A DNA stretch of 64,000 bases from Rothia sp. (in: high G+C Gram-positive bacteria) (lineage in GTDB: Bacteria > Actinomycetota > Actinomycetes > Actinomycetales > Micrococcaceae): NCBI GenBank assembly GCA_030529845.1, contig JAUMWB010000003.1, forward strand, positions 248,001-312,000, in the 5' to 3' direction. A program made the position numbers and the translations under genes. Shown in pieces: positions 1 to 64,000 of this stretch (its first letter is position 1; every line of letters begins with the position of its first letter). The notes below the pieces were generated by a model, which saw only the letters and a list, made by a program, of their open reading frames with translations, had not been told where the DNA came from and did not search any database.

Positions 1-588
1 CTGGCCATCCGGCAGGACCCAGCTTTCGCAGGCGGCGACTACTACCCCGGCCGCGGCCCCGTCACCGGCCTCGCTCTCGCCCGCCGCATCGCCCACACCA
101 CCTACCGCTCAGCTGCCGAACTTCACTTCCGCTTCGGCCGTGACGCCCAGGACGGCCACAAGGTCCTGCACCCTATCAGCGCCGAACGCGGACGCTACCA
201 GGTCGAAAACTACCTGGACCACCACGGGACCAAACTCACCAACCGCTTCGACGCCAATTCCTACCTGGCCATCAACGAAGCCCTGCTCTCCCACGACCTC
301 GGGCGAGACCGCGGCGGTCTTGAAAAGGCACTGGCCCGCACCACCTGCAACTGGACCATCGCCTACGTGGACTCCGACCGACTCTTCTTCCCCTCCGACT
401 CTCAAATCCTCGCAGCAGCCCTACCCAACCCTATAGAACCCGCCGTCATCCACTCACCCTGCGGCCACGACGGCTTCCTCATCGAACACCAACAGCTTGA
501 ACGCATCCTGGCCACCAGCATCGAAACCCAGGACGCCGCCGACGAAGCACAACCGCGGGGACGCAAACACCTGTGGGCAGTGGCCTAG
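1..588 (+). CDS. metX: Homoserine O-acetyltransferase, C-terminal part
   Basis: The 5' end lies outside the window; 195 C-terminal residues remain, read in frame from base 1. MetX is an alpha/beta hydrolase-fold enzyme that acetylates homoserine with acetyl-CoA in methionine synthesis. Visible family motifs are AIRQDPAF, RFDANSYL near residue 82, VDSDRLFF with the catalytic Asp at about residue 126 of the visible part, and CGHDGFL with the catalytic His at about residue 156. The tail after GFL is typical of the family. A homoserine succinyltransferase of the MetX fold cannot be fully excluded without the missing N-terminus. The esterase gene starts 30 bp downstream on the same strand. Confidence 0.9.
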   Translation: MAIRQDPAFAGGDYYPGRGPVTGLALARRIAHTTYRSAAELHFRFGRDAQDGHKVLHPISAERGRYQVENYLDHHGTKLTNRFDANSYLAINEALLSHDLGRDRGGLEKALARTTCNWTIAYVDSDRLFFPSDSQILAAALPNPIEPAVIHSPCGHDGFLIEHQQLERILATSIETQDAADEAQPRGRKHLWAVA

Positions 589-618
589 GCTGGCTCTGCC
601 GGTGGTAAGTTGGGGGCT

Positions 619-1305
619 ATGAACCAGTACCTTGTTGAATATTCAAAGGCAGAACCTTTCCGCCGGGGAACCCACCTGGCCGTCCTCCTGCACGGCTACG
701 GCTCCCATGAGCGTGACCTGCTGGGACTCACCCCCTACCTGCCGAGCGAGAAGATGACCTACGCGTCCGTCCGCGCGCCCCAGCCCGTTGGCTACCAGTT
801 ATCGGCGGACGCAGACTCCGCCTACGTCCAAGGCTCCGCCATGGGTTACCAGTGGTGGCCCCTCAACCAGCAGCTTGAAACCGTAGGCTTCACCGCAATC
901 GAACTAGCCGTGGACTACCTGCTGGGCTGGCTCGAACCCATCGCCGCCGACTACGAAAGCGTGACCCTGCTGGGCTTCTCCCAGGGCATGGCTTTTGCCA
1001 CCTCGGTAGCCCGTGCCCGCCCCGATCTCATCAAGGCCGTGGTGGGGCTCTCCGGCTATGCCGTGGCCGGTGGGGAGCACTACTTCAAGGACGCTCAGCT
1101 AGCTGACGAGCCCCTGCCCCTCTTCTGGGGGCGCGATGAAGCTGACCCCATCATCACCCCCGACAAAATTGCCTACACCCAGGAGTGGGTAGCCGGCCAC
1201 GCTGCTCTCACCGCCCATACCTACGCCGGTATCGGGCACGGGGTTGCCGCCGCAGAACTCACCCACGTCACGGACTTTCTCAAAGAGAAGGTACTGTCTG
1301 CTTAA
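619..1305 (+). CDS. Alpha/beta hydrolase, carboxylesterase/phospholipase family
   Basis: A predicted cytoplasmic serine hydrolase of 228 aa, the usual size for the Abhydrolase_2 (YpfH-like) group. LLHGYGS at residues 23-29 forms the oxyanion region, GFSQG carries the nucleophile Ser121, Asp176 in GRDEADP and His207 in IGHGV complete the triad. There is no signal peptide. I place the start at the ATG at 619; an in-frame TTG at 610 is less likely. The G-rich stretch just before the ATG is very close, so the ribosome site is not textbook. The substrate is unknown; short acyl esters are the general expectation. It may be cotranscribed with metX. Confidence 0.8.
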   Translation: MNQYLVEYSKAEPFRRGTHLAVLLHGYGSHERDLLGLTPYLPSEKMTYASVRAPQPVGYQLSADADSAYVQGSAMGYQWWPLNQQLETVGFTAIELAVDYLLGWLEPIAADYESVTLLGFSQGMAFATSVARARPDLIKAVVGLSGYAVAGGEHYFKDAQLADEPLPLFWGRDEADPIITPDKIAYTQEWVAGHAALTAHTYAGIGHGVAAAELTHVTDFLKEKVLSA

Positions 1306-1328
1306 CCCAGGCAGTAAGAGCAGTTAGC

Positions 1329-1547
1329 TTACTCGGTCTCCACCTGCACGGTCACGCCGTTCAGCTCAACGGTATCGCCAGCATGCAGCTGACGGCCGCG
1401 CTGCTCACAAATCTCACCGTTCACCTTCACCAGACCGTCCTGAATCACCTCACGGGCATGCACCCCGTTCTCCACCAGGTTAGCCAGCTTCAAAAACTGG
1501 CCCAGGCGAATCATCTCATCACGAATAAAAACAGACTCAATACTCAT
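1329..1547 (-). CDS. S4-domain RNA-binding protein (YaaA/YbcJ type)
   Basis: A 72-aa protein made almost entirely of one S4 RNA-binding domain: IRLGQFLKLANLV, then GLVKVNGEICEQRGRQL and GDTVELNG, the standard order of the fold. Small free-standing S4 proteins bind structured RNA, probably rRNA or stalled ribosomes. The start at 1547 is set by a GGTGGG sequence just upstream; a longer reading frame upstream of it has no S4-like sequence and would run over the glyS promoter. It is convergent with the esterase (24 bp between stops) and divergent from glyS. The exact target is unknown. Confidence 0.8.
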   Translation of the reverse strand: MSIESVFIRDEMIRLGQFLKLANLVENGVHAREVIQDGLVKVNGEICEQRGRQLHAGDTVELNGVTVQVETE

Positions 1548-1685
1548 ACCCACCACTCTACCCGCGCCAGCACCCAGGCACCCAGGTGCGGTAGGCTTAA
1601 AGACGTGTGCGCCACCCGGCCCACCTATCTTTAACGTCCAAGCACGCCACAACCGGTGGCGCAGGCTCATAGGAGACACCAACAC

Positions 1686-3068
1686 ATGGCACCGAAGTCC
1701 AAACTCGACAACGTTATTTCACTGGCCAAGCGCCGCGGATTCGTCTTCCAGGCAGGTGAAATCTACGGAGGCTCCCGCTCAGCATGGGACTACGGCCCGC
1801 TCGGTGCCGAACTCAAAGAAAACATCCGCCAGCAGTGGTGGCAGACCTTCGTGCGCGGCCGCGAAGACATGGTCGGCCTCGACTCCTCCATCATCCTGCC
1901 CAAGGCAGTCTGGGAAGCATCAGGCCACGTCGCCACCTTCACCGACCCCCTCGTCGAATGCCTCTCCTGCCACTCCCGCCACCGCCAGGACCACCTGATC
2001 GAAGCCTTCGAAGCCAAGAAGGGCCGCGCCCCCGAAAATGGCATGGGAGACATCGTCTGCCCCAAGTGCGGCACCAAGGGCCAGTGGACCGAACCCCAGA
2101 ACTTCTCCGGCCTCATGAAGACCTACCTCGGCCCCGTCGATAACGAAGAGGGCCTGCACTACATGCGCCCCGAAACCGCCCAGGGCATCTTCGTCAACTT
2201 CAACAACGTCGTCACCGCCGCCCGCAAGCGTCCGCCCTTCGGCATCGGCCAGATCGGCAAGGCCTTCCGCAACGAAATCACCCCCGGCAACTTCATCTTC
2301 CGAACCCGCGAGTTCGAACAGATGGAAATCGAATACTTCGTGCACCCCGACGACGCCCCCAAATACTACGACCAGTGGATCGAAGACTGCTGGAACTGGT
2401 TCGTAGATCTCGGCATCAACCCCGACAACATGCGCAAGTTCGACGTGCCCGAAGACGACCGTGCCCACTACTCAGCCGGCACCATGGACCTCGAATACCG
2501 CTTCGGCTTCCAGGGCTCCGAATGGGGCGAACTCATGGGCGTTGCCAACCGCACCAACTACGACCTCGGCGTGCACAACGAACACTCCAACGCCAAGCTC
2601 GAATACTTCGACCAGGGCACCGGCGAACGCTACGTGCCCTACGTCATTGAGCCCTCCTTCGGCCTGACCCGCTCCATGATGGCCTTCCTGGTTGACTCCT
2701 ACGTCGAAGATGAAGCCCCCAACACCAAGGGTGGCGTTGACAAGCGCACCGTGCTCAAGCTCGACCCGCGTCTGGCCCCCGTCAAGGCAGCTGTCCTGCC
2801 CCTGTCGAAGAAGGAAGACCTCGTCCCCACCGCCAAGAACCTGGCCGACGAACTCCGCCGCAACTGGAATATCGACTATGACGACGCTGGCGCCATCGGC
2901 CGCCGCTACCGCCGCCAGGACGAAATCGGCACCCCCTTCTGCATCACCGTCGACTTCGACACCCTCGAAGACCAGGCAGTCACCATCCGCGAACGCGACA
3001 CCATGACCCAGGAACGCGTCTCCCTGGATCAGGTCACCGCCTACCTGGCAGCTAAGCTGACCAAGTAA
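1686..3068 (+). CDS. glyS: Glycyl-tRNA synthetase, alpha2 type
   Basis: A class II synthetase of 460 aa that charges tRNA-Gly. This is the single-chain eukaryote/actinobacteria-type enzyme, not the alpha/beta tetramer. Near the start are [15 protein letters not shown] and [13 protein letters not shown], typical of this family; a cysteine pair CLSC and CPKCG suggests a zinc insertion; [31 protein letters not shown] (motif 2) and [14 protein letters not shown] (motif 3) follow, with the anticodon-binding domain at the C-terminus. The ATG at 1686 has AGGAG 9 nt upstream. A structured repeat begins 46 bp after the stop, then a terminator. Confidence 0.97.
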
Positions 3069-3114
3069 GTAGCGTAGTTTAGATACACAAAAGGACGGAC
3101 GTGCGGAGAGGCCC

Positions 3115-3222
3115 GGCGCTACAGACGCGTCTCTGCCAGCGACCCTCTCGCTCCTCGCCTGGGGGCTCGTCGCGATTCACGCCAGCCCCGAGCCAGCTGG
3201 CTTAAGACGCGTCTGTAACGCC
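3115..3222 (+). repeat. Variable-arm structured element, copy 1
   Basis: A 108-bp intergenic element. The outer arms at 3115-3132 and 3205-3222 are 18-bp complements with one G-T pair. An inner GCCAGC/GCTGGC stem encloses a core containing GACCCTCTCGC and GCGATTCACGCCAGCC. The same core recurs at 37222-37331, 54961-55074, 58691-58803 and 61019-61118 with different arms. It lies 46 bp after the glyS stop, oriented with glyS. Confidence 0.75.
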
Positions 3223-3240
3223 TAGAGACGGTACAGAAAA

Positions 3241-3273
3241 GTCGCCCCTCCCCACAGCGGGAGAGGCGACTTT
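3241..3273. terminator. Bidirectional terminator between glyS and GNAT gene
   Basis: The stem GTCGCC...GGCGAC, extended by CCC/GGG, is followed by TTT on the plus strand and preceded by AAAA, which is a U-run for the minus strand. It can serve both the plus-strand glyS transcript and the convergent acetyltransferase. Confidence 0.75.
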
Positions 3274-3318
3274 CGTCTATTGAAGGAGCACGCAGGTACC
3301 CTAGAAGAACAATATCTT

Positions 3319-3939
3319 CTAGATTTCTACCCGCTTCAAGTCCAGGGTCAGGTGGCCTGCCACTGAACGGGCGGCCTCCCAGTCGCTACGCAGCACAGCT
3401 TTCAGTACCGCGTCGTGGTACTCGCCGTCGATCAGGAAGGCCTCGCGGCGGCGTCCTTCGGGCACAAAGCCGCAGGAGGTATAGACATGCTTGGCTCGCT
3501 CGTTGAAGTCCAGCACCTCCAGCTCAATGCGGTGCAGATCCAGCTTCTCAAAGCCGTAATCCACCAGGAGCTTGGTCGCCTCGGTTCCATAGCCCTTGTT
3601 CTGGCCTGCCTGACCAATGGCGATACGGTAGTTGACCGACCCATTGTCGGGGTCGTACTCGTTGAAGGCTACCTCGCCCACATACTTCTGCTGGTCGAGC
3701 GCAAAAATAGCCAGGTCAAGGCGGTTCTTCTTCTCGTTGCGGCGGGAGTACCACTCGCGGGTCTTAGCCTCATCGAAGGGGTGGGTCTCCGTTGAGCGGG
3801 AGTGCACGGTGCCGGTCTTGATCAGTACCTCCGGCTCCTGCAAAATCTCAATCATGGCGTCGATGGCTTCAGCATCAAAGGGGCGTAGCTCAATGCGGGA
3901 ACCGGTCAGAATGGGCTTGTGGGCAAGGGGAGAAGTCAT
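3319..3939 (-). CDS. GNAT N-acetyltransferase, RimJ/RimL type
   Basis: A 206-aa acetyltransferase with the layout of the RimJ/RimL group: N-terminal LTGSRIELRPF strand, YVGEVAFNEYD, the acetyl-CoA pyrophosphate loop QNKGYGTEATKLLVDYGF, then LHRIELEVLDFNERAKHVY and the CGFVPEGRRREA end. This group acetylates protein N-termini, polyamines or small amines; the substrate here cannot be told. It stands alone on the minus strand, convergent with glyS and divergent from another GNAT gene. An 18-bp palindrome lies about 30 bp before its start. Confidence 0.85.
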   Translation of the reverse strand: MTSPLAHKPILTGSRIELRPFDAEAIDAMIEILQEPEVLIKTGTVHSRSTETHPFDEAKTREWYSRRNEKKNRLDLAIFALDQQKYVGEVAFNEYDPDNGSVNYRIAIGQAGQNKGYGTEATKLLVDYGFEKLDLHRIELEVLDFNERAKHVYTSCGFVPEGRRREAFLIDGEYHDAVLKAVLRSDWEAARSVAGHLTLDLKRVEI

Positions 3940-3969
3940 AACACCACGCTAAACAATAGAGTCAAACAA

Positions 3970-3987
3970 ACTTTAAGCCCTTAAAGT
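3970..3987. promoter_or_regulatory. Palindrome between divergent GNAT genes
   Basis: Perfect 8-bp arms ACTTTAAG/CTTAAAGT around a 2-bp centre, AT-rich against a GC-rich background, 31 bp upstream of the minus-strand acetyltransferase start. It has the size of an operator, but no regulator can be assigned. Confidence 0.35.
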
Positions 3988-4136
3988 CTAGCCGGTAACG
4001 GGCCGGTGAAATCAAGATGCCACCTGCCCGGTTCACGCTCAGCGTGCAGGCTTTCTGCCGCACGGACGCCCGCAGGTAGGGTAGGGGCGCTAAAGTAGAT
4101 GGGTACACCCCGGCCGGCTACCCGAAAGGCACCACC

Positions 4137-5111
4137 ATGAGCACCGCCAAGAATACCTATACCCTGCGCCCCTGGCGCGAAGGCGACACCCTAGCCCTGC
4201 TCGAATACTGGCACGATGCCGAAAATCGGCAGGTAGCCGCCTTCCGCTCGTCCTTCGGTCCCGATTCCGACACCCGCTTCTCCCGCACCCTCATCGCCGA
4301 GCACCAGGGCGTTCCCGTAGCCGCAGGTACCGTTTACGAGACCGACCTGCACCCCAACAGGCTCTGGTCCTACATCGAAGTAGCCCCCGAGCACCGCCGG
4401 GCAGGCCTGGGCAGCTTGCTCCTAGAGGCCCTGAAGGAAGCCGCCGCCTCATCTTCTTGCGGCGTTTCGGCTTTCCGCGCCACCGTGGAGCCAGAATCCA
4501 CCGGCCTTACCTTCGCCTTAGCCCGTGGTTTCACGGCGGCCCAGCGCTCACGTATGGTGCGCATCGAAGCTGGGGCGGTGCCGTCCGTACCCCTGCGCCA
4601 GGATGACTCCGAACGCATCACCCAGGCCATCGAAGACCTAGCCACCGGGTCAGTGGAACTGACCCAGCGCTTCTGGGACTTCTACCGGGCCGTGCACACC
4701 TGGGATGAACCTGCCGACCTCCCCATAGGCCGCATTAACCGTCTCTTCCTCTCCGACGAGGCTGAAGCCCTGGGCGCCGTCGTGCTGCGCGACGATGTGC
4801 TGCGTGCCCAGGCCAACGGTAAGAAGGGCGACATTATCGCCTTTGCTGTAAGCTACCGCCCCATCGAGGTAGATGCTGGCCAGATGCCGGTCTCTGAAGA
4901 TGACGCCACCGAAATTACCATCGGCTACCGGGTGAGCCACCCCGGCGCCCGTGAGGCTATCATGCAGCTGCTCTCTGTGCTGACCGGCTCCTACGCTGTG
5001 CAGATTGAGGTCGATGACTCTATGGAGGATCTGGCCGTGCTGATTGACCAGTTGCTGAAGATGGGGGCTGCCACCGTGACCAGTGAGTCCCTGGTGCTGG
5101 TTGACGACTAG
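4137..5111 (+). CDS. GNAT acetyltransferase, two-domain
   Basis: A 324-aa protein with two GNAT-like halves. The N-terminal half (to about residue 150) has LRPWREGDTLALLEYWHDA and an acetyl-CoA loop EHRRAGLGSLLLEALKEAA. The C-terminal half is diverged, with ITIGYRVSHPGAREAIMQLL. Actinobacteria carry many two-domain GNATs, often with one inactive half; mycothiol synthase MshD has this architecture, but I see no proof that this is MshD. The ATG at 4137 follows GAAAGG. The alkyltransferase-like gene starts 6 bp after its stop, so the two probably form an operon. Confidence 0.75.
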   Translation: MSTAKNTYTLRPWREGDTLALLEYWHDAENRQVAAFRSSFGPDSDTRFSRTLIAEHQGVPVAAGTVYETDLHPNRLWSYIEVAPEHRRAGLGSLLLEALKEAAASSSCGVSAFRATVEPESTGLTFALARGFTAAQRSRMVRIEAGAVPSVPLRQDDSERITQAIEDLATGSVELTQRFWDFYRAVHTWDEPADLPIGRINRLFLSDEAEALGAVVLRDDVLRAQANGKKGDIIAFAVSYRPIEVDAGQMPVSEDDATEITIGYRVSHPGAREAIMQLLSVLTGSYAVQIEVDDSMEDLAVLIDQLLKMGAATVTSESLVLVDD

Positions 5112-5117
5112 TAACCC

Positions 5118-5453
5118 ATGGACGATACACGTGTAGAGAGAATCTTGCGTGTGGTTGAGTGCGTGCCTGCCGGGCAGGTTGCTACCTACGGGGACGTCGG
5201 CGCCGTAGCCGGTGAGTCTCCTCGGCTGGTGGGGCGCGTGTTGGCGACCTGGGGATCGAATGTTCCTTGGTGGCGTGTCTGTAATGCCCGCGGTGAGATA
5301 CCGGGGCACCTAGAGCAGGCTTACTCCCATTGGCAGGACGAGGGAACCCCGCTGACCGGCGCGGGGCGGGTCGCTCTGGGCGCTGCCCGTATAGACGCGG
5401 ACGCCCTGGCCCGTCTCTCTGCCCAGCGGTTAGCTGAGCTGGGGGAAGGCTAG
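5118..5453 (+). CDS. Alkyltransferase-like (ATL) protein, MGMT family
   Basis: A 111-aa DNA-binding protein of the O6-alkylguanine-DNA alkyltransferase fold. In true MGMT the active site is PCHRV; here the same place reads PWWRV (Pro50-Trp51-Trp52-Arg53-Val54), so the acceptor cysteine is replaced by tryptophan. ATL proteins such as E. coli YbaZ (PWHRV) bind alkylated guanine and hand it to nucleotide excision repair. Cys55 follows the motif but is not at the acceptor position. VPAGQVATYGDVGAVAG and the arginine-finger region LVGRVL are also present. It closely follows the two-domain GNAT gene. Confidence 0.85.
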   Translation: MDDTRVERILRVVECVPAGQVATYGDVGAVAGESPRLVGRVLATWGSNVPWWRVCNARGEIPGHLEQAYSHWQDEGTPLTGAGRVALGAARIDADALARLSAQRLAELGEG

Positions 5454-5460
5454 GCAGGAG

Positions 5461-5844
5461 CTAGACACCGATGTCGCGGGCCCTACGTCTCTGAGCTGAA
5501 GCCTCTCGTGCACTGTAACTTTCACTGAGGTACCCAATAAGTGGCCAAGCAATAGCGTGTTGGACTTCCATATCCCACACGGTATTGAGAATCGCCCAAA
5601 AAACCCAGGTGAACGTTAGTGTCATGGCAAACAGTCCAGGTCGCCATATCACGGTACGGCTGCCCTTGGGGCGCAGGAACCATTGAGTAAGCACTGTTCC
5701 AACAGCCACGAGACCAGCTGCCCAGAGGGCCAGGGCTAGTTCATGGCTGAGATACCAGGTGATACAACCGTGGAGACCCCACAGTCCCACCATGATGAGG
5801 GGTGCGTAGATGCTGTTACCAGGGGAGGGGCGTCGAGTCGTCAT
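5461..5844 (-). CDS. Small integral membrane protein, unknown
   Basis: A 127-aa hydrophobic protein with three likely membrane segments (about residues 12-33, 35-55 and 68-92) and a basic C-terminal tail rich in Ser, Ala and Arg. I do not recognise a family. Its ATG lies inside the end of the HTH-DUF3887 regulator gene (29-nt overlap) with only a weak ribosome site, which suggests translational coupling and a shared role. It is convergent with the ATL gene. Confidence 0.6.
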   Translation of the reverse strand: MTTRRPSPGNSIYAPLIMVGLWGLHGCITWYLSHELALALWAAGLVAVGTVLTQWFLRPKGSRTVIWRPGLFAMTLTFTWVFWAILNTVWDMEVQHAIAWPLIGYLSESYSAREASAQRRRARDIGV

Positions 5845-6355
5845 TGAAGATCACCAATCCTGTTACTTTGCGGGCTGAGTTGAAAGAGAGTTGGCCGACC
5901 GGCTCACCAGCCTCGTGGCGCAGCCGGTAGGTCAGGGTAAAGCCGGAGCCTGCCTGCTCCACTACCGTTTTCTTGACTTCGACAAAGGGGCCATTTGCCT
6001 CAAGCACCTGCTGCCAGGTTTTCAGAATCTTGCGTTTAGACAGTAACCGGGTGGTTGTGTAGGTCATGTGGCTGTGTACATGCTCAATGTCTTCGTGGGC
6101 AAGTGCGGCGAAGAGAGCCTCGGTGACTTGCTCCAGTTCCACCTGAATCTGCGAGAGAGACCGGGCGTTATAGACGGTCTCGGAAAAGCGCTGGGCCGCA
6201 GCCTGCTTAGTCACTCCGATAGCCGAGCCGATGAGCTGCCAGGTGGCGCCGCCTGCGCGAGCTGCCTGCACGGCGTCCTCAAGCGCACGGGTTGCCTGGC
6301 TAACCTGCTCGTTAGCGGCACGGACGGCGGTAATGCGCGGGTCGTTGGACTGCAC
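5816..6355 (-). CDS. HTH-DUF3887 regulator, paralog A
   Basis: A 179-aa protein. A helix-turn-helix lies near residues 35-60 (ATWQLIGSAIGVTKQAAAQ) and is followed by a domain resembling DUF3887/NTF2-like sequence that ends PVGQLSFNSARKVTGLVIF and a final PW. The gene at 8614-9213 shares the same layout and motifs. I place the start at the GTG at 6355, preceded by AAAGGAGG; a longer frame from 6460 lacks a ribosome site and would cross the probable promoter. It is probably autoregulated through the GTCAA...TTGAC sites upstream. The ligand is unknown. Confidence 0.7.
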   Translation of the reverse strand: MQSNDPRITAVRAANEQVSQATRALEDAVQAARAGGATWQLIGSAIGVTKQAAAQRFSETVYNARSLSQIQVELEQVTEALFAALAHEDIEHVHSHMTYTTTRLLSKRKILKTWQQVLEANGPFVEVKKTVVEQAGSGFTLTYRLRHEAGEPVGQLSFNSARKVTGLVIFNDDSTPLPW

Positions 6356-6388
6356 GGGGCCTCCTTTCTTAGGCGCTTTCTTAGGTGC

Positions 6389-6453
6389 GTCAAGCAATCT
6401 TGACGTATCACAAGTATGTGATTGTTCTTGGGTGCCTGTCAAGAGGTTTTGAC
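6389..6453 (-). promoter_or_regulatory. Promoter and paired GTCAA-N6-TTGAC sites
   Basis: On the minus strand a -35 TTGACA (6437-6442) and a -10-like CATACT (6413-6418) are 18 bp apart, upstream of the regulator at 5816-6355. Two 16-bp inverted repeats, GTCAA-N6-TTGAC, lie at 6438-6453, overlapping the -35, and at 6389-6404, just past the expected transcription start. This layout fits repression, probably autoregulation. Confidence 0.5.
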
Positions 6454-6563
6454 GATTCACCGATTGGGTTTGAGGTGCTGCCGATGCTGAGAGTGTGTAT
6501 TTGAAAAATGTTTACTTTAAAACTAACCCCCTGTTACTTTTTTACTGCATCTGTCAAAAATGA

Positions 6564-6602
6564 CATGACTAGGCATGTCATTGGTTGGCATGCCTGGTCA
6601 TG
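6564..6602. repeat. Inverted repeat upstream of PRC-barrel gene
   Basis: Two 14-bp arms, CATGACTAGGCATG and CATGCCTGGTCATG, pair with one mismatch (G-T in RNA) around an 11-bp spacer. It lies in the 392-bp AT-rich gap between regulator A (minus) and the PRC-barrel gene (plus), about 150 bp before the latter. It may be an operator for either gene. The rest of the gap shows no gene. Confidence 0.5.
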
Positions 6603-6747
6603 CTCTATTTTTCACCTCAGAGTGAAATATTGTCTTTTTTCTTAAAAAGTTCGCTTAGTAGTTGCTCAGCCTACTGATAGCACTCATCGGGAGAGCTCGG
6701 CTGGCGCAACACCTCGTACTGAGAGTCGCAAAGAAAGGCAATAGCTC

Positions 6748-7530
6748 ATGGCTACCAACGAAACCATCGAAACCCTGCGCAACAGCACCGTATTCGGCAC
6801 TGACGGCGAAAAGATCGGCAAGGTAGGCGAGCTCTACCTCGACGCCCAGACCGGCGAACCCACCTTCGTCACCGTCAACACCGGTTTCTTCGGCACCAAC
6901 GAATCCTTTATCCCCGTGGACAAGGCCCGCTACGCAGGCGAAGAAATCCACGTTCCCTACACCAAGGAATTCGTCAAGGACGCCCCCAACATCGCAGAAG
7001 ACGGCGAACTCTCACCCGCTGAAGAGCAGCGCCTCTACGAGTACTACTCACTCACCTCAGGCACCGCAACCGCAGGTACCGCAACTGCCGGTGTAGCTAA
7101 CACCGAGCGTCCTGCCGCCGACGCCCACGCGGCTCAGGCCACCGCAACTGCCGAGAACGGCGACGTCGTTGCCCACGAAGAGCGCCTGAACGTTGGCACC
7201 GCCACCAGCGCAACACAGACCGGCCAGGTCCGCTTGCGCAAGGTCGTCCGCACCGAAACCGAAACCGTCGAGGTGCCCGTCCGCAAGGAAGAAATCGTTG
7301 TTGAGCGCACCAACCTCAAGGACGGCGAAGTTGTAGAAAACTACGACTTCGACTCCGCCGAGGCACAGGCAGACGTTACCGTCACCGCCCACGAAGAGCG
7401 CCCCGTTGTCTCCACCGAAACCGTAGCCACCGAGCGTGTCTCAGTTGGCAAGGAAGTACGCACCGACACCGAGCGCGTCTCAACCGACGTCCGCAAGGAA
7501 GAAATCGTTGTAGAAGGCGACAACAAGTAA
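6748..7530 (+). CDS. PRC-barrel and DUF2382 domain stress protein
   Basis: A 260-aa soluble protein. A PRC-barrel domain (about residues 8-80: STVFGTDGEKIGKVGELYLD, then VTVNTGFFGTNESFIPVDKA) is joined by an Ala/Thr-rich linker to a YsnF-type DUF2382 domain (about 145-258). DUF2382 contains two related units, each ending VRKEEIVVE. Such proteins are linked to general stress responses in Bacillus, Deinococcus and actinobacteria; the biochemical role is not established. AAAGG precedes the ATG. The next gene is a stress-type dehydrogenase, and both are flanked by HTH-DUF3887 regulators. Confidence 0.85.
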   Translation: MATNETIETLRNSTVFGTDGEKIGKVGELYLDAQTGEPTFVTVNTGFFGTNESFIPVDKARYAGEEIHVPYTKEFVKDAPNIAEDGELSPAEEQRLYEYYSLTSGTATAGTATAGVANTERPAADAHAAQATATAENGDVVAHEERLNVGTATSATQTGQVRLRKVVRTETETVEVPVRKEEIVVERTNLKDGEVVENYDFDSAEAQADVTVTAHEERPVVSTETVATERVSVGKEVRTDTERVSTDVRKEEIVVEGDNK

Positions 7531-7573
7531 GTCTAGATACAAGCCTCTAGCACTGAACTATAGCCTCATGCAG

Positions 7574-7602
7574 AGCCCCGGGAAGAACCGCCCGGGGCTT
7601 TT
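7574..7602 (+). terminator. Rho-independent terminator after PRC-barrel gene
   Basis: A perfect 9-bp stem AGCCCCGGG/CCCGGGGCT with an 8-nt loop and a short T-run, 43 bp after the stop. Confidence 0.85.
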
Positions 7603-7629
7603 GCTTACTCTCTACCCCAAGGAAGAACA

Positions 7630-8514
7630 ATGACTCACCTCGTAGACCCCCGCAGTAAATACCCCGTCATCGCTCCGCCCAAGCAGACTCAGCCCGAACC
7701 CGGTCTCGACGCTGAAATGACCCCCAAAGCCGACCTGGGTATCGACTCCTACCAGGGATTGGGCCGCCTTAAGGGTCGCCGTGCCCTGATTACCGGAGGT
7801 GACTCCGGGCTGGGAGCGGCCGTTGCCATTGCCTACGCCCGTGAGGGGGCCAATGTGGCGATTTCTTACCTGCCAGAAGAAGAGCCCGATGCTGAACTCA
7901 TTCTTAAGGCGGTTGAGGAAGCTGGGGTGAAGGCGCTGGCGCTACCGGGGGATCTGCGTGAGCTAAAGCAGTGCCAGGCCATCGTTGAAAAGACCGTAGA
8001 GGCTTTCGGAGGTCTCGATATCGTGGTCAATAATGCTAGCCGTCAGGTGTGGCATGAAAGGATTGAGGATCTCAGCGATGAGGACTTCGACCACACGATG
8101 AAGGCTAATGTGTATTCGGCCTACCGCGTTACTAAGGCGGCTGTGCCTCACCTTAAGCCTGGCTCTTCGATTATTTTCACCTCTTCGATTCAGGCGTATG
8201 AGCCCTCAGAGACGCTGCTGGACTACGCCCTGACTAAGGCTGCCCAGAATAACTTCAGTAAGGGGCTGGCGCAGGCTTTGGCTCCTCGCGGTATTCGCGT
8301 GAATGCTGTGGCGCCGGGGCCCTTCTGGATTCCGTTGCAGCCCAGCTATGGCCAGCCCATGGAGAAGTTGACCCAGTTTGGTCAGGACACTCCTCTGAGC
8401 CGTGCCGGTCAGCCAGCTGAAATCGCGGGTGCCTACGTTTTCCTAGCATCCGATGACGCCTCCTACGTTGCGGGCGAGACCTTAGGTCTTACCGGCGGAC
8501 GCCCCACCCCGTAG
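7630..8514 (+). CDS. Short-chain dehydrogenase, general-stress type
   Basis: A classical SDR oxidoreductase of 294 aa with an N-terminal extension of about 45 residues, as in E. coli YghA and the Bacillus general stress SDRs. The NAD(P)-binding glycine motif is TGGDSGLGAAVA, with NNAS after it. FTSSIQAY holds the catalytic Ser, and YALTK the catalytic Tyr199 and Lys203. The C-terminus LTGGRPTP is typical. AAGGAAG lies just before the ATG. The substrate is unknown. It sits behind the PRC-barrel gene and its terminator, so it probably has its own promoter or depends on readthrough. Confidence 0.88.
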   Translation: MTHLVDPRSKYPVIAPPKQTQPEPGLDAEMTPKADLGIDSYQGLGRLKGRRALITGGDSGLGAAVAIAYAREGANVAISYLPEEEPDAELILKAVEEAGVKALALPGDLRELKQCQAIVEKTVEAFGGLDIVVNNASRQVWHERIEDLSDEDFDHTMKANVYSAYRVTKAAVPHLKPGSSIIFTSSIQAYEPSETLLDYALTKAAQNNFSKGLAQALAPRGIRVNAVAPGPFWIPLQPSYGQPMEKLTQFGQDTPLSRAGQPAEIAGAYVFLASDDASYVAGETLGLTGGRPTP

Positions 8515-8534
8515 GTCTCACATCTAGAGCACTG

Positions 8535-8589
8535 AGCCTGCCCCCACCTCAGAGACCTCTAAGGTCTCTGAGGTGGGGGCAGGCTTTTT
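8535..8589. terminator. Strong terminator between convergent genes
   Basis: A perfect 24-bp stem (8535-8558 with 8562-8585), a 3-nt loop and a plus-strand T-run. It ends the dehydrogenase transcript; the minus-strand regulator converges on it but would lack a U-run. Confidence 0.92.
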
Positions 8590-8613
8590 GGTGCAGGCCT
8601 ATAAGAGGGAGGG

Positions 8614-9213
8614 TTACCAGGGGAACTCAGCTGAGTCGTTCAAATAGATGATGAAGCCAATAACTTTTCTGCGGGAGTTGAAGGCAATCTGGCCGACGGG
8701 TTTACCGTCTGTATGGTCTAGTGTGAAGTCTGCGATTGCGAAGATTGAGGTGTTGGGGACTTTGATAGTGGCCGAGAAAACCTTGAATTCGTGGGGGTTT
8801 GGGGTGTGGAGATTGAGGGAATCAACGCGCTGAAAATCTCCACATCCCTCCAATACTTCTTGCCAAACCTCGGCAAGTTTTTTCTTGCTGAGTCCTCGTT
8901 TCGCGGTGAAAGAGAAGTAGCTGTGCACCTTCTCCCACTCGTGTTCTCCGATGCGGTGAAGAACGGCTTTTGCGGTGTTGGTGAGGTGCGCTTGAGTTGT
9001 TTCTGAGAAGTGCATGGGGGCGATCTCCTGAATAATCTTTGAGTATTTTTGGGCTGCTGCCTGGCGGCTAACCCCTAATACTGAGCCAATCTCACCCCAG
9101 GAGTAGCCATCATTTTTAGCGACCGCAATGCAGTGGTTGAGATGGTGTTCAGAGTCCTGAGCGGCCTCCTGGGCTAGAGCTATGTTTTCGAGTTGGGTGG
9201 GCAGATTTTCCAT
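8614..9213 (-). CDS. HTH-DUF3887 regulator, paralog B
   Basis: A 199-aa paralog of the protein at 5816-6355, with the same order: an N-terminal helical stretch, the HTH YSWGEIGSVLGVSRQAAAQ, a helical middle containing KKLAEVWQEVLE, and a C-terminal DUF3887-like sheet ending PVGQIAFNSRRKVIGFIIY and PW. The ATG at 9213 is preceded by AGAAGG; a longer start at 9240 would be TTG without a ribosome site. A good promoter lies upstream. Together with paralog A it brackets the PRC-barrel and SDR genes. Confidence 0.72.
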   Translation of the reverse strand: MENLPTQLENIALAQEAAQDSEHHLNHCIAVAKNDGYSWGEIGSVLGVSRQAAAQKYSKIIQEIAPMHFSETTQAHLTNTAKAVLHRIGEHEWEKVHSYFSFTAKRGLSKKKLAEVWQEVLEGCGDFQRVDSLNLHTPNPHEFKVFSATIKVPNTSIFAIADFTLDHTDGKPVGQIAFNSRRKVIGFIIYLNDSAEFPW

Positions 9214-9264
9214 GAAGCCTTCTAGATGTAAAAGTGTCAATTATTTATTTCTCTTTCACGTTTA

Positions 9265-9294
9265 ATAATGCACACGAGGGTGTGAATGTGTCAA
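9265..9294 (-). promoter_or_regulatory. Promoter of HTH-DUF3887 paralog B
   Basis: Minus strand: -35 TTGACA (9289-9294) and -10 CATTAT (9265-9270), 18 bp apart. A small CACAC/GTGTG hairpin lies in the spacer and could be an operator. The rest of 9214-9488 holds no gene. Confidence 0.6.
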
Positions 9295-9488
9295 GGTTTT
9301 ATTTCGTCATTACATAATGGTGCGTAAGCTGTGCCTAGAACGGGGCTTCACATGATGAAGCGCACTCGGTCAAGCTGTCTAACCCAAGCTGGACCGGGAA
9401 GGGCGTCCTCACCGGCTACTTTGTATCAAAGCTGGCACTGTGAGATGCCACGCTGACCGCCTCTGGTCAAGTGTGCGAAAATAGCACA

Positions 9489-10682
9489 GTGACTCTTTCA
9501 ACTGACACCCCCGCAGAAACCAGCGCCGCGCCGCAGCTCGAACTGCCGCCCCTGCAGCTGGGCAAGCTGACCGTTGATACCCCCGTGGTGCTGGCACCCA
9601 TGGCTGGCGTTACTAACAAGGCCTTCCGCCGGCTCTGCCGCGACTACGGCGGCGGGCTGTACGTGACCGAGATGGTCACAGCGCGCTCCCTGGTGGAGCG
9701 CAATCCCGAGTCCCTGCGCATTATTGACCATGACGGCGACGAAAAGATCCGCTCCATTCAGATTTACGGGGTGGACGCCGTCAACGTGGGTAAGGCAATC
9801 CGCATGGTGGTCGAAGAAGACCGCGCCGACCATATTGATCTGAACTTCGGCTGCCCCGTGCCCAAGGTGACTAAGCTGGGCGGTGGCTCAGCCCTGCCCT
9901 GGAAGACCGACCTCTTTACCGCTATCGTCCAGACCGCCGTGCGCGAGGCATCCCGCGGGGACGTGCCCCTGACCATCAAAATGCGTAAGGGCATAGACGA
10001 GGACCACCTGACCTACCTAGAATCAGCCAAAATCGCCCGCGATGCCGGGGTTGCAGCTATCGCCCTGCACGGCCGCACCGCCGCCCAGCACTACTCGGGT
10101 AAGGCTGACTGGGACTCCATTGCCCGCCTGCGCGAAGCTATCCCCGACGTGCCAATTCTGGGCAACGGCGATATTTTCTCGGCCGAGGACGCCATCGCCA
10201 TGGTTGAGCAGACCGGGGTGGACGGCATTGTGGTTGGCCGCGGCTGTCAGGGCCGCCCCTGGCTCTTTGGCGACCTTCAGAACGCTTTTGAGGGCTCGGA
10301 AGAGCGCCACCGCCCCTCTGTTTCTGAGGTGGCGGATATGATTTATCGCCACGCGGAACTGCTGGTAGAGACCTTTGGGGATGAGACTCGCGGCCTGCGC
10401 GAGATTCGCAAGCACGTGGCCTGGTACTTCCACGGCTACCCGGTGGGCGGCAAGCTGCGCGCCAAGATGTCTACTGTGCCCACCCTTGAGGCCTTCCGCG
10501 AGTACCTGGCAGAACTGGACCACTCCATCGGCTACCCCGGTGCCGCTGTTGAGGGCCCCCGTGGCCGAGCTGGCAACCCCAAGAAGCCCCACCTACCCGA
10601 CGGCTGGTTGAACTCCCGCGTCCTGGGGGACGCCGAGCGTCTGGGCCTGGTAGATGCTGAACTGGATATCAGCGGCGGCTAA
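9489..10682 (+). CDS. dus: tRNA-dihydrouridine synthase, DusB-like
   Basis: An FMN-dependent TIM-barrel enzyme that reduces uridine to dihydrouridine in tRNA D-loops; 397 aa. Family motifs are VVLAPMAGVTNKAFRRLCR, TEMVTAR, LNFGCPVPKV with the catalytic Cys, TIKMRKG, ALHGRTAAQHYSG and GNGDIF, then VGRGCQGRPWLFGD. Neither possible GTG start (9471 or 9489) has a ribosome site. I chose 9489 because GAAAAT, with a TG two bases upstream as in extended -10 boxes, ends 6 nt before it, which fits a leaderless transcript. It is convergent with the TM2 gene. Confidence 0.92.
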   Translation: MTLSTDTPAETSAAPQLELPPLQLGKLTVDTPVVLAPMAGVTNKAFRRLCRDYGGGLYVTEMVTARSLVERNPESLRIIDHDGDEKIRSIQIYGVDAVNVGKAIRMVVEEDRADHIDLNFGCPVPKVTKLGGGSALPWKTDLFTAIVQTAVREASRGDVPLTIKMRKGIDEDHLTYLESAKIARDAGVAAIALHGRTAAQHYSGKADWDSIARLREAIPDVPILGNGDIFSAEDAIAMVEQTGVDGIVVGRGCQGRPWLFGDLQNAFEGSEERHRPSVSEVADMIYRHAELLVETFGDETRGLREIRKHVAWYFHGYPVGGKLRAKMSTVPTLEAFREYLAELDHSIGYPGAAVEGPRGRAGNPKKPHLPDGWLNSRVLGDAERLGLVDAELDISGG

Positions 10683-10704
10683 AGATGCGGACGGCCGGAC
10701 CCGC

Positions 10705-11124
10705 CTAGTCCATATCGGGCGGCGGTGGGTCGGTAGGAGTTTTACCCTTCCAGAGGTTGATATCCCACATGATAGAGAAGGACCCCACCATGTGGAGGCT
10801 GTGAAAGACAGGTCCGCACTCTTCACCGTAGATATCGCTGTTTGGGTCTGATACGGCGATGGCCCGCACCGCCGTGATGTTGAGGCCGATGACGAGAATC
10901 AGTAGGAGAAGCCCGAGTATCCACTCGTAGACGAGCAGGGGAACTGTTGCCATGGCGAGGAGGAGCGTGGCCCAACCTCTGAGGTTATTGCCCAGGAAGA
11001 AGTCGTGAGTGCCGAGGTAGCCCTGCCAGCAGGCCATCTGGTAGGCCCTGGACTTGGTGCGGATCAGTCTTTCATAGCGAAAACGCTCAAGATCGCCGTA
11101 GTTGGGTACGTACTTCTCGTTCAT
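10705..11124 (-). CDS. TM2-domain membrane protein
   Basis: A 139-aa protein with the TM2 signature: YLGTHDFFLGNNLRGWATLL, followed by two adjacent membrane helices. A basic N-terminal part (FRYERLIRTKSRAYQ) comes before it, and the C-terminus ends in a proline-rich PTDPPPPDMD tail. TM2 proteins are common and mostly of unknown role. I use the ATG at 11124; a start at 11163 is possible, and neither has a close ribosome site. It is convergent with dus, with 22 bp between stops and no clear terminator. Confidence 0.65.
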   Translation of the reverse strand: MNEKYVPNYGDLERFRYERLIRTKSRAYQMACWQGYLGTHDFFLGNNLRGWATLLLAMATVPLLVYEWILGLLLLILVIGLNITAVRAIAVSDPNSDIYGEECGPVFHSLHMVGSFSIMWDINLWKGKTPTDPPPPDMD

Positions 11125-11174
11125 AGAAGACGACTGTACCTTCCAGTAGGGGGCACAAACCATAGGTTACATTG

Positions 11175-11236
11175 AGTGCTTACCAGAATCGCGTAGTGCC
11201 CACGCCGTGTGTGGACGCTGTGCGATTCTTGTAGAC
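11175..11236. repeat. 62-bp hairpin repeat, copy 1
   Basis: Differs at only two positions from the copy at 13219-13280. A 12-bp stem, AGAATCGCGTAG with CTGTGCGATTCT, contains two G-T pairs here that are G-C in the other copy, and a CCAC/GTGG inner stem lies inside. The two copies are direct repeats around the yeeE-tusA-DUF6176 module. Otherwise 11125-11379 holds no gene. Confidence 0.8.
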
Positions 11237-11379
11237 GGTGGAATAGGGCCTAAGGCGCGCTGCCTGCCCTACCCTCACGATAGACAAGAAGCAAACGCGT
11301 ATTGCGAACTGTTGCCTTAGGTTTCCCCATATGAATGCAATGTTTACTGGCCCTCATAGCTGTACCTAGCATGGGGTAC

Positions 11380-12420
11380 ATGCTTATTTCAGGTCTCTTT
11401 GTTGGTGCCGCGTTGGGCTTCGTACTTCAGCGTGGCCGCTTCTGCGTCACCGGTGCTTTCCGCGATGTATGGGTTGCAAAAAATACCTGGTGGCTTGGTG
11501 CCCTCTTCGTGGCAATTACCGTCCAAGCTATTGGTCTTGCAATCTTCAATAGCACTGGCTATCTTCCCACCGAAACCGTTGCTAGCGCCTTCGCTCCATT
11601 TGCTACTGTGGTGGGCGGTTTTATTTTCGGTATCGGTATGCTCCTTGCTGGAGGGTGTGCCACAGGAACCTACTATCGTGCAGGTGAGGGCTTAGTGGGT
11701 TCTTGGTTTGCTCTTATCTTCTATGCCCTCTTTGCTGCTGTTTTCAAGTTTGGCCCATTGGGGCAAAGCACAAAAACCGTACAGTCTTGGGGTGTTACTG
11801 AGAACGCAACAATTTATCAGAGTCTTGGTATCTCTCCCTGGGTTCTCGTTGGTATTTTGGCTCTTATCACCGGACTTTGGGTCTACCGTAACCTCACACG
11901 GCCCAAGCTCCCTGTTGCCACTTTGCCAGCAGAAAAGACCGGTTTGGCGCACATCCTCTTTGAAAAAGCATGGAACCCCTATGCCACCGGTATTATTATT
12001 GGCTTGATAGCGCTCGTGGCGTGGCCGCTGAGTTGGGCGACAGGGCGCGAGTGGGGGCTTGGTATTACTGGGCCCAGCGCTAACCTCACTGCTTTTCTGA
12101 CGACCGGTGATACTGGCTATGTTGATTGGGGTCTATTTCTGGTGTTAGGGATTCTTCTAGGTTCCTTCATCGCTGCCAAGGCTAGCGGAGAGTTTAAGAT
12201 TCGCGTACCTAGCGCTGACATCATCGTGAAATCGATTCTTGGTGGTGCGCTGATGGGGTGGGGTGCTGCATGGGCCGGAGGATGCACCATCGGTAATGGC
12301 TTGGTCGAAACATCTATGTTCTCGTGGCAAGGGTGGGTAGCCTTCGTCGCTATGCTGCTGGGTGCAGGGCTTGCTGCAAAAATCTTTATTGTCAATCGCT
12401 TTCAACTTGTTAAATCCTAA
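11380..12420 (+). CDS. tsuA: YeeE/YedE-type thiosulfate transporter (TsuA)
   Basis: A polytopic inner-membrane protein of 346 aa with about nine to ten hydrophobic segments. Conserved cysteine motifs of the family are visible: QRGRFCVTGAFRD (Cys22), GGCATGTYYR (Cys93) and GGCTIGNGL (Cys302). In characterised YeeE/TsuA these cysteines pass thiosulfate through the membrane. The start at 11380 gives the usual N-terminus MLISGLFVGAALGF; GGGG lies only 3 nt before it, and an ATG at 11371 is possible. T-ending codons are commoner than in neighbouring genes. The TusA gene follows 9 bp downstream, the standard TsuA-TsuB pairing. Confidence 0.88.
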   Translation: MLISGLFVGAALGFVLQRGRFCVTGAFRDVWVAKNTWWLGALFVAITVQAIGLAIFNSTGYLPTETVASAFAPFATVVGGFIFGIGMLLAGGCATGTYYRAGEGLVGSWFALIFYALFAAVFKFGPLGQSTKTVQSWGVTENATIYQSLGISPWVLVGILALITGLWVYRNLTRPKLPVATLPAEKTGLAHILFEKAWNPYATGIIIGLIALVAWPLSWATGREWGLGITGPSANLTAFLTTGDTGYVDWGLFLVLGILLGSFIAAKASGEFKIRVPSADIIVKSILGGALMGWGAAWAGGCTIGNGLVETSMFSWQGWVAFVAMLLGAGLAAKIFIVNRFQLVKS

Positions 12421-12429
12421 GGAGTCCCT

Positions 12430-12657
12430 GTGGCACAGCGAATTCTCGAAACTGATGGGCTGATTTGCCCTTTCCCCGTCCAAGAAGCCAAAGCAGCCAT
12501 GGCTGAGCTTAGCCCTGGTGACGAGCTGGTTATTAACTTTGATTGCACTCAGGGTACCGAAGCAATTCCGCGGTGGGCGGCCGAGAACGGCTATGGAACC
12601 AAAGACTTTGTGAAACGTGGTCCTGCCGAGTGGAGCATCACGGTCATCAAGGCATAA
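12430..12657 (+). CDS. TusA-family sulfur carrier (TsuB/YeeD-like)
   Basis: A 75-aa protein of the SirA/TusA fold. GLICPFPVQEAK holds the CPxP motif with the sulfur-binding Cys13. Small TusA proteins next to YeeE accept or activate sulfur from imported thiosulfate. The GTG start has AAGGAG 5-6 nt upstream, and the gap from tsuA is 9 bp, so the two are cotranscribed. The C-terminus WSITVIKA is typical. A long perfect palindrome begins 75 bp after the stop. Confidence 0.9.
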   Translation: MAQRILETDGLICPFPVQEAKAAMAELSPGDELVINFDCTQGTEAIPRWAAENGYGTKDFVKRGPAEWSITVIKA

Positions 12658-12732
12658 CTGAGCTGACCTAGTTCTGGGAAGATATGAGCCTGCGGCTAAG
12701 AAGCCTTAATCCGGCGATTCATTAAATTTTCT

Positions 12733-12799
12733 TGTAGGTAAGTAAAAGCTTCATATGCGTGTGCAAAGAACACGCATATGAAGCTTTTACTTACCTACA
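12733..12799. repeat. Perfect 30-bp-arm palindrome
   Basis: Arms at 12733-12762 and 12770-12799 are perfect complements over 30 bp with a 7-nt loop GCAAAGA. The arms are AT-rich and contain AAGCTT and CATATG. No T-run follows on either strand, so it is not a classical terminator. It lies between tusA and the DUF6176 gene. Confidence 0.9.
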
Positions 12800-12820
12800 G
12801 TCGTTTGGAGAAGGCCGTCA

Positions 12821-12853
12821 TTGACCCCAAAACGCCCTTGGTAGAATTACGGT
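12821..12853 (+). promoter_or_regulatory. Promoter for leaderless DUF6176 transcript
   Basis: TTGACC at 12821-12826 and TAGAAT at 12842-12847, 15 bp apart. The -10 ends 6 nt before the ATG, and no ribosome site is present, so the mRNA probably begins at the start codon. Confidence 0.55.
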
Positions 12854-13216
12854 ATGCAGATTGAACTGACGCGGTTTCGGGTTAAACCTGGCAAACGGCG
12901 CAAGGTTGATGAGTGGATGTTTTTCCTCAACGAGAACATGGAAGCTGTCAAAGAGACACTAGAGCCTGAACACATGTACGTTGAGACAATCTTTGCTGAA
13001 ACGATCGATGGCGTTGATTACCTTTACTGGTACTCGGTGCGCGGTAGGGCAGGCCTGGAACAGAAAGTTACTGAGTCTGAGCACTGGTTAGATGAAAAGC
13101 ACGTCGAGTACTGGCGTGAATGTATCGATTCTACTTACCCACCGCAAGACCTGTCACCGCGTGTGCACATGCTGCCTGACCGCGTCCTTGCATCCATGAA
13201 GCCTCTGCCCCAGTAA
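12854..13216 (+). CDS. DUF6176 family protein
   Basis: A 120-aa soluble protein resembling the DUF6176 family: IELTRFRVKPGKRRKVDEW at the start, LEPEHMYVETIFAE in the middle and a tryptophan/tyrosine-rich part YLYWYSVRG and HVEYWRECID. The fold is probably a ferredoxin-like alpha-beta dimer, as in antibiotic-monooxygenase relatives, but this is inference and the function is unknown. The start has no ribosome site and sits just after a -10 box, consistent with leaderless expression. The second copy of the 62-bp hairpin repeat begins 3 bp after the stop. Confidence 0.75.
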   Translation: MQIELTRFRVKPGKRRKVDEWMFFLNENMEAVKETLEPEHMYVETIFAETIDGVDYLYWYSVRGRAGLEQKVTESEHWLDEKHVEYWRECIDSTYPPQDLSPRVHMLPDRVLASMKPLPQ

Positions 13217-13218
13217 AT

Positions 13219-13280
13219 AGTGCTTACCAGAATCGCGCAGTGCCCACGCCGTGTGTGGACGCTGCGCGATTCTTGTAGAC
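13219..13280. repeat. 62-bp hairpin repeat, copy 2
   Basis: Direct repeat of 11175-11236 with 60 of 62 positions identical. Here the 12-bp stem AGAATCGCGCAG/CTGCGCGATTCT is perfect. It starts 3 bp after the DUF6176 stop. Confidence 0.8.
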
Positions 13281-13393
13281 ACTGGGTTCGCAGCGCACGC
13301 GCGGACGGACGCGCCCGCCTGCCCGCCGCAGGTCAGGGAGGTAGGCGAGGGGCAGCCCGCCCCAGCGTGGGCCTACCCTCTAGACTTAAAGGC

Positions 13394-13954
13394 ATGAGAA
13401 CCCACACCATCAGCCCCGAAACCCCTGCCGATACCGCAGAGATCCGCGATGTGCTCCTGGCCGCCTTTGATACCAGCTATGAAGCTGATCTGGTGGAAGC
13501 CCTGCGCGGCAACCCCAATGCCTGGGAGCCGGGAATCTCCCTTACCGCCCGTGACGTCACCACCGGTGCCCTCGTCGGATACGTTCTCATCAGTCGTTGC
13601 TGGGTAGGGTCCTGGCCTGCCTATGCCCTTGCGCCGCTGGCCGTCCACCCCGACTATCAGGGCAGGGGAGTGGGTACCGCCCTTACCCTTGAAGCGCTGG
13701 CGCGCGCACGCGCGTCCGCCCAGATCAGCAATGCACCTACCAGCCTGCTGGTGCTCGGAGAACCCACCTACTACAGCTGCTTTGATTTCGTGCCGGCAGC
13801 CCGCCATGGGGTGCGCGCCATCATCGACGGTATCGATCCCGCCGCCCTAGCTGAAGCCCTGCAACTGATCAACCTCACCCCTGACTTCCCACCCATCTCA
13901 GGCGAAGTCACCTGGCCCGCCGAATACGGCCTTGACCAGGGAGATGACCTCTAA
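13394..13954 (+). CDS. GNAT N-acetyltransferase
   Basis: A 186-aa acetyltransferase close to the YhbS-type group: N-terminal IRDVLLAAFDTSYEADLVEAL, then ALAPLAVHPDYQGRGVG as the acetyl-CoA loop, LLVLGEPTYYSCFDFVPA, and a C-terminal part after the fold. The substrate is unknown. The ATG at 13394 lies 7 nt after TAGACT, a good -10, and AAAGG is too close to act as a ribosome site, so leaderless expression is likely. A longer upstream frame is mostly Arg/Ala low-complexity and overlaps the hairpin repeat. dgt follows 39 bp downstream. Confidence 0.8.
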   Translation: MRTHTISPETPADTAEIRDVLLAAFDTSYEADLVEALRGNPNAWEPGISLTARDVTTGALVGYVLISRCWVGSWPAYALAPLAVHPDYQGRGVGTALTLEALARARASAQISNAPTSLLVLGEPTYYSCFDFVPAARHGVRAIIDGIDPAALAEALQLINLTPDFPPISGEVTWPAEYGLDQGDDL

Positions 13955-13993
13955 ACTAGGACCCCAGGCGTAGACCTACCCGGCAGAGAAAAG

Positions 13994-15340
13994 ATGAGAA
14001 ACATGAGCAGCACTTTCACCCCCGAACAGGCCCCCACCCCCGGCTACAGCGCAGCAGACGCTGAACGCTGGGTTCCCGAACACCACAAGTTCGTCTACCG
14101 CTCACCCTTTGAACGCGACCGCGCTCGCGTGCTGCACTCCTCGGCGCTGCGCCGCCTGGGCGCTAAAACCCAGGTGGTTGACCCCGATACCGACGACTTT
14201 GTGCGCACCCGTCTGACCCACTCCCTCGAAGTAGCCCAGATTGGCCGGGAGCTAGGCCGTATGCTGGGGTGCGACCCCGACGTGGTCGATACCGCCTGCC
14301 TCTCCCACGATTTAGGCCACCCGCCCTTTGGGCATAACGGTGAAACAGCTCTCGACCGACTAGCAGCGGACGCCGGTGGTTTTGAAGGTAACGCCCAGAC
14401 CCTGCGCCTGCTCACCCGGCTAGAACCCAAGGTGATTAGGCACGACGGGGGATCGGCGGGGCTGAACCTCACCCGGGCGTCCCTGGACGCAACCTGCAAG
14501 TACCCCTGGACCCGCGCCCAGGCCCCCGTCCGCACCGATGGTAAACCCAACCGCAAATTTGGTGTCTATGCCGATGACCTACCCGTCTTCGAGTGGCTCC
14601 GCTCCGGTGCCGCTGAAGCCGGTGCCGCACCGACCCAAAAGTGTATCGAAGCCCAGGTCATGGATCTTGCCGACGATATCTCCTACTCCGTGCACGATGT
14701 CGAGGACGCCGTCTTCGGCGGGCACGTGCAGCTCGATGAGCTAAAAAATGCGGACGCCCGCCAGCAGGTTTTCGACAAAACCCGCCTCTGGTACCTGCCA
14801 GGGGTCGAGGACTCCACCCTCGACAAGGCTCTGACCCGCTTAGAGAACCTCAACCGCTGGGTGCCGAATATGACGGGGACTCGCTCGTCCATGGCGGCTT
14901 TTAAGGCCCTTACCTCCAAACTCATTGGGCGCTTCGCTGCCAGTGCCATGCTGGCAACCCGCGATGTCTACGGGGATGAACCGCTGACCCGCTACCGGGC
15001 CCAGCTAGTCGTACCCGAAGAAACCGAACATGAAATCGCCGTGCTCAAGGGCATCGCTACCGCTTTCGTCATGGCTCCTCGCGACGCAGCAGCCGCCCAG
15101 GCAACCGACGGGAACCAACAGGAAATCCTCGAATTTCTAGTCCATGCCCTCTTCGATAACCCCGGCTACCTCGACCCGGTTTTTGCCGCTGACCTGCAAG
15201 AACTTGGCCGTAACGACGACGCCGCCCGCCTGCGCCTGGTCATTGACCAGGTCGCCTGCCTGACTGACCGCTCCGCCCTGGCCCTCTTCAAACGCATCAC
15301 CGGAACCTACTGGGCAGTGGGGGACAAGCCGCTCTGGTAG
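13994..15340 (+). CDS. dgt: dGTP triphosphohydrolase-like protein
   Basis: A 448-aa HD-domain enzyme that hydrolyses dNTPs to deoxynucleoside and triphosphate. FERDRARVLHSSALRRLGAK is the family N-terminal motif; RLTHSLEVAQI gives His76, and CLSHDLGHPPFGHNGE gives the HD pair His105-Asp106. ISYSVHDVEDAV supplies the later metal Asp. It is longer than the shortest homologs, with full C-terminal helices. The ATG at 13994 follows GAGAAAAG; an ATG at 14003 is an alternative. Its position before dnaG is conserved in actinobacteria and suggests a shared role in nucleotide and replication control. Confidence 0.93.
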   Translation: MRNMSSTFTPEQAPTPGYSAADAERWVPEHHKFVYRSPFERDRARVLHSSALRRLGAKTQVVDPDTDDFVRTRLTHSLEVAQIGRELGRMLGCDPDVVDTACLSHDLGHPPFGHNGETALDRLAADAGGFEGNAQTLRLLTRLEPKVIRHDGGSAGLNLTRASLDATCKYPWTRAQAPVRTDGKPNRKFGVYADDLPVFEWLRSGAAEAGAAPTQKCIEAQVMDLADDISYSVHDVEDAVFGGHVQLDELKNADARQQVFDKTRLWYLPGVEDSTLDKALTRLENLNRWVPNMTGTRSSMAAFKALTSKLIGRFAASAMLATRDVYGDEPLTRYRAQLVVPEETEHEIAVLKGIATAFVMAPRDAAAAQATDGNQQEILEFLVHALFDNPGYLDPVFAADLQELGRNDDAARLRLVIDQVACLTDRSALALFKRITGTYWAVGDKPLW

Positions 15341-15369
15341 GCAAAATCCACCGGCTTGACGCCCCCGAC

Positions 15370-15382
15370 TAGAATTGAACCC
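15370..15382 (+). promoter_or_regulatory. TAGAAT -10 box for leaderless dnaG
   Basis: TAGAAT at 15370-15375 ends 7 nt before the GTG of dnaG; no ribosome site lies between them. A -35 is not clear. It implies a dnaG-specific leaderless transcript in addition to any readthrough from dgt. Confidence 0.5.
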
Positions 15383-17287
15383 GTGGCAGGCTTAATCAAA
15401 CGAGAAGACATTGACGAGGTACGCACCCGTACCGACATCCGCGAAATCATCGAAGGGTACGTGACCCTCAAATCCGCCGGTATCGGCTCTTTTAAGGGCC
15501 TGTGCCCTTTCCATGATGAGCGCACCCCGAGCTTCCACGTGCGACCCCAGATGGGCACCTACCACTGTTTCGGCTGCGGTGAATCGGGTGATGTGATCAG
15601 CTTCCTCATGGAAATGGACCACACCTCCTTCACCGAAACCGTCGAAAAACTCGCCGCCCGCATCGGCTACGAGCTTCATTATGAGCAAGGAAGCGGCATG
15701 AGCCGCGAAGAGGTAGGCCGCCGCCAACGCCTGCTCGATGCCCACAAAATCGCTGCTGAGTTCTTCCAAAAAAACCTCTACACCCCCGCCGCCGTCGAAG
15801 CCCAGAAGTTCTTAGGTGCCCGTGGCTTTGACCCGACTGCCACCCAAAAATTTGGGGTTGGCTTTGCCCCGCGCGGCTGGGACAACCTGCTCAAATACCT
15901 GATGAACAAGGGCTTCACCACCGAGGAGCTACGCGAGACCGGCATGTTCTCAGAAGGCCAGCGCGGCCTCTACGACCGCTTCCGCGGCCGCATCATCTGG
16001 CCCATTCGCAACATCACCGGCGAAACCATCGGCTTCGGCGCCCGCCGCCTCTTCGAAGACGACCAGGGCCCCAAATACCTCAACACCCCCGAAACCCCCC
16101 TCTATAAGAAATCACAGGTGCTCTACGGGCTAGATCTGGCCAAGCGCCCCATCGCCAAGAAGAAACAGATTGTGGTGGTCGAGGGCTACACCGACGTCAT
16201 GGCCGCCCAGCTAGCCGGAATCGACACCGCCGTAGCCACCTGCGGCACCGCCTTCGGTACCGACCACATCAAAATCGTCCGCCGCCTCATCTCCGACGAC
16301 GGCACCGGCGGCGAAGTTATCTTCACCTTCGACGGCGACGCCGCCGGCCAAAAAGCCGCCCTGGCTGCTTTCTCAGAAGACCAGAGGTTCGTCGCCCAAA
16401 CCTTCGTCGCCGTCGCCAAAGACGGCATGGACCCCTGCGACCTGCGCCTAGCCCGAGGGGACGCCGCCGTACGCTCCCTCATCGCCTCCCGGCGTCCGCT
16501 CTTCGAATTCGCCATCGACGCCACCCTCGCCAACTACGACCTGGGAACCCTCGAAGGGCGCGTGCGCGGCATGCGCGCCATCGCCCCCATCATCGCCGGA
16601 ATCAAGGACGCCGCCCTGCGCCCCGCCTACGTACGGCAAGTATCCGGGCAGTTAGGGCTCGACGCAACCGAAGTCCAACGAGCCGTGAGCGCTGCAGCTG
16701 CCAATCCGCAGGCGTCCGCCAGCCAAAGGGCAGAGGCTGCAGAAGCCGAACGAGCCGCCCGAACCGTCGCCGAAGAAGCCCCAACTCCCGCAGAAGACCC
16801 CTACGACCTACCCGACCTGCGTGACCCCGCAGCTCGAACTGAGCGCGAAGCCCTCGAAATCGTGCTGCAATACCCCCAATACCTCTCCCTCGAACAGTGG
16901 CAGGAACTCGCCACCGTACACTACCGCTACCGAGCCCACAGTGGCATCGCCCAGGGCATCATTGGAGCCGCCTCCACCATCGCCCCCGAACCCGGCGCAA
17001 CCTGGGTCAATACCGTGCGAGCTCACGCACCCGAGCCCGTCCACCCCCTTATCGCAGAACTTACCGTCGCCCCCATCCCAGCCCGCACCGACGACCAACT
17101 GGTGCGCTACTCACAAGACATCCTCAACCGACTCTTCGAACAAGAAATCACCCGACAAAAATCAGACCTACTCATGCAGCTCCAACGCCTCTCACCCCAG
17201 AGCGACGCCCAAGCCTACCGAGAAATTCAACAGCAACTCCTCACCCTCGAACTCCGCCGCCGCAGCAAAATGCAAGGCCAAGACTAG
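15383..17287 (+). CDS. dnaG: DNA primase
   Basis: A 634-aa primase that makes RNA primers at the fork. The zinc domain has Cys41, His44, Cys62 and Cys65 in LCPFHDERTPSFH and YHCFGCGESGD. The RNAP core domain follows (GFAPRGWDNLLKYL); the TOPRIM fold has VVVEGYTDVMA near residue 265 and FTFDGDAAGQKAA near 316. The C-terminal part from about 430 is Ala/Glu-rich, then helical, and would bind DnaB. The GTG at 15383 gives the usual N-terminus AGLIKREDIDEVRTRTDI. It is 42 bp after dgt and has no terminator before tRNA-Asn. Confidence 0.97.
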   Translation: MAGLIKREDIDEVRTRTDIREIIEGYVTLKSAGIGSFKGLCPFHDERTPSFHVRPQMGTYHCFGCGESGDVISFLMEMDHTSFTETVEKLAARIGYELHYEQGSGMSREEVGRRQRLLDAHKIAAEFFQKNLYTPAAVEAQKFLGARGFDPTATQKFGVGFAPRGWDNLLKYLMNKGFTTEELRETGMFSEGQRGLYDRFRGRIIWPIRNITGETIGFGARRLFEDDQGPKYLNTPETPLYKKSQVLYGLDLAKRPIAKKKQIVVVEGYTDVMAAQLAGIDTAVATCGTAFGTDHIKIVRRLISDDGTGGEVIFTFDGDAAGQKAALAAFSEDQRFVAQTFVAVAKDGMDPCDLRLARGDAAVRSLIASRRPLFEFAIDATLANYDLGTLEGRVRGMRAIAPIIAGIKDAALRPAYVRQVSGQLGLDATEVQRAVSAAAANPQASASQRAEAAEAERAARTVAEEAPTPAEDPYDLPDLRDPAARTEREALEIVLQYPQYLSLEQWQELATVHYRYRAHSGIAQGIIGAASTIAPEPGATWVNTVRAHAPEPVHPLIAELTVAPIPARTDDQLVRYSQDILNRLFEQEITRQKSDLLMQLQRLSPQSDAQAYREIQQQLLTLELRRRSKMQGQD

Positions 17288-17383
17288 TGTGTGATTGAGG
17301 TAACTCATTCTCGATTTGCACGCGGCAAAAACTCTGTGTAGAGTTATTACTCGTTGCAGCGATGGAAACAAAGCAAACAACAT

Positions 17384-17456
17384 TCCCCCGTAGCTCAATT
17401 GGCAGAGCATTCGACTGTTAATCGAAGGGTTACTGGTTCGAGTCCAGTCGGGGGAG
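17384..17456 (+). tRNA. tRNA-Asn (GTT)
   Basis: A 73-nt cloverleaf with acceptor stem TCCCCCG/CGGGGGA and discriminator G. The D-arm is AGCTCAATTGGCAGAGC, the anticodon GTT is at 17417-17419, and the T-loop has GGTTCGAGTCC. CCA is not encoded. Its last bases are repeated at 17641-17652. Confidence 0.96.
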
Positions 17457-17467
17457 CAAATAAAAAA

Positions 17468-17492
17468 CCCGGTCTTATGGCCGGGCTTTTTT
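17468..17492 (+). terminator. Terminator after tRNA-Asn
   Basis: A 7-bp stem CCCGGTC/GGCCGGG with loop TTAT is followed by TTTTTT, 11 bp after the tRNA end. Confidence 0.88.
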
Positions 17493-17683
17493 GTTCCCAG
17501 TAACCATTTCGCGCTCTCTTGCGTGCTCGCGCGCTCGCACCCGAGCGCTCCATCTGGTTCGAGTCGATGAGGGGCTCGCGCGCTCGCACCCCTGCTATTC
17601 GCCAGCTCTTGCGTCACCGCGCGCGGTGACCCACTGGCTCGTCGGGGGAGCACAATAAAGACCTGGCTTTGGCTAGGTCTTTT
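17493..17683. other. Repeat-rich region with tRNA-Asn 3'-end duplicate
   Basis: No gene here. The 18-bp direct repeat GCTCGCGCGCTCGCACCC occurs at 17525-17542 and 17574-17591. A CTGGTTCGAGTC piece near 17554 resembles a tRNA T-arm. A perfect 18-bp palindrome, GTCACCGCG/CGCGGTGAC, is at 17613-17630. GTCGGGGGAGCA at 17641-17652 exactly repeats the end of tRNA-Asn plus 2 nt and is followed by a second terminator-like hairpin (17659-17683). It looks like the remnant of a tRNA duplication or of an att-like insertion scar. Confidence 0.55.
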
Positions 17684-17832
17684 GCTTTAACCGGCAACCC
17701 CTCATCTCGCCTCTATCGATAAACGCGCCACATTCCAGGGCGCAGTCGCCACAAGCCCTTAAAAGCCGGTAAACTTACTATTTGGTACACGTAATACGCA
17801 AGCACGCTTATCGACACATAGAGAGGTGGCAC

Positions 17833-18702
17833 ATGACCACTCCCAACGACCTGAACGGCTCACGCCGAGCCCAGGGTCTGCGCGCCGGCTTCAACAACAT
17901 CAAAGCTAGCGTTACGAACGTGGCTGACGCAGGCAAGGTGCTCACCAACCTGGCCCCTAAGCAGCTCAAAGACGAAATCCAGATCGCCAAGATTGAGGTC
18001 AAGGAGAAGGGCATCGCCCTGGGTAAGGGCGCCGCTGTCGCAGCAGTAGCCCTGGTCTTTGCCCTCTTCATGGCAATCGCCCTGGTTATCCTGGCCTACG
18101 TTGGCCTGGCAGCTATCATGCCCAACTGGGCTGCAGCCCTGGTGCTGTTCGTCCTCTTCTTGCTCCTGGCCGCTATCGCTGGCTTCGTGGGCTTCAAGAT
18201 GATTAAGGCCCAGCTACCCTTCAAGCCTGAATCAGCCATTTTCGGTCTGCTCTACGACCTTGGCGTGCTCAAGGAAGGCTCCGCCATGACCGCAAAGCGT
18301 CTCAAGCGCGAGCAGGCTGAAAAGGCCGAAGCCAAGAAGACTGAGCAGAAGACCGACGAGAAGAAGGACGGCGGCGAGCAGCAGACCCCCGCTACCCCTG
18401 CCCCCAGCAAGGAACAGCTCCTACAGCGCACCAAGCAGCGCCGCGAGCACCTCAAGACCCTGCGCGACGACATCGAGACCTACTCACGTGATGTACAGGC
18501 TGGTGCCCAGGGCCTGGTGCAGAATGCCAAGACCTCCGCAAAGAACGCTCCTGCTACCGCCGTTGACGGCGGTAAGAAGTTGGCCGCAAACGCCTCGAAC
18601 CCCGAGACCCTGCAGGCCCACTGGAAGTCCTTCGCAACCCTGGCAGCTTCCCTCGGAGCTTTCTTCGTCTTCCTCGGCAAGCTCATTAGCCGCCGCAAGT
18701 AA
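17833..18702 (+). CDS. Phage-holin-family (DUF1469-like) membrane protein
   Basis: A 289-aa membrane protein. Two adjacent hydrophobic helices at about residues 67-92 and 99-122 match the Phage_holin_3_6/DUF1469 family of actinobacterial proteins, which are not phage genes. A charged Lys/Glu/Gln-rich stretch follows (about 155-205), then a helical region and a last hydrophobic segment at about 264-283 before RRK. The ATG at 17833 has GAGGTGG upstream. The start of this family often lies near cell-envelope genes; the role is unknown. A terminator follows. Confidence 0.72.
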   Translation: MTTPNDLNGSRRAQGLRAGFNNIKASVTNVADAGKVLTNLAPKQLKDEIQIAKIEVKEKGIALGKGAAVAAVALVFALFMAIALVILAYVGLAAIMPNWAAALVLFVLFLLLAAIAGFVGFKMIKAQLPFKPESAIFGLLYDLGVLKEGSAMTAKRLKREQAEKAEAKKTEQKTDEKKDGGEQQTPATPAPSKEQLLQRTKQRREHLKTLRDDIETYSRDVQAGAQGLVQNAKTSAKNAPATAVDGGKKLAANASNPETLQAHWKSFATLAASLGAFFVFLGKLISRRK

Positions 18703-18749
18703 GACTCGCCCTGCCTCGGAAGAGGCGGCATAGGCGTCCTTGCGCTCAC

Positions 18750-18785
18750 GCCCGCCCTGGCACCACTTGCCGGGGCGGGCTTTTT
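18750..18785 (+). terminator. Rho-independent terminator
   Basis: Stem GCCCGCCC/GGGCGGGC extended by partial TGGCA/TGCCG pairing, followed by TTTTT. It ends the holin-like gene. Confidence 0.9.
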
Positions 18786-18909
18786 GCTGCCCAGAGAAAG
18801 AGCGGACGCCCGGGGCAGGCGAACTCCGCTATGCGGCTGATGCGCGGGCCCCAAAAACCCGGTAAGGTCAGTGGGGTACCGAACGAAGAGACCTCGAAAG
18901 GGCCCCTGC

Positions 18910-20124
18910 ATGGCTGATAAGCCTCTGACCGTCCTCATTGGCGCCGACACCTACCCGCCCGACATCAACGGGGCCGCTCAGTTCTCATCCCGTCTCGCTC
19001 ACGCTCTGGCCGAACGCGGCCACACCGTACATGTGATGGCACCTAAGCAGGAAAAAGGCGTCACCAGCCGTCACACGGTCGACGGCATCGTTGAGCACCG
19101 CCTGCGCTCGCACAAGGTAATTACCCACCCCTACATGCGTCTGAACTTCCCCTGGGAAATTTACGCCGAGGCAGACCGCCTGGTGCAAGAGATTCAGCCC
19201 GATGTGATTCATCTTCAGTGCCACTACATCATTGGCCGAGTTTTAGCTCGTGTAGGTGCTAAACGCGGTGTGCGGGTGATCGCGACCAACCATGTGATGC
19301 CCGAAAACATTACCCCTTTCTTACCGTTCGGTAAGGCTGGTAATGAGCTGGTGGTTAAGGCTTCGTGGGTTGATATGCGCCGGGTGCTCAACCGGGCTGC
19401 TGTGGTGACTACTCCCACCCAAATTGGTGCCGATGCTATGGAAAGCGCCGGTAAGTTCCGCCGCCCGGTGATGCCGGTGTCTAACGGTATTCAAAGCTCC
19501 GATTACGAACTTGCCCTGGGCGAAGTGGTCGAGAAAGCTGCTGACGAGTTGAGCATTTTCTTTGCTGGGCGCCTGGCCGTAGAGAAGAATATCGATGTGC
19601 TCATTGAGGGTTTTTCGCTTCTTCCTGCTGAGCTAAGGCAGAAGACTGTGCTTGAGATTGCTGGCACCGGCGAGATTCTTTCTGATTTGCAGGCCAAGGC
19701 CGCAGAATGCGGTGTGGCTGACCGAGTGCGTTTCTTGGGGTACGTCTCTGACGAGGAACTTCGCGCGGGCTACCTGCGTGCCGACGTGTTCTGCCAGCCC
19801 GGTACGGCTGAGCTTCAGTCACTCGTGACCCTAGAGGCTATGAGTGCCTCAAAGCCGGTGGTGTTAGCTAACGCCCTGGCTCTGCCTCACCTGGTGGATC
19901 CGGGAAACAACGGTTACCTTTTTACACCGGGTGATACCGTTGAGCTGGCTGCTCGGCTAGCTGATATCTTGAGCTTGCCCGCTGAAGAGCGCAAGGCCAT
20001 GGGGGAGTGCTCCCACCAAATGGTAGCCCGCCATGCCGCTGAGAAAACCTGGGAGACTTTCGAATCCCTCTACCGCTCCAATGAGCTCTACGACCAATTC
20101 TTAGCTCAAGGCCAGACTAGCTAG
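18910..20124 (+). CDS. Glycosyltransferase family 4
   Basis: A GT-B fold, GT4-family glycosyltransferase of 404 aa, cytoplasmic or membrane-associated. The N-terminal domain begins with LIGADTYPPDINGAAQFSSR, typical of GT4 enzymes that build mannosyl or glucosyl lipids and glycans. The C-terminal nucleotide-sugar domain has FFAGRLAVEKNIDVLIEGF, RFLGYVSDEEL and the E-x7-E motif region ELQSLVTLEAMSASKPVV. The acceptor is unknown; phosphatidylinositol mannosides, glycolipids or wall glycans are possible. AAAGGG lies 7 nt before the ATG at 18910. A CAT-anticodon tRNA follows about 100 bp downstream. Confidence 0.87.
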   Translation: MADKPLTVLIGADTYPPDINGAAQFSSRLAHALAERGHTVHVMAPKQEKGVTSRHTVDGIVEHRLRSHKVITHPYMRLNFPWEIYAEADRLVQEIQPDVIHLQCHYIIGRVLARVGAKRGVRVIATNHVMPENITPFLPFGKAGNELVVKASWVDMRRVLNRAAVVTTPTQIGADAMESAGKFRRPVMPVSNGIQSSDYELALGEVVEKAADELSIFFAGRLAVEKNIDVLIEGFSLLPAELRQKTVLEIAGTGEILSDLQAKAAECGVADRVRFLGYVSDEELRAGYLRADVFCQPGTAELQSLVTLEAMSASKPVVLANALALPHLVDPGNNGYLFTPGDTVELAARLADILSLPAEERKAMGECSHQMVARHAAEKTWETFESLYRSNELYDQFLAQGQTS

Positions 20125-20221
20125 GTTCTGCCTCTCTTGCACGGACGATCGGGGTTTGGTTTCATCTGCCCTTTTGGGTATTCTTAGAGACAGTGTCACG
20201 TTCACTTGAATCTGGCGCTGT

Positions 20222-20295
20222 GGGGCCTTAGCTCAGCTGGTCAGAGCAGGGGACTCATAATCCCTTGGTCGCGGGTTCAAGCCCCGCAGGCCCTA
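20222..20295 (+). tRNA. tRNA with CAT anticodon (Ile2 or elongator Met)
   Basis: A 74-nt cloverleaf with acceptor GGGGCCT/AGGCCCT (one G-T), anticodon CAT at 20256-20258 and T-loop GGTTCAAGCCC. It is not the initiator: the acceptor top pair and the anticodon stem differ. The stretch GACTCATAATC and CTTGGTCGC closely resemble E. coli ileX, so a lysidine-modified tRNA-Ile2 is as likely as elongator Met. Confidence 0.85.
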
Positions 20296-20304
20296 CAGAA
20301 CAAG

Positions 20305-20340
20305 CCCTTCCTTTCTTTTGACAGAAAGGAAGGGTTTTTT
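20305..20340 (+). terminator. Terminator after CAT tRNA
   Basis: A perfect 12-bp stem CCCTTCCTTTCT/AGAAAGGAAGGG with a 6-nt loop and TTTTTT. Confidence 0.93.
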
Positions 20341-20543
20341 GTTACCCTGCTCGGAGCTGTCATCTCCTTCTAGAGCTGAGCTGGGGCGTCCTGCTACCCT
20401 CCCCATTCCAGGGTGTGGGCGACACGCCCCGTTCACCGGCTATTCTCACGCAGTTCTCGCGCTCTTACCGGCCGGGTGCTACATTTGCTGAGGAAAGTTT
20501 TCACTTTCTATCACTCGCATCCCACCTAACATCAGAGGAAACT

Positions 20544-21554
20544 ATGTCTTTTTCCCTCAAACGCGCCACTGCGCCCGTCCTTGTTACCGGTCTATTGGCT
20601 AGCTCCCTGCTCGTTGCTGGTACTACCAGCGCTCAGGCAACCACAAGCACCACCCAGTTCGCGACCTACACCTCAGAAGCTGGTGTGAGCTCCAACTACC
20701 ACGTCTACGCAGAGAACATCGACTGGGACCAGCCCGTAGGCGTTGTCTTCTACCTTGACGGGGACTACTGGTTCACCAACCAGTCCAAGGTTCATTCACC
20801 CAATAACTCACAGTTGCTCGGTATGGCCGAGGTAGCGAATGAGCGCAACATAATTTTCGTGCCAGTTATCTCGCCCGACAAGGACGCAAGCGGTAACGGC
20901 ATCACCTGGTGGCAGTCCATGGACGCTAACGGCGACTGGTTCCGCTCTTTTGCTAGCTCCTTCATCGCTGAAGCAGGCCTGGATTCCTCAAATGTCTGGA
21001 CCATCGGTCACTCCGGCGGCGCTGAAATCACCGGCTTCGAGCTGCTGGCTGACAGCCAGGACGCCTGGCGCACAGGCGGCGGCTCCGTGATGGTCGGTGG
21101 CGGTAACAGCAACGGCATGCAGACCCTGCCCTCAGAAACCGCCCAGGACTTCTCCTTGCAGTGGTACATCGGTTCTGAGGACGGCGTGGGCGCAACCTGG
21201 CCGATTGCCTGGTCAGCCTACGGGGCAGCAGAAAACGGCTACAACGTCTACGCAGCTGCCGGTTTCAACAAGGTAGACTTCACCGTGCTGCCTGGCATCC
21301 AACACCACAACTACGACTTCCCTGTGATTCTGGAAGAGGCTCTCGACAAGGTTGAACCCAAGCTTATCGGCGGTATTGGCGCCTACTACTACGCCCAGGG
21401 TGCTGCTGATGCCTTTGGCGAGCCGGTAGCTAATGAATACAGCATTGAAGGTGGTGCCCAGCAGCTCTTCCGCTCCGAAGACGGTACCGAGACCCTGCTG
21501 GTTTGGTCAGCTGAGACCGGTATTGTTACTCCGGTAGCGTACGAGCGCTCATAG
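20544..21554 (+). CDS. Secreted esterase-like hydrolase with LGFP repeat
   Basis: A 336-aa exported protein. Signal peptide of about 32 residues (KR, hydrophobic core, AQA-type cleavage before TTSTT). The body is an alpha/beta hydrolase with a nucleophile elbow GHSGGAE near residue 156, and a candidate His in LPGIQHHNYDF. From about residue 272 an LGFP-like repeat follows: IGGIGAYYYAQGAADAFGEP, then GGAQQLF and LLVWSAETG. LGFP repeats tether proteins to actinobacterial envelopes. The LGFP segment closely matches that of the subtilase encoded 67 bp downstream. AGAGGA precedes the ATG at 20544. The substrate is unknown. Confidence 0.8.
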   Translation: MSFSLKRATAPVLVTGLLASSLLVAGTTSAQATTSTTQFATYTSEAGVSSNYHVYAENIDWDQPVGVVFYLDGDYWFTNQSKVHSPNNSQLLGMAEVANERNIIFVPVISPDKDASGNGITWWQSMDANGDWFRSFASSFIAEAGLDSSNVWTIGHSGGAEITGFELLADSQDAWRTGGGSVMVGGGNSNGMQTLPSETAQDFSLQWYIGSEDGVGATWPIAWSAYGAAENGYNVYAAAGFNKVDFTVLPGIQHHNYDFPVILEEALDKVEPKLIGGIGAYYYAQGAADAFGEPVANEYSIEGGAQQLFRSEDGTETLLVWSAETGIVTPVAYERS

Positions 21555-21621
21555 TGGAGCCCCTTAACTACTTCCTCATACCGTATGCTGTGTAGAAACA
21601 CACACATTTGAGGGAGTAGTT

Positions 21622-23934
21622 ATGGCCCGTTCGCCATTTTTGCAGTCCGTTGCAGGCACCTGTTCCCTGGTGCTTGTAGCGGGTTTTTTATTTGCGACCC
21701 AACCCACTGCGGCTCAGGCAGCCCCGCTTCAGGGCGCAGGTGGTGACACCGCAATCCAGGGGCAGGTCAGCGGTGGTCCGTCCGCTGGCTCTGCAGGTGA
21801 GATGACCACCCGCTACCAGCCGACCGCTGAGCCAGATACCGACCGTCTGGTGGTGAAATTTAAGGACGGGGTAGACGGCCAAGAACAGGCCCAGATTCTG
21901 AATGAGGTCGCTGACACCACTGCGGCCGTAGACACCGCAGAGGTCTCCCACGAGACAGTTGAGCAGGCTCAGGTCGTAGATCTTCAGCAGATGATTGACC
22001 CGGTCGAGCAGGCTCAGGTTGTTGACTTACTCGAAGCTCAACCAGATGTTGAATATGCTGAACCTGACCTCATCATCACAACCGGCCAGGCCGCTACTCC
22101 CCGTAACCCGCCTAACGACCCCTACTTTGCTAGCCACCAGTGGAATATGCGAGCTATCGACGCGCCCGGCGCCTGGCGATACGCTACCGGTGAGGGCATC
22201 ATCATCGGTATCGCTGATACCGGTCAGACCTGGCACCCTGAGCTAGCTGCAAAGACTTTGCCCGGCTACGACTTCGTCTCAGCTGATCAGAGCCGGGACG
22301 GCAACGGCTGGGACCCTAACCCCAATGACGAAGGGGATTGGGGCCCGCAGGTTCCCCGTTCTATGTGGCACGGAACCCACGTTGCCGGAATAGCTGCTGC
22401 TGCGACCGACAACGGGGCAGGGGTTGCCGGTGTTGCACCCAATGCCCGAATTCAGCACTCCCGCATTATGGGTGTTAACGGCCGGGCCTACACCTCTGAC
22501 CAGGCTGCCGGTATTGCCTGGAGTGCAGGTGTGCCCGTCCCCGGTGCTCCTGCCAACCCCACACCAGCTCACGTCGTTAACTACTCCGAAGGCTTCTACT
22601 CGGCAACCTGCCCCAGGGTCCTGCAGGACGCCATCAATGCAGCTCATGCACGGAACGTTCCTGTAGTTGCGGCGGCAGGTAACTTTGGTGCAAACGCAGT
22701 TGGTACCTCACCGGCTAACTGCCTGGGAGCTATCGTGGTTGGGGCAACCGCCAACGGCAATGTTATGACCGCTTATTCCAACTGGGGGCCCATGCTTGAT
22801 GTGCTGGCTCCCGGAGGTGCAGTCGGCTCCGATGTATGGTCAACCGTCAACACCGGTGCCTATACACAGGTTGGGCCCGGCTACGGTCCGCTCAACGGCA
22901 CCTCCATGGCTGCCCCTCATGTGAGCGGCATTATCGCCATGATGAAGGAGCGTAACCCCAATATTACGGTGGAGCAGATTCGCACCATTCTTAAGAACAC
23001 CGGCTCTAACGTCAACGGCTACCGGCTTGTTAACGCTCCTCGCGCAGTTGCAGCTGTCGCTGACACCCGGGGTTTCCCGCTGATTGGTGCTATTGGTGCC
23101 TACTACTACGCCCACGGAGCAGCCGGTACTTTTGGGGCACCCACAAGCGCTGAATTCCGTTTGCGTGATGGTGGTGTAGGCCAGACCTTCGCAAAGAACT
23201 ACACCATTTACTGGACCCCACGCACCGGGGCCTACCCTGTTTACTTCTCAGGTGGTATTGGTGCAAGGTACCGGGCTGGTGGTTATGAGAACGGGTATGG
23301 GTACCCGGTTTTTGCTGAGACTGCTATTGCCGGCGGAGCCATGCAGAAGTTTGCTCTTGCTGATGGGCGTCGGTTTGCTTTCTATTGGACTCCTGAGCAT
23401 CATCGTACCCATGTGGTGTGGGAGGCCGGCGGTATCGGTGGACGCTTTACGCGCGAGGGTGGTACTGGTACCTACGGTTTCCCCAGTGAGGACGAGAGTG
23501 CTTACGCATATGGGGCGCGTCAGACGTTCCGTCTTAGTGGGAAGGAGACTCGTTTCTACTGGTCGCCTACTACCGGAACGCGGACGATGAACGGCAAGGG
23601 TGCTATCTTTAGCCGCTGGGTAGGTTTGGGGCATGCTACTACTTTGGGCTTCCCGCTTACTGACGAACAGGGTATTCCTGGGGGAGCACAGCAGGTGTTT
23701 AGGGCGCAGAATGGTTGGGAGACTAGGTTGGTTTGGTCGCCGGCTACGGGTACTCGTAAGGTTGTTGCTAATGGTGCGCTTTATTGGTATTGGGTCAATA
23801 ATGGCTATACAAGTACCTTGGGGTTTCCTACAACTGATGAGACGGTGCAAGCTGATGGTAGTGTGACTTTGAAGTTTTCTAGCGGTGCTGAGCTGCGATG
23901 GACCGAGGACGGCGGGGTGCAGCGTATCCGCTAG
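21622..23934 (+). CDS. Secreted subtilisin-like protease with LGFP repeats
   Basis: A 770-aa S8 serine protease. Signal peptide of about 33 residues (ends TAAQA). The propeptide (about 60-155) contains a tandem duplication in which VEQAQVVDL occurs twice 15 residues apart. The catalytic triad is Asp199 (IADTGQ), His250 (WHGTHVAG) and Ser428 (NGTSMAAPHVSG); VAAAGNFG is the oxyanion region. From about residue 485 to the end are around five LGFP repeats, each ending in F-x-WTP or W-SP-like strands, for envelope attachment. From about 23250 codon choice shifts to G- and T-ending, unlike the protease half. GAGGGAG precedes the ATG. Its stop overlaps that of the M23 gene. Confidence 0.93.
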   Translation: MARSPFLQSVAGTCSLVLVAGFLFATQPTAAQAAPLQGAGGDTAIQGQVSGGPSAGSAGEMTTRYQPTAEPDTDRLVVKFKDGVDGQEQAQILNEVADTTAAVDTAEVSHETVEQAQVVDLQQMIDPVEQAQVVDLLEAQPDVEYAEPDLIITTGQAATPRNPPNDPYFASHQWNMRAIDAPGAWRYATGEGIIIGIADTGQTWHPELAAKTLPGYDFVSADQSRDGNGWDPNPNDEGDWGPQVPRSMWHGTHVAGIAAAATDNGAGVAGVAPNARIQHSRIMGVNGRAYTSDQAAGIAWSAGVPVPGAPANPTPAHVVNYSEGFYSATCPRVLQDAINAAHARNVPVVAAAGNFGANAVGTSPANCLGAIVVGATANGNVMTAYSNWGPMLDVLAPGGAVGSDVWSTVNTGAYTQVGPGYGPLNGTSMAAPHVSGIIAMMKERNPNITVEQIRTILKNTGSNVNGYRLVNAPRAVAAVADTRGFPLIGAIGAYYYAHGAAGTFGAPTSAEFRLRDGGVGQTFAKNYTIYWTPRTGAYPVYFSGGIGARYRAGGYENGYGYPVFAETAIAGGAMQKFALADGRRFAFYWTPEHHRTHVVWEAGGIGGRFTREGGTGTYGFPSEDESAYAYGARQTFRLSGKETRFYWSPTTGTRTMNGKGAIFSRWVGLGHATTLGFPLTDEQGIPGGAQQVFRAQNGWETRLVWSPATGTRKVVANGALYWYWVNNGYTSTLGFPTTDETVQADGSVTLKFSSGAELRWTEDGGVQRIR

Positions 23935-24500
23935 GCCGCAAAATCATCGCCGATAGGTAGTAACACGCTAGGGCCTTCAAGCCCTAGAAGCAGCAGGGGG
24001 TTCGTGTAATCGAGCCCCCTGCGCGCTGTTTCAGAGCCAGGAGCTGGTTCTCGCACTCCCCAGTGCAGACAAAAGTTGGGGGTACAGTGCTGAATATTTG
24101 AGTCCAGTCGTGCGATGACGTCCCCCGCCTGCACGCGGGTGCCCACGGGGAGCGGCTCGCTCACCGGCTCAAAGGACGACCGCCGCCCGTCCGGGTGCTC
24201 AAGGGTGAGCACCTGCCGGTCCACCACGGCGCCGGCAAAAACCACCTTACCCTCATAAGGAGCAAGGACGCTCCCGCCTGGCCCCAGCGCCAGGTCAACC
24301 CCGCGGTGCCCGGAAGACCAACGGGCGGCGGGTTTCTCAAAGCCGCGCAGCACCTCAAGCTGGCCCTCCACCGGAGCTTGCCAGGGCGGCGTCAGCCCCT
24401 CAACAGCAGCAGGCGCCACAGCACCCACCAAGAACAGGGCGCACAAGCAGACCCTCAGCACCCTCATACAAGCTCTTAAGGGCAATCCAAGAGCAGACAT
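23931..24500 (-). CDS. M23-family peptidase-like secreted protein
   Basis: A 189-aa exported protein with an N-terminal hydrophobic signal or anchor (about residues 12-33). The M23/LytM zinc site is partly visible: His65 and Asp69 in GHRGVDL, then His146 in FCLHWGVR, where the first His of the usual HxH is Cys144. CLHWG is common in actinobacterial members, so activity cannot be judged. It would act on peptidoglycan or regulate a wall hydrolase. The ATG at 24500 has GGGAGG 8 nt upstream. It is convergent with the subtilase (stops overlap at CTAG) and divergent from rpsB, as often seen in actinobacteria. Confidence 0.85.
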   Translation of the reverse strand: MSALGLPLRACMRVLRVCLCALFLVGAVAPAAVEGLTPPWQAPVEGQLEVLRGFEKPAARWSSGHRGVDLALGPGGSVLAPYEGKVVFAGAVVDRQVLTLEHPDGRRSSFEPVSEPLPVGTRVQAGDVIARLDSNIQHCTPNFCLHWGVREPAPGSETARRGLDYTNPLLLLGLEGPSVLLPIGDDFAA

Positions 24501-24608
24501 AGCAAAAACCTCCCGGTTGATTCCCGCCCCTTACCGTTAGCAGCGTCAACCGTCGGTTGCGACTATCTTTACCACTGGAAACCTGCCACCACAAGAGCTG
24601 AAAACCCG

Positions 24609-24637
24609 CTGATTAAAACCAAAATATGCGGTATAGT
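24609..24637 (+). promoter_or_regulatory. Promoter of rpsB
   Basis: CTGATT (24609-24614) and TATAGT (24632-24637) are 17 bp apart. A start near 24644 would give an untranslated leader of about 345 nt. Confidence 0.6.
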
Positions 24638-24643
24638 TGTTGA

Positions 24644-24989
24644 TTGCAGTTTGCCCCTGTGCCTGCCCAAAAACGGGTAGAGCTAGGGCAAGGGGAATCC
24701 CTTTACATAGAGACCCCTCCTGAGTAAACCGTTCATACGAGCTTCACCCAGGGTCTGACGTCGCGTAACGCGAAGCAACTAGCTTCTAGTTGATAAGGAA
24801 CTTTCGGTCCGGCACATGCCGGTGAAGGTCTGAGACAGCTTCGTCACTCCAACGAAAAAGTCTGAGCGTTACCAGGGGAGCGGGCTCACGCCCACAGGCT
24901 CCACATGTAAACCGATAACTACTATGCGCGGAGCGGAGCTAGCCTGGAATCAGGGGCCCGCCCGGCACCCACACTAATAAGGAGACGAC
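24644..24989 (+). promoter_or_regulatory. Long leader of rpsB
   Basis: About 345 nt between the likely promoter and the rpsB ATG with no reading frame I can support. Several short hairpins are visible, for example CCGGCACATGCCGG-like pairing near 24811-24824. AAGGAG lies 7 nt before the ATG. Long leaders on ribosomal protein genes often carry autoregulatory sites; that role is inferred. Confidence 0.45.
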
Positions 24990-25799
24990 ATGCCCGTCGT
25001 AACTATGCGCCAGCTTCTCGATTCAGGTGTCCACTTCGGTCACCAGACCCGCCGCTGGAACCCCAAGATGAAGCGCTTCATCCTCACCGAGCGCAACGGC
25101 ATCTACATCATCGACCTGCAGCAGTCACTGGCCTTCATCGACCAGGCTTACGAAGCTGTTAAGGCAACCGTTGCTCACGGCGGCACCGTTCTGTTCGTTG
25201 GTACCAAGAAGCAGGCTCAGGAAGCCATCGCTGAGCAGGCTACCCGCGTGAACATGCCCTACGTCAACCACCGCTGGCTCGGTGGTATGCTCACCAACTT
25301 CGCCACCGTTTCAAAGCGCATCGAGCGCATGAAGGAACTCGAGCAGATCGACTTCGACGACGTCGCAGGCTCACAGTTCACCAAGAAGGAACTGCTGCTT
25401 CTGCGTCGCGAGCACGAGAAGCTCGAGAAGACCCTCGGTGGTATCCGCAACCTCACCAAGGCCCCCTCACTGATCTGGGTTGTTGACACCAAGAAGGAAC
25501 ACCTGGCTGTTGACGAAGCCCAGAAGCTGGGTATCCCCGTAGTTGCTATCCTCGACACCAACTGCGACCCCGACGAGGTTTCCTTCCCCATCCCCGGCAA
25601 CGACGACGCAATCCGCTCCGTCAACCTGCTCACCCGCGTCATCGCGGACGCAGTTGCCGAAGGTCTGCTGGAACGCGAAAACAAGAAGGCCGGCAAGTCA
25701 GCTAACGCTTCTGAAGAGCCCATGGCTGAATGGGAGCGCGAACTGCTCGAGCAGCACGAAGCTGCCAAGGCAGAAGCACCCGCTGAAGAAGCTAAGTAA
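24990..25799 (+). CDS. rpsB: Ribosomal protein uS2
   Basis: A 269-aa small-subunit protein needed for docking of S1 and for translation initiation. The start [20 protein letters not shown] and [10 protein letters not shown] are diagnostic, as are [28 protein letters not shown] and [20 protein letters not shown]. The C-terminus has an Ala/Glu-rich tail typical of actinobacteria. It carries a long leader and is separated from tsf by two hairpins. Ala codons are mostly GCA/GCC/GCT, yet one GCG occurs inside a GCGGACGC word at about 25645. Confidence 0.98.
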
Positions 25800-25809
25800 A
25801 GCCTCATAA

Positions 25810-25878
25810 GAGAAACGGCACCCGCCCACATTCGGTGGGTGCCGTTCTCACCTTTCTTACCGGCACCACCGGTAAGAA
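25810..25878 (+). terminator. Two successive hairpins between rpsB and tsf
   Basis: The first (25810-25849) pairs GAGAAACGGCACCC with GGGTGCCGTTCTC; the second (25854-25878) pairs TTCTTACCGG with CCGGTAAGAA perfectly around a 5-nt loop. Neither has a T-run. They fit an attenuator or processing site that lowers readthrough into tsf. Confidence 0.6.
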
Positions 25879-25922
25879 CCCAATAGATTTCCCTAATCTG
25901 TTCAAAATATAAGGAGTTCACC

Positions 25923-26753
25923 ATGGCGAACTACACCGCAGCCGACATCAAGGCTCTGCGCGAAAAGACCGGCGCAGGCATGCTCGACGTCAAGAAGGCC
26001 CTCGACGAGGCCAACGGCGACCAGCAGAAGGCAACGGAAATCATCCGCGTTAAGGGCCTCAAGGGCGTCACCAAGCGCGAAGGCCGTGCAACCGCAGAAG
26101 GCCTCGTAGCTGCACGCGTAGAAAACGGCGTTGGCTTCATGATCGAAGTTAACTCAGAAACCGACTTCGTCGCTAAGTCCGAGCCCTTCATCAAGTTCGG
26201 TAACGACGTTCTCGAAGCAGCAGTTGCCGCTAACGCTTCCACCCTGGAAGAACTCAAGGCAGCTTCTTACGAAGGTAAGACCGTTGACGAGCTCACCACC
26301 GAAGCAGGCGCCCTGCTCGGCGAAAAGATTGTTGTTCGTCGCGTAGCCCGCGTTGAGGGCGAGAACGTTGCTGTCTACCTGCACAAGACCTCCAAGGACC
26401 TGCCCGCACAGGTTGGCGTTCTGCTCGCAGTAGCTGGCGAGAACACCGAGGAAGTTGCTCACGACGTAGCCGTTCACATCGCTGCAATGAGCCCCAAGTA
26501 CCTCAACTCAGACTCCATCTCAGCTGAGGACATCGAGGCAGAGAAGCGCGTTGCTGAAGAAACCGCACGCGGCGAAGGCAAGCCCGAGCAGATCATCCCC
26601 AAGATCGTTGAAGGCAAGCTCAAGGCTTTCTACAAGGAAAACACCCTGCTCGACCAGGACTTCGCTAAGGACTCATCCAAGTCCGTAGCTGCAGTTCTCG
26701 AGGAGAACGGTGCAACCGCAACCGCTTTCGAGCGTTTCCGCGTCGGCGCCTAA
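25923..26753 (+). CDS. tsf: Elongation factor Ts
   Basis: A 276-aa nucleotide-exchange factor for EF-Tu. The N-terminal UBA-like part is TAADIKALREKTGAGMLDVK and KALDEANGDQQKA; the EF-Tu contact TDFVAKSEPF and later core repeats are intact, ending with AFERFRVGA. Length is typical for actinobacteria. AAGGAG is well placed before the ATG. It follows rpsB, the conserved order, and a terminator lies 43 bp after the stop. Confidence 0.98.
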   Translation: MANYTAADIKALREKTGAGMLDVKKALDEANGDQQKATEIIRVKGLKGVTKREGRATAEGLVAARVENGVGFMIEVNSETDFVAKSEPFIKFGNDVLEAAVAANASTLEELKAASYEGKTVDELTTEAGALLGEKIVVRRVARVEGENVAVYLHKTSKDLPAQVGVLLAVAGENTEEVAHDVAVHIAAMSPKYLNSDSISAEDIEAEKRVAEETARGEGKPEQIIPKIVEGKLKAFYKENTLLDQDFAKDSSKSVAAVLEENGATATAFERFRVGA

Positions 26754-26796
26754 TACTCTTCAGGTGTGATTGAGCACCAAAAAAGCTCATAGCTCA

Positions 26797-26824
26797 GGGG
26801 AGCCCCGCACAGGGGCTCCCCTTT
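26797..26824 (+). terminator. Terminator after tsf
   Basis: A perfect 10-bp stem GGGGAGCCCC/GGGGCTCCCC with a 5-nt loop and a short T-run. Confidence 0.88.
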
Positions 26825-26894
26825 GCCGTATGCTAGAAACAAAGCGCGCAAGGGATGCCGCAAAAAAATTTTGACCTTTTTCAGGAGGGCCACC

Positions 26895-27635
26895 ATGGCA
26901 GAGTCAACCCGAACCATCCACCGCGACGATACCGGCCGCCGCCGCGTCCTACTCAAGCTCTCCGGCGAGGTCTTCGGCGGCGGTGAAGTTGGTATCTCCA
27001 CCGAGGTCGTCCGCGGCATCGCAGAACAGATCGCCTCTACCATCGGCCAGGTCGAAGTCGCAGTCGTCGTTGGTGGCGGCAACTTCTTCCGCGGCGCAGA
27101 ACTCTCAGAAGCCGGCATGGACCGCTCCCGCGCCGATAACATCGGCATGCTCGGTACCGTCATGAACTCCCTCGCCCTGCAGGACTTCCTCGAACAGGCA
27201 GGCATCGACACCCGCGTCCAGTCAGCCATCTCCATGCAGCAGGTCGCTGAAAACTACATCCCCCGCCGCGCCATCCGCCACATGCAAAAAGACCGTGTGG
27301 TCATCTTCGGCGCAGGCGCAGGCCTGCCCTACTTCTCCACCGATACCGTCTCCGCCCAGCGCGCCCTCGAAATCCACGCCGACGAGGTCCTCGTCGCCAA
27401 GAACGGCGTTGACGGCATCTACACCGCAGACCCCAACAAGGACCCCAACGCCGAGCGCCTCTACAAGCTCACCTACGACGAAGCCCTAAAGCGCAACATC
27501 CGCGTTATGGATCAGACCGCCTTCTCCCTCTGCAAGGACAACAACGTCACCATGCGCGTCTTCGGCATGCAGGGAGAGGGAAACGTGGCTCGCGCAATTT
27601 TAGGTGAAGAGATTGGCACTCTGGTCACTGCCTAA
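26895..27635 (+). CDS. pyrH: UMP kinase
   Basis: A 246-aa amino-acid-kinase-fold enzyme that phosphorylates UMP to [16 protein letters not shown] is the phosphate-binding start, [10 protein letters not shown] and [18 protein letters not shown] follow, then [13 protein letters not shown] and [12 protein letters not shown] near the ATP site. The ATG at 26895 has AGGAGGG upstream; a longer frame starting at 26823 begins inside the tsf terminator and is rejected. pyrH-frr-cdsA is a conserved order that couples pyrimidine supply with ribosome recycling and lipid synthesis. Confidence 0.97.
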
Positions 27636-27717
27636 ACGCGCCACGACCACTAGACTAGATAAAGACTACCTACACCGCGCCCATAGACGGGCACAAACCC
27701 TAAAGGACTAACAACAG

Positions 27718-28275
27718 ATGGTTGAAGAAACCCTGCTCGAAGCCGGCGAAAAGATGGACAAGTCCGTCGAGGCCCTCAAGAACGAATTTGCCTCAATCCG
27801 CACCGGACGCGCCAACCCTGCCCTCTTCGCAAACCTCACCGCAGACTACTATGGTGCCCCCACCCCCCTGCAGCAGCTGGCGTCCTTCCAGACCCCCGAA
27901 GCCCGCACCGTCCTGATCACCCCCTACGACAAGAGCGCCCTGGGTGCTATCGAAAAGGCAATCCGCGACTCAGACCTCGGTGCTAATCCCGCCAACGACG
28001 GCAACGTCGTACGCGTTGTCATGCCCGAAATGACCGAAGAGCGCCGCAAGGAATACATCAAGATGGCCGGCCACAAGGCTGAAGAAGGCCGTGTTGCTGT
28101 GCGCAACACCCGCCGCCACGCCAAAACCGCTCTCGACAAACTGGTTAAGGACGGCGAAATCGGTGAGGACGAGGGCGCACGCGGCGAAAAGGAACTCGAC
28201 GCCCTGACCAAGAAGCACATCGACACCGTTGATGCGCTGCTGAAGTCCAAGGAAGCAGAACTGCTCGAGGTCTAA
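27718..28275 (+). CDS. frr: Ribosome recycling factor
   Basis: A 185-aa factor that splits post-termination ribosomes with EF-G. EFASIRTGRANPALF, YYGAPTPLQQLASF and RVVMPEMTEERRKEY are diagnostic, as is the helical C-terminus ending LLKSKEAELLEV. The length is normal. AAAGGA lies 10 nt before the ATG. The gap to pyrH is 82 bp and to cdsA 6 bp. Confidence 0.98.
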   Translation: MVEETLLEAGEKMDKSVEALKNEFASIRTGRANPALFANLTADYYGAPTPLQQLASFQTPEARTVLITPYDKSALGAIEKAIRDSDLGANPANDGNVVRVVMPEMTEERRKEYIKMAGHKAEEGRVAVRNTRRHAKTALDKLVKDGEIGEDEGARGEKELDALTKKHIDTVDALLKSKEAELLEV

Positions 28276-28281
28276 AACCGC

Positions 28282-29127
28282 ATGACTGTTCACTCTCAAG
28301 AACAGCAGCCCCAGGCCTCTAAAGCCGGCAGGAACCTACCCGCCGCCATCACCGTCGGCCTTGTGCTGGGCGCGTTGCTGGCGGTGGGTTTGTTTTTTGT
28401 TCCCCTCATCCTTGTGCTCCTAGCAGCAGCAGCTGTTTCTGTGGGTACCTGGGAGGTCTGCCACGGGCTCAACCAGAAACGCGGCATGGGAATCCCCGTT
28501 ATCCCTGCCGTTGCCACCGCATTCGTCATGCCGTTTGCCGCCTATTACGGGGGTGGTCCCTGGCTGATTTTTACCGTGGTCGCCTCAATCCTGGTGCTGA
28601 TTGGCTGGCGCATCGTGGGGGAGCGCGACGGCATGATTATGTCGATTATGGGGTCCATCTTCGTGATGTCCTGGGTGCCCTTCATGATTTCTCTGGCCCT
28701 GCTGCTCTACCGCGAAGATTCAGGCCCGGGTAAGGTGCTCATGATTCTGCTCATGGCTATCGGCAACGATACCTGGGGTTACATCGCTGGCGTCAAATGG
28801 GGTAAGACCCCCATGGCCCCTAAGATTTCGCCCAAGAAAACCTGGGAGGGTTTTGCCGGGTCGATGGTGGGCTCGATTATCGTGGGCATTATCTGTTCCC
28901 TCTTCATCGGCGATCCCTGGTGGTATGGCCTGGTCGTGGCAATCTTCCTGGTAGTTGCCTCAACGGCGGGGGACCTGGGGGAGTCCATGGTCAAGCGCGA
29001 AATTGGCATTAAAGACATGTCGAATATTCTGCCCGGTCACGGTGGCGTGATGGACCGCCTAGATTCCATCGTCTTTGCTATTGCTATCGGCTACGTGATT
29101 TTCTCGGTGCTCTCAGCCCTCTTCTAG
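28282..29127 (+). CDS. cdsA: Phosphatidate cytidylyltransferase
   Basis: A 281-aa membrane enzyme that makes CDP-diacylglycerol from phosphatidate and CTP, the branch point for phosphatidylglycerol and phosphatidylinositol. It has about seven hydrophobic segments from residue 20 on. APKISPKKTWEGFAGS and the C-terminal signature KRxxxIKDMSNILPGHGGVMDRLDS (partly quoted) are clear. The ribosome site is weak and overlaps the end of frr, suggesting coupling. The DivIVA-like gene follows 28 bp downstream. Confidence 0.96.
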   Translation: MTVHSQEQQPQASKAGRNLPAAITVGLVLGALLAVGLFFVPLILVLLAAAAVSVGTWEVCHGLNQKRGMGIPVIPAVATAFVMPFAAYYGGGPWLIFTVVASILVLIGWRIVGERDGMIMSIMGSIFVMSWVPFMISLALLLYREDSGPGKVLMILLMAIGNDTWGYIAGVKWGKTPMAPKISPKKTWEGFAGSMVGSIIVGIICSLFIGDPWWYGLVVAIFLVVASTAGDLGESMVKREIGIKDMSNILPGHGGVMDRLDSIVFAIAIGYVIFSVLSALF

Positions 29128-29155
29128 AGCGGCATTGCTAGATATTGGAGGCTCA

Positions 29156-29749
29156 ATGAAACATCAGGCTGAATCTTCCGGAGAGTTCCGGCGGGCCGGT
29201 GCCCGGGAGAAGGGCTACTCGGTTTCCGCAGTAGATTCTTTCTTCACCCGCTTGGCCGACGACTACGAACTGATACTCTCTGGCGCTGAGCTGGGGAAGG
29301 ACGTTCATACCTCACGCACGGTACGCGGGGCGGTTTTTGAGTCTGAGAAGGGCGGTTACGCCCCGGATGATGTGGACGCGGCCCTCGATAAGGTTGAGGA
29401 CCGTTTCTGCGAGCTGGAACGCCACCTATACGTACAGCGCTACGGCCAGCTGGCCTGGGACCAGGCAGTTGAGGAACTGCGGGAACTACTGCTTGGCCGC
29501 CTAGAGCGCCCCGCCGGGCAGCGCTTTCGCAGGCCTGCCAAAAGGCTGACCAAGGGGTACTTCACCAAGGAAGTTGATACTCTCTGCGAGCGCCTCTTGT
29601 CCCATCTGAAGGGGGCGGACGCGCTCACCCCCGCTGATATTAGGGCAGCAGCTTTTAGCCCGGCGACGGGGAACCTCTCGTATGAGGAAACCCAGGTTGA
29701 CGCTTTCCTAGATCGGGCTATTGAGTATCTCAAGGATACGGCCCAGTAA
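29156..29749 (+). CDS. DivIVA-domain protein
   Basis: A 197-aa soluble protein made of repeated DivIVA-type motifs: KGYSVSAVDSFFTRL near the start, GGYAPDDVDAALDKVED, then KGYFTKEVDTLCERL and LSYEETQVDAFLDRA. Such motifs occur in DivIVA/Wag31 relatives that bind curved or polar membrane. This protein lacks the long coiled coil of Wag31, so it is a small relative of unknown role. GGAGG precedes the ATG at 29156. It follows cdsA by 28 bp and is probably the last gene of the pyrH operon, since a strong terminator comes next. Confidence 0.8.
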   Translation: MKHQAESSGEFRRAGAREKGYSVSAVDSFFTRLADDYELILSGAELGKDVHTSRTVRGAVFESEKGGYAPDDVDAALDKVEDRFCELERHLYVQRYGQLAWDQAVEELRELLLGRLERPAGQRFRRPAKRLTKGYFTKEVDTLCERLLSHLKGADALTPADIRAAAFSPATGNLSYEETQVDAFLDRAIEYLKDTAQ

Positions 29750-29767
29750 ACGAAGAAAAGCTCAATG

Positions 29768-29808
29768 GTGCGGACCACCTGAAATATTTCAGGTGGTCCG
29801 CACTTTTT
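29768..29808 (+). terminator. Strong terminator after DivIVA-like gene
   Basis: A perfect 18-bp stem without a separate loop spacer (29768-29785 with 29786-29803), followed by TTTTT. Confidence 0.92.
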
Positions 29809-29876
29809 AGTCCAGATACTTGTATGTAATGCAGCTAACAGGCTAATGTGTTTTAAGTTACACAAAGGAGGTAGTG

Positions 29877-30248
29877 ATGGCACACATGTCACCAGAGTCC
29901 CACCAGCCTGTTATCGATGCTGAGCACGTCGATTTCCGGGCGGCTCAGAAGAGCGGTGAGTTTAAAGAGCTTCGCGCAACCCACAGGTCCTTCGTCTTCC
30001 CTATGGCTGTGGCATTTTTGGTTTGGTACCTGCTCTATGTCATTCTGGCGGTCTATGCCCCAGGCTTCATGGCAACTAAGGTGCTGGGCAATGTCAATAT
30101 CGGCATTATTTTTGGCCTTTTACAGTTCGTTACCACCTTCACCATTACCGGCTGGTACGTAGCTTTTGCTAATAAGAAGCTTGACCCGCGCGCAAGTAGC
30201 CTTCGCGCAGATATTGAATCAGGGCATTACGCCCATAAGACTCACTAA
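29877..30248 (+). CDS. DUF485 membrane protein
   Basis: A 123-aa protein with two membrane helices (about residues 43-63 and 77-97) and the DUF485 start RSFVFPMAVAFLVWYLLYV. In many bacteria DUF485 (YjcH) is encoded directly before the acetate permease ActP, as here with a 12-bp gap. It probably supports or partners with the permease; the mechanism is unknown. The ATG at 29877 sits 5 nt after AAAGGAGG; the GTG 3 bp earlier is too close. Confidence 0.88.
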   Translation: MAHMSPESHQPVIDAEHVDFRAAQKSGEFKELRATHRSFVFPMAVAFLVWYLLYVILAVYAPGFMATKVLGNVNIGIIFGLLQFVTTFTITGWYVAFANKKLDPRASSLRADIESGHYAHKTH

Positions 30249-30260
30249 GGGGTGAATCTC

Positions 30261-31886
30261 ATGACGTCAACAGGAACTCTGCTAGCTGCCGAAGCTAGCG
30301 CTCAGACCGTGGGCACTCCCTGGGTGAACATGGCGGTTTTTGGGGCTTTCGTTTTGGCCACCATGGTGGTGGTGCTTCGCGCTTCGAAGAACAACAAGAC
30401 CGCGGCAGACTACTACGCCGGTGGCCGATCCTTTAGCGGTACCCAGAACGGTCTGGCTATCGCGGGTGACTACCTCTCAGCTGCCTCCTTCCTGGGCATT
30501 GTGGGTGCTATTGCCCTTCAAGGTTACGATGGCTTCCTTTACTCGATCGGCTTCCTGGTTGCCTGGCTAGTGGCTCTGCTGCTGGTGGCTGAACCCCTGC
30601 GTAATACCGGTAAGTTCACCATGGCAGATGTGCTCTCTTTCCGCCTGCGCCAGCGCCCCGTCCGTATCGCGGCCTGTATCTCAACCCTGGCTGTCACCCT
30701 CTTCTATCTGCTGGCCCAGATGGCAGGTGCAGGTGCCCTGGTCTCCCTGCTGATGGGCATTAGCTCTAAGGCTGGCCAGTCGCTGGTGATTATCATCGTG
30801 GGTGTGCTCATGATTGTCTACGTACTGATCGGCGGCATGAAGGGCACTACCTGGGTTCAGATCATTAAGGCGGTTCTGCTGGTCTCTGGCGTAGCCATTA
30901 TGACTATCTGGATTCTGGCTATCTACGGCTTCAATTTCTCTGCCATGCTTGGCGCTGCGGTTGAAACCTCCGGTGGTAATGAGAAGATTCTTGAGCCCGG
31001 CCTCAAATATGGCTTGAATGATTTGACCAAGCTTGACTTCATCTCCCTCTCCTTGGCCCTGGTTTTCGGTGCAGCTGGCCTGCCTCACGTGCTCATGCGC
31101 TTCTACACAGTTCCCACCGCCAAGGAGGCTCGCAAGTCAGTGGTGTGGGCAATTGTCCTCATCGGCCTCTTCTACCTCTTTACCCTGGTGCTCGGCTTCG
31201 GCGCTGCAGCTCTGGTGGGTGCGGACGCTATCAAGGCCGCTCCCGGTGGCGTCAACTCGGCTGCTCCTCTGCTTGCCTTTGAACTGGGTGGTTCCCTGCT
31301 CATGGGTGTGATTGCTGCCGTTGCTTTCGCTACCATCCTGGCTGTGGTTGCGGGTCTGGCGATTACCGCGTCCGCCTCTTTTGCGCATGACATCTACACC
31401 AACGTCATCTGTAAGGGAAATGCTGACCCTGCCAAGGAAATCCGCGTTGCAAAAACCACCGTGGTTGTTATAGGTCTGCTCTCTATCGCTGGTGGTATCG
31501 GTGCCCAGGGGCAGAACGTCGCCTTCCTGGTGGCACTGGCCTTCGCGGTAGCAGCTTCTGCTAACCTGCCCACCATTGTCTATTCCCTCTTCTGGAAGGG
31601 CTTCAAGACACGTGGCGCCCTCTGGTCTATGTACGGTGGTCTGAGTATCTCGGTCATCCTGATTATCTTCTCCCCGGTGATGTCCGGCGCAGAAAGCTCC
31701 ATGATTCCCGGTGCTGACTTTGCCTGGTTCCCCCTGGCTAACCCCGGTATCGTAGCGATTCCTGCCGCCTTTCTGCTGGGCTTCCTCGGCTCCCTTGGTG
31801 GCGATAAGGAAGATGAGATTAAGCAGGCTGAAATGGAAGTTCGCTCCCTTACCGGTGTTGGTGCCGAAGGAGCTATCGACCACTAA
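30261..31886 (+). CDS. actP: Cation/acetate symporter (ActP-type)
   Basis: A 541-aa solute:sodium symporter with about 13 membrane helices. Early motifs ADYYAGGRSFSGTQNGLAIA, GDYLSAASFLG and GYDGFLYSIGFLVAWLVALL match ActP, and FTMADVLSFRLRQRPVR follows. It imports short monocarboxylates such as acetate, possibly pyruvate or glycolate. The ATG at 30261 follows AAGGGGTG; a GTG at 30252 is possible but its own ribosome site is poor. It forms an operon with DUF485. It could salvage acetate produced by the pyruvate formate-lyase route; that link is inference. Confidence 0.92.
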   Translation: MTSTGTLLAAEASAQTVGTPWVNMAVFGAFVLATMVVVLRASKNNKTAADYYAGGRSFSGTQNGLAIAGDYLSAASFLGIVGAIALQGYDGFLYSIGFLVAWLVALLLVAEPLRNTGKFTMADVLSFRLRQRPVRIAACISTLAVTLFYLLAQMAGAGALVSLLMGISSKAGQSLVIIIVGVLMIVYVLIGGMKGTTWVQIIKAVLLVSGVAIMTIWILAIYGFNFSAMLGAAVETSGGNEKILEPGLKYGLNDLTKLDFISLSLALVFGAAGLPHVLMRFYTVPTAKEARKSVVWAIVLIGLFYLFTLVLGFGAAALVGADAIKAAPGGVNSAAPLLAFELGGSLLMGVIAAVAFATILAVVAGLAITASASFAHDIYTNVICKGNADPAKEIRVAKTTVVVIGLLSIAGGIGAQGQNVAFLVALAFAVAASANLPTIVYSLFWKGFKTRGALWSMYGGLSISVILIIFSPVMSGAESSMIPGADFAWFPLANPGIVAIPAAFLLGFLGSLGGDKEDEIKQAEMEVRSLTGVGAEGAIDH

Positions 31887-32110
31887 GAAGCAGTAGGCTC
31901 GTGCCTCTTTGCCCCCATCGTTAGCAAGCTGTCAAAGGTGAGCTGGCGGTGGGGGTAATTTTTGCCGGGGCGGGCCCAGCCTGAGTGATTGCGTAAATAG
32001 TAAGCCAACACACTTGTAGTTTACTTAGCATTATCTTGGAATCTGATATAGGCTAGAAGCACGCTGAATAAATCGGGCTAGCCCCCGTAGCCTCATGAAA
32101 GAAGGAAAAC

Positions 32111-32374
32111 ATGTCAATCCTCGGTTGGATCGTTCTTGGCCTCATTGCTGGTGCCCTCGCTAAGCTGATCATGCCCGGTAAGCAGGGTGGCGGCATCCTG
32201 GTCACCATGGTGCTCGGTATCGTCGGCGCACTGCTCGGTGGCTTCATCGGTAGCTTCATCCCCGGTCTGTCAGACGGCATCCAGAGCTTCAGCATCGGCA
32301 CCCTCTTCACCGCCGTTGTAGGTTCACTGCTGGTTCTGTGGATTTACGGTGCTATCACCAAGAGCAAGGCCTAA
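32111..32374 (+). CDS. GlsB/YeaQ/YmgE stress membrane protein
   Basis: An 87-aa protein with three hydrophobic, glycine-rich helices: ILGWIVLGLIAGALAKLIMP, then GGILVTMVLGIVGALLGGF and a final LFTAVVGSLLVLWIYG. This is the transglycosylase-associated GlsB family linked to stress. GAAGGAAAAC precedes the ATG. The 224-bp gap upstream is AT-rich near 32000-32060 and holds a likely promoter (TTGGAA...TAGAAG); it shows no gene. Confidence 0.9.
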   Translation: MSILGWIVLGLIAGALAKLIMPGKQGGGILVTMVLGIVGALLGGFIGSFIPGLSDGIQSFSIGTLFTAVVGSLLVLWIYGAITKSKA

Positions 32375-32402
32375 GCCCTAGCAGCTTACCCCTAAGCACC
32401 TA

Positions 32403-32450
32403 AGCCCCGGCGGGCGTCCTTGCGCAAGAGCAGACGCCCACCGGGGCTTT
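32403..32450 (+). terminator. Terminator after GlsB-type gene
   Basis: A 16-bp stem AGCCCCGGCGGGCGTC/GACGCCCACCGGGGCT with one mismatch, a 14-nt loop and a short T-run. The stem includes GGGCGTC, part of the over-represented word. Confidence 0.82.
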
Positions 32451-32554
32451 GAGCTACCCGCGTGGGCAAGAAAACACCGGCACCTCAGCTCTGCGGGCGG
32501 ACGCCGGCGGTAGGGTAGTGGGGCACCACCAGAACACCGGCAGGCAAGGACCCC

Positions 32555-34393
32555 ATGAAAAGCATCGCCAGAATCGTCAAAGCTACCAGGGAACTATGGT
32601 CCTACTTCATTGGCATCATCATCTGCGCGGTGCTGACCAGCGCAACCTCCCTGCTAGCCCCCTTCATCATCTCCGGGGCAACCGATACCGTGGTGAACCA
32701 CCTGAACGGTTCAGCCCCCACAACCGGAGCAACCATCGCCTGGTTTGCCGTGGCCTACCTGGTGGCCCAGCTGGTGAGCGTGCTGACCACTAACATCGGG
32801 GGCTATATCGGCGATGTGATGAGCCAGCGCATGCGTACTATCCTGTCGGTGCGCTACTACGAGAAACTGCTCTCCCTGCCGCTGTCCTATTTCGACACCG
32901 AGCTGACCGGCACCATTATCGCCCGTCTCAACCGCTCCATCACCGAAGTCACCAACTTCGTCAAAACCATGAGCAACACCTTTATCTCCCTGGTGCTCAC
33001 TACCGTGTCGGTGATCGCGATTAGCTCCCTCTACTACTGGCCCCTGGGGCTCCTGCTTATCGTCATCTTCCCGGTCTACTTCTGGCTCACCAGCAAGACC
33101 AGCGAAAAATGGCAGGTCTGGGAAGGCGAAAAGAACGAGAACATCGATATCGCATCAGGGCGGTTTGCCGAGGTCATCGGCCAGATTCGCGTGGTTAAAT
33201 CCTTTGGTCGCGAGCGCCGGGAACTCAGCGATTTCGGTGGCCGCTTTGAGAAAACTATCGGGCTCACCCGTGCTCAGTCCAAGTTCTGGCATTCTATGGA
33301 CGTTGCCCGTCTCTCCTTCCTCAATCTCATCTTCTTTGCCCTCTACCTGCTGATTTTCCTGCGTACTCTGGCAGGCGATTTCAGTATCGGCGACATGGTG
33401 CTGCTCATCCAGTTGCTGGCTATGGCCGTTGCCCCCATCAACTCCCTCTCCTGGATCGTTGACACCGCCCAGCGCGCTATCGCCGGTTCTAAGGACTACT
33501 TCGAGGTCATGGAGCGCCAGTCGGACGCCCGCGCCCTGGCTATTACCGCAGGAGCTGCCGGGGCGCGTCCTGCTTTAACTAGCCGCGAGGTAGCCAACCA
33601 GCTTTCAGCAGAGCCGGGGGACGAGCTCGTCCGCTTTGAGGGCGTAACCTTTGGCTACGAGGGTGAAGCGGATGTGCTGCACGGAATTGATCTTTCGGTA
33701 CAGCGTGGAGAACGCATCGCCTTTGTGGGGGAGTCCGGCGGCGGTAAATCCACCCTCATGGCTCTACTTGAAGGGCTCTATGACCCCCGTGAAGGCCGCG
33801 TGCTGGTGGATAGCATGGACATCGCCGGCAGTGATCTGGCCAAGGTCCGCTCGCTCATCGGTATGGTCTTTCAGGACGCCTCACTCTTCTCGGGTACCAT
33901 TGCCGAGAACATCGCCTACGGCCGTCCCGATGCTACCCGGGAGCAGATTATTGAGGCCGCTACGAGGGCGAACGCCCACGATTTTATCTCGAAGTTTGCC
34001 GATGGCTACGAGTCACTGATTGGTGAGCGCGGCCTGAAACTGTCGGGCGGTCAAAAGCAACGCATTGCGATTGCCCGGGCTATGCTCAAGGACGCCCCGA
34101 TTCTGATTCTGGATGAGGCGACCAGTGCCCTGGACACCAAGGCCGAGCGGGCCGTACAGAAGGGGCTGGAAGAACTGATGGAGGGCCGCACCTCCCTGAT
34201 TATTGCTCACCGTCTTTCCACCATTGCTACCGTGGACCGCATTGTCACCCTCAAGGAGGGCCGCATCGATGAGGTGGGCAGCCCTGCTGAGTTGGCGGCA
34301 TCCGGCGGTATCTACGCTGAACTGCTGGGCCTACAGACTGAGGGTGGTAAAGCGAGTAAGAAGAAGCTGCAGAGCTTCGACATCGTTGGCTAG
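32555..34393 (+). CDS. ABC transporter, fused permease and ATPase
   Basis: A 612-aa half-transporter of the exporter type. Six membrane helices lie in the first about 310 residues. The ATPase domain has Walker A GESGGGKST near residue 392, the signature LSGGQKQRIAIARAM near 494, Walker B ILILDEATSALD near 517 and the switch His in IIAHRLSTIA. It would act as a homodimer exporting a lipid, peptide or drug; no partner gene is adjacent. AAGGA precedes the ATG. A 63-nt structured repeat starts 7 bp after the stop. Confidence 0.92.
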   Translation: MKSIARIVKATRELWSYFIGIIICAVLTSATSLLAPFIISGATDTVVNHLNGSAPTTGATIAWFAVAYLVAQLVSVLTTNIGGYIGDVMSQRMRTILSVRYYEKLLSLPLSYFDTELTGTIIARLNRSITEVTNFVKTMSNTFISLVLTTVSVIAISSLYYWPLGLLLIVIFPVYFWLTSKTSEKWQVWEGEKNENIDIASGRFAEVIGQIRVVKSFGRERRELSDFGGRFEKTIGLTRAQSKFWHSMDVARLSFLNLIFFALYLLIFLRTLAGDFSIGDMVLLIQLLAMAVAPINSLSWIVDTAQRAIAGSKDYFEVMERQSDARALAITAGAAGARPALTSREVANQLSAEPGDELVRFEGVTFGYEGEADVLHGIDLSVQRGERIAFVGESGGGKSTLMALLEGLYDPREGRVLVDSMDIAGSDLAKVRSLIGMVFQDASLFSGTIAENIAYGRPDATREQIIEAATRANAHDFISKFADGYESLIGERGLKLSGGQKQRIAIARAMLKDAPILILDEATSALDTKAERAVQKGLEELMEGRTSLIIAHRLSTIATVDRIVTLKEGRIDEVGSPAELAASGGIYAELLGLQTEGGKASKKKLQSFDIVG

Positions 34394-34399
34394 GAAGGC

Positions 34400-34462
34400 A
34401 GGTACCATCTCAAGCAGAAATGACCACGAACTAGGTGGGTTTTTCTCACCTAGATGGTACCT
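34400..34462 (+). repeat. 63-nt GGTACC hairpin repeat, copy 1
   Basis: Perfect 11-bp arms AGGTACCATCT/AGATGGTACCT with a middle that contains GACCACGAACTAG. A related 63-nt copy is at 47685-47747. Both begin within 13 bp of the stop of an upstream plus-strand gene. Confidence 0.75.
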
Positions 34463-34484
34463 ATCGGGGTGTAAAAATTAAGGT

Positions 34485-34640
34485 ATGAAGAAAATTACCC
34501 TCACCACCTTATCCGGTGGGCTGGCCCTAGCCACCGCCGGTCACTTTGCCTTTTGGGGCTACCGCTACCTGACAACCGATCCCGCCCGTCGCTCCTGGAC
34601 GATTTTGCTAGGACCGGCCCGACACCTTACCGGAAAATAG
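34485..34640 (+). CDS. Small hydrophobic protein before dxr
   Basis: A 51-aa frame: MKKITLTTLSGGLALATAG start, a hydrophobic or aromatic middle HFAFWGYRYL, then TDPARRSWTILLGPARHLTG. It could be a single-pass membrane peptide. There is no proper ribosome site; TAAAAATT lies just upstream and may be a -10, giving a leaderless transcript. The stop lies 4 bp before the dxr ATG, suggesting coupling. I do not recognise a family, and it may be spurious. Confidence 0.4.
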   Translation: MKKITLTTLSGGLALATAGHFAFWGYRYLTTDPARRSWTILLGPARHLTGK

Positions 34641-34644
34641 AATC

Positions 34645-35949
34645 ATGCGATTTGGCTCAGCTCAGCGCTTTGGCGCCTCCCGCGAAACCCTCACCGACCA
34701 GCTAGCAGACTTCCTGAAAGATGGGCGGACGGTTACCCTGCTCGGCTCCACCGGCTCCATCGGCACCCAGGGGGTGCAGGTCATTGACCACCTTAATTCC
34801 CTGGCAGGGGCCGAAACCGGTAGCAAGGACGCTCCCGTGCGCGTTCTTGCCCTCTCAGCCGGGGCCCGCTCCCTACCCCTGCTGGCAGAGCAGGCTGCCC
34901 GCTTGCGTCCGCACCTGGTCGCCACCAGCGGCACCGAAGCGGACGCAACCACCCTGCGCTCGCTGTTAGCTGAGCTGGCACCGGGCTACAGCCCCCAGAT
35001 CGAGTGGGGGGCAGACGCAGCTGCCGCAGCTGCCCGGGCCGGGGCGGACGTCGTCCTCAACGGAGTTACCGGCTCTATCGGCCTGGAACCCACCCTGGCT
35101 GCCCTGCACGCCGGTTCCCAGGTGGCCCTGGCGAACAAGGAGTCCCTCATTGCCGGTGGTGAGCTGGTCAAGGCTGCCGTGGACGCCTCTGCCTTGGACC
35201 AGCCCATGATCCCGGTGGATTCTGAGCACTCGGCCCTGGCCCAGGCCTTGGCCTCGGGCACCGACCGAGAGATTGACCGGCTGGTGCTCACTGCCTCGGG
35301 CGGTCCCTTTAGGGGTATGACCTATGAGCAGCTGCGGGAGGTTACCCCGGCCCAGGCTCTGGCTCACCCCACCTGGGATATGGGCCTGGTGGTGACCACT
35401 AACTCGGCTTCTATGGTCAATAAGGCCCTGGAGGTCTTGGAGGCCCACCACCTCTTCGGCATTGACCTGGATCGTATCGATGTCACTGTCCACCGCCAGT
35501 CGGTGGTTCATTCTATGGTGCAGTTTGTGGACGGCTCCACCCTGGCCCAGGCCTCTCCGCCTACCATGTTGCTGCCCATTGCCTTAGGGCTAACCTGGCC
35601 CCACCGGATTCCGGGGATTGCGCAGCCCTGTGACTGGTCGCAGGCGAGCGAGTGGACCTTCGAGCCCCTGGATCATAAGGCCTTCCCCGCGGTGGAGATG
35701 ATTAAGCAGGCTGGTCAGCGGGGTGGCACCTTCCCTGCTGTCTTCAACGCGGCGAACGAGGAGGCGGTAGCTGCCTTCCACGCCGGGGCTATTCGTTTTA
35801 CCGACATGATTGAGGCAACCGGTCGGGTGCTCGATGAGCACGCTAGTTCTTCGGCCCTGGCTGAGTCAGGCTCCCTGACCTTGGATGCGGTGCTGGAGGC
35901 TGAAGCCTGGGCCCGCACCCGCGCCAACCAGATTCTAGGGCAGGCCTAG
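34645..35949 (+). CDS. dxr: 1-deoxy-D-xylulose 5-phosphate reductoisomerase
   Basis: The NADPH-dependent second enzyme of the MEP isoprenoid pathway; 434 aa, longer than the usual about 390-400 because of an N-terminal stretch and small insertions. VTLLGSTGSIGTQ is the NADPH loop; ALANKESLIAGGELV, PVDSEHSALAQAL with the metal-binding residues, and LTASGGPFRG follow; FNAANEEAVAAF is near the end. The ATG at 34645 is 4 bp after the small protein. ispG of the same pathway is 5.4 kb downstream. The pfl operon lies between dxr and rseP, which are often neighbours. Confidence 0.96.
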   Translation: MRFGSAQRFGASRETLTDQLADFLKDGRTVTLLGSTGSIGTQGVQVIDHLNSLAGAETGSKDAPVRVLALSAGARSLPLLAEQAARLRPHLVATSGTEADATTLRSLLAELAPGYSPQIEWGADAAAAAARAGADVVLNGVTGSIGLEPTLAALHAGSQVALANKESLIAGGELVKAAVDASALDQPMIPVDSEHSALAQALASGTDREIDRLVLTASGGPFRGMTYEQLREVTPAQALAHPTWDMGLVVTTNSASMVNKALEVLEAHHLFGIDLDRIDVTVHRQSVVHSMVQFVDGSTLAQASPPTMLLPIALGLTWPHRIPGIAQPCDWSQASEWTFEPLDHKAFPAVEMIKQAGQRGGTFPAVFNAANEEAVAAFHAGAIRFTDMIEATGRVLDEHASSSALAESGSLTLDAVLEAEAWARTRANQILGQA

Positions 35950-35967
35950 CCTCTCAGTAAGTACAAT

Positions 35968-36027
35968 AAGGACGCCCACCCCCGTTATCCTGCCCATCGG
36001 CAGGATAACGGGGGTGGGGCGTCCTTT
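35968..36027. terminator. Long hairpin between dxr and pflA
   Basis: A stem of about 27 bp with one bulged C, starting AAGGACGCC and ending GGCGTCCTT, with loop CATC. It lies between convergent genes and has short T-runs on both sides. The outer part of the stem carries the GGACGCC word in inverted pairing. Confidence 0.85.
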
Positions 36028-36040
36028 GTCTGATCAGAAC

Positions 36041-36922
36041 CTAGAAGACGGTCAGGCCTCGGGCCCGGAAGATGTCGCGGGCAGCTTCGGTGGCCTCACG
36101 GCTGGGCGGGTGCACGTCCTTGAGCTTGTAGTCGTAGCCCAGGGACTCCCACTTATCGGTACCCATCTGGTGGAAGGGGAGCACCTCAACGCGTTCAACC
36201 ACGTTGCGCCAGCGGCAGACGATGTCGGCGACCTTTTCGATATTTTCGGGATCGTCGGTGTAGCCGGGCACCAGCACAAAGCGGATCCAGATTTTCTTGC
36301 CCAGGGCTGAGAGCCTGTCGCCGAAGTCGATGGTGGGTTGTAGGGCGCGGCCGGTGAGCTGCCGGTAGACCTCTTCAGACCCCGATTTAACATCGAGTAG
36401 CACCAAATCAACGTTGTCGAGGAATTCGTCTGAAGCCTGAGCCCCGAGAAAGCCTGAAGTGTCGATGCAGGTGTGAATACCCAGGGATTTGGCGCTCATG
36501 AGGATGTTCTCGGCGAAGGGACGTTGCATGAGCACTTCTCCGCCTGAGATAGTGATGCCGCCGCCGGTGGCTTTAAAGACCTTACGCATGCGCTTAATCT
36601 TTTTGATGAGGTCGGCGGCCATGACGGGTTTGCCGTCCTTCATGTTGAAGGTGTCGGGGTTGTGGCAGTAGAGGCAGCGCAGGGGGCAGCCGTTCATGAA
36701 GATGGTCATGCGGGTTCCGGGCCCATCAACGGCAGTCACCAGCTCCCAGGAGTGTACTGAACCTAGCTGGCCTTCGCGCATGAGCTTGAGCTGGGCGCTG
36801 CGTTCGAGTTCTGTTAGCTCACCCAGGCCCCAGGTTCCGGCCCCGGAATGCCGGTCCGCCGGCGGAGCAAATGCTAGCTCGCCGGCGGTATCGGTTATCT
36901 CGTGAGAGATATCAAGTGACAT
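36041..36922 (-). CDS. pflA: Pyruvate formate-lyase activating enzyme
   Basis: A radical-SAM enzyme of 293 aa that places the glycyl radical on pyruvate formate-lyase. The [4Fe-4S] motif CPLRCLYC follows MTIFMNG, and GGGITISGGEVL and CIDTSGF are standard. There are about 47 residues before the usual start, so a downstream start (MREGQLGSVHSWEL) is possible; the ATG at 36922 lacks a strong ribosome site but lies 9 bp after the grcA-like stop. It is the third gene of the minus-strand operon pflB, grcA-like, pflA. Confidence 0.95.
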   Translation of the reverse strand: MSLDISHEITDTAGELAFAPPADRHSGAGTWGLGELTELERSAQLKLMREGQLGSVHSWELVTAVDGPGTRMTIFMNGCPLRCLYCHNPDTFNMKDGKPVMAADLIKKIKRMRKVFKATGGGITISGGEVLMQRPFAENILMSAKSLGIHTCIDTSGFLGAQASDEFLDNVDLVLLDVKSGSEEVYRQLTGRALQPTIDFGDRLSALGKKIWIRFVLVPGYTDDPENIEKVADIVCRWRNVVERVEVLPFHQMGTDKWESLGYDYKLKDVHPPSREATEAARDIFRARGLTVF

Positions 36923-36931
36923 GAAGAATCA

Positions 36932-37183
36932 CTAGGCTCCGTGGTGGAAGGTGCGGGAGAGTACGTCCAGCTGCTGTTCGCGGGTCAGGCGCACGAAGTT
37001 GACGGCGTAGCCTGAGACGCGGACGGTCAGGTTGGGGTACTTGTCGGGGTTCTCCATGGCGTCCTCAAGGGTTTCGCGGTTGAGGACGTTGATGTTGGCG
37101 TGGTAGAGGCCCTTGGGGGCGGTCTTGTTGGCGCGGTTTGCCTTCATGGAAGCGAGGCGCTCTTCGTAGGTCTTGACGGCCAT
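36932..37183 (-). CDS. grcA: Stand-alone glycyl-radical domain of pyruvate formate-lyase
   Basis: An 83-aa protein that matches only the C-terminal end of Pfl[21 protein letters not shown], then [20 protein letters not shown] with the radical Gly58, ending SRTFHHGA. The N-terminal 25 residues ([16 protein letters not shown]) are not from PflB. The PflB encoded just upstream ends before this domain, so this protein is expected to supply the radical glycine in trans, like E. coli GrcA/YfiD does for damaged PFL. AAAGGAG precedes the ATG, so it is made as its own protein. The symbol is by similarity. Confidence 0.88.
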
Positions 37184-37221
37184 GATGTTCTCCTTTGAGA
37201 GTGATGTGGTTGGGATATGGA

Positions 37222-37331
37222 GGCGACCCAGGTTCGCAGCGAAGCTGCTGGCTCGGTGGCTGGCGTGAATCGCCTTGTGAGCGAAGCGAACCAGGCGAGA
37301 GGGTCGGCAGCGAGCGCGAACCTGGGGAGCC
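37222..37331 (-). repeat. Variable-arm structured element, copy 3 (in pfl operon)
   Basis: 110 bp between pflB and the grcA-like gene, 11 bp after the pflB stop and oriented with it. The arms GGCGACCCAGGTTCGC and GCGAACCTGGGGAGCC pair at 14 of 16 positions. Read on the minus strand, the core GACCCTCTCGCC and GGCGATTCACGCCAGCC matches the copy after infB. Confidence 0.75.
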
Positions 37332-37342
37332 GTTCTGTAGTT

Positions 37343-39460
37343 TTAGTCCTCTTCAGGAATAAATCCTGCGTCCAAGATTCCGACCAGGTTGGTGACCTGT
37401 TCTTCCTTGGTGCGGCCGAGGGCGGTGGGGGTGATGGTGTTGGTCAGGGAGATGCCGTCGAGGGCGTCTTCGTAGTCCAGCTTGCCAACCGAGAGCATGG
37501 AGGCGACCATGCCGTGGGTGTCCATGCCGTTTTCGGGGTTGGCGCCGGGGGAGAAGGGGGTGCCTGCGCGGTGGCCGGAGGGGAAGTTACCGGTTGCCTT
37601 ACCGTAGACCACGTTGGAGGTGATGGTCAGTACCGACTGGGTGGGGATGGCGTCGCGGTAGAGGGGGATGGCCTTGATTTTCTCCATGACGGTGTGGACG
37701 ATGGTGGCGGCGATGTCGTCGGCACGGTCGTCGTCGTTGCCGTAGGTGGGGAAGTCGCCTTCGGTGATGTAATCGACGATGAGGCCGGTTTCGTCGCGGA
37801 CGGGGGTGACCTTGGCGTACTTGATAGCGGCAAGGGAGTCAGCAACGATGGAGAGGCCGGCGATACCGCAGCCCATGGCTCGGATGATGTCTGAGTCGTG
37901 GAGGGCCATTTCGATGGACTCGTAGGCGTACTTGTCGTGGCTGTAGTGGATGATGTTGAGGGCCTCGACGTAGGTGGCGATGACCCAGTCGAGCATTTCT
38001 TCGTACTTGAGCCAGACTTCGTCGAAGTCGAGGGGGCCGTCGCCCTTGATAGGTTCGTAGCCTTCGACGATGAGTTTGCCGCTCATTTCGTCGCGTCCGC
38101 CGTTGATGGCGTAGAGCAGGGCTTTGGCGGCGTTGACGCGGGCGCCGAAGAACTGCATCTGCTTGCCGATTTTCATGGGGGAGACGCAGCAGGCGATGGC
38201 CACATCGTCGCCCCACTGTTCACGAATCTGGGGGTCGGATTCATACTGGATGGAAGAAGTCTCGATGGAGATGGCGGAGCAGAATTCCTTGTAACCGGTG
38301 GGGAGGTTTTCGTCCCAGAAGATGGTGATGTTGGGTTCGGGGGCGGGGCCTAGGTTACGGAGGGTCTGTAGCAGGCGGAAGGAGGTCTTGGTGACCAGGG
38401 TACGGCCGTCGTCGGCGAAACCGCCGTCTGACCAGGTGGCCCAGTAGGGGTCGCCGGAGAAAATCTGGTCGTAGTCGATGGTGCGCAGGAAGCGGACGAT
38501 GCGGAGTTTGATGACGAGGGCGTCAATCATTTCCTGGGCGTCGGTTTCGGTGATGAGGCCGGCGGCTAGGTCGCGTTCGAAGTAGACGTCGAGGAAGCCG
38601 GAGAGGCGGCCGATGGACATGGCGGCGCCATCCTGGGACTTGACCGAGGCCAGGTAGGCGAAGTAGGTCCACTGGACTGCTTCTTGGGCGGTGCGGGCGG
38701 GGCCGGAGATGTCAAAGCCGTAGAGGGCTGCCATCTTCTTGAGGCGCTTGAGGGCCTTGATCTGTTCTGAGTGTTCTTCGCGGAAGCGGGCCCAGTGTTC
38801 TGAGAAGCCCTGGTCGCCTGCTGCGTGCTTGGCGCGTTCTTTATCGGCGATGAGGTTGTCGACGCCGTAGAGGGCTACGCGGCGGTAGTCGCCGATGATG
38901 CGGCCGCGGCCGTAGGCATCGGGTAGGCCGGTGATGATGTGGGAGGAGCGAGCTGCGCGGATGCGGGGGGTGTAGATATCGAAGACGGCGTCGTTGTGGG
39001 TTTTGCGGTATTCGGTGAAGATTTTCTTGATGTTTTCATCGGGTTCTTTACCGGCTTCGCGGATGGCGGTCTCGACCATGCGCCAGCCGCCGTTGGGCAT
39101 CATGGCGCGCTTGAGGGGCACATCGGTCTGGAGGCCGACAACGACGTTATCGTCCTCTGAGATGTAGCCTGCGGGGAAGGCGTCAATTTCTGCGGGGGTG
39201 TGGGTGTCGACGTCATAGACGCGGTTTTTGCGTTCGACGGAGAGGTAGTTCTTTTCGAGGGTGTCCCAGACGCGCAGGGTCTTGTCGGTGGGACCGGCAA
39301 GGAAGGCCGCGTCGCCTTCGTAGGGGGTGTAGTTAGCAAGGACGAAGCCGCGCACGTCGATGCTGTCTTGCCAGGGGCCGGGGGTGAAGCCTTCCCAGGC
39401 GCTTGCGGATTGTTCGTTGACAAAAACTCCCGTTGTGGGGGCTTCAACCTGTGCAGTCAT
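37343..39460 (-). CDS. pflB: Pyruvate formate-lyase lacking its glycyl-radical domain
   Basis: A 705-aa formate C-acetyltransferase, converting pyruvate and CoA to acetyl-CoA and formate without oxygen. The catalytic pair Cys424-Cys425 lies in IACCVSPMKIGKQMQFF. SNVVYGKATGNFPSGHRAGT and the last NLVGILDAGFIPEED match PflB up to the point where the glycyl-radical loop (RVSGYAV) should follow, but a stop comes instead; the loop is encoded by the next gene. Normal PflB has about 55 more residues. The ATG at 39460 has CGAGGAG upstream; a longer frame reaching 39580 runs into the promoter. Expression is likely to respond to low oxygen, but I see no certain FNR-type site. Confidence 0.95.
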   Translation of the reverse strand: MTAQVEAPTTGVFVNEQSASAWEGFTPGPWQDSIDVRGFVLANYTPYEGDAAFLAGPTDKTLRVWDTLEKNYLSVERKNRVYDVDTHTPAEIDAFPAGYISEDDNVVVGLQTDVPLKRAMMPNGGWRMVETAIREAGKEPDENIKKIFTEYRKTHNDAVFDIYTPRIRAARSSHIITGLPDAYGRGRIIGDYRRVALYGVDNLIADKERAKHAAGDQGFSEHWARFREEHSEQIKALKRLKKMAALYGFDISGPARTAQEAVQWTYFAYLASVKSQDGAAMSIGRLSGFLDVYFERDLAAGLITETDAQEMIDALVIKLRIVRFLRTIDYDQIFSGDPYWATWSDGGFADDGRTLVTKTSFRLLQTLRNLGPAPEPNITIFWDENLPTGYKEFCSAISIETSSIQYESDPQIREQWGDDVAIACCVSPMKIGKQMQFFGARVNAAKALLYAINGGRDEMSGKLIVEGYEPIKGDGPLDFDEVWLKYEEMLDWVIATYVEALNIIHYSHDKYAYESIEMALHDSDIIRAMGCGIAGLSIVADSLAAIKYAKVTPVRDETGLIVDYITEGDFPTYGNDDDRADDIAATIVHTVMEKIKAIPLYRDAIPTQSVLTITSNVVYGKATGNFPSGHRAGTPFSPGANPENGMDTHGMVASMLSVGKLDYEDALDGISLTNTITPTALGRTKEEQVTNLVGILDAGFIPEED

Positions 39461-39524
39461 GATGAGTGCTCCTCGTGAAGTGATGGGGTGGCGCCTTTGC
39501 TGAGGTGGTGCGCTTTCTTCTTCC

Positions 39525-39552
39525 ATTGTGCCTAGTTTGCCCGGTAAAACAA
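39525..39552 (-). promoter_or_regulatory. Possible pflB promoter
   Basis: Minus strand: TTGTTT (39547-39552) and CACAAT (39525-39530), 16 bp apart, about 65 bp before the ATG. Confidence 0.35.
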
Positions 39553-39714
39553 AATAGGTATGGTAAATGCTTAAAAACACTAATATGTGCTATTGGGCGG
39601 TATCTCACCATGTCAAAGCGACTATTTTGGGTTAATACTCCCTTGTGTGCCGCCTGCCCCCTGCCCGAATAAGGCAGAGAAAACCCCTCTTTAACACTTT
39701 GTGACGTAAAGGCT

Positions 39715-39729
39715 CTTTTGACTCAAAAG
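39715..39729. promoter_or_regulatory. Palindrome between pflB and rseP
   Basis: CTTTTGA-C-TCAAAAG is a perfect 7-bp inverted repeat around one base. It sits between divergent genes in a 424-bp AT-richer gap with no gene. It could be an operator for oxygen or redox control of pflB; the regulator is unknown. Confidence 0.35.
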
Positions 39730-39884
39730 TAAAGGTAAAAACCACCTCAAAGACCCACCTGCTCTACCCCTTTGTGGGCAAATTCCAAGGCATGCTGAGG
39801 AGACATCTCCCAGTCCTATGACGTACTCTGGCAGATGACCTGCCCAAGCACCCCGGGCGCCGCATCTACAAGGAGCACCCCCGC

Positions 39885-41231
39885 GTGACCGTCCTACTGT
39901 TCATCATCGGTGTAGCGCTGATGGCCCTGGCTATCGCCGCATCTATTGCCCTACACGAGCTGGGGCACCTGGTGCCCGCCAAACTCTTTGGTGTGCGCGT
40001 GCCCCAGTACATGATTGGCTTTGGCAAGACGATCTTCTCCTGGCGGCGCGGGGAAACCGAATACGGCTTCAAGGCCCTGCCCCTGGGTGGCTACATCTCC
40101 ATGATTGGCATGTACCCGCCCGGCAGAGACGGAGCGGACGGGCGCGCCGGCGGCACCAGCCCCCTGCAGCAGCTTGCCCGAGAAGCAAGGGCGGCGGACG
40201 CCGAACGTATTACCGAGGCAGACCAGGGCAGACTTTTCTACCAGTTGCCGGTCTACAAGCGCATCATCATTATGCTGGGCGGGCCTTTCATGAACCTGCT
40301 CATCGGTGTGGTGGCAACCATGGTGCTGGTCACCGGTTTTGGCTCCTATCAGCCGACCACCAGCGTCCAGACCGTTGCCCAGTGCGTGCAAACCGTGGAA
40401 TCCACTAACGCCAACACAGCCAACTCCACCGAATGCGGGGTCGAAGACCCTCGGTCACCCGCCAATGCGGCGGGCCTGCAACCGGGGGATACCGTCACTG
40501 CCTTTGCCGGGCAGACCATTACCAGCTGGGACCAGCTGACCGAGCTCATTCGCACTAACGCCGATACCGAGGTGCCCCTCACCGTAGAACGCAGTGGGCA
40601 GAGCCTAGAGCTGACCATTACCCCCATGCTGACGGTGCGCCCCATCTACGACGAGCTGACCGGAACCTATCTGGCCAACTCCGATGGCAGCTATCAGACC
40701 CAGGAGGTTGGCTTCATCGGTATTAGCCCCTCTAGCGAGCTCACCCCCGGAACTATTGGCGAGGTGCTGCCCACTGTTGGTGAATCACTAGAACGCATCG
40801 GAGCGACCTTGATTAAGCTACCCGCCCGCGTCTACGGGGTAGCGGTCACCCTGGTCACCAACGGCGAGCGCGACGCCAACAGCCCCGTTTCCGTCGTGGG
40901 CGTAGGTCGTATCGCCGGGGAAATCGCTGCCCATGACCAGATCATTCTGCGCGATAAGGCAGCCTCCCTGGTATCCCTGGTCGCCCAGATGAACCTCATG
41001 CTTTTTGCCTTCAACCTCATCCCCCTACTGCCCCTCGACGGTGGGCACGTGTTGGGCGCCCTTTGGGAGGGCTTCCGCCGCAAGAGCGCCAAGCTGCTGG
41101 GACGGCCCGACCCCGGCCCCTTCGACCCCGTCAAGTTGCTACCCCTGACCTACCTGGTCGCTGGTGCTTTCTTGCTGATGACCATGATTTTGGTAGCCGC
41201 CGATATCTTCAAGCCGGTGAGTATTTTGTAG
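39885..41231 (+). CDS. rseP: Site-2 protease, M50 family (RseP/Rip1-like)
   Basis: A 448-aa intramembrane zinc metalloprotease. HELGH (His24, Glu25, His28) in the first helix is the active site; FKALPLGGYISMIGM follows. A PDZ domain lies at about residues 185-250 (NAAGLQPGDTVTAFAG), and NLIPLLPLDGGHVLG near the C-terminus is the second conserved motif, followed by a last helix. In mycobacteria Rip1 cuts anti-sigma factors and controls envelope lipids. The GTG start has AAGGAG 9 nt upstream. The gene order with dxr and ispG is typical, although the pfl operon separates it from dxr here. Confidence 0.95.
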   Translation: MTVLLFIIGVALMALAIAASIALHELGHLVPAKLFGVRVPQYMIGFGKTIFSWRRGETEYGFKALPLGGYISMIGMYPPGRDGADGRAGGTSPLQQLAREARAADAERITEADQGRLFYQLPVYKRIIIMLGGPFMNLLIGVVATMVLVTGFGSYQPTTSVQTVAQCVQTVESTNANTANSTECGVEDPRSPANAAGLQPGDTVTAFAGQTITSWDQLTELIRTNADTEVPLTVERSGQSLELTITPMLTVRPIYDELTGTYLANSDGSYQTQEVGFIGISPSSELTPGTIGEVLPTVGESLERIGATLIKLPARVYGVAVTLVTNGERDANSPVSVVGVGRIAGEIAAHDQIILRDKAASLVSLVAQMNLMLFAFNLIPLLPLDGGHVLGALWEGFRRKSAKLLGRPDPGPFDPVKLLPLTYLVAGAFLLMTMILVAADIFKPVSIL

Positions 41232-41413
41232 GGGTAGAGCGGACTTGGCGGGGCATCTCTGCTCCGCCCTTGCTCATCCATTCCAATCAGCTGCGAGGGC
41301 GTCCCTGCCCCTGTGTGCTTTAGCTCAACCGCTCTTTGAGCTGAAGCGTGGCACAATAGATAGTTGAACAGGTGCGCATTGACCGCACCGCCAAAGAACC
41401 TTTGGAGGAAGAT

Positions 41414-42577
41414 TTGACCTCGGTCGCCCTTGGAATGCCCGCTGCTCCGCCGCCCGTTTTGGCTCCGCGCCGTAAAACCCGCCAGTTTAAGGTCGGTAGC
41501 GTAGGTGTTGGCTCAGAATCTCCTATCTCGGTGCAGTCCATGACCACCACCAAAACCCACGATATTGGCGCGACCCTGCAGCAGATTGCTGAGCTGACCG
41601 CATCCGGCTGCGATATCGTGCGCGTTGCCTGCCCCACCGATAAGGACGCAGAAGCCCTGCCCATTATCGCCAAGCAGTCCCAGATTCCCGTTATTGCCGA
41701 TATTCACTTCCAGCCCAAGTACGTCTTTGCCGCCATCGAGGCTGGCTGCGGCGCTGTGCGCGTGAACCCCGGCAACATCCGTAAGTTCGACGACCAGGTC
41801 AAAGAAATCGCGGCAGCCGCTAAGGACCACGGCACCTCCATTCGCATCGGCGTGAACGCCGGATCGCTCGATAAGCGCCTGCTGGAAAAGTACGGTAAGG
41901 CCACCCCCGAGGCTCTGGTTGAATCAGCGGTGTGGGAAGCCTCCCTCTTTGAAGAGCACGGCTTCCAGGACTTCAAGATCTCGGTCAAGCACAATGACCC
42001 CGTCATTATGGTTGAGGCCTACCGCCAGCTAGCTGCCGCAGGGGATTGGCCCCTGCACCTGGGCGTCACCGAAGCAGGCCCCGCTTTCCAGGGCACCATT
42101 AAGTCAGCTACCGCCTTCGGCGCCCTGCTGTCTGAGGGCATTGGTGACACCATCCGTGTCTCCCTGTCTGCACCCCCGGTTGAAGAAGTCAAGGTCGGTT
42201 CCCAGATTCTTGAGTCCCTGAACCTGCGTCCCCGCAAACTCGATATCGTTTCCTGTCCCTCCTGTGGCCGCGCCCAGGTGAACGTGTGGGAACTGGCTGA
42301 GAACGTCACCAAGGGCCTTGAAGGTATGAAGGTGCCCCTGCGCGTGGCCGTCATGGGCTGCGTTGTGAACGGCCCCGGTGAAGCTCGTGAAGCCGATCTG
42401 GGTGTTGCCTCCGGTAACGGCAAGGGTCAGATTTTCGTCAAGGGTGAGGTCATTAAGACCGTGCCCGAAGAAGACATCGTGCAGACCCTGATTGAAGAGG
42501 CCAACCGCATCGCCCGCGAGATGGAAGAACGCGGCGAAATCGACCTCTCAGGCGAACCCACCGTTTCAGTCTCCTAA
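41414..42577 (+). CDS. ispG: 4-hydroxy-3-methylbut-2-enyl diphosphate synthase
   Basis: The flavodoxin/ferredoxin-dependent iron-sulfur enzyme of the MEP pathway; 387 aa. [36 protein letters not shown] and [16 protein letters not shown] are clear. Cluster cysteines lie in [11 protein letters not shown] and [12 protein letters not shown] choose the TTG at 41414 because GGAGGAAGA lies 5 nt before it and the resulting start [16 protein letters not shown] matches relatives; the GTG at 41372 has no ribosome site. A GNAT gene starts 21 bp downstream. Confidence 0.96.
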
Positions 42578-42598
42578 GCAGCTGAAGAAAAGCCCACC

Positions 42599-43792
42599 GT
42601 GACCGTCTTTTCACGTTTCTCCCGCGGGGCAGAAGATGCCCTCATCCGCCCCCTCACCAACGATGACCGGGCGGAACTTGAAACCATGATTGCCTCGGAT
42701 CCGGTGGGCTTTCTCTTTGCCGCCGAACACCTGCACCACTTCGGCCTACCAGCCCCCAGTGCCCTGACCTCGCTCAAAACTCCTCACGGTTTCATGGGGA
42801 TTTTTGCCCCCCGAGATCTCCCCGGGGAATGGGGAAGCAAGGACGCCGCCGTCAGCTCGAGTGCGCACCTTACCGAAACCGTGGGGGAGAGACTACCTGG
42901 TCGTGTGCGTTCTGCCCTAGAGGGGCTTCTTGCGAAAGCTGCTACCAAAGTGGGCAGTTCAGCTGGAGCCCACTTTGCCGAGGAAGCTACCGCTCCACGC
43001 ACTGCCATGCCGGGGCTGGCAGAGACCTTGGCCCCGGCGTCCGCACCTCTACCGGGGTCTGCCGAGCCCCGCTACTGCCTGGTCGGTGCCTTCTGGCTGG
43101 GCGCTAACTGTGTACCGCTGACCATACCCGAGCCCTACCAACGCCAGGTGGCGGCTTACATCTGGCGGCACAACCGCCGTATCGGCTCCATCTTTGGGCA
43201 CAGCGAACCTGTGCTGGGTATCTGGTCCCACCTGGCTTCCCGTATGCCCACCCCCTTTGACGTGCGAGAAAACCAACCCCTGCTTGAGCTGCCGCCAACA
43301 GCTGACCTGAGTGAGCTCGTCCGCGCACCCCTGACCCGCCCATCCCTGGGCGCTCCCGCCATTACAGAGCCGGTGCGCTGGGCCCGTACCGACGATAGAC
43401 CCAGCCTGCTGCGGGCCTCGGTCGCGATGTTTACCGAAGAGGTGGGGTACGACCCCATGACGCGCGACCCTGCCGGTTACACCCGCCGCATCGACGAACT
43501 CACCCGCACCGGACGAACCCTGGTCGCTGTTAACAGCGAAAATGTGGTGATTTTCAAGACCGACCTGGGTCTCGCCCACGACTCCACCTGCCAGCTTCAA
43601 GGGGTCTGGCTGCACCCCGCCTACAGAGGGCACCGCCTGGCCCCGGTGCTCCTAGCTCAGGCCTGCCACCTGATTCGCCAGCGCTTCCCCCACCTATCCC
43701 TCTACGTCAATGACTATAACGCCCCGGCCCGCGCCCTCTATGCGGCAACGGGCTGGCAGCAGCACTCAACCTTCGCAACCGTACTGTTTTAA
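42599..43792 (+). CDS. DUF4081-GNAT acetyltransferase
   Basis: A 397-aa protein with an N-terminal DUF4081-type part (about 1-110, LIRPLTNDDRAELETMIASD and FAAEHL), a variable Ala/Pro-rich linker, and a C-terminal GNAT domain: SLLRASVAMFTEEVGYDP, VWLHPAYRGHRLAPVLLAQ as the acetyl-CoA loop, and YVNDYNAPARALYAATGW. This architecture follows ispG in many actinobacteria; the substrate is unknown. The linker of this protein is longer than I would expect. GAAGAAAAG lies before the GTG start. Confidence 0.85.
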   Translation: MTVFSRFSRGAEDALIRPLTNDDRAELETMIASDPVGFLFAAEHLHHFGLPAPSALTSLKTPHGFMGIFAPRDLPGEWGSKDAAVSSSAHLTETVGERLPGRVRSALEGLLAKAATKVGSSAGAHFAEEATAPRTAMPGLAETLAPASAPLPGSAEPRYCLVGAFWLGANCVPLTIPEPYQRQVAAYIWRHNRRIGSIFGHSEPVLGIWSHLASRMPTPFDVRENQPLLELPPTADLSELVRAPLTRPSLGAPAITEPVRWARTDDRPSLLRASVAMFTEEVGYDPMTRDPAGYTRRIDELTRTGRTLVAVNSENVVIFKTDLGLAHDSTCQLQGVWLHPAYRGHRLAPVLLAQACHLIRQRFPHLSLYVNDYNAPARALYAATGWQQHSTFATVLF

Positions 43793-43966
43793 ACAGACAT
43801 ATCCCCCAGTGGGTTCACATTTGTCCCCCAAATGGTCGGTTTTTTACTTGGGTACAACCTGGTAGTTTTGAGGGTGCACACTTTTTACTCTGCATCGCAG
43901 GTCTGAAACCCCACCCACCCTTTTCAGACGCAGAGCACAAATCACCACGAACTTTTAGGGAAAGCA

Positions 43967-45661
43967 TTGAAGAGTCTCCGTACACCTCTTGGCGTATCCA
44001 CCCTCCTCGGCCTTTCGCTGACCATGGCCCCCGGCGCTTTCGCCGCAGAGGCCGTGACAGTGGATACCACCACCCCCATCGGCGCTTACTGGGAAAAGAA
44101 CAAGGACGTTCTCGGTGCAGCAACCGGCGAACAGCAGACCTTCGCCAATGGCTCCACCCAGCAGACCTTTGAAAACGGTGTTGTCACCCAGGGCAAGTAC
44201 GGTGGTGTGCAGGCAGTTACCGGCACAGCCGGCGAAGCCTTCATGAAAGCCGGTGGCGCTGAGAAGTTCGGCAACGCTGAATCAGCCCCCTGGCAGCACA
44301 GCCACTGTGGCCTGTCCATCACCACCCACGACGGCAAGACCCGCTGGCTCGTTGTGCTGGATGAAAAGACCCAGGCTGGTTCCTACATCAACCTCAACTC
44401 GGCAGAAGCCAAGACCTGGCAGGCAGAGCGCTCCAAGACCCGCGACTGCTTCACCAACAATGCCGTTGTCGAAACCACCCCCGTCCTGCCTGAGACCCCG
44501 GCAGAACCTGTTGTACCCGAGACTCCCGCCGAGCCCGAGACCCCGGTTGCGCCTGAGGTTCCCGCTGAGCCCGTAGCCCCCGAGACTCCTGTTGAGCCTG
44601 AGACCCGGGCTGTACCCGAGGTGCCTGCTCAGCCTGAAACCCCGGTTGCGCCTGAGGTTCCCGCTGAGCCTGTAGCTCCTGAGGCTCCCGCTGAACCAGA
44701 AACCCCTGCTGAGCCCGAAGCTCCCGCCGACACCAACTTCGGCGATGCTGCCAATAAGATTGCCGATGCCCGTGCTCTTGCTGCCGCTAATGGTGTTGCC
44801 GTAGCTGAGACGGGTGGCGAGCTCACCAAGGCAACTGCTGACCTGGTCACCCAGGACTTTGGCGGTAACGTCTCTGCTATCTACTCCATTGCCCAGGACC
44901 GTGCGCTCATGATCAACACCGATGCGCTCGCAAGCTACCTGGCTAAGCCCGCTGAGTACGGTACCTACCTCTACCAGAACGAGTACACCAAGCACTGGAA
45001 GACCGGTGCCCTGGAACTGCGTGCCCTCTTCTACAACACCACTGCTGAGCAGTGCTCCGCCCCCGTTACCTGGGATGACCACGGCTACGCCCTGTACTCC
45101 ACCGGTACCGCCGTCATCTCCCACTACTTCATCCAGTACGACGACTACGGCACCTGCATCAACTGGGACAACCAGACCACCGCATCCCCCGTTACCTGGG
45201 GCGCCGGTCTGATGGACCGCACAGCAACCGGCACCGAGATCGACACCACTTACGACTGGTCAGCAGCTAAGTTTATTCCCTTGCAGCAGGTGCTTGAACT
45301 GCGCGTAGACGCTAACAAGGTGGTCTACATCAAGGCCGATGCTCAGGGTAAGCCCCTGGCTGGCGCCCAGCCCTTTGAATCCTCAGCCCTGACCGAGGCT
45401 CTGAACCTGGCTGACCGCGGTCGTTTCTCCTCCTACAACGACTGGGCTAAGGGCGGTAATTGGAACATCTGGAACGAAATGACCATGCTGGGCGCCCCCG
45501 TTGCTGAGGCAATGGAGGCAACCGCTAACGGCACCACCATTGTCACCCAGCAGTTCGAGGGCGGCACCCTGGTCTGGACCAAGGGAACCGCTTTCATGAC
45601 CGCTGAGCTCAACGACCTGGGCCAGGCAAAGCTGGCCTGGTACACCGCTCTGGGTCTCTAA
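43967..45661 (+). CDS. Secreted LGFP-like surface protein with Pro-rich repeat
   Basis: A 564-aa exported protein. The signal peptide is about 26 residues ([13 protein letters not shown], ends AFAAEA). A domain with an LGFP-like unit follows ([31 protein letters not shown]), then a Pro/Glu/Val/Ala repeat from about residue 174 to 255, and a C-terminal domain rich in Tyr, Trp and two Cys ([16 protein letters not shown]), ending in another LGFP-like unit ([27 protein letters not shown]). There is no sortase motif. The TTG start is supported by AGGGAAAG 6 nt upstream. The role is unknown; wall attachment or adhesion is inferred. Confidence 0.8.
44486..44733 (+). repeat. Proline-rich tandem repeat inside surface protein
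   Basis: About 250 bp of imperfect repeats encoding units such as PETPAEP, PEVPAEP and PVAPE. Such tracts span the wall and are prone to length changes by slippage. Confidence 0.85.
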
Positions 45662-45691
45662 GCTCCTAGGCTTTCGCAGAAACTTCTGCGC

Positions 45692-45744
45692 GGACGCCGG
45701 ACCCCACCTCCTTGCCCATAGGCAGGGGGTGGGGGCCGGCGTCC
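45692..45744 (+). terminator. Terminator-like hairpin after surface protein
   Basis: Arms GGACGCCGGACCCCACCTCC... and ...GGGGGCCGGCGTCC pair over about 24 bp with loop CATA and small bulges. There is no T-run. The stem ends carry GGACGCC in inverted pairing. Confidence 0.65.
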
Positions 45745-45872
45745 TGTCATAAGCCCCATCGGTGCAGTGGGTACACGTTCAGTCGGTTGGCGGTAAACTG
45801 GTAGGTAAGTATGCCCGCCTCGGCCAGGTCGCCGAGCAGAGCGGGCCCCGTACGAGAGAAGCGAGAAACCAC

Positions 45873-47672
45873 TTGGTCCAGCGCCTGTCACACCTGTTCC
45901 TGCGCACCCTGCGCGAAGACCCCGTTGACGCCGAAGTTGCAAGCCACAAGTTGCTGGTACGTGCCGGCTACATCCGCCGTGCCGCCCCCGGCGTGTACAC
46001 CTGGTTGCCCCTGGGCCTGAAGGTGCTGGGCAAAATTGAAAACATCGTGCGTGAAGAAATGAACGCCATCGGTGCCCAGGAAGTCCACTTCCCGGCCCTG
46101 CTACCCCGTGAACCCTACGAGGCCACCAACCGCTGGGAAGAGTACGGCGATAACCTCTTCCGTCTGCAGGACCGCAAGGGCGCAGACATGCTGCTGGCAC
46201 CTACCCACGAGGAAATGTTTACCCTGCTGGTCAAGGACCTCTACACCTCCTACAAGGACCTGCCGGTTTACCTCTACCAGATTCAGACCAAGTACCGCGA
46301 TGAGGCCCGCCCCCGCGCTGGTCTGCTGCGCGGCCGCGAGTTCATCATGAAGGACTCCTACTCTTTCAACGTGGATGACGAGGGCCTAGAAGAGGCCTAC
46401 CAGGCCCACCGCGCCGCCTACATCAAGATTTTTGAGCGCCTGGGTCTTGAGATCGCTATCGTTCAGGCCCAGTCCGGTGCCATGGGTGGCTCCCGGTCCG
46501 AGGAGTTCCTGCACCCCACACCGATTGGTGAAGATACCTTCGTGCGCTCTGAGGGCGGCTACGCTGCCAACGTTGAGGCTGTGACCACCGTGGTGCCCGA
46601 GCCTGTGGACGCGTCATCAACCCCGGCTGCCCGTGTTGAGCTGACCCCCGACTCACCGACCATCGAAACCCTGGTTGACCAGTCCAATGCCCTGCACCCG
46701 CGCGAGGGTGAGCCCTGGACCGCCGCCGACACCCTCAAGAACGTGGTGCTGGCTGTTATCCTGCCCGACGGCACCCGCCAGCTGGTTGCTATCGGCGTCC
46801 CCGGCGACCGTGCCGTTGACCTGGGCCGCGTTGAGGTTAATGTTGGTGCCCTGCTGGGCGTTGGTGGCGAGGTTGAGGTTGAAGCTGCCAGTGAAGAGGA
46901 CTTCAAGAAGTTCCCGCAGCTGGTCAAGGGCTATATCGGCCCCGGTCTGACCCTGAATGAGAAACTGCTGGGCGTTGAGTCAGCCACCGGCATCCCTTAC
47001 TTCGTTGATCCCCGCGTGGTTGAAGGCTCAGCCTGGATCACGGGAGCTAACGAGGACCAGAAGCACGTCTACGACCTGGTGCTGGGCCGTGACTTTGAAG
47101 CTGACGGCGTGATTGAGGCCTGCGAGGTGCGCGAGGGCGACCCCGCACCGGACGGCTCCGGCCCCCTAATCGCTGCCCGCGGTATCGAGATGGGCCACAT
47201 CTTCGCCCTGGGCCGTAAGTACGCAGAAGCCCTAGGCCTGAAGGTACTGGACCAGAACGGCAAGCTGCAGACCGTCACCATGGGCTCCTACGGCGTGGGC
47301 GTCACCCGCGCCCTGGCTGCCATTGCCGAGGGCAACCACGACGAGAAGGGCCTGATCTGGCCCCGCAACCTGGCCCCTGCCGACGTTCACGTGGTCATGA
47401 CCGGTAAGGGCACCGAGGTCGCTGAGGGAGCAGAGCAGCTGGTTGCCGACCTCGAAGCAGCCGGCCTGGATGTCATGTTCGATGACCGCCCCAAGGTCTC
47501 TCCCGGTGTCAAGTTTGGCGACGCTGAACTGCTGGGCGTTCCTACCATCGTGGTGGTCGGTCGAGGCTTTGCCGAGGGCAAGGTCGAAATCAAGGACCGC
47601 CGCAGCGGCGAGGCCCGCGAGGTTGCTGTCGAGGATGCCGTAGCCGAGCTGCTGGCTGAGATCCAGCGCTAA
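45873..47672 (+). CDS. proS: Prolyl-tRNA synthetase
   Basis: A class II synthetase of 599 aa, the bacterial type with an inserted editing domain. [38 protein letters not shown] and [15 protein letters not shown] are diagnostic, as is [14 protein letters not shown] (motif 2); the insertion spans about 225-395, then [17 protein letters not shown] (motif 3) and the anticodon domain. I choose the TTG at 45873, which gives [10 protein letters not shown], the family start; a longer frame upstream has no homology and crosses the promoter. The ribosome site is weak (GCGAG). A 63-nt repeat begins 13 bp after the stop. Confidence 0.95.
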
Positions 47673-47684
47673 CACCCGCAAGGT

Positions 47685-47747
47685 AGGTACCATCTACGTC
47701 AGAAAAGACCACGAACTAGCTGGTCATTTCTGATGTAGGTGGTACCT
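47685..47747 (+). repeat. 63-nt GGTACC hairpin repeat, copy 2
   Basis: 21-bp arms (47685-47705 with 47727-47747) pair throughout if two G-T pairs are allowed, and an inner GACCA/TGGTC stem is present. It shares AGGTACCATCT, CAGAAA, GACCACGAACTAG and TGGTACCT with the copy at 34400-34462, while the remaining stem bases differ. Confidence 0.78.
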
Positions 47748-47783
47748 TGTGCTTTAACCCCACTCTCAAGAAAGGCGTAGAGC

Positions 47784-48584
47784 GTGCTTGAAACCCTCGG
47801 TCTTGATATCCTCGGCCTAGAGCCGACCACGCTCATTCTGCTCCTGCTAGCGGCCCTGGTCGCTGGCTGGGTGGACGCCGTAGTCGGCGGCGGTGGCATG
47901 ATTCAGCTTCCCGCGGTGCTCATGGTCCCGGGGCTCTCGCCCGTGCAAGCCCTGGCTGTTAATAAACTGGGTTCTGTCTTTGGCACCCTTACCAGTGCCG
48001 CAACCTACCTGCGGCGCACCCCGGTCGATGTGCGCACTGTGCTGCCAGCGGCGTCCCTGGCTTTTGTGACCAGCATGGGCGGGGCCCTGGTCGCCACAGC
48101 CCTGCCCGAAGAGCTCTTCAAACCCATCATTGTGCTAGCTCTACTGGCGGTGCTGGTCTACACCGTCTTTAAGCCGTCGCTGGGTGAGCTCACCCAGCTC
48201 AAACACCAGGGCCTGAAACACCTGATGGTGGGTCTATGCATCGGTGCAAGCATCGGTTTTTACGACGGTCTGCTCGGGCCCGGTACCGGCTCTTTTCTGA
48301 TGATGGCAATGGTGTCTTTGATGGGCTATAGCTTCTTGCAGGCAACTGCCCAGACAAAGATTATCAATGGCGCTACCAACCTTGGAGCCCTGGTGCTCTT
48401 TGCGGTGGCAGGCCAGCAGGTCTGGGCCTTGGGCTTGCTCTTGGGCGTAGCGAACATGGTGGGCGGCTACCTGGGAGCCCGAACGGCTCTGGCCCGTGGC
48501 AACGGCTTTATCCGCTGGATGATAATCGCTGTGGTGAGCGCCCTCATTATCAAGCTGGGTGCCGATATTCTGGGTTCCCTTTAG
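47784..48584 (+). CDS. TSUP/TauE-SafE family permease
   Basis: A 266-aa membrane protein with about eight helices. GWVDAVVGGGGMIQLPAVLM, near residue 29, and IGFYDGLLGPGTGSFLMMAM, near 155, are the two repeated motifs of the sulfite exporter TauE/SafE (TSUP) family. It may move sulfite, sulfoacetate or other organic anions; there is no adjacent pathway to decide. The GTG start follows AAAGGCG. Its stop overlaps that of the convergent gene. Confidence 0.87.
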   Translation: MLETLGLDILGLEPTTLILLLLAALVAGWVDAVVGGGGMIQLPAVLMVPGLSPVQALAVNKLGSVFGTLTSAATYLRRTPVDVRTVLPAASLAFVTSMGGALVATALPEELFKPIIVLALLAVLVYTVFKPSLGELTQLKHQGLKHLMVGLCIGASIGFYDGLLGPGTGSFLMMAMVSLMGYSFLQATAQTKIINGATNLGALVLFAVAGQQVWALGLLLGVANMVGGYLGARTALARGNGFIRWMIIAVVSALIIKLGADILGSL

Positions 48585-49477
48585 TGAGCGAGCTGCTGGG
48601 CGTCTAGAGCCAGAATGAGGGCCAAGGCTTCGATGTCGTCCGCCGAGGTGACAAGAGTCTGATCAGCTAGGGTTGCTCTCGCATTCTTCTCAAGAGCGGC
48701 GGTGAAGTCGGTGAGCTGCTGGGGAGCGTCCGCTGCTTCGGCGAGGGGGTAGGACGCCGCAGGCGCCTCAAAGGCCCCGTAGCAGGTCAGGACGGGGGCA
48801 GCTAGCTGCCCCATGTGGTCTGTAGCGGTTGCCAGCTGATTAGCCTGTTCCGCTACGGGTGCATAGCCCTGCTCCGCCCGGGCAAGATACACTTCGCTAA
48901 CGTAGTTGAGCTGGTAGATGCTCTCTTGCAGGGGAAGCAGAGAGGCAGGCTGGGCTACCTGCCCACCGGTAGAAGAATCAGTGACGCCCGCAGTAAGCTG
49001 CTCATCACCGCAGCTGTAGCTCGTCACTTGCTCTAGTTCATCGGAGAGGGCCTCGGGGTAGGTCTGCTCAGTCAGCTTGTCCTGCTGGGCCGCGCCCCAC
49101 ACATCAACAACGGCGGTGAGAGCCCGGGCCCGGTCGCCGGCGTCCTGGGTTGTAAAACCTATCTCAAGCAGGGCCGAAACCGTGCTCTGAAGCTGCTGCT
49201 CTACCGGCTCATAGTCCGTGACAGTCACATCTTGAGCCGCAGGCGCAAGGGACTCAAGGGCGGCTTGCGTCGCCTGGCTCAAAGCGTCCTGACCCGACTC
49301 ATCAGCTGCCTGTTGCAGAGCGGTCAGCTGGGCAGCCATGGTGCTCTGATCGCTAAGGTCAGCGCGTATCTGTTCAGCCTGACGCTGTGAAAACCAGCCC
49401 ACAACAAGGAGCACCACCAGCATGCCAGCTAATAGAGCGGCCACAAGTACCGGGGCTTGACGAACAGAACGATTCAT
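48581..49477 (-). CDS. Membrane-anchored protein, probable DUF4439 ferritin-like domain
   Basis: A 298-aa protein with an N-terminal membrane helix (about residues 10-31) and an otherwise soluble, Ala/Gln/Leu-rich helical body that would be outside the membrane. The C-terminal half (from about SIYQLNYVSEVYLARAEQGY) is helical with conserved-looking Glu and Tyr. In many actinobacteria a DUF4439 ferritin-like protein lies between proS and rimP; position and helical pattern suggest the same here, but I cannot confirm metal residues. The ATG at 49477 has GGAAGG 9 nt upstream. It is divergent from rimP. Confidence 0.6.
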   Translation of the reverse strand: MNRSVRQAPVLVAALLAGMLVVLLVVGWFSQRQAEQIRADLSDQSTMAAQLTALQQAADESGQDALSQATQAALESLAPAAQDVTVTDYEPVEQQLQSTVSALLEIGFTTQDAGDRARALTAVVDVWGAAQQDKLTEQTYPEALSDELEQVTSYSCGDEQLTAGVTDSSTGGQVAQPASLLPLQESIYQLNYVSEVYLARAEQGYAPVAEQANQLATATDHMGQLAAPVLTCYGAFEAPAASYPLAEAADAPQQLTDFTAALEKNARATLADQTLVTSADDIEALALILALDAQQLAH

Positions 49478-49643
49478 AGGGAGCAACCTTCCACACGATA
49501 GAGGCGGGCTAAAGCCCACCCCCCCATTCTGCCAAAAAGTCCTCGCACCTGCCCGCCCTCAGCGAATTCCCGGCAACGGGGGTAGACGCGAGTGATAGGC
49601 TTGAATGAATCTACTTGCCCCTCAACGTCAGGAGTTACGCGCG

Positions 49644-50243
49644 ATGGCATCACCCAAAGCCAGTAAAAAGGACGCCCCCAACGCCCGCGAGCGCCGGGCC
49701 GCTGCCCGCGCTGAGCAGGGCATTACCCAAAAGGCCCCCGCAGGTAGTTTTGTGAGTGTCGAGGGCGTGCGCGAGGCCGTCACCCAGGTCGTGGAGCAGG
49801 AGTTCAAACTGGTGCTGGAGAAGCTGACCGCTAAGGGAAGCGGGGCTAACCGCACCCTGGAAATTGTGGTGGACTACCCCGAAGACCGCACCGATGCCCT
49901 GTCACTCGATACCATCGCTGAGGTATCCCAGGCCCTGTCAATGGCCCTGGACGCAGCTGACGACGGCGAAGTGCCCTACTCATTAGAGGTTTCCTCCCGC
50001 GGTGTGACCAGCCCTCTGACTGAGACCCGCCACTGGAAGCGGTCTACCGACCGTCTCCTCGAGATTACTGAGGCTGGGGGAGAGAAGTACCTGGCCCGAC
50101 TCGATTTTGTTACCGAGGAAGGCCCGGTCCTGCGCCGGAAGAAAGAAACCAAGAAGGGCCAGCCCGAGAGCTACCGCGATGCCGTCACCCTTCCCTGGGC
50201 CACAATTTCTGCCGCAAAGGTAGAAATTGAATTCAACCGCTAG
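49644..50243 (+). CDS. rimP: Ribosome maturation factor RimP
   Basis: A 199-aa factor for 30S assembly. A basic N-terminal extension (KASKKDAPNARERRAAARAE) precedes the fold. LEIVVDYPEDRTDALSLDTI, then SQALSMALDAAD and YSLEVSSRGVTSPLTETRHW match the family. The C-terminal SH3-like domain ends VEIEFNR. The ATG at 49644 has AGGAG 9 nt upstream. It begins the conserved rimP-nusA-ylxR-infB-rbfA-truB order. Confidence 0.93.
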   Translation: MASPKASKKDAPNARERRAAARAEQGITQKAPAGSFVSVEGVREAVTQVVEQEFKLVLEKLTAKGSGANRTLEIVVDYPEDRTDALSLDTIAEVSQALSMALDAADDGEVPYSLEVSSRGVTSPLTETRHWKRSTDRLLEITEAGGEKYLARLDFVTEEGPVLRRKKETKKGQPESYRDAVTLPWATISAAKVEIEFNR

Positions 50244-50328
50244 CAAGTACTCGCTAGAATAAAGAAACAAGACCACAACTCAATACTTTTGAGGCCGCGT
50301 GCCTAGGCGCGCGAACATACACCGCAAG

Positions 50329-50357
50329 CGGTGCCGGAGCTTTTTGCCCCGGCACCG
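50329..50357 (+). terminator. Hairpin between rimP and nusA
   Basis: A perfect 9-bp stem CGGTGCCGG/CCGGCACCG with an 11-nt loop that itself contains TTTTT. There is no T-run after it. It ends 21 nt before the nusA start and could attenuate transcription or affect its translation. Confidence 0.45.
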
Positions 50358-50378
50358 TGTTACACGGAAGGGCCAACC

Positions 50379-51419
50379 ATGGACATTGATTTGAGCAACC
50401 TCCGCCTGCTCGAAAAAGAGCGCGACATCTCAATCGACAACCTGATCCCGATGATTGAGAGCGCCATCCTGCTGGCCTACCAGAAGCAGCCCGGTGCTAT
50501 CCGTGGCTCTCGTGCAGAGCTTGACCGCACCAGCGGTAAGGTCACTATCTGGGCTCCTGAACTCGATGAGAACGACCAGCAGATCGGGGAGTTCGACGAT
50601 ACTCCCAATAACTTTGGTCGTATCGCGGCTTCAACCGCCCGTCAGGTTATCCAGCAGCGTCTGCGCGATGCCCAGGATTCAGCCGTGCTTGGTGAGTTCA
50701 AAGACCGCGAAGGTCAGCTGATTTCCGGCGTTATTCAGCAGGGCCCCAACCCCCGCATGATCCACGTCGACCTCGGCACCCTTGAAGCTGTTCTCCCTAC
50801 CGCCGAGCAGGTACCCGGTGAGCGCTACGCCCACAACACCCGCATCCGCGCCTACGTGCTAGAAGCCAAGCGCGGTCCCAAGGGCCCCTCCATCGTGCTT
50901 TCCCGCTCCCACCCCAACTTGGTGCGTCGCCTCTTTGAACACGAGGTTCCCGAAATCGCCGATGGCTCAGTCGAAATCATGGCCATTGCCCGCGAAGCCG
51001 GCCACCGCACCAAGATTGCTGTGCGCGCCACTAAGCCCGGTGTTAACCCCAAGGGTTCTTGCATCGGTGAAATGGGTGCCCGAGTTCGCGCGGTGATGGG
51101 TGAGCTCAACAACGAGAAGATTGATATCGTTGACCACTCCGAGAGCCCCGAAGATTTCATTGCCGCTGCTCTCTCACCGGCTAAGGTCAGCGAGGTTACT
51201 GTCACTGAACGTAAGACCTTCTCAGCCCGTGCTATCGTGCCCGATGACCAGCTTTCCCTAGCCATCGGCAAGGAAGGGCAGAACGCCCGTCTGGCTGCTA
51301 AGCTCACCGGCTGGCGTATCGACATCATCTCAGCCTCCAAATACGAAGCCGCAATGGCAGCAGCCCGAGCAGCCCAGGAAGAAAGCGCTGAAGAAGCGCC
51401 TGAATCTGACGCTGAATAA
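50379..51419 (+). CDS. nusA: Transcription termination/antitermination factor NusA
   Basis: A 346-aa RNA-polymerase-associated factor. The N-terminal domain begins MDIDLSNLRLLEKERDIS; an S1 domain (about 120-190) and two KH domains follow (PGVNPKGSCIGEMGARVRAV and AIGKEGQNARLAAKLTGWRI). It ends with an acidic tail and lacks the extra C-terminal repeats of E. coli NusA, as usual in actinobacteria. The ATG at 50379 has GGAAGGGCC upstream; a longer frame overlaps the hairpin. NusA may regulate its own operon. Confidence 0.97.
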   Translation: MDIDLSNLRLLEKERDISIDNLIPMIESAILLAYQKQPGAIRGSRAELDRTSGKVTIWAPELDENDQQIGEFDDTPNNFGRIAASTARQVIQQRLRDAQDSAVLGEFKDREGQLISGVIQQGPNPRMIHVDLGTLEAVLPTAEQVPGERYAHNTRIRAYVLEAKRGPKGPSIVLSRSHPNLVRRLFEHEVPEIADGSVEIMAIAREAGHRTKIAVRATKPGVNPKGSCIGEMGARVRAVMGELNNEKIDIVDHSESPEDFIAAALSPAKVSEVTVTERKTFSARAIVPDDQLSLAIGKEGQNARLAAKLTGWRIDIISASKYEAAMAAARAAQEESAEEAPESDAE

Positions 51420-51443
51420 GAGAGCTGACTAACATATTTGCCG

Positions 51444-51554
51444 TTAGCCCCCGCAAGGGGGCTAAACTGGTCTATAGAGGTCACATCACTATAGAGTGCT
51501 CATGACTGGTCAGCAGCCAGCCATGCCTGCCAGCTCACGCTAATGAGCTGGCAG
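51444..51554 (+). promoter_or_regulatory. Two hairpins between nusA and ylxR
   Basis: TTAGCCCCC/GGGGGCTAA (51444-51465, 4-nt loop) has no T-run. CTGCCAGCTCA/TGAGCTGGCAG (51527-51554, 11 bp, 6-nt loop) ends 35 nt before the ylxR start. They may tune readthrough from nusA. Confidence 0.45.
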
Positions 51555-51588
51555 TAAACAGGTCAACAACACGAAGGGAGCGCCCCAG

Positions 51589-51834
51589 CTGCACACCCCC
51601 GTCCGCACCTGCATTGGCTGCCGAACCACAGCACCCGCCCACGACCTCGTCCGTATTGCCCTGACTCAGACTGAACCACCGCGTGCAGTCTTTGATCGGG
51701 CCAAAAACCTCCCGGGGCGTGGAGCCTGGCTCCACCACACACCCGAATGCCTTGCCCAAGCGCTCAAAAAAAATGCGCTCGCCAGGGCCTTTAGAACCCG
51801 GGTCGAAGCCAATGAACTGGTGATCCCAGCATAA
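51589..51834 (+). CDS. ylxR: YlxR family protein (DUF448), CTG start
   Basis: An 81-aa RNA-binding-like protein. VRTCIGCRTTAP near the N-terminus and GRGAWLHHTPECLAQAL match YlxR; the protein is complete. No ATG, GTG or TTG lies in frame between the upstream stop (51544) and the motif. The only workable start is the CTG at 51589, with AAGGGAG 8 nt before it. The position between nusA and infB is conserved. In Bacillus YlxR affects RNase P and gene expression; the role here is inferred from that. Confidence 0.88.
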   Translation: MHTPVRTCIGCRTTAPAHDLVRIALTQTEPPRAVFDRAKNLPGRGAWLHHTPECLAQALKKNALARAFRTRVEANELVIPA

Positions 51835-52065
51835 TGGGGTGCCGGTTCAACCCCGCTCAAGGGGTGGCGAACCAACAATGTCAACGAGTTTGACGACTTA
51901 CTGTGTACGAAAGCGAGTCAGAAAACTGATGGAAACCCGATGAGTGCCGCGCAATGAGTACTTCCCTGTGCTCGCCCACCGGCAAAAACCCAGCTGCAAC
52001 CCAGCTGACACCTCATACAAACTGAAGGTTCGCCCCTGTTCGGTGCGAACCAGAACAGGAGAAAA
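51835..52065 (+). other. Leader of infB, no gene seen
   Basis: 231 bp with no supported reading frame. Hairpins are possible: GGTTCAACCCC with GGGGTGGCGAACC near 51845-51873 and GGTTCG/CGAACC near 52027-52051. AGGAGA lies just before the infB GTG. Confidence 0.4.
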
Positions 52066-54933
52066 GTGGCTAAGCCCCGCGTTCACGAGATCGCTAAAGA
52101 ACTCGGAATCCCCTCAAGAGAAGCTGTCGCAAAGCTTCAGGAACTTGGCGAGTTCGTCAAGGGTGCATCATCTACCCTTGAACCGCCCGTTGTAAAGAAA
52201 CTCCGCGCTGCCTTCCCCAAGGCTGCCGCCTCTGCTGAGGCTTCCGCAGCCGAGAAGAAGGACGCCGCAGCCCCCAAGGTAGCAGCTCCCAAGCCCGGTG
52301 CATCCGCACCCAAGCCTGGTGCAGGTGCTCCTAAGCCCGGTGCCGCAGCTCCTAAGCCGGCTACCCCGGCAGCTCCCGCTGCCCCCAAGCCCGCAGCTGA
52401 GGCTGCACCTGCCGCTGAGAAGAAGGAAGCCGCCGCTAAGCCCGCTGGCCCCCGCCCCGGCAACAACCCCTTCTCAACCACTCAGGGCATGTCTGCTCCC
52501 AAGCCGGCAGCTCCCAAACCCGCAGCCCCCAAGCCTGCTGGCGCTAAGCCCGGGCCCCGCCCCGGCAACAACCCCTTCGCTCCTTCACAGGGCATGGGTA
52601 AGCGCAATGACCGCGGTGAGCGTTCAGGCGGTCCCCGCCCCGCAGGCGGCCGTAACGCCCGTGGCAACAATCCCGGCGGCCCCCGTCCTGCCGGTGCAGG
52701 TGCTGGTGGCCCCCGCCCCGCAGGCGGACGCAACAACGCACCTCGCCCTGCAGGTGCAGGTGCTGCTGGCCCCCGTCCTGCTGGCGGCGCACCCCGCCCC
52801 GCACCCGCAGGTGGCGGCAACCGCCCCTCACCCAACATGATGCCCACCAAGATGAGTGGTAATGTCGGCGCCCGTGGTGGCGCTGGTGCTCCTGCTGGTG
52901 GCGGCCCCCGCCGTGGCGCAGGTGGCCCCGGCGGCGGTAACGGCGGTGGCGGCTTCAACCGCGGCCCCGGTCGCGGTGGCCCCGGTGCAGGCCGCGGTAA
53001 CGCTCAGGGCGCCTTTGGTCGCGGTGGCGGCAAAAAGAAGAAGGGCAAGACTAAGTCAGCTCTGCGTCGTGAAGAGCAGCTGCGTCAGCCTACTATCGGT
53101 GGCGTAGCCGTACCCCACGGCGACGGTACCACCGAGATTCGTATGCGTCGCGGTGCCTCACTGATGGACTTCGCCGAGAAGATTGGCGCAAACGCCGCTG
53201 CCCTGGTGACCGTCCTGATTCACCTGGGTGAAATGGCAACCCAGACCCAGTCCCTGGACGAGGAAACCTTCGAACTGCTCGGTGCTGAACTGGGTTACGT
53301 CATCAAGATTGTTTCCCCCGAGGACGAAGAACGCGAACTGCTCGAATCCTTCGACATCAACCTGGCTGCCGAAGCCGAGGCTGAGGACGACGAAGTACTT
53401 GAAGTACGCCCGCCCGTTGTGACCGTCATGGGTCACGTTGACCACGGTAAGACCCGCCTGCTCGATGCCATCCGCAACACCAACGTCATCGACGGTGAAG
53501 CCGGCGGCATCACCCAGCACATCGGTGCCTACCAGATCCACACCGAGGTCGATGGCGAAGAGCGCTACCTGACCTTCATCGACACCCCCGGTCACGAGGC
53601 CTTCACCGCCATGCGTGCCCGCGGTGCCAAGGTCACCGACATCGCGATCCTGGTTGTCGCAGCGGACGACGGCGTTATGCCCCAGACCGTTGAAGCCCTC
53701 AACCACGCCCAGGCCGCTAACGTTCCGATCGTTGTTGCTGTCAACAAGATCGATAAGGAAGGCGCTAACCCCGACAAGATTCGCGGTCAGCTCACCGAAT
53801 ACGGCCTGGTACCCGAAGAATACGGTGGCGACACCATGTTCGTAGAAGTCTCAGCCCGCCAGGGTAAGAACATCGACGAACTGCTGGCAGCTGTCACCCT
53901 GACCGCCGACGGCGCACTGGAACTGAAGGCTAACCCCAACAAGGAAGCCCGCGGTGTAGCCATCGAAGCTAACCTCGACAAGGGCCGCGGTGCCGTCACC
54001 ACCGTCCTCGTCCAGTCCGGTACCCTGCGCGTTGGCGACGCCATCGTCGCAGGCTCCGCCTACGGCCGCGTTCGCGCCATGTTCGATGAGAACGGCAACA
54101 ACGTTGAAGAAGCTGGCCCCTCACGCCCCGTTCAGGTGCTCGGCCTCAACACCGTACCCCGTGCAGGCGACACCTTCCTCTCCACCGAAGAAGAGCGCAC
54201 CGCCCGCCAGATCGCTGAAAAGCGTGAAGCAGCCGACCGCAACGCCCAGCTGGCCAAGCGTCGCAAGCGTGTCACCCTCGAATCCTTCGACGCCGCCGTG
54301 GCCGAAGGCAAGATGGACACCCTCAACCTCATCATCAAGGGTGACGTCTCCGGTGCTGTTGAAGCACTGGAAGAGTCCCTCATGAAGATCGAGGCAGGTG
54401 GCGACGAAGTTCAGCTGCGCGTCATCCACCGCGGTGTAGGTGCTATCACCCAGAACGACGTCAACCTGGCAACCGTCGATAACGCAATCATCATCGGCTT
54501 CAACGTCCGTCCCGCCGAACGCGTGGCAGAACTTGCCGACCGTGAAGGCGTAGAAATGAAGTTCTACTCCGTCATCTACCGCGCTATCGAAGAAGTCGAA
54601 GCTGCCGTCAAGGGTATGCTCAAGCCCGAATACGAAGAAGTCGAACTCGGTTCTGCCGAAATCCGCGAGGTCTTCCGCTCCTCCAAGTGGGGCAACATCG
54701 CAGGCTCCATTGTCAAGACCGGCATTATCAAGCGCAACTCCAAGGCCCGCCTGGTGCGCGACGGTGCGGTTGTCGCCGACAACCTCACCATTGAATCCCT
54801 GCGTCGCTTCAAGGACGACGCCACCGAAGTACGCGAAGGCTACGAGTGTGGTATCGGCCTGGGCTCCTTCAACGACATCAAGGAAGGCGATGTCATTGAA
54901 ACCTGGGAGATGCAGGAAAAGCCCCGCGTCTAA
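52066..54933 (+). CDS. infB: Translation initiation factor IF-2
   Basis: A 955-aa GTPase that places fMet-tRNA on the ribosome. The N-terminal IF2N motif [20 protein letters not shown] is followed by a long low-complexity region (about 50-330) of Ala/Pro/Lys, then Gly/Arg/Pro repeats such as GGPRPAG. The G domain has GHVDHGKT near residue 455, DTPGHEAF and NKIDK. Domains II, III and IV follow to the end. The GTG start is preceded by AGGAGA. A variable-arm structured element begins 28 bp after the stop. Confidence 0.98.
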
Positions 54934-54960
54934 AGCGACTTAGTACCTAAGTCCTTTTCT

Positions 54961-55074
54961 AGGCACCCTAGGGTTCGCGCTTGCTGCAGACCCTCTCGCC
55001 TGGTTCGCTTCGCTCACAAGGCGATTCACGCCAGCCGTCGAGCCAGCAGCTTCGCCGCGAACCCTAGGGTGCCT
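54961..55074 (+). repeat. Variable-arm structured element, copy 2
   Basis: 114 bp, 28 bp after infB and oriented with it. Perfect 19-bp arms (54961-54979 with 55056-55074, starting AGGCACCCTAGGGTTCGCG) are followed by TTT, so it may also terminate. The core GACCCTCTCGCC and GCGATTCACGCCAGCC is shared with the other copies. Confidence 0.8.
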
Positions 55075-55116
55075 TTACACTTAAACGTAGACACCTCTCT
55101 AGAGAAGGAGAACATC

Positions 55117-55554
55117 ATGGCAGATCCGGCACGCGCCGCCCGCCTAGCCGACCGCATCAAGGTCATCGTTGCCCAGGCCCTCGAACGCCGCATTAAGGAC
55201 CCCCGCCTCGGCTTCATCACCGTCACCGACGCCCGCGTCACCAACGACCTCCAGCACGCCACCATCTACTACACTGTCTTCGGCTCCGAAGAAGAGCAGG
55301 CCTCCACCAAGGCCGCCCTCGAATCAGCCAAGGGCATCCTGCGCTCGGAAGTAGGTAAGAATATTACCGCGCGTCTGACCCCCACCCTCACCTTCGTCCC
55401 CGACGAAGTTCCTGTCAACGCAGCCCACATCGAAGACCTGCTGCGCAAGACCAAGGAACGCGACGCCGAACTGGCTGCTGCCCGTGAAGGCGCTGAATAC
55501 GCCGGTGGCGAGGACGCCTACAAGAACACTGAGACTGAGGAAGACGAAGCCTAA
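55117..55554 (+). CDS. rbfA: Ribosome-binding factor A
   Basis: A 145-aa 30S maturation and cold-adaptation factor with a KH-like fold. ARLADRIKVIVAQALERRI, DPRLGFITVTDARVTNDLQH and LTPTLTFVPDEVPVNAAHIE are typical, and a short acidic tail follows. The ATG at 55117 has AGAAGGAG upstream. A longer frame from 55069 overlaps the structured element and is rejected. truB starts 3 bp after the stop. Confidence 0.96.
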   Translation: MADPARAARLADRIKVIVAQALERRIKDPRLGFITVTDARVTNDLQHATIYYTVFGSEEEQASTKAALESAKGILRSEVGKNITARLTPTLTFVPDEVPVNAAHIEDLLRKTKERDAELAAAREGAEYAGGEDAYKNTETEEDEA

Positions 55555-55557
55555 ACC

Positions 55558-56595
55558 GTGGCCAAGAAAGCACCCACCGGGCCCTCGGGCCTAATTGTCG
55601 TTGATAAACCCGCCGGATTAACCAGCCACGATGTGGTTTCCAAGATGCGGTGGATTGCTGGCACCCGCAAAGTCGGGCACGCTGGAACCCTCGACCCCAT
55701 GGCCACGGGGGTGCTCATTCTTGGCGTCAATAAGGCAACCCGCCTACTGACCTGGGTGGTGGGGGAGACTAAAACCTATACCGCCACGATTCGTCTTGGC
55801 GTCTCAACCCTCACCGACGACGCGGACGGCGACGCCACCGCTATTGCTGAAGAGGGTACGCTAGCGGCCGTAAGCGAGGACGCCATCAGGCGGCACATCG
55901 CCGAGCTTACCGGCGACATTATGCAGGTACCCTCTGCTGTCTCTGCTATCAAAGTGAACGGGGTGCGGTCCTACGCTCGTGTACGCTCCGGCGAAGATGT
56001 AGAGCTCGACGCCCGCCCGATCACCGTGCACTCCTTCGAGCTGCACGAAATGCGCCTCACCACCGCTAGCTACCAGCTGGGCGACGAAGAGGTGAGCGCC
56101 GACGTCCTCGATCTCGACGTCACCGTTGTGTGTTCGGCCGGTACCTATATCCGGGCCCTAGCCCGCGACCTGGGGGCCGCCCTCGGAATCGGCGCCCATC
56201 TTACTGCCCTGCGCCGCACCGCCATCGGTGACATCCGTGCTGACGACGCCCACACCCTCGACGAACTCATCGCCGCGAGAGAAGCAGACCAGGCAGCCCC
56301 CCTGCTACCCATCGAAGAAGCAGCCCGCCGTCTCTTTGAGGTTCGTCAGCTCACTGCCGCCGAAGCAACCGACCTTGCCAATGGCCGCCGTATTAGCCCT
56401 ACTGAAGGCAGCGCGCCAGCTATCCCCCGCCGCACAACCGGCTCCACCGGCGGGCACGACAAACCCACCACCGACGGCATTAGCGCAGCCTTCGCCCCGG
56501 ATGGTACCCTCGTAGCCCTTATCGAAAACACCCGCTTCCGCCGCGAATATGTCGCCGCCCCCGTGCTGGTCTTCGAAGCCGGTCGAACCTTCTAG
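55558..56595 (+). CDS. truB: tRNA pseudouridine-55 synthase
   Basis: A 345-aa enzyme that makes pseudouridine 55 in the tRNA T-loop. GLIVVDKPAGLTSHDVVSKM and GHAGTLDPMATGVLILG contain the catalytic Asp46; YTATIRLGVSTLTDDADGD and AGTYIRALARDLG follow. A poorly conserved insertion of about 25 residues (around 280-305, SAPAIPRRTTGSTGGHD) precedes the last strand. The GTG lies 3 bp after rbfA, so translation is coupled. Confidence 0.96.
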   Translation: MAKKAPTGPSGLIVVDKPAGLTSHDVVSKMRWIAGTRKVGHAGTLDPMATGVLILGVNKATRLLTWVVGETKTYTATIRLGVSTLTDDADGDATAIAEEGTLAAVSEDAIRRHIAELTGDIMQVPSAVSAIKVNGVRSYARVRSGEDVELDARPITVHSFELHEMRLTTASYQLGDEEVSADVLDLDVTVVCSAGTYIRALARDLGAALGIGAHLTALRRTAIGDIRADDAHTLDELIAAREADQAAPLLPIEEAARRLFEVRQLTAAEATDLANGRRISPTEGSAPAIPRRTTGSTGGHDKPTTDGISAAFAPDGTLVALIENTRFRREYVAAPVLVFEAGRTF

Positions 56596-56607
56596 GAGTC
56601 CCACACC

Positions 56608-56982
56608 ATGATGATCGCCGGACTTGACCTCTGGTTCTGGATTAGCCTTGCCCTCGGTACCGCCTCTTTCCTGATCTGCCTCACCAGATTCCTCCGCGGC
56701 GCTGCACCCGACGACTGGTCACAGGGATCAGTCATCGCTCTCGAAGCCTTCCTGATTGTTTACCTGGTCGGCTCCATCATTATGCAGACACTCACCGACG
56801 GGCCCAGCGGCGACTGGCTCGAATACTACGGATATCTGCTCACCGCCATGATCATTCCAGTAGGAACCTTCATCTGGTCCCTGGCCGAACGCACCCGCTG
56901 GTCAACCCTGGTACTAGGGCTAACCGGGCCGGTGCTGATTATCATGGTGCACCGTATGAACATGCTCTGGTACTACTATTAG
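56608..56982 (+). CDS. Small polytopic membrane protein
   Basis: A 124-aa protein with four hydrophobic segments (about residues 6-26, 43-62, 72-92 and 97-118) and the end MNMLWYYY. I do not recognise a family. The ribosome site AGGAG overlaps the truB stop, so it is probably the last or next gene of that operon. Its position between truB and ribF suggests no clear function. Confidence 0.65.
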   Translation: MMIAGLDLWFWISLALGTASFLICLTRFLRGAAPDDWSQGSVIALEAFLIVYLVGSIIMQTLTDGPSGDWLEYYGYLLTAMIIPVGTFIWSLAERTRWSTLVLGLTGPVLIIMVHRMNMLWYYY

Positions 56983-57079
56983 GCAGGTGCACTGGGACAT
57001 GGCCACAGGTGAGCGCAGGGCGTGCGCTCACGCCGACTCAAGAGCAGCATCAACATTGCATCGGAGATGGAAGAAGACA

Positions 57080-57502
57080 ATGGATCAAACACAGAACAAA
57101 GCTGCCGCTACGAAAAACAGCGGCTTCGGCCGCCTGCTCGTTGTCATCTACGGGGTCTTTACCCTGTCGGCCGGGGCCCGGGCCCTCTACCAGGTCATCC
57201 GTAAGTTCGACGAAGCCCCGCTTTCTATCAGCCTGTCAGCTCTCTCAGCTCTCATCTACCTGGTCGCCACTATCGCCCTGGCTAAGAAGGGGGAGGGGGC
57301 ATGGAAGGTCTCCCTGCTTGCTGTCGGTATCGAAATGGCTGGTGTGCTCCTGATTGGCATCTTCTCCTACCTGCAACCCCAGCACTTTGAACTGGCCTCC
57401 GTCTGGTCTCACTTTGGATCCGGCTACGGCTATATCCCCTTGGTTCTCCCCATGGTGGGCCTCTGGTGGCTCAACAAAACCCGCCCTGCCCGCACCCGCT
57501 AG
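57080..57502 (+). CDS. Integral membrane protein, unknown
   Basis: A 140-aa protein with four predicted membrane helices, beginning MDQTQNKAAATKNSGFGR and a first helix LLVVIYGVFTLSAGARALYQ. Similar proteins of about this length lie near truB/ribF in actinobacteria, but the function is unknown. The ATG at 57080 follows GGAAGAAG; a longer frame from 56987 is Arg-rich without hydrophobic sequence and is less likely. Confidence 0.68.
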   Translation: MDQTQNKAAATKNSGFGRLLVVIYGVFTLSAGARALYQVIRKFDEAPLSISLSALSALIYLVATIALAKKGEGAWKVSLLAVGIEMAGVLLIGIFSYLQPQHFELASVWSHFGSGYGYIPLVLPMVGLWWLNKTRPARTR

Positions 57503-57583
57503 GGGTCGGCGTCCGTCCGCCCCTCAGCAGAAGCCCCCAAATACGCGTAGTATAGACACGAAGCAACCCAACCGAGGAGCACC

Positions 57584-58540
57584 GTGAAGCGCTTTACCGA
57601 TCTCGCCCAGATCCCCGCCGACTTCGGCCCCACCGTGGTCACCATCGGCAACTTCGATGGCGTACACATCGGCCACCAAAAAGTGCTCTCCACCCTGGTC
57701 AATACTGCCCGGGTTCACGGACTGTCCTCCGTTGCGGTTTCTTTCGACCCCCACCCCGCCCGTGTCCACGGGCCCGCGGGGGTGCACATTGAAATTATGG
57801 GGCAGGACGGCCGCCAGCAGATTCTTGCCGACCTCGGCGTCGACTACTATCTGCTCCTGCACTACAACCTTGCCTTTGCCGCTCAAACCCCCGAAGAATT
57901 CGTCAAACGTACTTTCGTTGACGCTCTCAAGGCCAAGTTCGTGGTTATTGGCGATGACGTGCGCTTTGGCACCAAGAACTCCGGCGACCTGAACACCATG
58001 AAAGAACTCGGCCACAAGTACGGCTTTGAGGTGCTGGTGGTTGAAGACCTGCTGGCCCACGATGATCGCCGCTGCTCATCCACCTCTATCCGCCAGCTCC
58101 TAGCTGAGGGTAGGGTCGCTGACGCTGCCTCAATTCTGGGCCGCAACCACTATATGAGCGGCGAAGTGGTGCACGGAGCTGCCCGCGGCCGCGAACTGGG
58201 CTTCCCCACCGCCAATATGGATGTTGACTCGGTCGGCCTGGTTCCCGGCGACGGAGTGTACGCAGGCTGGCTGATGGACGAGGCAGGCACCCGCCACCCC
58301 GTAGCTGTCTCGGTAGGCACTAACCCCACCTTCGAGGGCATCACCACCCGCCAGGTCGAAGCCCACGTAATCGGCCGCCCCCAAGAGAAGGTGGAAGACT
58401 TCAACCTCTACGGGCAACACGTCACCCTCGAATTCGTTGACTACCTGCGCGGCATGGTTGCCTACACCGGCGTTGAGGCGCTGATCGAGCAGATGCACAC
58501 CGACGTTCAACAGGCTAAAACCATCCTCGGCATCAGCTAG
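57584..58540 (+). CDS. ribF: Bifunctional riboflavin kinase/FAD synthetase
   Basis: A 318-aa enzyme that turns riboflavin into FMN and FAD. The N-terminal adenylyltransferase has VTIGNFDGVHIGHQKVL and SSTSIRQLLAEGRV. The C-terminal kinase has GRELGFPTANMDVD and the GDGVYAGW stretch. GAGGAGC precedes the GTG start, and TAGTATAGAC about 35 bp upstream looks like a -10 region, so it may have its own promoter. A strong terminator follows. Confidence 0.97.
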   Translation: MKRFTDLAQIPADFGPTVVTIGNFDGVHIGHQKVLSTLVNTARVHGLSSVAVSFDPHPARVHGPAGVHIEIMGQDGRQQILADLGVDYYLLLHYNLAFAAQTPEEFVKRTFVDALKAKFVVIGDDVRFGTKNSGDLNTMKELGHKYGFEVLVVEDLLAHDDRRCSSTSIRQLLAEGRVADAASILGRNHYMSGEVVHGAARGRELGFPTANMDVDSVGLVPGDGVYAGWLMDEAGTRHPVAVSVGTNPTFEGITTRQVEAHVIGRPQEKVEDFNLYGQHVTLEFVDYLRGMVAYTGVEALIEQMHTDVQQAKTILGIS

Positions 58541-58550
58541 AGTACAGAGA

Positions 58551-58589
58551 AAAGTTCCCGGAATAAGAACTCTTATTCCGGGAACTTTT
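58551..58589 (+). terminator. Terminator after ribF
   Basis: A perfect 17-bp stem starting AAAGTTCCCGGAATAAG, with a 4-nt loop and a TTTT end. A's before the stem would give a U-run on the other strand too. Confidence 0.92.
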
Positions 58590-58605
58590 CTATGAGAGAT
58601 GATGG

Positions 58606-58695
58606 GCGCGGCAGGCTCATACTCACTTACCTTGCTGGGCTAAGAGGAAGGTGCGCGGCAGGCTCACGCTCGCTTACCTTGCTGGGCTGAGAGGA
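58606..58695 (+). repeat. 47-bp tandem repeat, two units
   Basis: Units at 58606-58648 and 58653-58695 share GCGCGGCAGGCTCA, then CTTACCTTGCTGGGCT and AGAGGA, with about four differences and a 47-bp period. There is no reading frame. It lies between the ribF terminator and a variable-arm element. Confidence 0.7.
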
Positions 58696-58803
58696 GGGGG
58701 TACGTGCTACAAGCCGACGTGGACCGGGGCTGGCGGTGAATCGCGACGAGCCCTCCAGGGCGAGATGCGAGAGCGGTTGTCGGCGGAGCACGTGCCCCTC
58801 CTC
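58691..58803 (-). repeat. Variable-arm structured element, copy 4
   Basis: 113 bp, 9 bp after the stop of the aldo/keto reductase and oriented with it. Outer arms GAGGAGGGGGTACGTGCT and AGCACGTGCCCCTCCTC pair with one bulge and one G-T. Minus-strand reading shows GCCGACAACCGCTCTCGC and the core GGCTCGTCGCGATTCACC, then GCCAGCCCC and GTCGGC. Confidence 0.75.
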
Positions 58804-58812
58804 TGTCTCTTC

Positions 58813-59637
58813 CTACATCTCTTCGTGAGTATTCGGGTCAAAGCCACGGCCTACGCCTGCTTCGAGCGCATCGATGCGGGCGACCTGCTCCTCGGTGAGT
58901 TCCCAGTCGAACACCGCCAGGTTCTCTTCCATGCGCAGGGCCTGAGAACTCTTGGGCAGGGGCACCAGGTTCTTCTGGACCTCCCAGCGCAGGATAACCT
59001 GCGCTACGGTCTTACCGGCCTCAGCGGCGATAGTTTCGAGGGCAGCGTCCTTAAGCAGGTCGGTCTTGCGGCCCAGGGGCGACCAGCACTGGGTCAAAAT
59101 GGCGTGGTTGAAGTTGTAAGCGGCCCAGTCCTGCTTTTGGGAGTAGGGGTGCAGCTCAATCTGGTTGATGGCCGGGGTGATGCCAGTTTCTTCAATCAGA
59201 CGGTCGATGTGCTCGGGCAGGAAGTTGGATACACCAATGGACTTGACCAGCCCTTCTTCCTGGGCTTTGATAAGTGCCCGCCAGGTATCGACGTAGAGGC
59301 CCTGGGAGGGGTTAGGCCAGTGGATCAGGTAGGCATCCAGGTAGTCAAAACCCATACGGCTCAGGGTGCCTTCGAGGGAGCGCAGGGCGGCATCGTAGCC
59401 GTGGTCGCGCCCCGGCAGCTTGGACTGCACGAAGATTTCATCGCGCGGGGTGCCTGAGCGCAGCACGCCGCGGGCAACGCCCACTTCGTTCTCGTAGTTC
59501 ACCGCAGTGTCGATCAGGCGGTAGCCGCGAGCGATGGCTTCAGAGACAGCAATCTCGGCATCTACGTTATTGAGCGGGTAGGTACCTAGCCCTAAGGGAG
59601 GGATAGAGGTGCCGTCGCGCAGGGTATGGTTTTGCAT
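58813..59637 (-). CDS. Aldo/keto reductase
   Basis: A 274-aa NADPH-dependent TIM-barrel reductase close to 2,5-diketo-gluconate reductases. The tetrad is Asp43, Tyr48, Lys73 and His106 (LIDTAVNYENE, SKLPG, LIHWP). The C-terminal cofactor motif LVPLPKSSQALRMEENL is present. The physiological substrate is unknown; carbonyl detoxification is common. GAGAGGAAAA precedes the ATG. It follows mtnN by 36 bp and is probably the third gene of the luxS operon. Confidence 0.93.
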   Translation of the reverse strand: MQNHTLRDGTSIPPLGLGTYPLNNVDAEIAVSEAIARGYRLIDTAVNYENEVGVARGVLRSGTPRDEIFVQSKLPGRDHGYDAALRSLEGTLSRMGFDYLDAYLIHWPNPSQGLYVDTWRALIKAQEEGLVKSIGVSNFLPEHIDRLIEETGITPAINQIELHPYSQKQDWAAYNFNHAILTQCWSPLGRKTDLLKDAALETIAAEAGKTVAQVILRWEVQKNLVPLPKSSQALRMEENLAVFDWELTEEQVARIDALEAGVGRGFDPNTHEEM

Positions 59638-59673
59638 TGGTTTTCCTCTCGGGTGGAGTGGTGCGGACGCGGG

Positions 59674-60414
59674 CTAGCGGCTAATCAGATCGAGCACCAG
59701 GGTGGCGCTTCGTTCGGCCACGATGGGGGCGTCCATGTGGAAGTCCTGGTCGGCAGCCGGACCGCAGAGGTCAGAGATACCGCGCACTGCAATGAAGGGC
59801 AGGGAACGGCTGGAGCTAATCTGGGCCAGGGAAGTGGTTTCCATGTCGGTAGACAGTGCCTGGGGGAAGAGCTGGCGGGTGTCTTTGACGTTGTGGGCGG
59901 TGACGAAGGAACCGCCGGCCAACATCTGCCCAAAGAGGGGGCTGCCCTCACCGGTGTAGGCTGCGGCTGCTGCCCGGGCCTTCTCAACCAGCACCGGGTC
60001 GGTGGCGTATGTGGCGGGCATGCCGGGAACCTGCCCGAACTCGTAGCCGAAGGCGGTGGCGTCCGCGTCCGTGTAGGTGTAGTCGGTGCCGATAGCCAGG
60101 TCGCCCACATTCACGTCGGCACGCAGGCCGCCAGCGGTACCGGCAGACACAATGACGCGCGGGGTGGGCACCAGGGCCAGGGCAGCAGTCAGGGCGCTAG
60201 CGGCATTGACCAGGCCAATCTTGGAGCGCACCAGCAGAATCTTCAACTCGTCAGTACCGGTGGCAAGCACCCGGGGGTAGAAGACAGCCTCACCCAGGGC
60301 ATAGCCCTCACCGACCGGTTCGGTCTTGCTCAGGAATGGAGCGGCTTCTTCATCCATGGCTACCTGCACGATAGCGGCGTTCTCAAAGCCAGAGGGGAGC
60401 GCAAAAGCCGACAT
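59674..60414 (-). CDS. mtnN: MTA/SAH nucleosidase
   Basis: A 246-aa purine nucleoside phosphorylase-fold enzyme that cleaves S-adenosylhomocysteine and methylthioadenosine, the step before LuxS. AMDEEAAPF near residue 20 includes the catalytic-site Glu; VVSAGTAG-like IVSAGTAGGL, DMETTSLAQ and RGISDLCG (catalytic Asp) follow. The ATG overlaps the luxS stop by one base (TAATG), so the genes are coupled. A longer frame from 60435 is not needed. Order luxS-mtnN is unusual to see in an actinobacterium. Confidence 0.92.
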   Translation of the reverse strand: MSAFALPSGFENAAIVQVAMDEEAAPFLSKTEPVGEGYALGEAVFYPRVLATGTDELKILLVRSKIGLVNAASALTAALALVPTPRVIVSAGTAGGLRADVNVGDLAIGTDYTYTDADATAFGYEFGQVPGMPATYATDPVLVEKARAAAAAYTGEGSPLFGQMLAGGSFVTAHNVKDTRQLFPQALSTDMETTSLAQISSSRSLPFIAVRGISDLCGPAADQDFHMDAPIVAERSATLVLDLISR

Positions 60415-60896
60415 TAGGCCATCACCTGCTCCCACTCGTCCTTCTTCTCCACAAAAGCACGAACCGCAGCCTGGGCCTCATCCAAGGAGTGGTTAGCGCC
60501 CCAGCCGCACTGCACCTCGTTCGCTGCCGGAACCTCATCGGCCTCCAGCAGGTCATTCATGGTGGCTTCAAGAACCTGCATGAAATCGGCAGGCTCAAGA
60601 CCTAGGGTCAGGGCGTAGAAACCGGTCTGGCAACCCATGGGGGAGAAGTCGATGAGAGCGTCGGTGTGATTGCGCATGTGGTGGGCGGTCATGTGCTCAA
60701 TCGAGTGAACCGCCTTCATGCCCAGGTGCCCCTTGTTTGGCTGGGTGAAACGCACATCGTACTTAATCAGGACGTCCCCGCCCGGCAGGGTCTTGCGGTC
60801 GGCTACACGCACGTAGGGGGCCGCCACAGCGGTATGATCCAGGTCGAAAGACTCAACGTTTGTCTTCTGCTTCTCAAAATTCTCAGTGATTTGCAT
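60414..60896 (-). CDS. luxS: S-ribosylhomocysteine lyase
   Basis: A 160-aa iron/zinc enzyme that cleaves S-ribosylhomocysteine to homocysteine and DPD, the precursor of autoinducer AI-2. The metal ligands are His64 and His68 in [13 protein letters not shown] and Cys130 in VQCGWG; Cys89 in MGCQTGFY is the catalytic residue. The ATG at 60896 has GGGAGA 9 nt upstream. It is the first gene of a minus-strand operon with mtnN and the aldo/keto reductase. A structured element lies about 120 bp upstream in the same orientation. Confidence 0.97.
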
Positions 60897-61018
60897 GCTT
60901 ACTATTCTCCCAGGCTCAGGGCACAAGCGCTAGCTGCGGAGTAATCTACTCACTATAGGCTGATTTGAACTAGCTCAACCCAACCCCAGCTCACACCGGC
61001 TAGACCGTTGGCGCGGCT

Positions 61019-61118
61019 AAGGCGCCCCTGAAAGCCGACGTGGAACGGGGCTGGCGGTGAATCACGGCGAGCCCTCCAGGGCGAGACGTGAGAGCGGTTG
61101 TCGGCGCAGGGGCGCCTT
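61019..61118 (-). repeat. Variable-arm structured element, copy 5
   Basis: 100 bp, between the divergent luxS and a small membrane gene. Perfect 12-bp arms AAGGCGCCCCTG/CAGGGGCGCCTT, then GCCGAC/GTCGGC, around the core with GTGATTCACC and GCCAGCCCC on the minus strand. It is the only copy not directly after a stop codon. Confidence 0.75.
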
Positions 61119-61160
61119 TCGCGCCCTTTACCTAACCAAGAAGATTGTGGAGTGTAAACC

Positions 61161-61463
61161 ATGAACGTACTGATTCCCACCGCTGCTGCCTCAGCCGGCC
61201 TCATGGGCGGCTACAAGGTTGCCCGTGTTACTAACGTCCGCGCCCTGGGCGGAGTAGCCCTAGCCGCCGGCGGTGCCACAGCCTTTGCCGGTTGGCAGAA
61301 GAATGCCGGAACCGGCACCGCTGCCGCCCTCACCGCCGTCTACCTGGGGGCCTTCGGCTACTCCCACGCCCTGCACAAGAAAATCGGCCCCTGGCCCGCC
61401 GTCTGCGCTGTCACCGGTGCTACTGCGCTCGCCTCGCTGGCCTTTGGGCGGGAAAAGAAGTAA
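61161..61463 (+). CDS. Small membrane protein, unknown
   Basis: A 100-aa Ala/Gly-rich protein with three or four hydrophobic segments (for example LIPTAAASAGLMGGYKVA and VYLGAFGYSHAL) and a basic C-terminus FGREKK. I do not recognise a family. TGGAG lies 8 nt before the ATG. It starts about 40 bp after copy 5 of the structured element. Confidence 0.6.
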   Translation: MNVLIPTAAASAGLMGGYKVARVTNVRALGGVALAAGGATAFAGWQKNAGTGTAAALTAVYLGAFGYSHALHKKIGPWPAVCAVTGATALASLAFGREKK

Positions 61464-61661
61464 ACCGGGCAGGTGAGCAAGCTACCACCGGGGCCTCTCT
61501 TCCCGGTAGCTGGCTTGTACTGTAGAGTTGACTATGCATGTGACTGCAGTCCGTGGCAGTTACCTGCAGCGGCCAAGCCGCCCACCGGCGTCCTTGGCTC
61601 TCCACCCGGCAGCAAAAATGTTGACCGGGCCGCACACGGCACTAACTCTAGGAGTTAACCC

Positions 61662-61931
61662 ATGGCTCTTGATCCCAAGATCAAGCAGGAAATCATGAAG
61701 GAATACGCAACCCACGAAGGTGACACCGGTTCACCCGAGGTTCAGGTTGCAGTTCTGACTCGTCGTATCACCGACCTGACCGAACACCTCAAGTTCCACA
61801 AGCACGACCACCACTCACGTCGTGGTCTGATGATTCTCGTTGGTCGCCGCCGCAACCTGCTCGGCTACCTCAAGAGCGTCGACATCGAGCGTTACCGCGC
61901 CCTCATCGAGCGTCTCGGTATCCGCCGATAA
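61662..61931 (+). CDS. rpsO: Ribosomal protein uS15
   Basis: An 89-aa primary 16S rRNA-binding protein of the 30S platform. [39 protein letters not shown] and [20 protein letters not shown] are diagnostic. TAGGAG precedes the ATG. A likely promoter (TAGAGT near 61523) lies in the 198-bp gap upstream. It is followed by pnp, the conserved pair. Confidence 0.98.
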
Positions 61932-61947
61932 CACCAGGTTTGTGAGC

Positions 61948-62019
61948 GTGAGGGCGACACCCCAAGCTACGCATTCGGCTGCCTTGCCGGGAGCCCGTGG
62001 CTGACGGTGACGCCCTCAC
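61948..62019 (+). promoter_or_regulatory. Stem-loop between rpsO and pnp
   Basis: The arms GTGAGGGCGACACC (61948-61961) and GGTGACGCCCTCAC (62006-62019) pair with one mismatch around a 44-nt loop that can fold further. In E. coli the rpsO-pnp spacer holds an RNase III hairpin through which PNPase controls itself; similar placement suggests, but does not prove, the same use. The rest of the spacer to 62164 has no gene. Confidence 0.55.
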
Positions 62020-62164
62020 CCACACCTACCACCCCAGAATAGAACTAAGTCGCCGCGTGCTTTGACGGTCCTCGGTAGCGGTTTACAGAAAGCCCCACAG
62101 GCGGGGTCTGTGAGCCTCAATCGATGACCGAAGGCGCGGCGCAGACAAGAGAAATGGAGGAACC

Positions 62165-64000
62165 TTGGAAGGTCCCGAAATTCAGTTTGCAGAAGCAATC
62201 ATTGACAACGGTAAGTTCGGTAAGCGCGTAGTACGCTTCGAAACCGGCCGCCTGGCCAAGCAGGCCGCAGGCTCTGCCCTGGTCACCATCGACGACGACA
62301 CCACCTTGCTCTCCGCCACCGCAATTGGTAAGAGCCCCCGTGACGGCTTCGACTTCTTCCCCCTGACCGTAGACGTTGAAGAGCGCATGTACGCAGCCGG
62401 TAAGATCCCCGGCTCCTTCTTCCGCCGTGAAGGCCGCCCCTCAACCGAAGCGATCCTGGCTGCGCGTCTGATTGACCGCCCCCTGCGTCCTGCCTTCAAG
62501 AAGGGTATCCGCAACGAGGTGCAGGTCGTAGTCACCGTGCTCACCATCGAGCCCGACGAAATCTACAACACCGTCGCAATCAACGCGGCATCTTGCTCCA
62601 CCACTCTGTCAGGCGCCCCCTTCGCTGGCCCCGTCGGCGGCGTCCGCGTCGCCCTAATCGACGGCCAGTGGGTTGCCTTCCCCAAGCACTCCCAGCTTGA
62701 GAACGCTGTCTTCGACATGGCTGTAGCCGGTCGCGTTGTGACCAAGGCTGACGGCACCGAAGACGTCGCCATCATGATGGTTGAGGCGGAAGCTACCGAT
62801 AACTCCTGGAAGCTCATCAAGGAAGACGGCGCCACCGCACCTACCGAAGAAGTTGTTGCTGAAGGCCTCGAAGCCGCTAAGCCCTTCATCGCTGCCCTCT
62901 GCAAGGCCCAGGCTGACCTGGCTGAGCGCGCTGGCAAGCCCGCCCTAGAACTGCCCATCTTCGGTGAACGCGCCGCAGAAATCGACGAAGCAGTCAAGGC
63001 TTTCGAGCCCAAGATTGTTGAGGTCTACTCCATCGCCGGTAAGCAGGACCGCGAAACCGCGTCCGCTGACCTACAGCAGGAAATCGTTGAAACCCTGGTC
63101 GCAGAAGGCAAGGAATTCGAGGGCCGCGAAGACGAAGTCAACGCAGCCTTCAACGCCCTGACCAAGCACGTTGTGCGTCAGCGCATCCTCACCGACCAGG
63201 TTCGCATTGACGGCCGCGGCCTAACCGACATCCGCCAGCTCACCGCTGAGGTTGAGGTTCTGCCCCGCGTCCACGGCTCCGCTATCTTCGAGCGCGGCGA
63301 AACCCAGATCATGGGCGTCACCACCCTCAACATGCTCAAGATGGAGCAGCAGCTGGACTCCCTCTACCCGGTCAAGTCCAAGCGCTACATCCACCACTAC
63401 AACTTCCCGCCCTACTCAACCGGTGAAACCGGTCGCGTTGGCTCACCCAAGCGCCGCGAAATCGGTCACGGTGCTCTCGCCGAGCGCGCGATTACCCCGA
63501 TTCTGCCCTCACGCGAGGAATTCCCCTACGCAATCCGCCAGGTTTCAGAGGCCCTGGGCTCCAACGGTTCAACCTCCATGGGTTCCGTTTGTGCCTCAAC
63601 CCTCTCCCTGCTGAACGCCGGTGTGCCCCTGCGCGCCCCCGTCGCCGGTATCGCCATGGGTCTTGTCTCTGACGAGGTCAACGGTGAAACCCGTTACGCA
63701 GCCCTGACCGATATTCTCGGTGCTGAGGACGCCCTGGGCGATATGGACTTCAAGGTCGCAGGTACCTCCGAGTTCGTCACCGCTATCCAGCTGGACACCA
63801 AGCTCGACGGTATCCCCGCCTCCGTCCTGGCAGGCGCCCTGACCCAGGCTCGTGAAGCCCGCCTGCACATCCTCGAGGTCATCAATGCCGCTATTGACGC
63901 GCCCGACGAGATGAGCGACTACGCACCCCGCGTGATCTCAGTCCAGGTTCCCGTCGCTAAGATCGGTGAGGTCATCGGCCCCAAAGGCAAGATGATCAAC
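62165..64000 (+). CDS. pnp: Polyribonucleotide nucleotidyltransferase (PNPase), truncated by window end
   Basis: A phosphorolytic 3'-5' exoribonuclease and polymerase. The first 612 codons are in the window. It starts [58 protein letters not shown] and [10 protein letters not shown] mark the first RNase PH domain. The second has [40 protein letters not shown] and [14 protein letters not shown]. The KH domain begins at [12 protein letters not shown], the last residues here. The TTG start has GGAGG 4 nt upstream and matches relatives. The S1 domain lies outside. Confidence 0.97.

What the first reader, a model, noticed from the sequence alone, without database searches (positions are those of the whole stretch)
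3115..61118. Dispersed structured element with a conserved core and copy-specific complementary arms
Five intergenic copies (3115-3222, 37222-37331, 54961-55074, 58691-58803, 61019-61118), 100-114 bp each, share a core around CTCGC, GATTCAC, GCCAGCC. The flanking 12-19 bp arms differ in sequence between copies, yet within each copy they are complementary, as is a second inner stem (GCCAGC/GCTGGC, GCCGAC/GTCGGC and others). Four copies lie 9-46 bp after a stop codon, oriented with that gene (glyS, pflB, infB, aldo/keto reductase). This covariation points either to a selected RNA element at 3' ends or to a small mobile element that inserts into the loop of existing terminator palindromes. I know no described family with this layout in Micrococcaceae.
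Basis: partly seen in the sequence, partly recalled or inferred. Interest (0 to 1): 0.82.

Follow-up and report, generated by a model that had tools for sequence, protein, structure and literature searches.

The report
Flipping hairpin repeats in Rothia genomes
Rothia bacteria carry dozens of copies of a small hairpin-forming DNA repeat, mostly just behind genes, whose middle is shared between copies and can flip over while the long matching arms differ from copy to copy; the matching arms are therefore poor proof of a working RNA, but the folded middle itself looks selected on one strand.

Summary
All five copies exist. The genome has 55 model matches at E<=0.01; 20 of 35 Rothia genomes carry the repeat, and no match was found in the 31 other genera of the family that were sampled. 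Rfam has no such family.

Each copy is a long hairpin: copy-specific arms, a covarying inner stem, a conserved ~55-nt core (a ~25-nt short form exists) and a small covarying apical hairpin. Copies sit behind genes (44 convergent, 50 tandem, 4 divergent) and the core points either way.

(1) In 22 pairs of copies in this genome cores are >=90% identical but arms unrelated. (2) At three orthologous sites the core is inverted inside the same outer arms, once together with paired arm changes. Replication template switching predicts both and keeps arms complementary without selection. (3) The better-folding strand is the complement of the one described (117 of 117 copies; tandem G-A motif in 107; wobbles 54:17).

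Most likely: a non-autonomous hairpin repeat whose core has spread between hairpins at gene ends, part of one subfamily as a MITE. How the core moves, and whether hairpins pre-exist, is not shown; close orthologs show no compensated arm changes.

The parts
3115..3222 (+). copy 1 (behind glyS, convergent): 5' arm 3120-3132, inner stem 3135-3140, core 3141-3195, inner stem 3196-3201, 3' arm 3205-3217. The left flank 3089-3105 (AAAAGGACGGACGTGCG) matches the left arm of another copy that is intact in relatives.
37222..37331 (-). copy 2 (behind pflB, tandem pflB-pflA): core 37249-37305, arms 37227-37237 and 37316-37326
54961..55074 (+). copy 3 (infB-rbfA gap, tandem): arms 54962-54979 and 55056-55073, core 54989-55045
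58691..58803 (-). copy 4 (behind aldo/keto reductase, convergent with ribF): core 58719-58778, inner stem 58713-58718 and 58779-58784
61019..61119 (-). copy 5 (between luxS and a + ORF, divergent): arms 61019-61030 and 61107-61119, inner stem 61034-61039 and 61100-61105, core 61040-61099

Best explanation
This is a non-autonomous, hairpin-forming dispersed DNA repeat of a subset of Rothia. SHOWN: a conserved core of about 55 nt, or about 25 nt in a short form without the apical hairpin, sits in the loop of a long inverted repeat, mostly just behind genes, in either orientation. Near-identical cores sit in unrelated arms. The core is found inverted within the same outer arms at orthologous sites. 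INFERRED: (a) arm complementarity is kept largely by template switching during replication, one arm serving as template for the other, which also inverts the spacer; (b) the core spreads to new hairpins separately from the arms, by an enzyme not identified; (c) part of one subfamily (type B) was captured between the ends of a DDE insertion sequence and spread as a MITE; (d) the core, inner stem and apical hairpin are under selection to fold as a single strand, and that strand is the complement of the core as first described (5'-UGG..GGGGCUGGCGUGAAU-[hairpin with tandem G-A]-AGAGGGU-3'), either as ssDNA during mobility or as RNA.
For: Copy number and range. Core and arms not inherited together: of 721 compared pairs of the 40 G000 copies, 91 have core identity >=0.9 and 22 of these have arm identity <=0.5, random 20-mers averaging 0.45. 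Inversion inside the same outer arms: glyS site forward in G018, G019, G020, G021, G029 and inverted in G004, G005, G016; locus (a) forward in G000, G004, G005, G019 and inverted in G018, G020; G000 C4:118302 against G029. In each case I read the breakpoints as lying in the outer arms. Paired arm changes: three between G005 and inverted G020 at locus (a), three between G007 and G008 at glyS. Arm homogenisation plus spacer inversion is what PMC8604942 (abstract and introduction read) and PMC8794818 (abstract and passages read) describe for template switching. Either orientation and 3'-end placement. Folded strand. Inner stem and apical stem covary. IS ends and transposase.
Against: No enzyme that moves the core was found: Y1_Tnp in 3 and RVT_1 in 4 of 35 genus genomes; no other enzyme family was searched. 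No clean insertion with a datable empty site: in the 18 filled/empty alignments I saw no plain hairpin with the same arms, intergenic DNA is too diverged, or the empty site keeps only one arm, which fits deletion as well as insertion. The two plain hairpins of G007 may be losses, and 4 of 11 G008 sites have no hairpin in G007. In 14 same-orientation ortholog comparisons there were 15 one-sided and no compensated changes, so arm repair at unflipped sites is not seen directly. The wobble bias is 15:6 in G000 alone (p=0.08), 19:3 in the distant genomes, and absent (4:4) among recent ortholog changes.
Confidence: 0.5

Rival explanations
1. Cis-acting RNA at mRNA 3' ends (terminator, stability or protein-binding element), kept by selection on the transcript.
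For: Placement behind genes: 49 convergent, 48 tandem, 9 divergent of 106 copies, against background gaps 93, 372, 120; covarying inner and apical stems; plain hairpins at the glyS site in distant Rothia, with a clear T-tail in G003 and G034.
Against: Core direction is unrelated to gene direction (28 against 22) and flips between orthologs; T-runs are barely enriched at the arm ends; no compensated changes in close orthologs. 3'-end placement is also where an insertion is best tolerated.
Confidence: 0.15
2. An ordinary MITE- or REP-like family that moves with its arms by a transposase; arms then diverge quickly while the core is conserved.
For: Type-B copies share arms. Two of them lie between ends like those of an ~880-bp IS with DDE_Tnp_4, three more have one such end directly beside them, and a 76-bp derivative without core exists. 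G003 copies share inner arms (by reading). Four G008 sites have no hairpin in G007, as a whole-hairpin insertion would leave.
Against: Type-A cores are near identical, including apical loops that are not conserved between types, yet their arms are at chance identity; orthologous arms change slowly (239 unchanged of 254 arm pairs in comparisons that required at least 72% arm identity).
Confidence: 0.2
3. A family of small RNA genes read from the complementary strand, each with its own transcript, acting in trans.
For: Complementary strand folds better in 117 of 117 copies by RNA and by DNA parameters; tandem G-A motif in 107 of 117 (core strand 0, shuffled mean 11.5).
Against: Promoters and transcripts were not looked for; matches vary from 0 to 88 per genome within the genus; copies are present or absent at orthologous sites.
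Confidence: 0.1

Closest known systems
REP/BIME elements with RAYT (Y1_Tnp) transposases; GTAG- and CGTC-tagged families (PMC3733652, passages read)
   Same: Many intergenic palindromic copies, predominantly between convergent or tandem genes; subfamilies with alternative complementary stems.
   Different: REPs there have 5-13 bp stems and loops of 2-20 bp; here arms with inner stem have a median of 30 pairs around a ~55-nt core. Y1_Tnp was not found in 17 of the 20 genomes that carry the element.
MITEs of a DDE insertion sequence (IS5-type; the label is recalled, the domains are)
   Same: Some type-B copies lie within GAGGCTTATTCA-type terminal repeats of a DDE_Tnp_4 element.
   Different: Type-A copies printed here lack these ends and have unrelated arms.
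Quasipalindromes and inverted repeats kept perfect by template switching (PMC8604942, PMC8794818)
   Same: Arm homogenisation, multi-site paired changes, inversion of the spacer.
   Different: Those reports concern yeast coding genes and rRNA and microRNA genes; here the spacer is itself a dispersed repeat family.
Stem-loop repeat families of bacterial genomes (PMC2267715, passages and part of the abstract read)
   Same: Dispersed intergenic repeats with predicted common fold.
   Different: The word Rothia does not occur in that text; copy-specific arms around a shared core are not described in the passages seen.
Integron attC sites (recalled, no call)
   Same: Recognised by single-strand fold with variable stems and strand selectivity.
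   Different: No attC core sites and no integrase were searched for; the conserved part is central here and terminal there.

Membership tests
Rfam RNA family | score above the gathering cut-off of any of 4227 families | tested here: not met
   Window: only 2 tRNAs and Actino-pnp. Six loci at E<=1: two microRNA-family matches below their cut-offs.
REP/RAYT | Y1_Tnp (REP-associated) transposase in genomes that carry the repeat | tested here: not met
   3 of 35 genus genomes have it (G004, G018, G019, all carriers); 20 of 35 carry the element.
REP/RAYT | GTAG or CGTC tag beside a short stem | not tested
   No systematic tag search was made.
MITE of a DDE insertion sequence | terminal inverted repeats shared with an autonomous IS in the genome | tested here: met
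   For a part of type B only: ends at C2:116017-116175 and C5:174587-174731 enclose copies, one end lies beside copies at C3:289722, C3:52065 and C3:275597, and an IS at C2:525223-526103 has DDE_Tnp_4. Not seen around the type-A copies printed.
MITE of a DDE insertion sequence | target-site duplication | not tested
   Empty sites were too diverged to define one.
Intrinsic transcription terminator | G+C-rich stem behind a gene | tested here: met
   placement, stems
Intrinsic transcription terminator | T-run directly behind the stem | tested here: not met
   116 copies: T-run >=3 at 21 and 25 arm ends against 10-16 at 25-55 nt away; T-run >=4 at 2 and 9 against 3-7. An earlier version of the test gave no enrichment. 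A few sites such as glyS do have one.
Group II intron or retroelement moved in trans | reverse transcriptase in carrier genomes | tested here: not met
   RVT_1 in 4 of 35 genomes at E<=0.001 (G001, G013, G018, G027); of these G018 and G027 carry the element, so 18 of 20 carriers lack it.
Template-switch-maintained inverted repeat | spacer inversion with breakpoints in the arms | tested here: met
   three loci, breakpoints by reading
Template-switch-maintained inverted repeat | several arm sites converted together | tested here: inconclusive
   Three paired changes at an inverted site and three at the G007/G008 glyS site; none in 14 same-orientation comparisons.

The most novel reading that the evidence does not exclude
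A new kind of mobile DNA: a 25-60-nt structured core that moves between pre-existing hairpins at gene ends, independently of the stems that hold it. It is recognised through its single-strand fold on the G-rich strand (tandem G-A motif, conserved GGGGCUGGCGUGAAU loop), and its host hairpins are kept perfect by template switching rather than by selection.
Probability: 0.25. Interest if true: 0.85.

Novelty: new variant of a known kind. Interest (0 to 1): 0.58.

Why it matters
Covariation between stem sides is usually taken as proof of a functional RNA. Here is a large natural set (up to 88 matches per genome, 20 genomes) in which long stems covary strongly between copies while orthologs show inversion and one-sided change, so it can be used to separate mutational from selective covariation. 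It also offers a test bed for how very short DNA cores spread between palindromes without an identified transposase.

Tried and rejected
Rfam at gathering and relaxed thresholds: no family. Y1_Tnp and RVT_1 as trans mobilisers: too rare. Viral contigs (two exact patterns) and plasmids (57-nt core): no match. A regex-plus-duplex detector was far too permissive and was dropped. A T-run test with duplex-defined arm ends showed no enrichment and was replaced by one with local alignment ends, which shows slight enrichment, because duplexfold over-extended the arms. A pseudoknot between apical loop and core fits type A but not type B on reading (no count made). Dating the G007/G008 difference with G000, G005 and G029 failed for lack of alignable sites. 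Papers: one search (Rothia with repetitive extragenic palindromic) listed two papers on other subjects, search 71 (Rothia nasimurium, intergenic, repeat) none; searches with general terms listed related families and mechanisms. Only these six searches stand behind the statement that I found no description of this family. The wobble test was first run with all aligned cells (86 GT/TG against 156 AC/CA), then with isolated cells only.
Full report
OBSERVATION. The five copies are present as described. Aligned in one orientation they share a core, and arms and inner stems are complementary within each copy. Genes around them are glyS, pflB/pflA, infB/rbfA, an aldo/keto reductase opposite ribF, and luxS. 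Copies 1-4 lie 46, 11, 27 and 9 nt behind a stop codon; copy 5 lies in the divergent gap beside luxS.

COPY NUMBER AND RANGE. The own genome is 2,399,794 bases in 7 contigs. The 62-nt core finds 28 places; GATTCACGCCAGCC with up to one mismatch finds 38, the reversed control 0. A covariance model R1 built from 31 copies (A2) finds 59 matches at E<=0.1 and 55 at E<=0.01. In the genus 20 of 35 genomes have matches at E<=0.01, up to 88 in G018. Of 197 genomes drawn from 32 genera of the family, scored with stricter filters, 7 match, all in this genus. No Rfam family matches.

Arm, short internal loop, 5-6 bp inner stem, [GA]ACCCTCT, apical stem P2 with its loop, ATTCACGCCAGCC..GAGCCA, inner stem, arm. 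In 117 regex-defined distinct copies, orthologs included, the first four P2 positions pair in 117, 114, 112 and 95 of 117, with shuffled maxima of 0.90, 0.87, 0.75 and 0.49 as fractions; positions 5-8 pair in 44-66%. The inner stem pairs in 94-97 of 98 copies of its main register over five positions, counting AC/CA as pairs of the other strand; at the two most variable ones shuffled maxima are 58 and 62. The 19 copies in two other registers are too few to judge. Own arms have a median duplex energy of -45.1 kcal/mol against -23.2 for arms of different copies; 104 of 117 lie beyond the 5% point of crossed arms. The aligned set A3 of 84 distinct rows gives 92.3% paired cells against 63.5% shuffled. 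A short form without apical hairpin (arm-CCCTTAAACGCCAGCCCCGAGCCA-arm and variants) occurs in G002, G005, G008, G029, G032 and G034 and at C4:380447 of this genome. Some copies carry further small modules inside the core.

CORE AND ARMS HAVE SEPARATE HISTORIES. Among 721 compared pairs of the 40 G000 copies (pairs with core lengths differing by more than 4 were left out), 91 have core identity of at least 0.9; in 22 of these the arms have identity of 0.5 or less, random 20-mers averaging 0.45. By reading, the apical loops of these type-A cores are themselves near identical although they are not conserved between types, so the cores share recent ancestry and the arms do not. In contrast, orthologous arms change slowly: of 254 arm pairs in 14 same-orientation ortholog comparisons, 239 are unchanged and 15 changed on one side (4 AC type, 4 GT type, 7 other), none on both. 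That comparison required at least 72% arm identity and a shared outer flank, so more diverged and inverted sites are not in it, and some comparisons share a copy. It speaks against ongoing compensatory selection on the arms.

INVERSION. In the three-genome comparison (G000, G005, G029; 400 kb each) 70 directed element-by-genome checks gave 26 same orientation, 10 inverted, 33 absent by the model and 1 without synteny. Most sites with copies in both genomes are counted from both sides, some 'absent' sites hold degenerate copies, and 'same' is a statement about the site: at G000 251116 and 285217 the copies differ in type. One inverted locus (G000 217293 against G029) holds a different subtype and is not counted as a flip. 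Three loci show the same core inverted within the same outer arms: the glyS site (forward in G018, G019, G020, G021, G029; inverted in G004, G005, G016; G000 has another copy and G017 a chimera), locus (a) (forward in G000, G004, G005, G019; inverted in G018, G020), and C4:118302 of G000 against G029. By reading, the asymmetric inner parts move with the core in each case, so the crossovers lie in the outer arms. At locus (a) the inverted form has three arm pairs changed on both sides. At glyS the sister genomes G007 and G008 differ by three two-sided arm changes, and G007 has a plain hairpin with a 6-nt loop where G008 has the core. A second such pair is G008 C5:9020 against a plain hairpin in G007. 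Of the 11 G008 copies in that call, G007 has a plain hairpin at 2, a copy at 3, neither at 4, and no synteny at 2. Which state is older could not be settled.

INTERPRETATION OF THE COVARIATION. Template switching between inverted-repeat arms is reported to homogenise arms and to invert the spacer (PMC8604942, abstract and introduction read), and has been proposed to create and maintain RNA hairpins (PMC8794818, abstract and passages). Spacer inversion is clear here; joint conversion of several arm sites is suggested at two loci. Between-copy covariation of the arms is therefore not evidence for a selected RNA; it mainly says that different copies sit in different palindromes.

WHICH STRAND FOLDS. 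Isolated non-Watson-Crick cells inside arm helices are AC/CA 54 times, GT/TG 17 times and other 25 times on the core strand; G000 alone 15:6 (p=0.08), the distant-genome loci 19:3. AC on one strand is G-T/G-U on the other. The complementary, G-rich strand of the core with 12 nt on each side folds better in 117 of 117 copies by RNA parameters (median -38.4 against -27.4) and by DNA parameters (-17.8 against -14.1). Its apical hairpin holds GA-[GC..GC]-GA, a tandem sheared G-A pattern (motif recalled), in 107 of 117 copies, against 0 on the core strand and a mean of 11.5 in shuffles. The core and small stems thus look selected as a single strand, and it is the strand opposite to the one first described. 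Recent ortholog changes show no bias (4:4), and copies from orthologous loci are not independent, so the arm part of this argument is weaker than the core part. RNA and ssDNA cannot be told apart here.

PLACEMENT. With a rough codon-usage gene caller, of 112 copies 98 were classified (5 left out for short loci, 9 without genes on both sides): 44 convergent, 50 tandem, 4 divergent; in tandem gaps the core is sense 28 and antisense 22 times. On the 117-copy set, 106 classified: 49 convergent, 48 tandem (26 sense, 22 antisense), 9 divergent, against background gaps of 93, 372 and 120. Arms rarely end in T-runs. So the copies mark gene ends, but most do not look like U-tailed terminators, and a strand-specific 3'-UTR function of the core is unlikely.

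MOBILITY. GAGGCTTATTCA-type inverted repeats enclose two type-B copies and one such end lies beside three more; the same ends bound an ~880-bp insertion sequence with a DDE_Tnp_4 transposase, and a 76-bp derivative without the core exists. That explains the spread of part of type B with its arms. It does not explain type A. Y1_Tnp and RVT_1 are absent from most carriers; other recombinases were not searched.

LIMITS. Copies from orthologous loci are not independent. Gene calls are rough. Filled/empty comparisons (18 alignments) give no clean insertion; at two loci the site without core keeps only the left arm, which deletion or insertion with copying of the flank would both explain. No transcript data were available.

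Noticed in passing
window 62064-62132: Actino-pnp RNA motif (RF01688), 52.1 bits, close to the copy near luxS.
   Followed up: no
L255 (G000 C2:525223-526103): An ~880-bp insertion sequence (HTH_Tnp_4, DDE_Tnp_4) whose ends also flank some type-B copies; single ends and short derivatives occur elsewhere in the genome.
   Followed up: partly
window about 58590-58690: Repeats of type-B arm remnants (GGCAGGCTCAYRCTCRCTTACCTTGCTGGGCT) beside copy 4.
   Followed up: no
L025, L026, L015, L128, L124, L127: Small insertion modules inside cores (for example one with ACCGAGATT..AATCTCGGT, another beginning CCCGCCTTGCGGCGGATTCCG), seen in several genomes and partly shaped like the apical hairpin.
   Followed up: no
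L112, L214, L220 (G003): A G003 subfamily shares inner arms (GCAAGCACAGCA..) while the outermost arm bases differ between copies and are still complementary.
   Followed up: no
L275 (G017, glyS site): Chimera of the left half of one copy and the right half of another, suggesting recombination between neighbouring copies.
   Followed up: partly
L232 (G016) and L234 (G029), locus (a): Sites without core and right arm that keep left-arm sequence: deletion products or pre-insertion states.
   Followed up: partly
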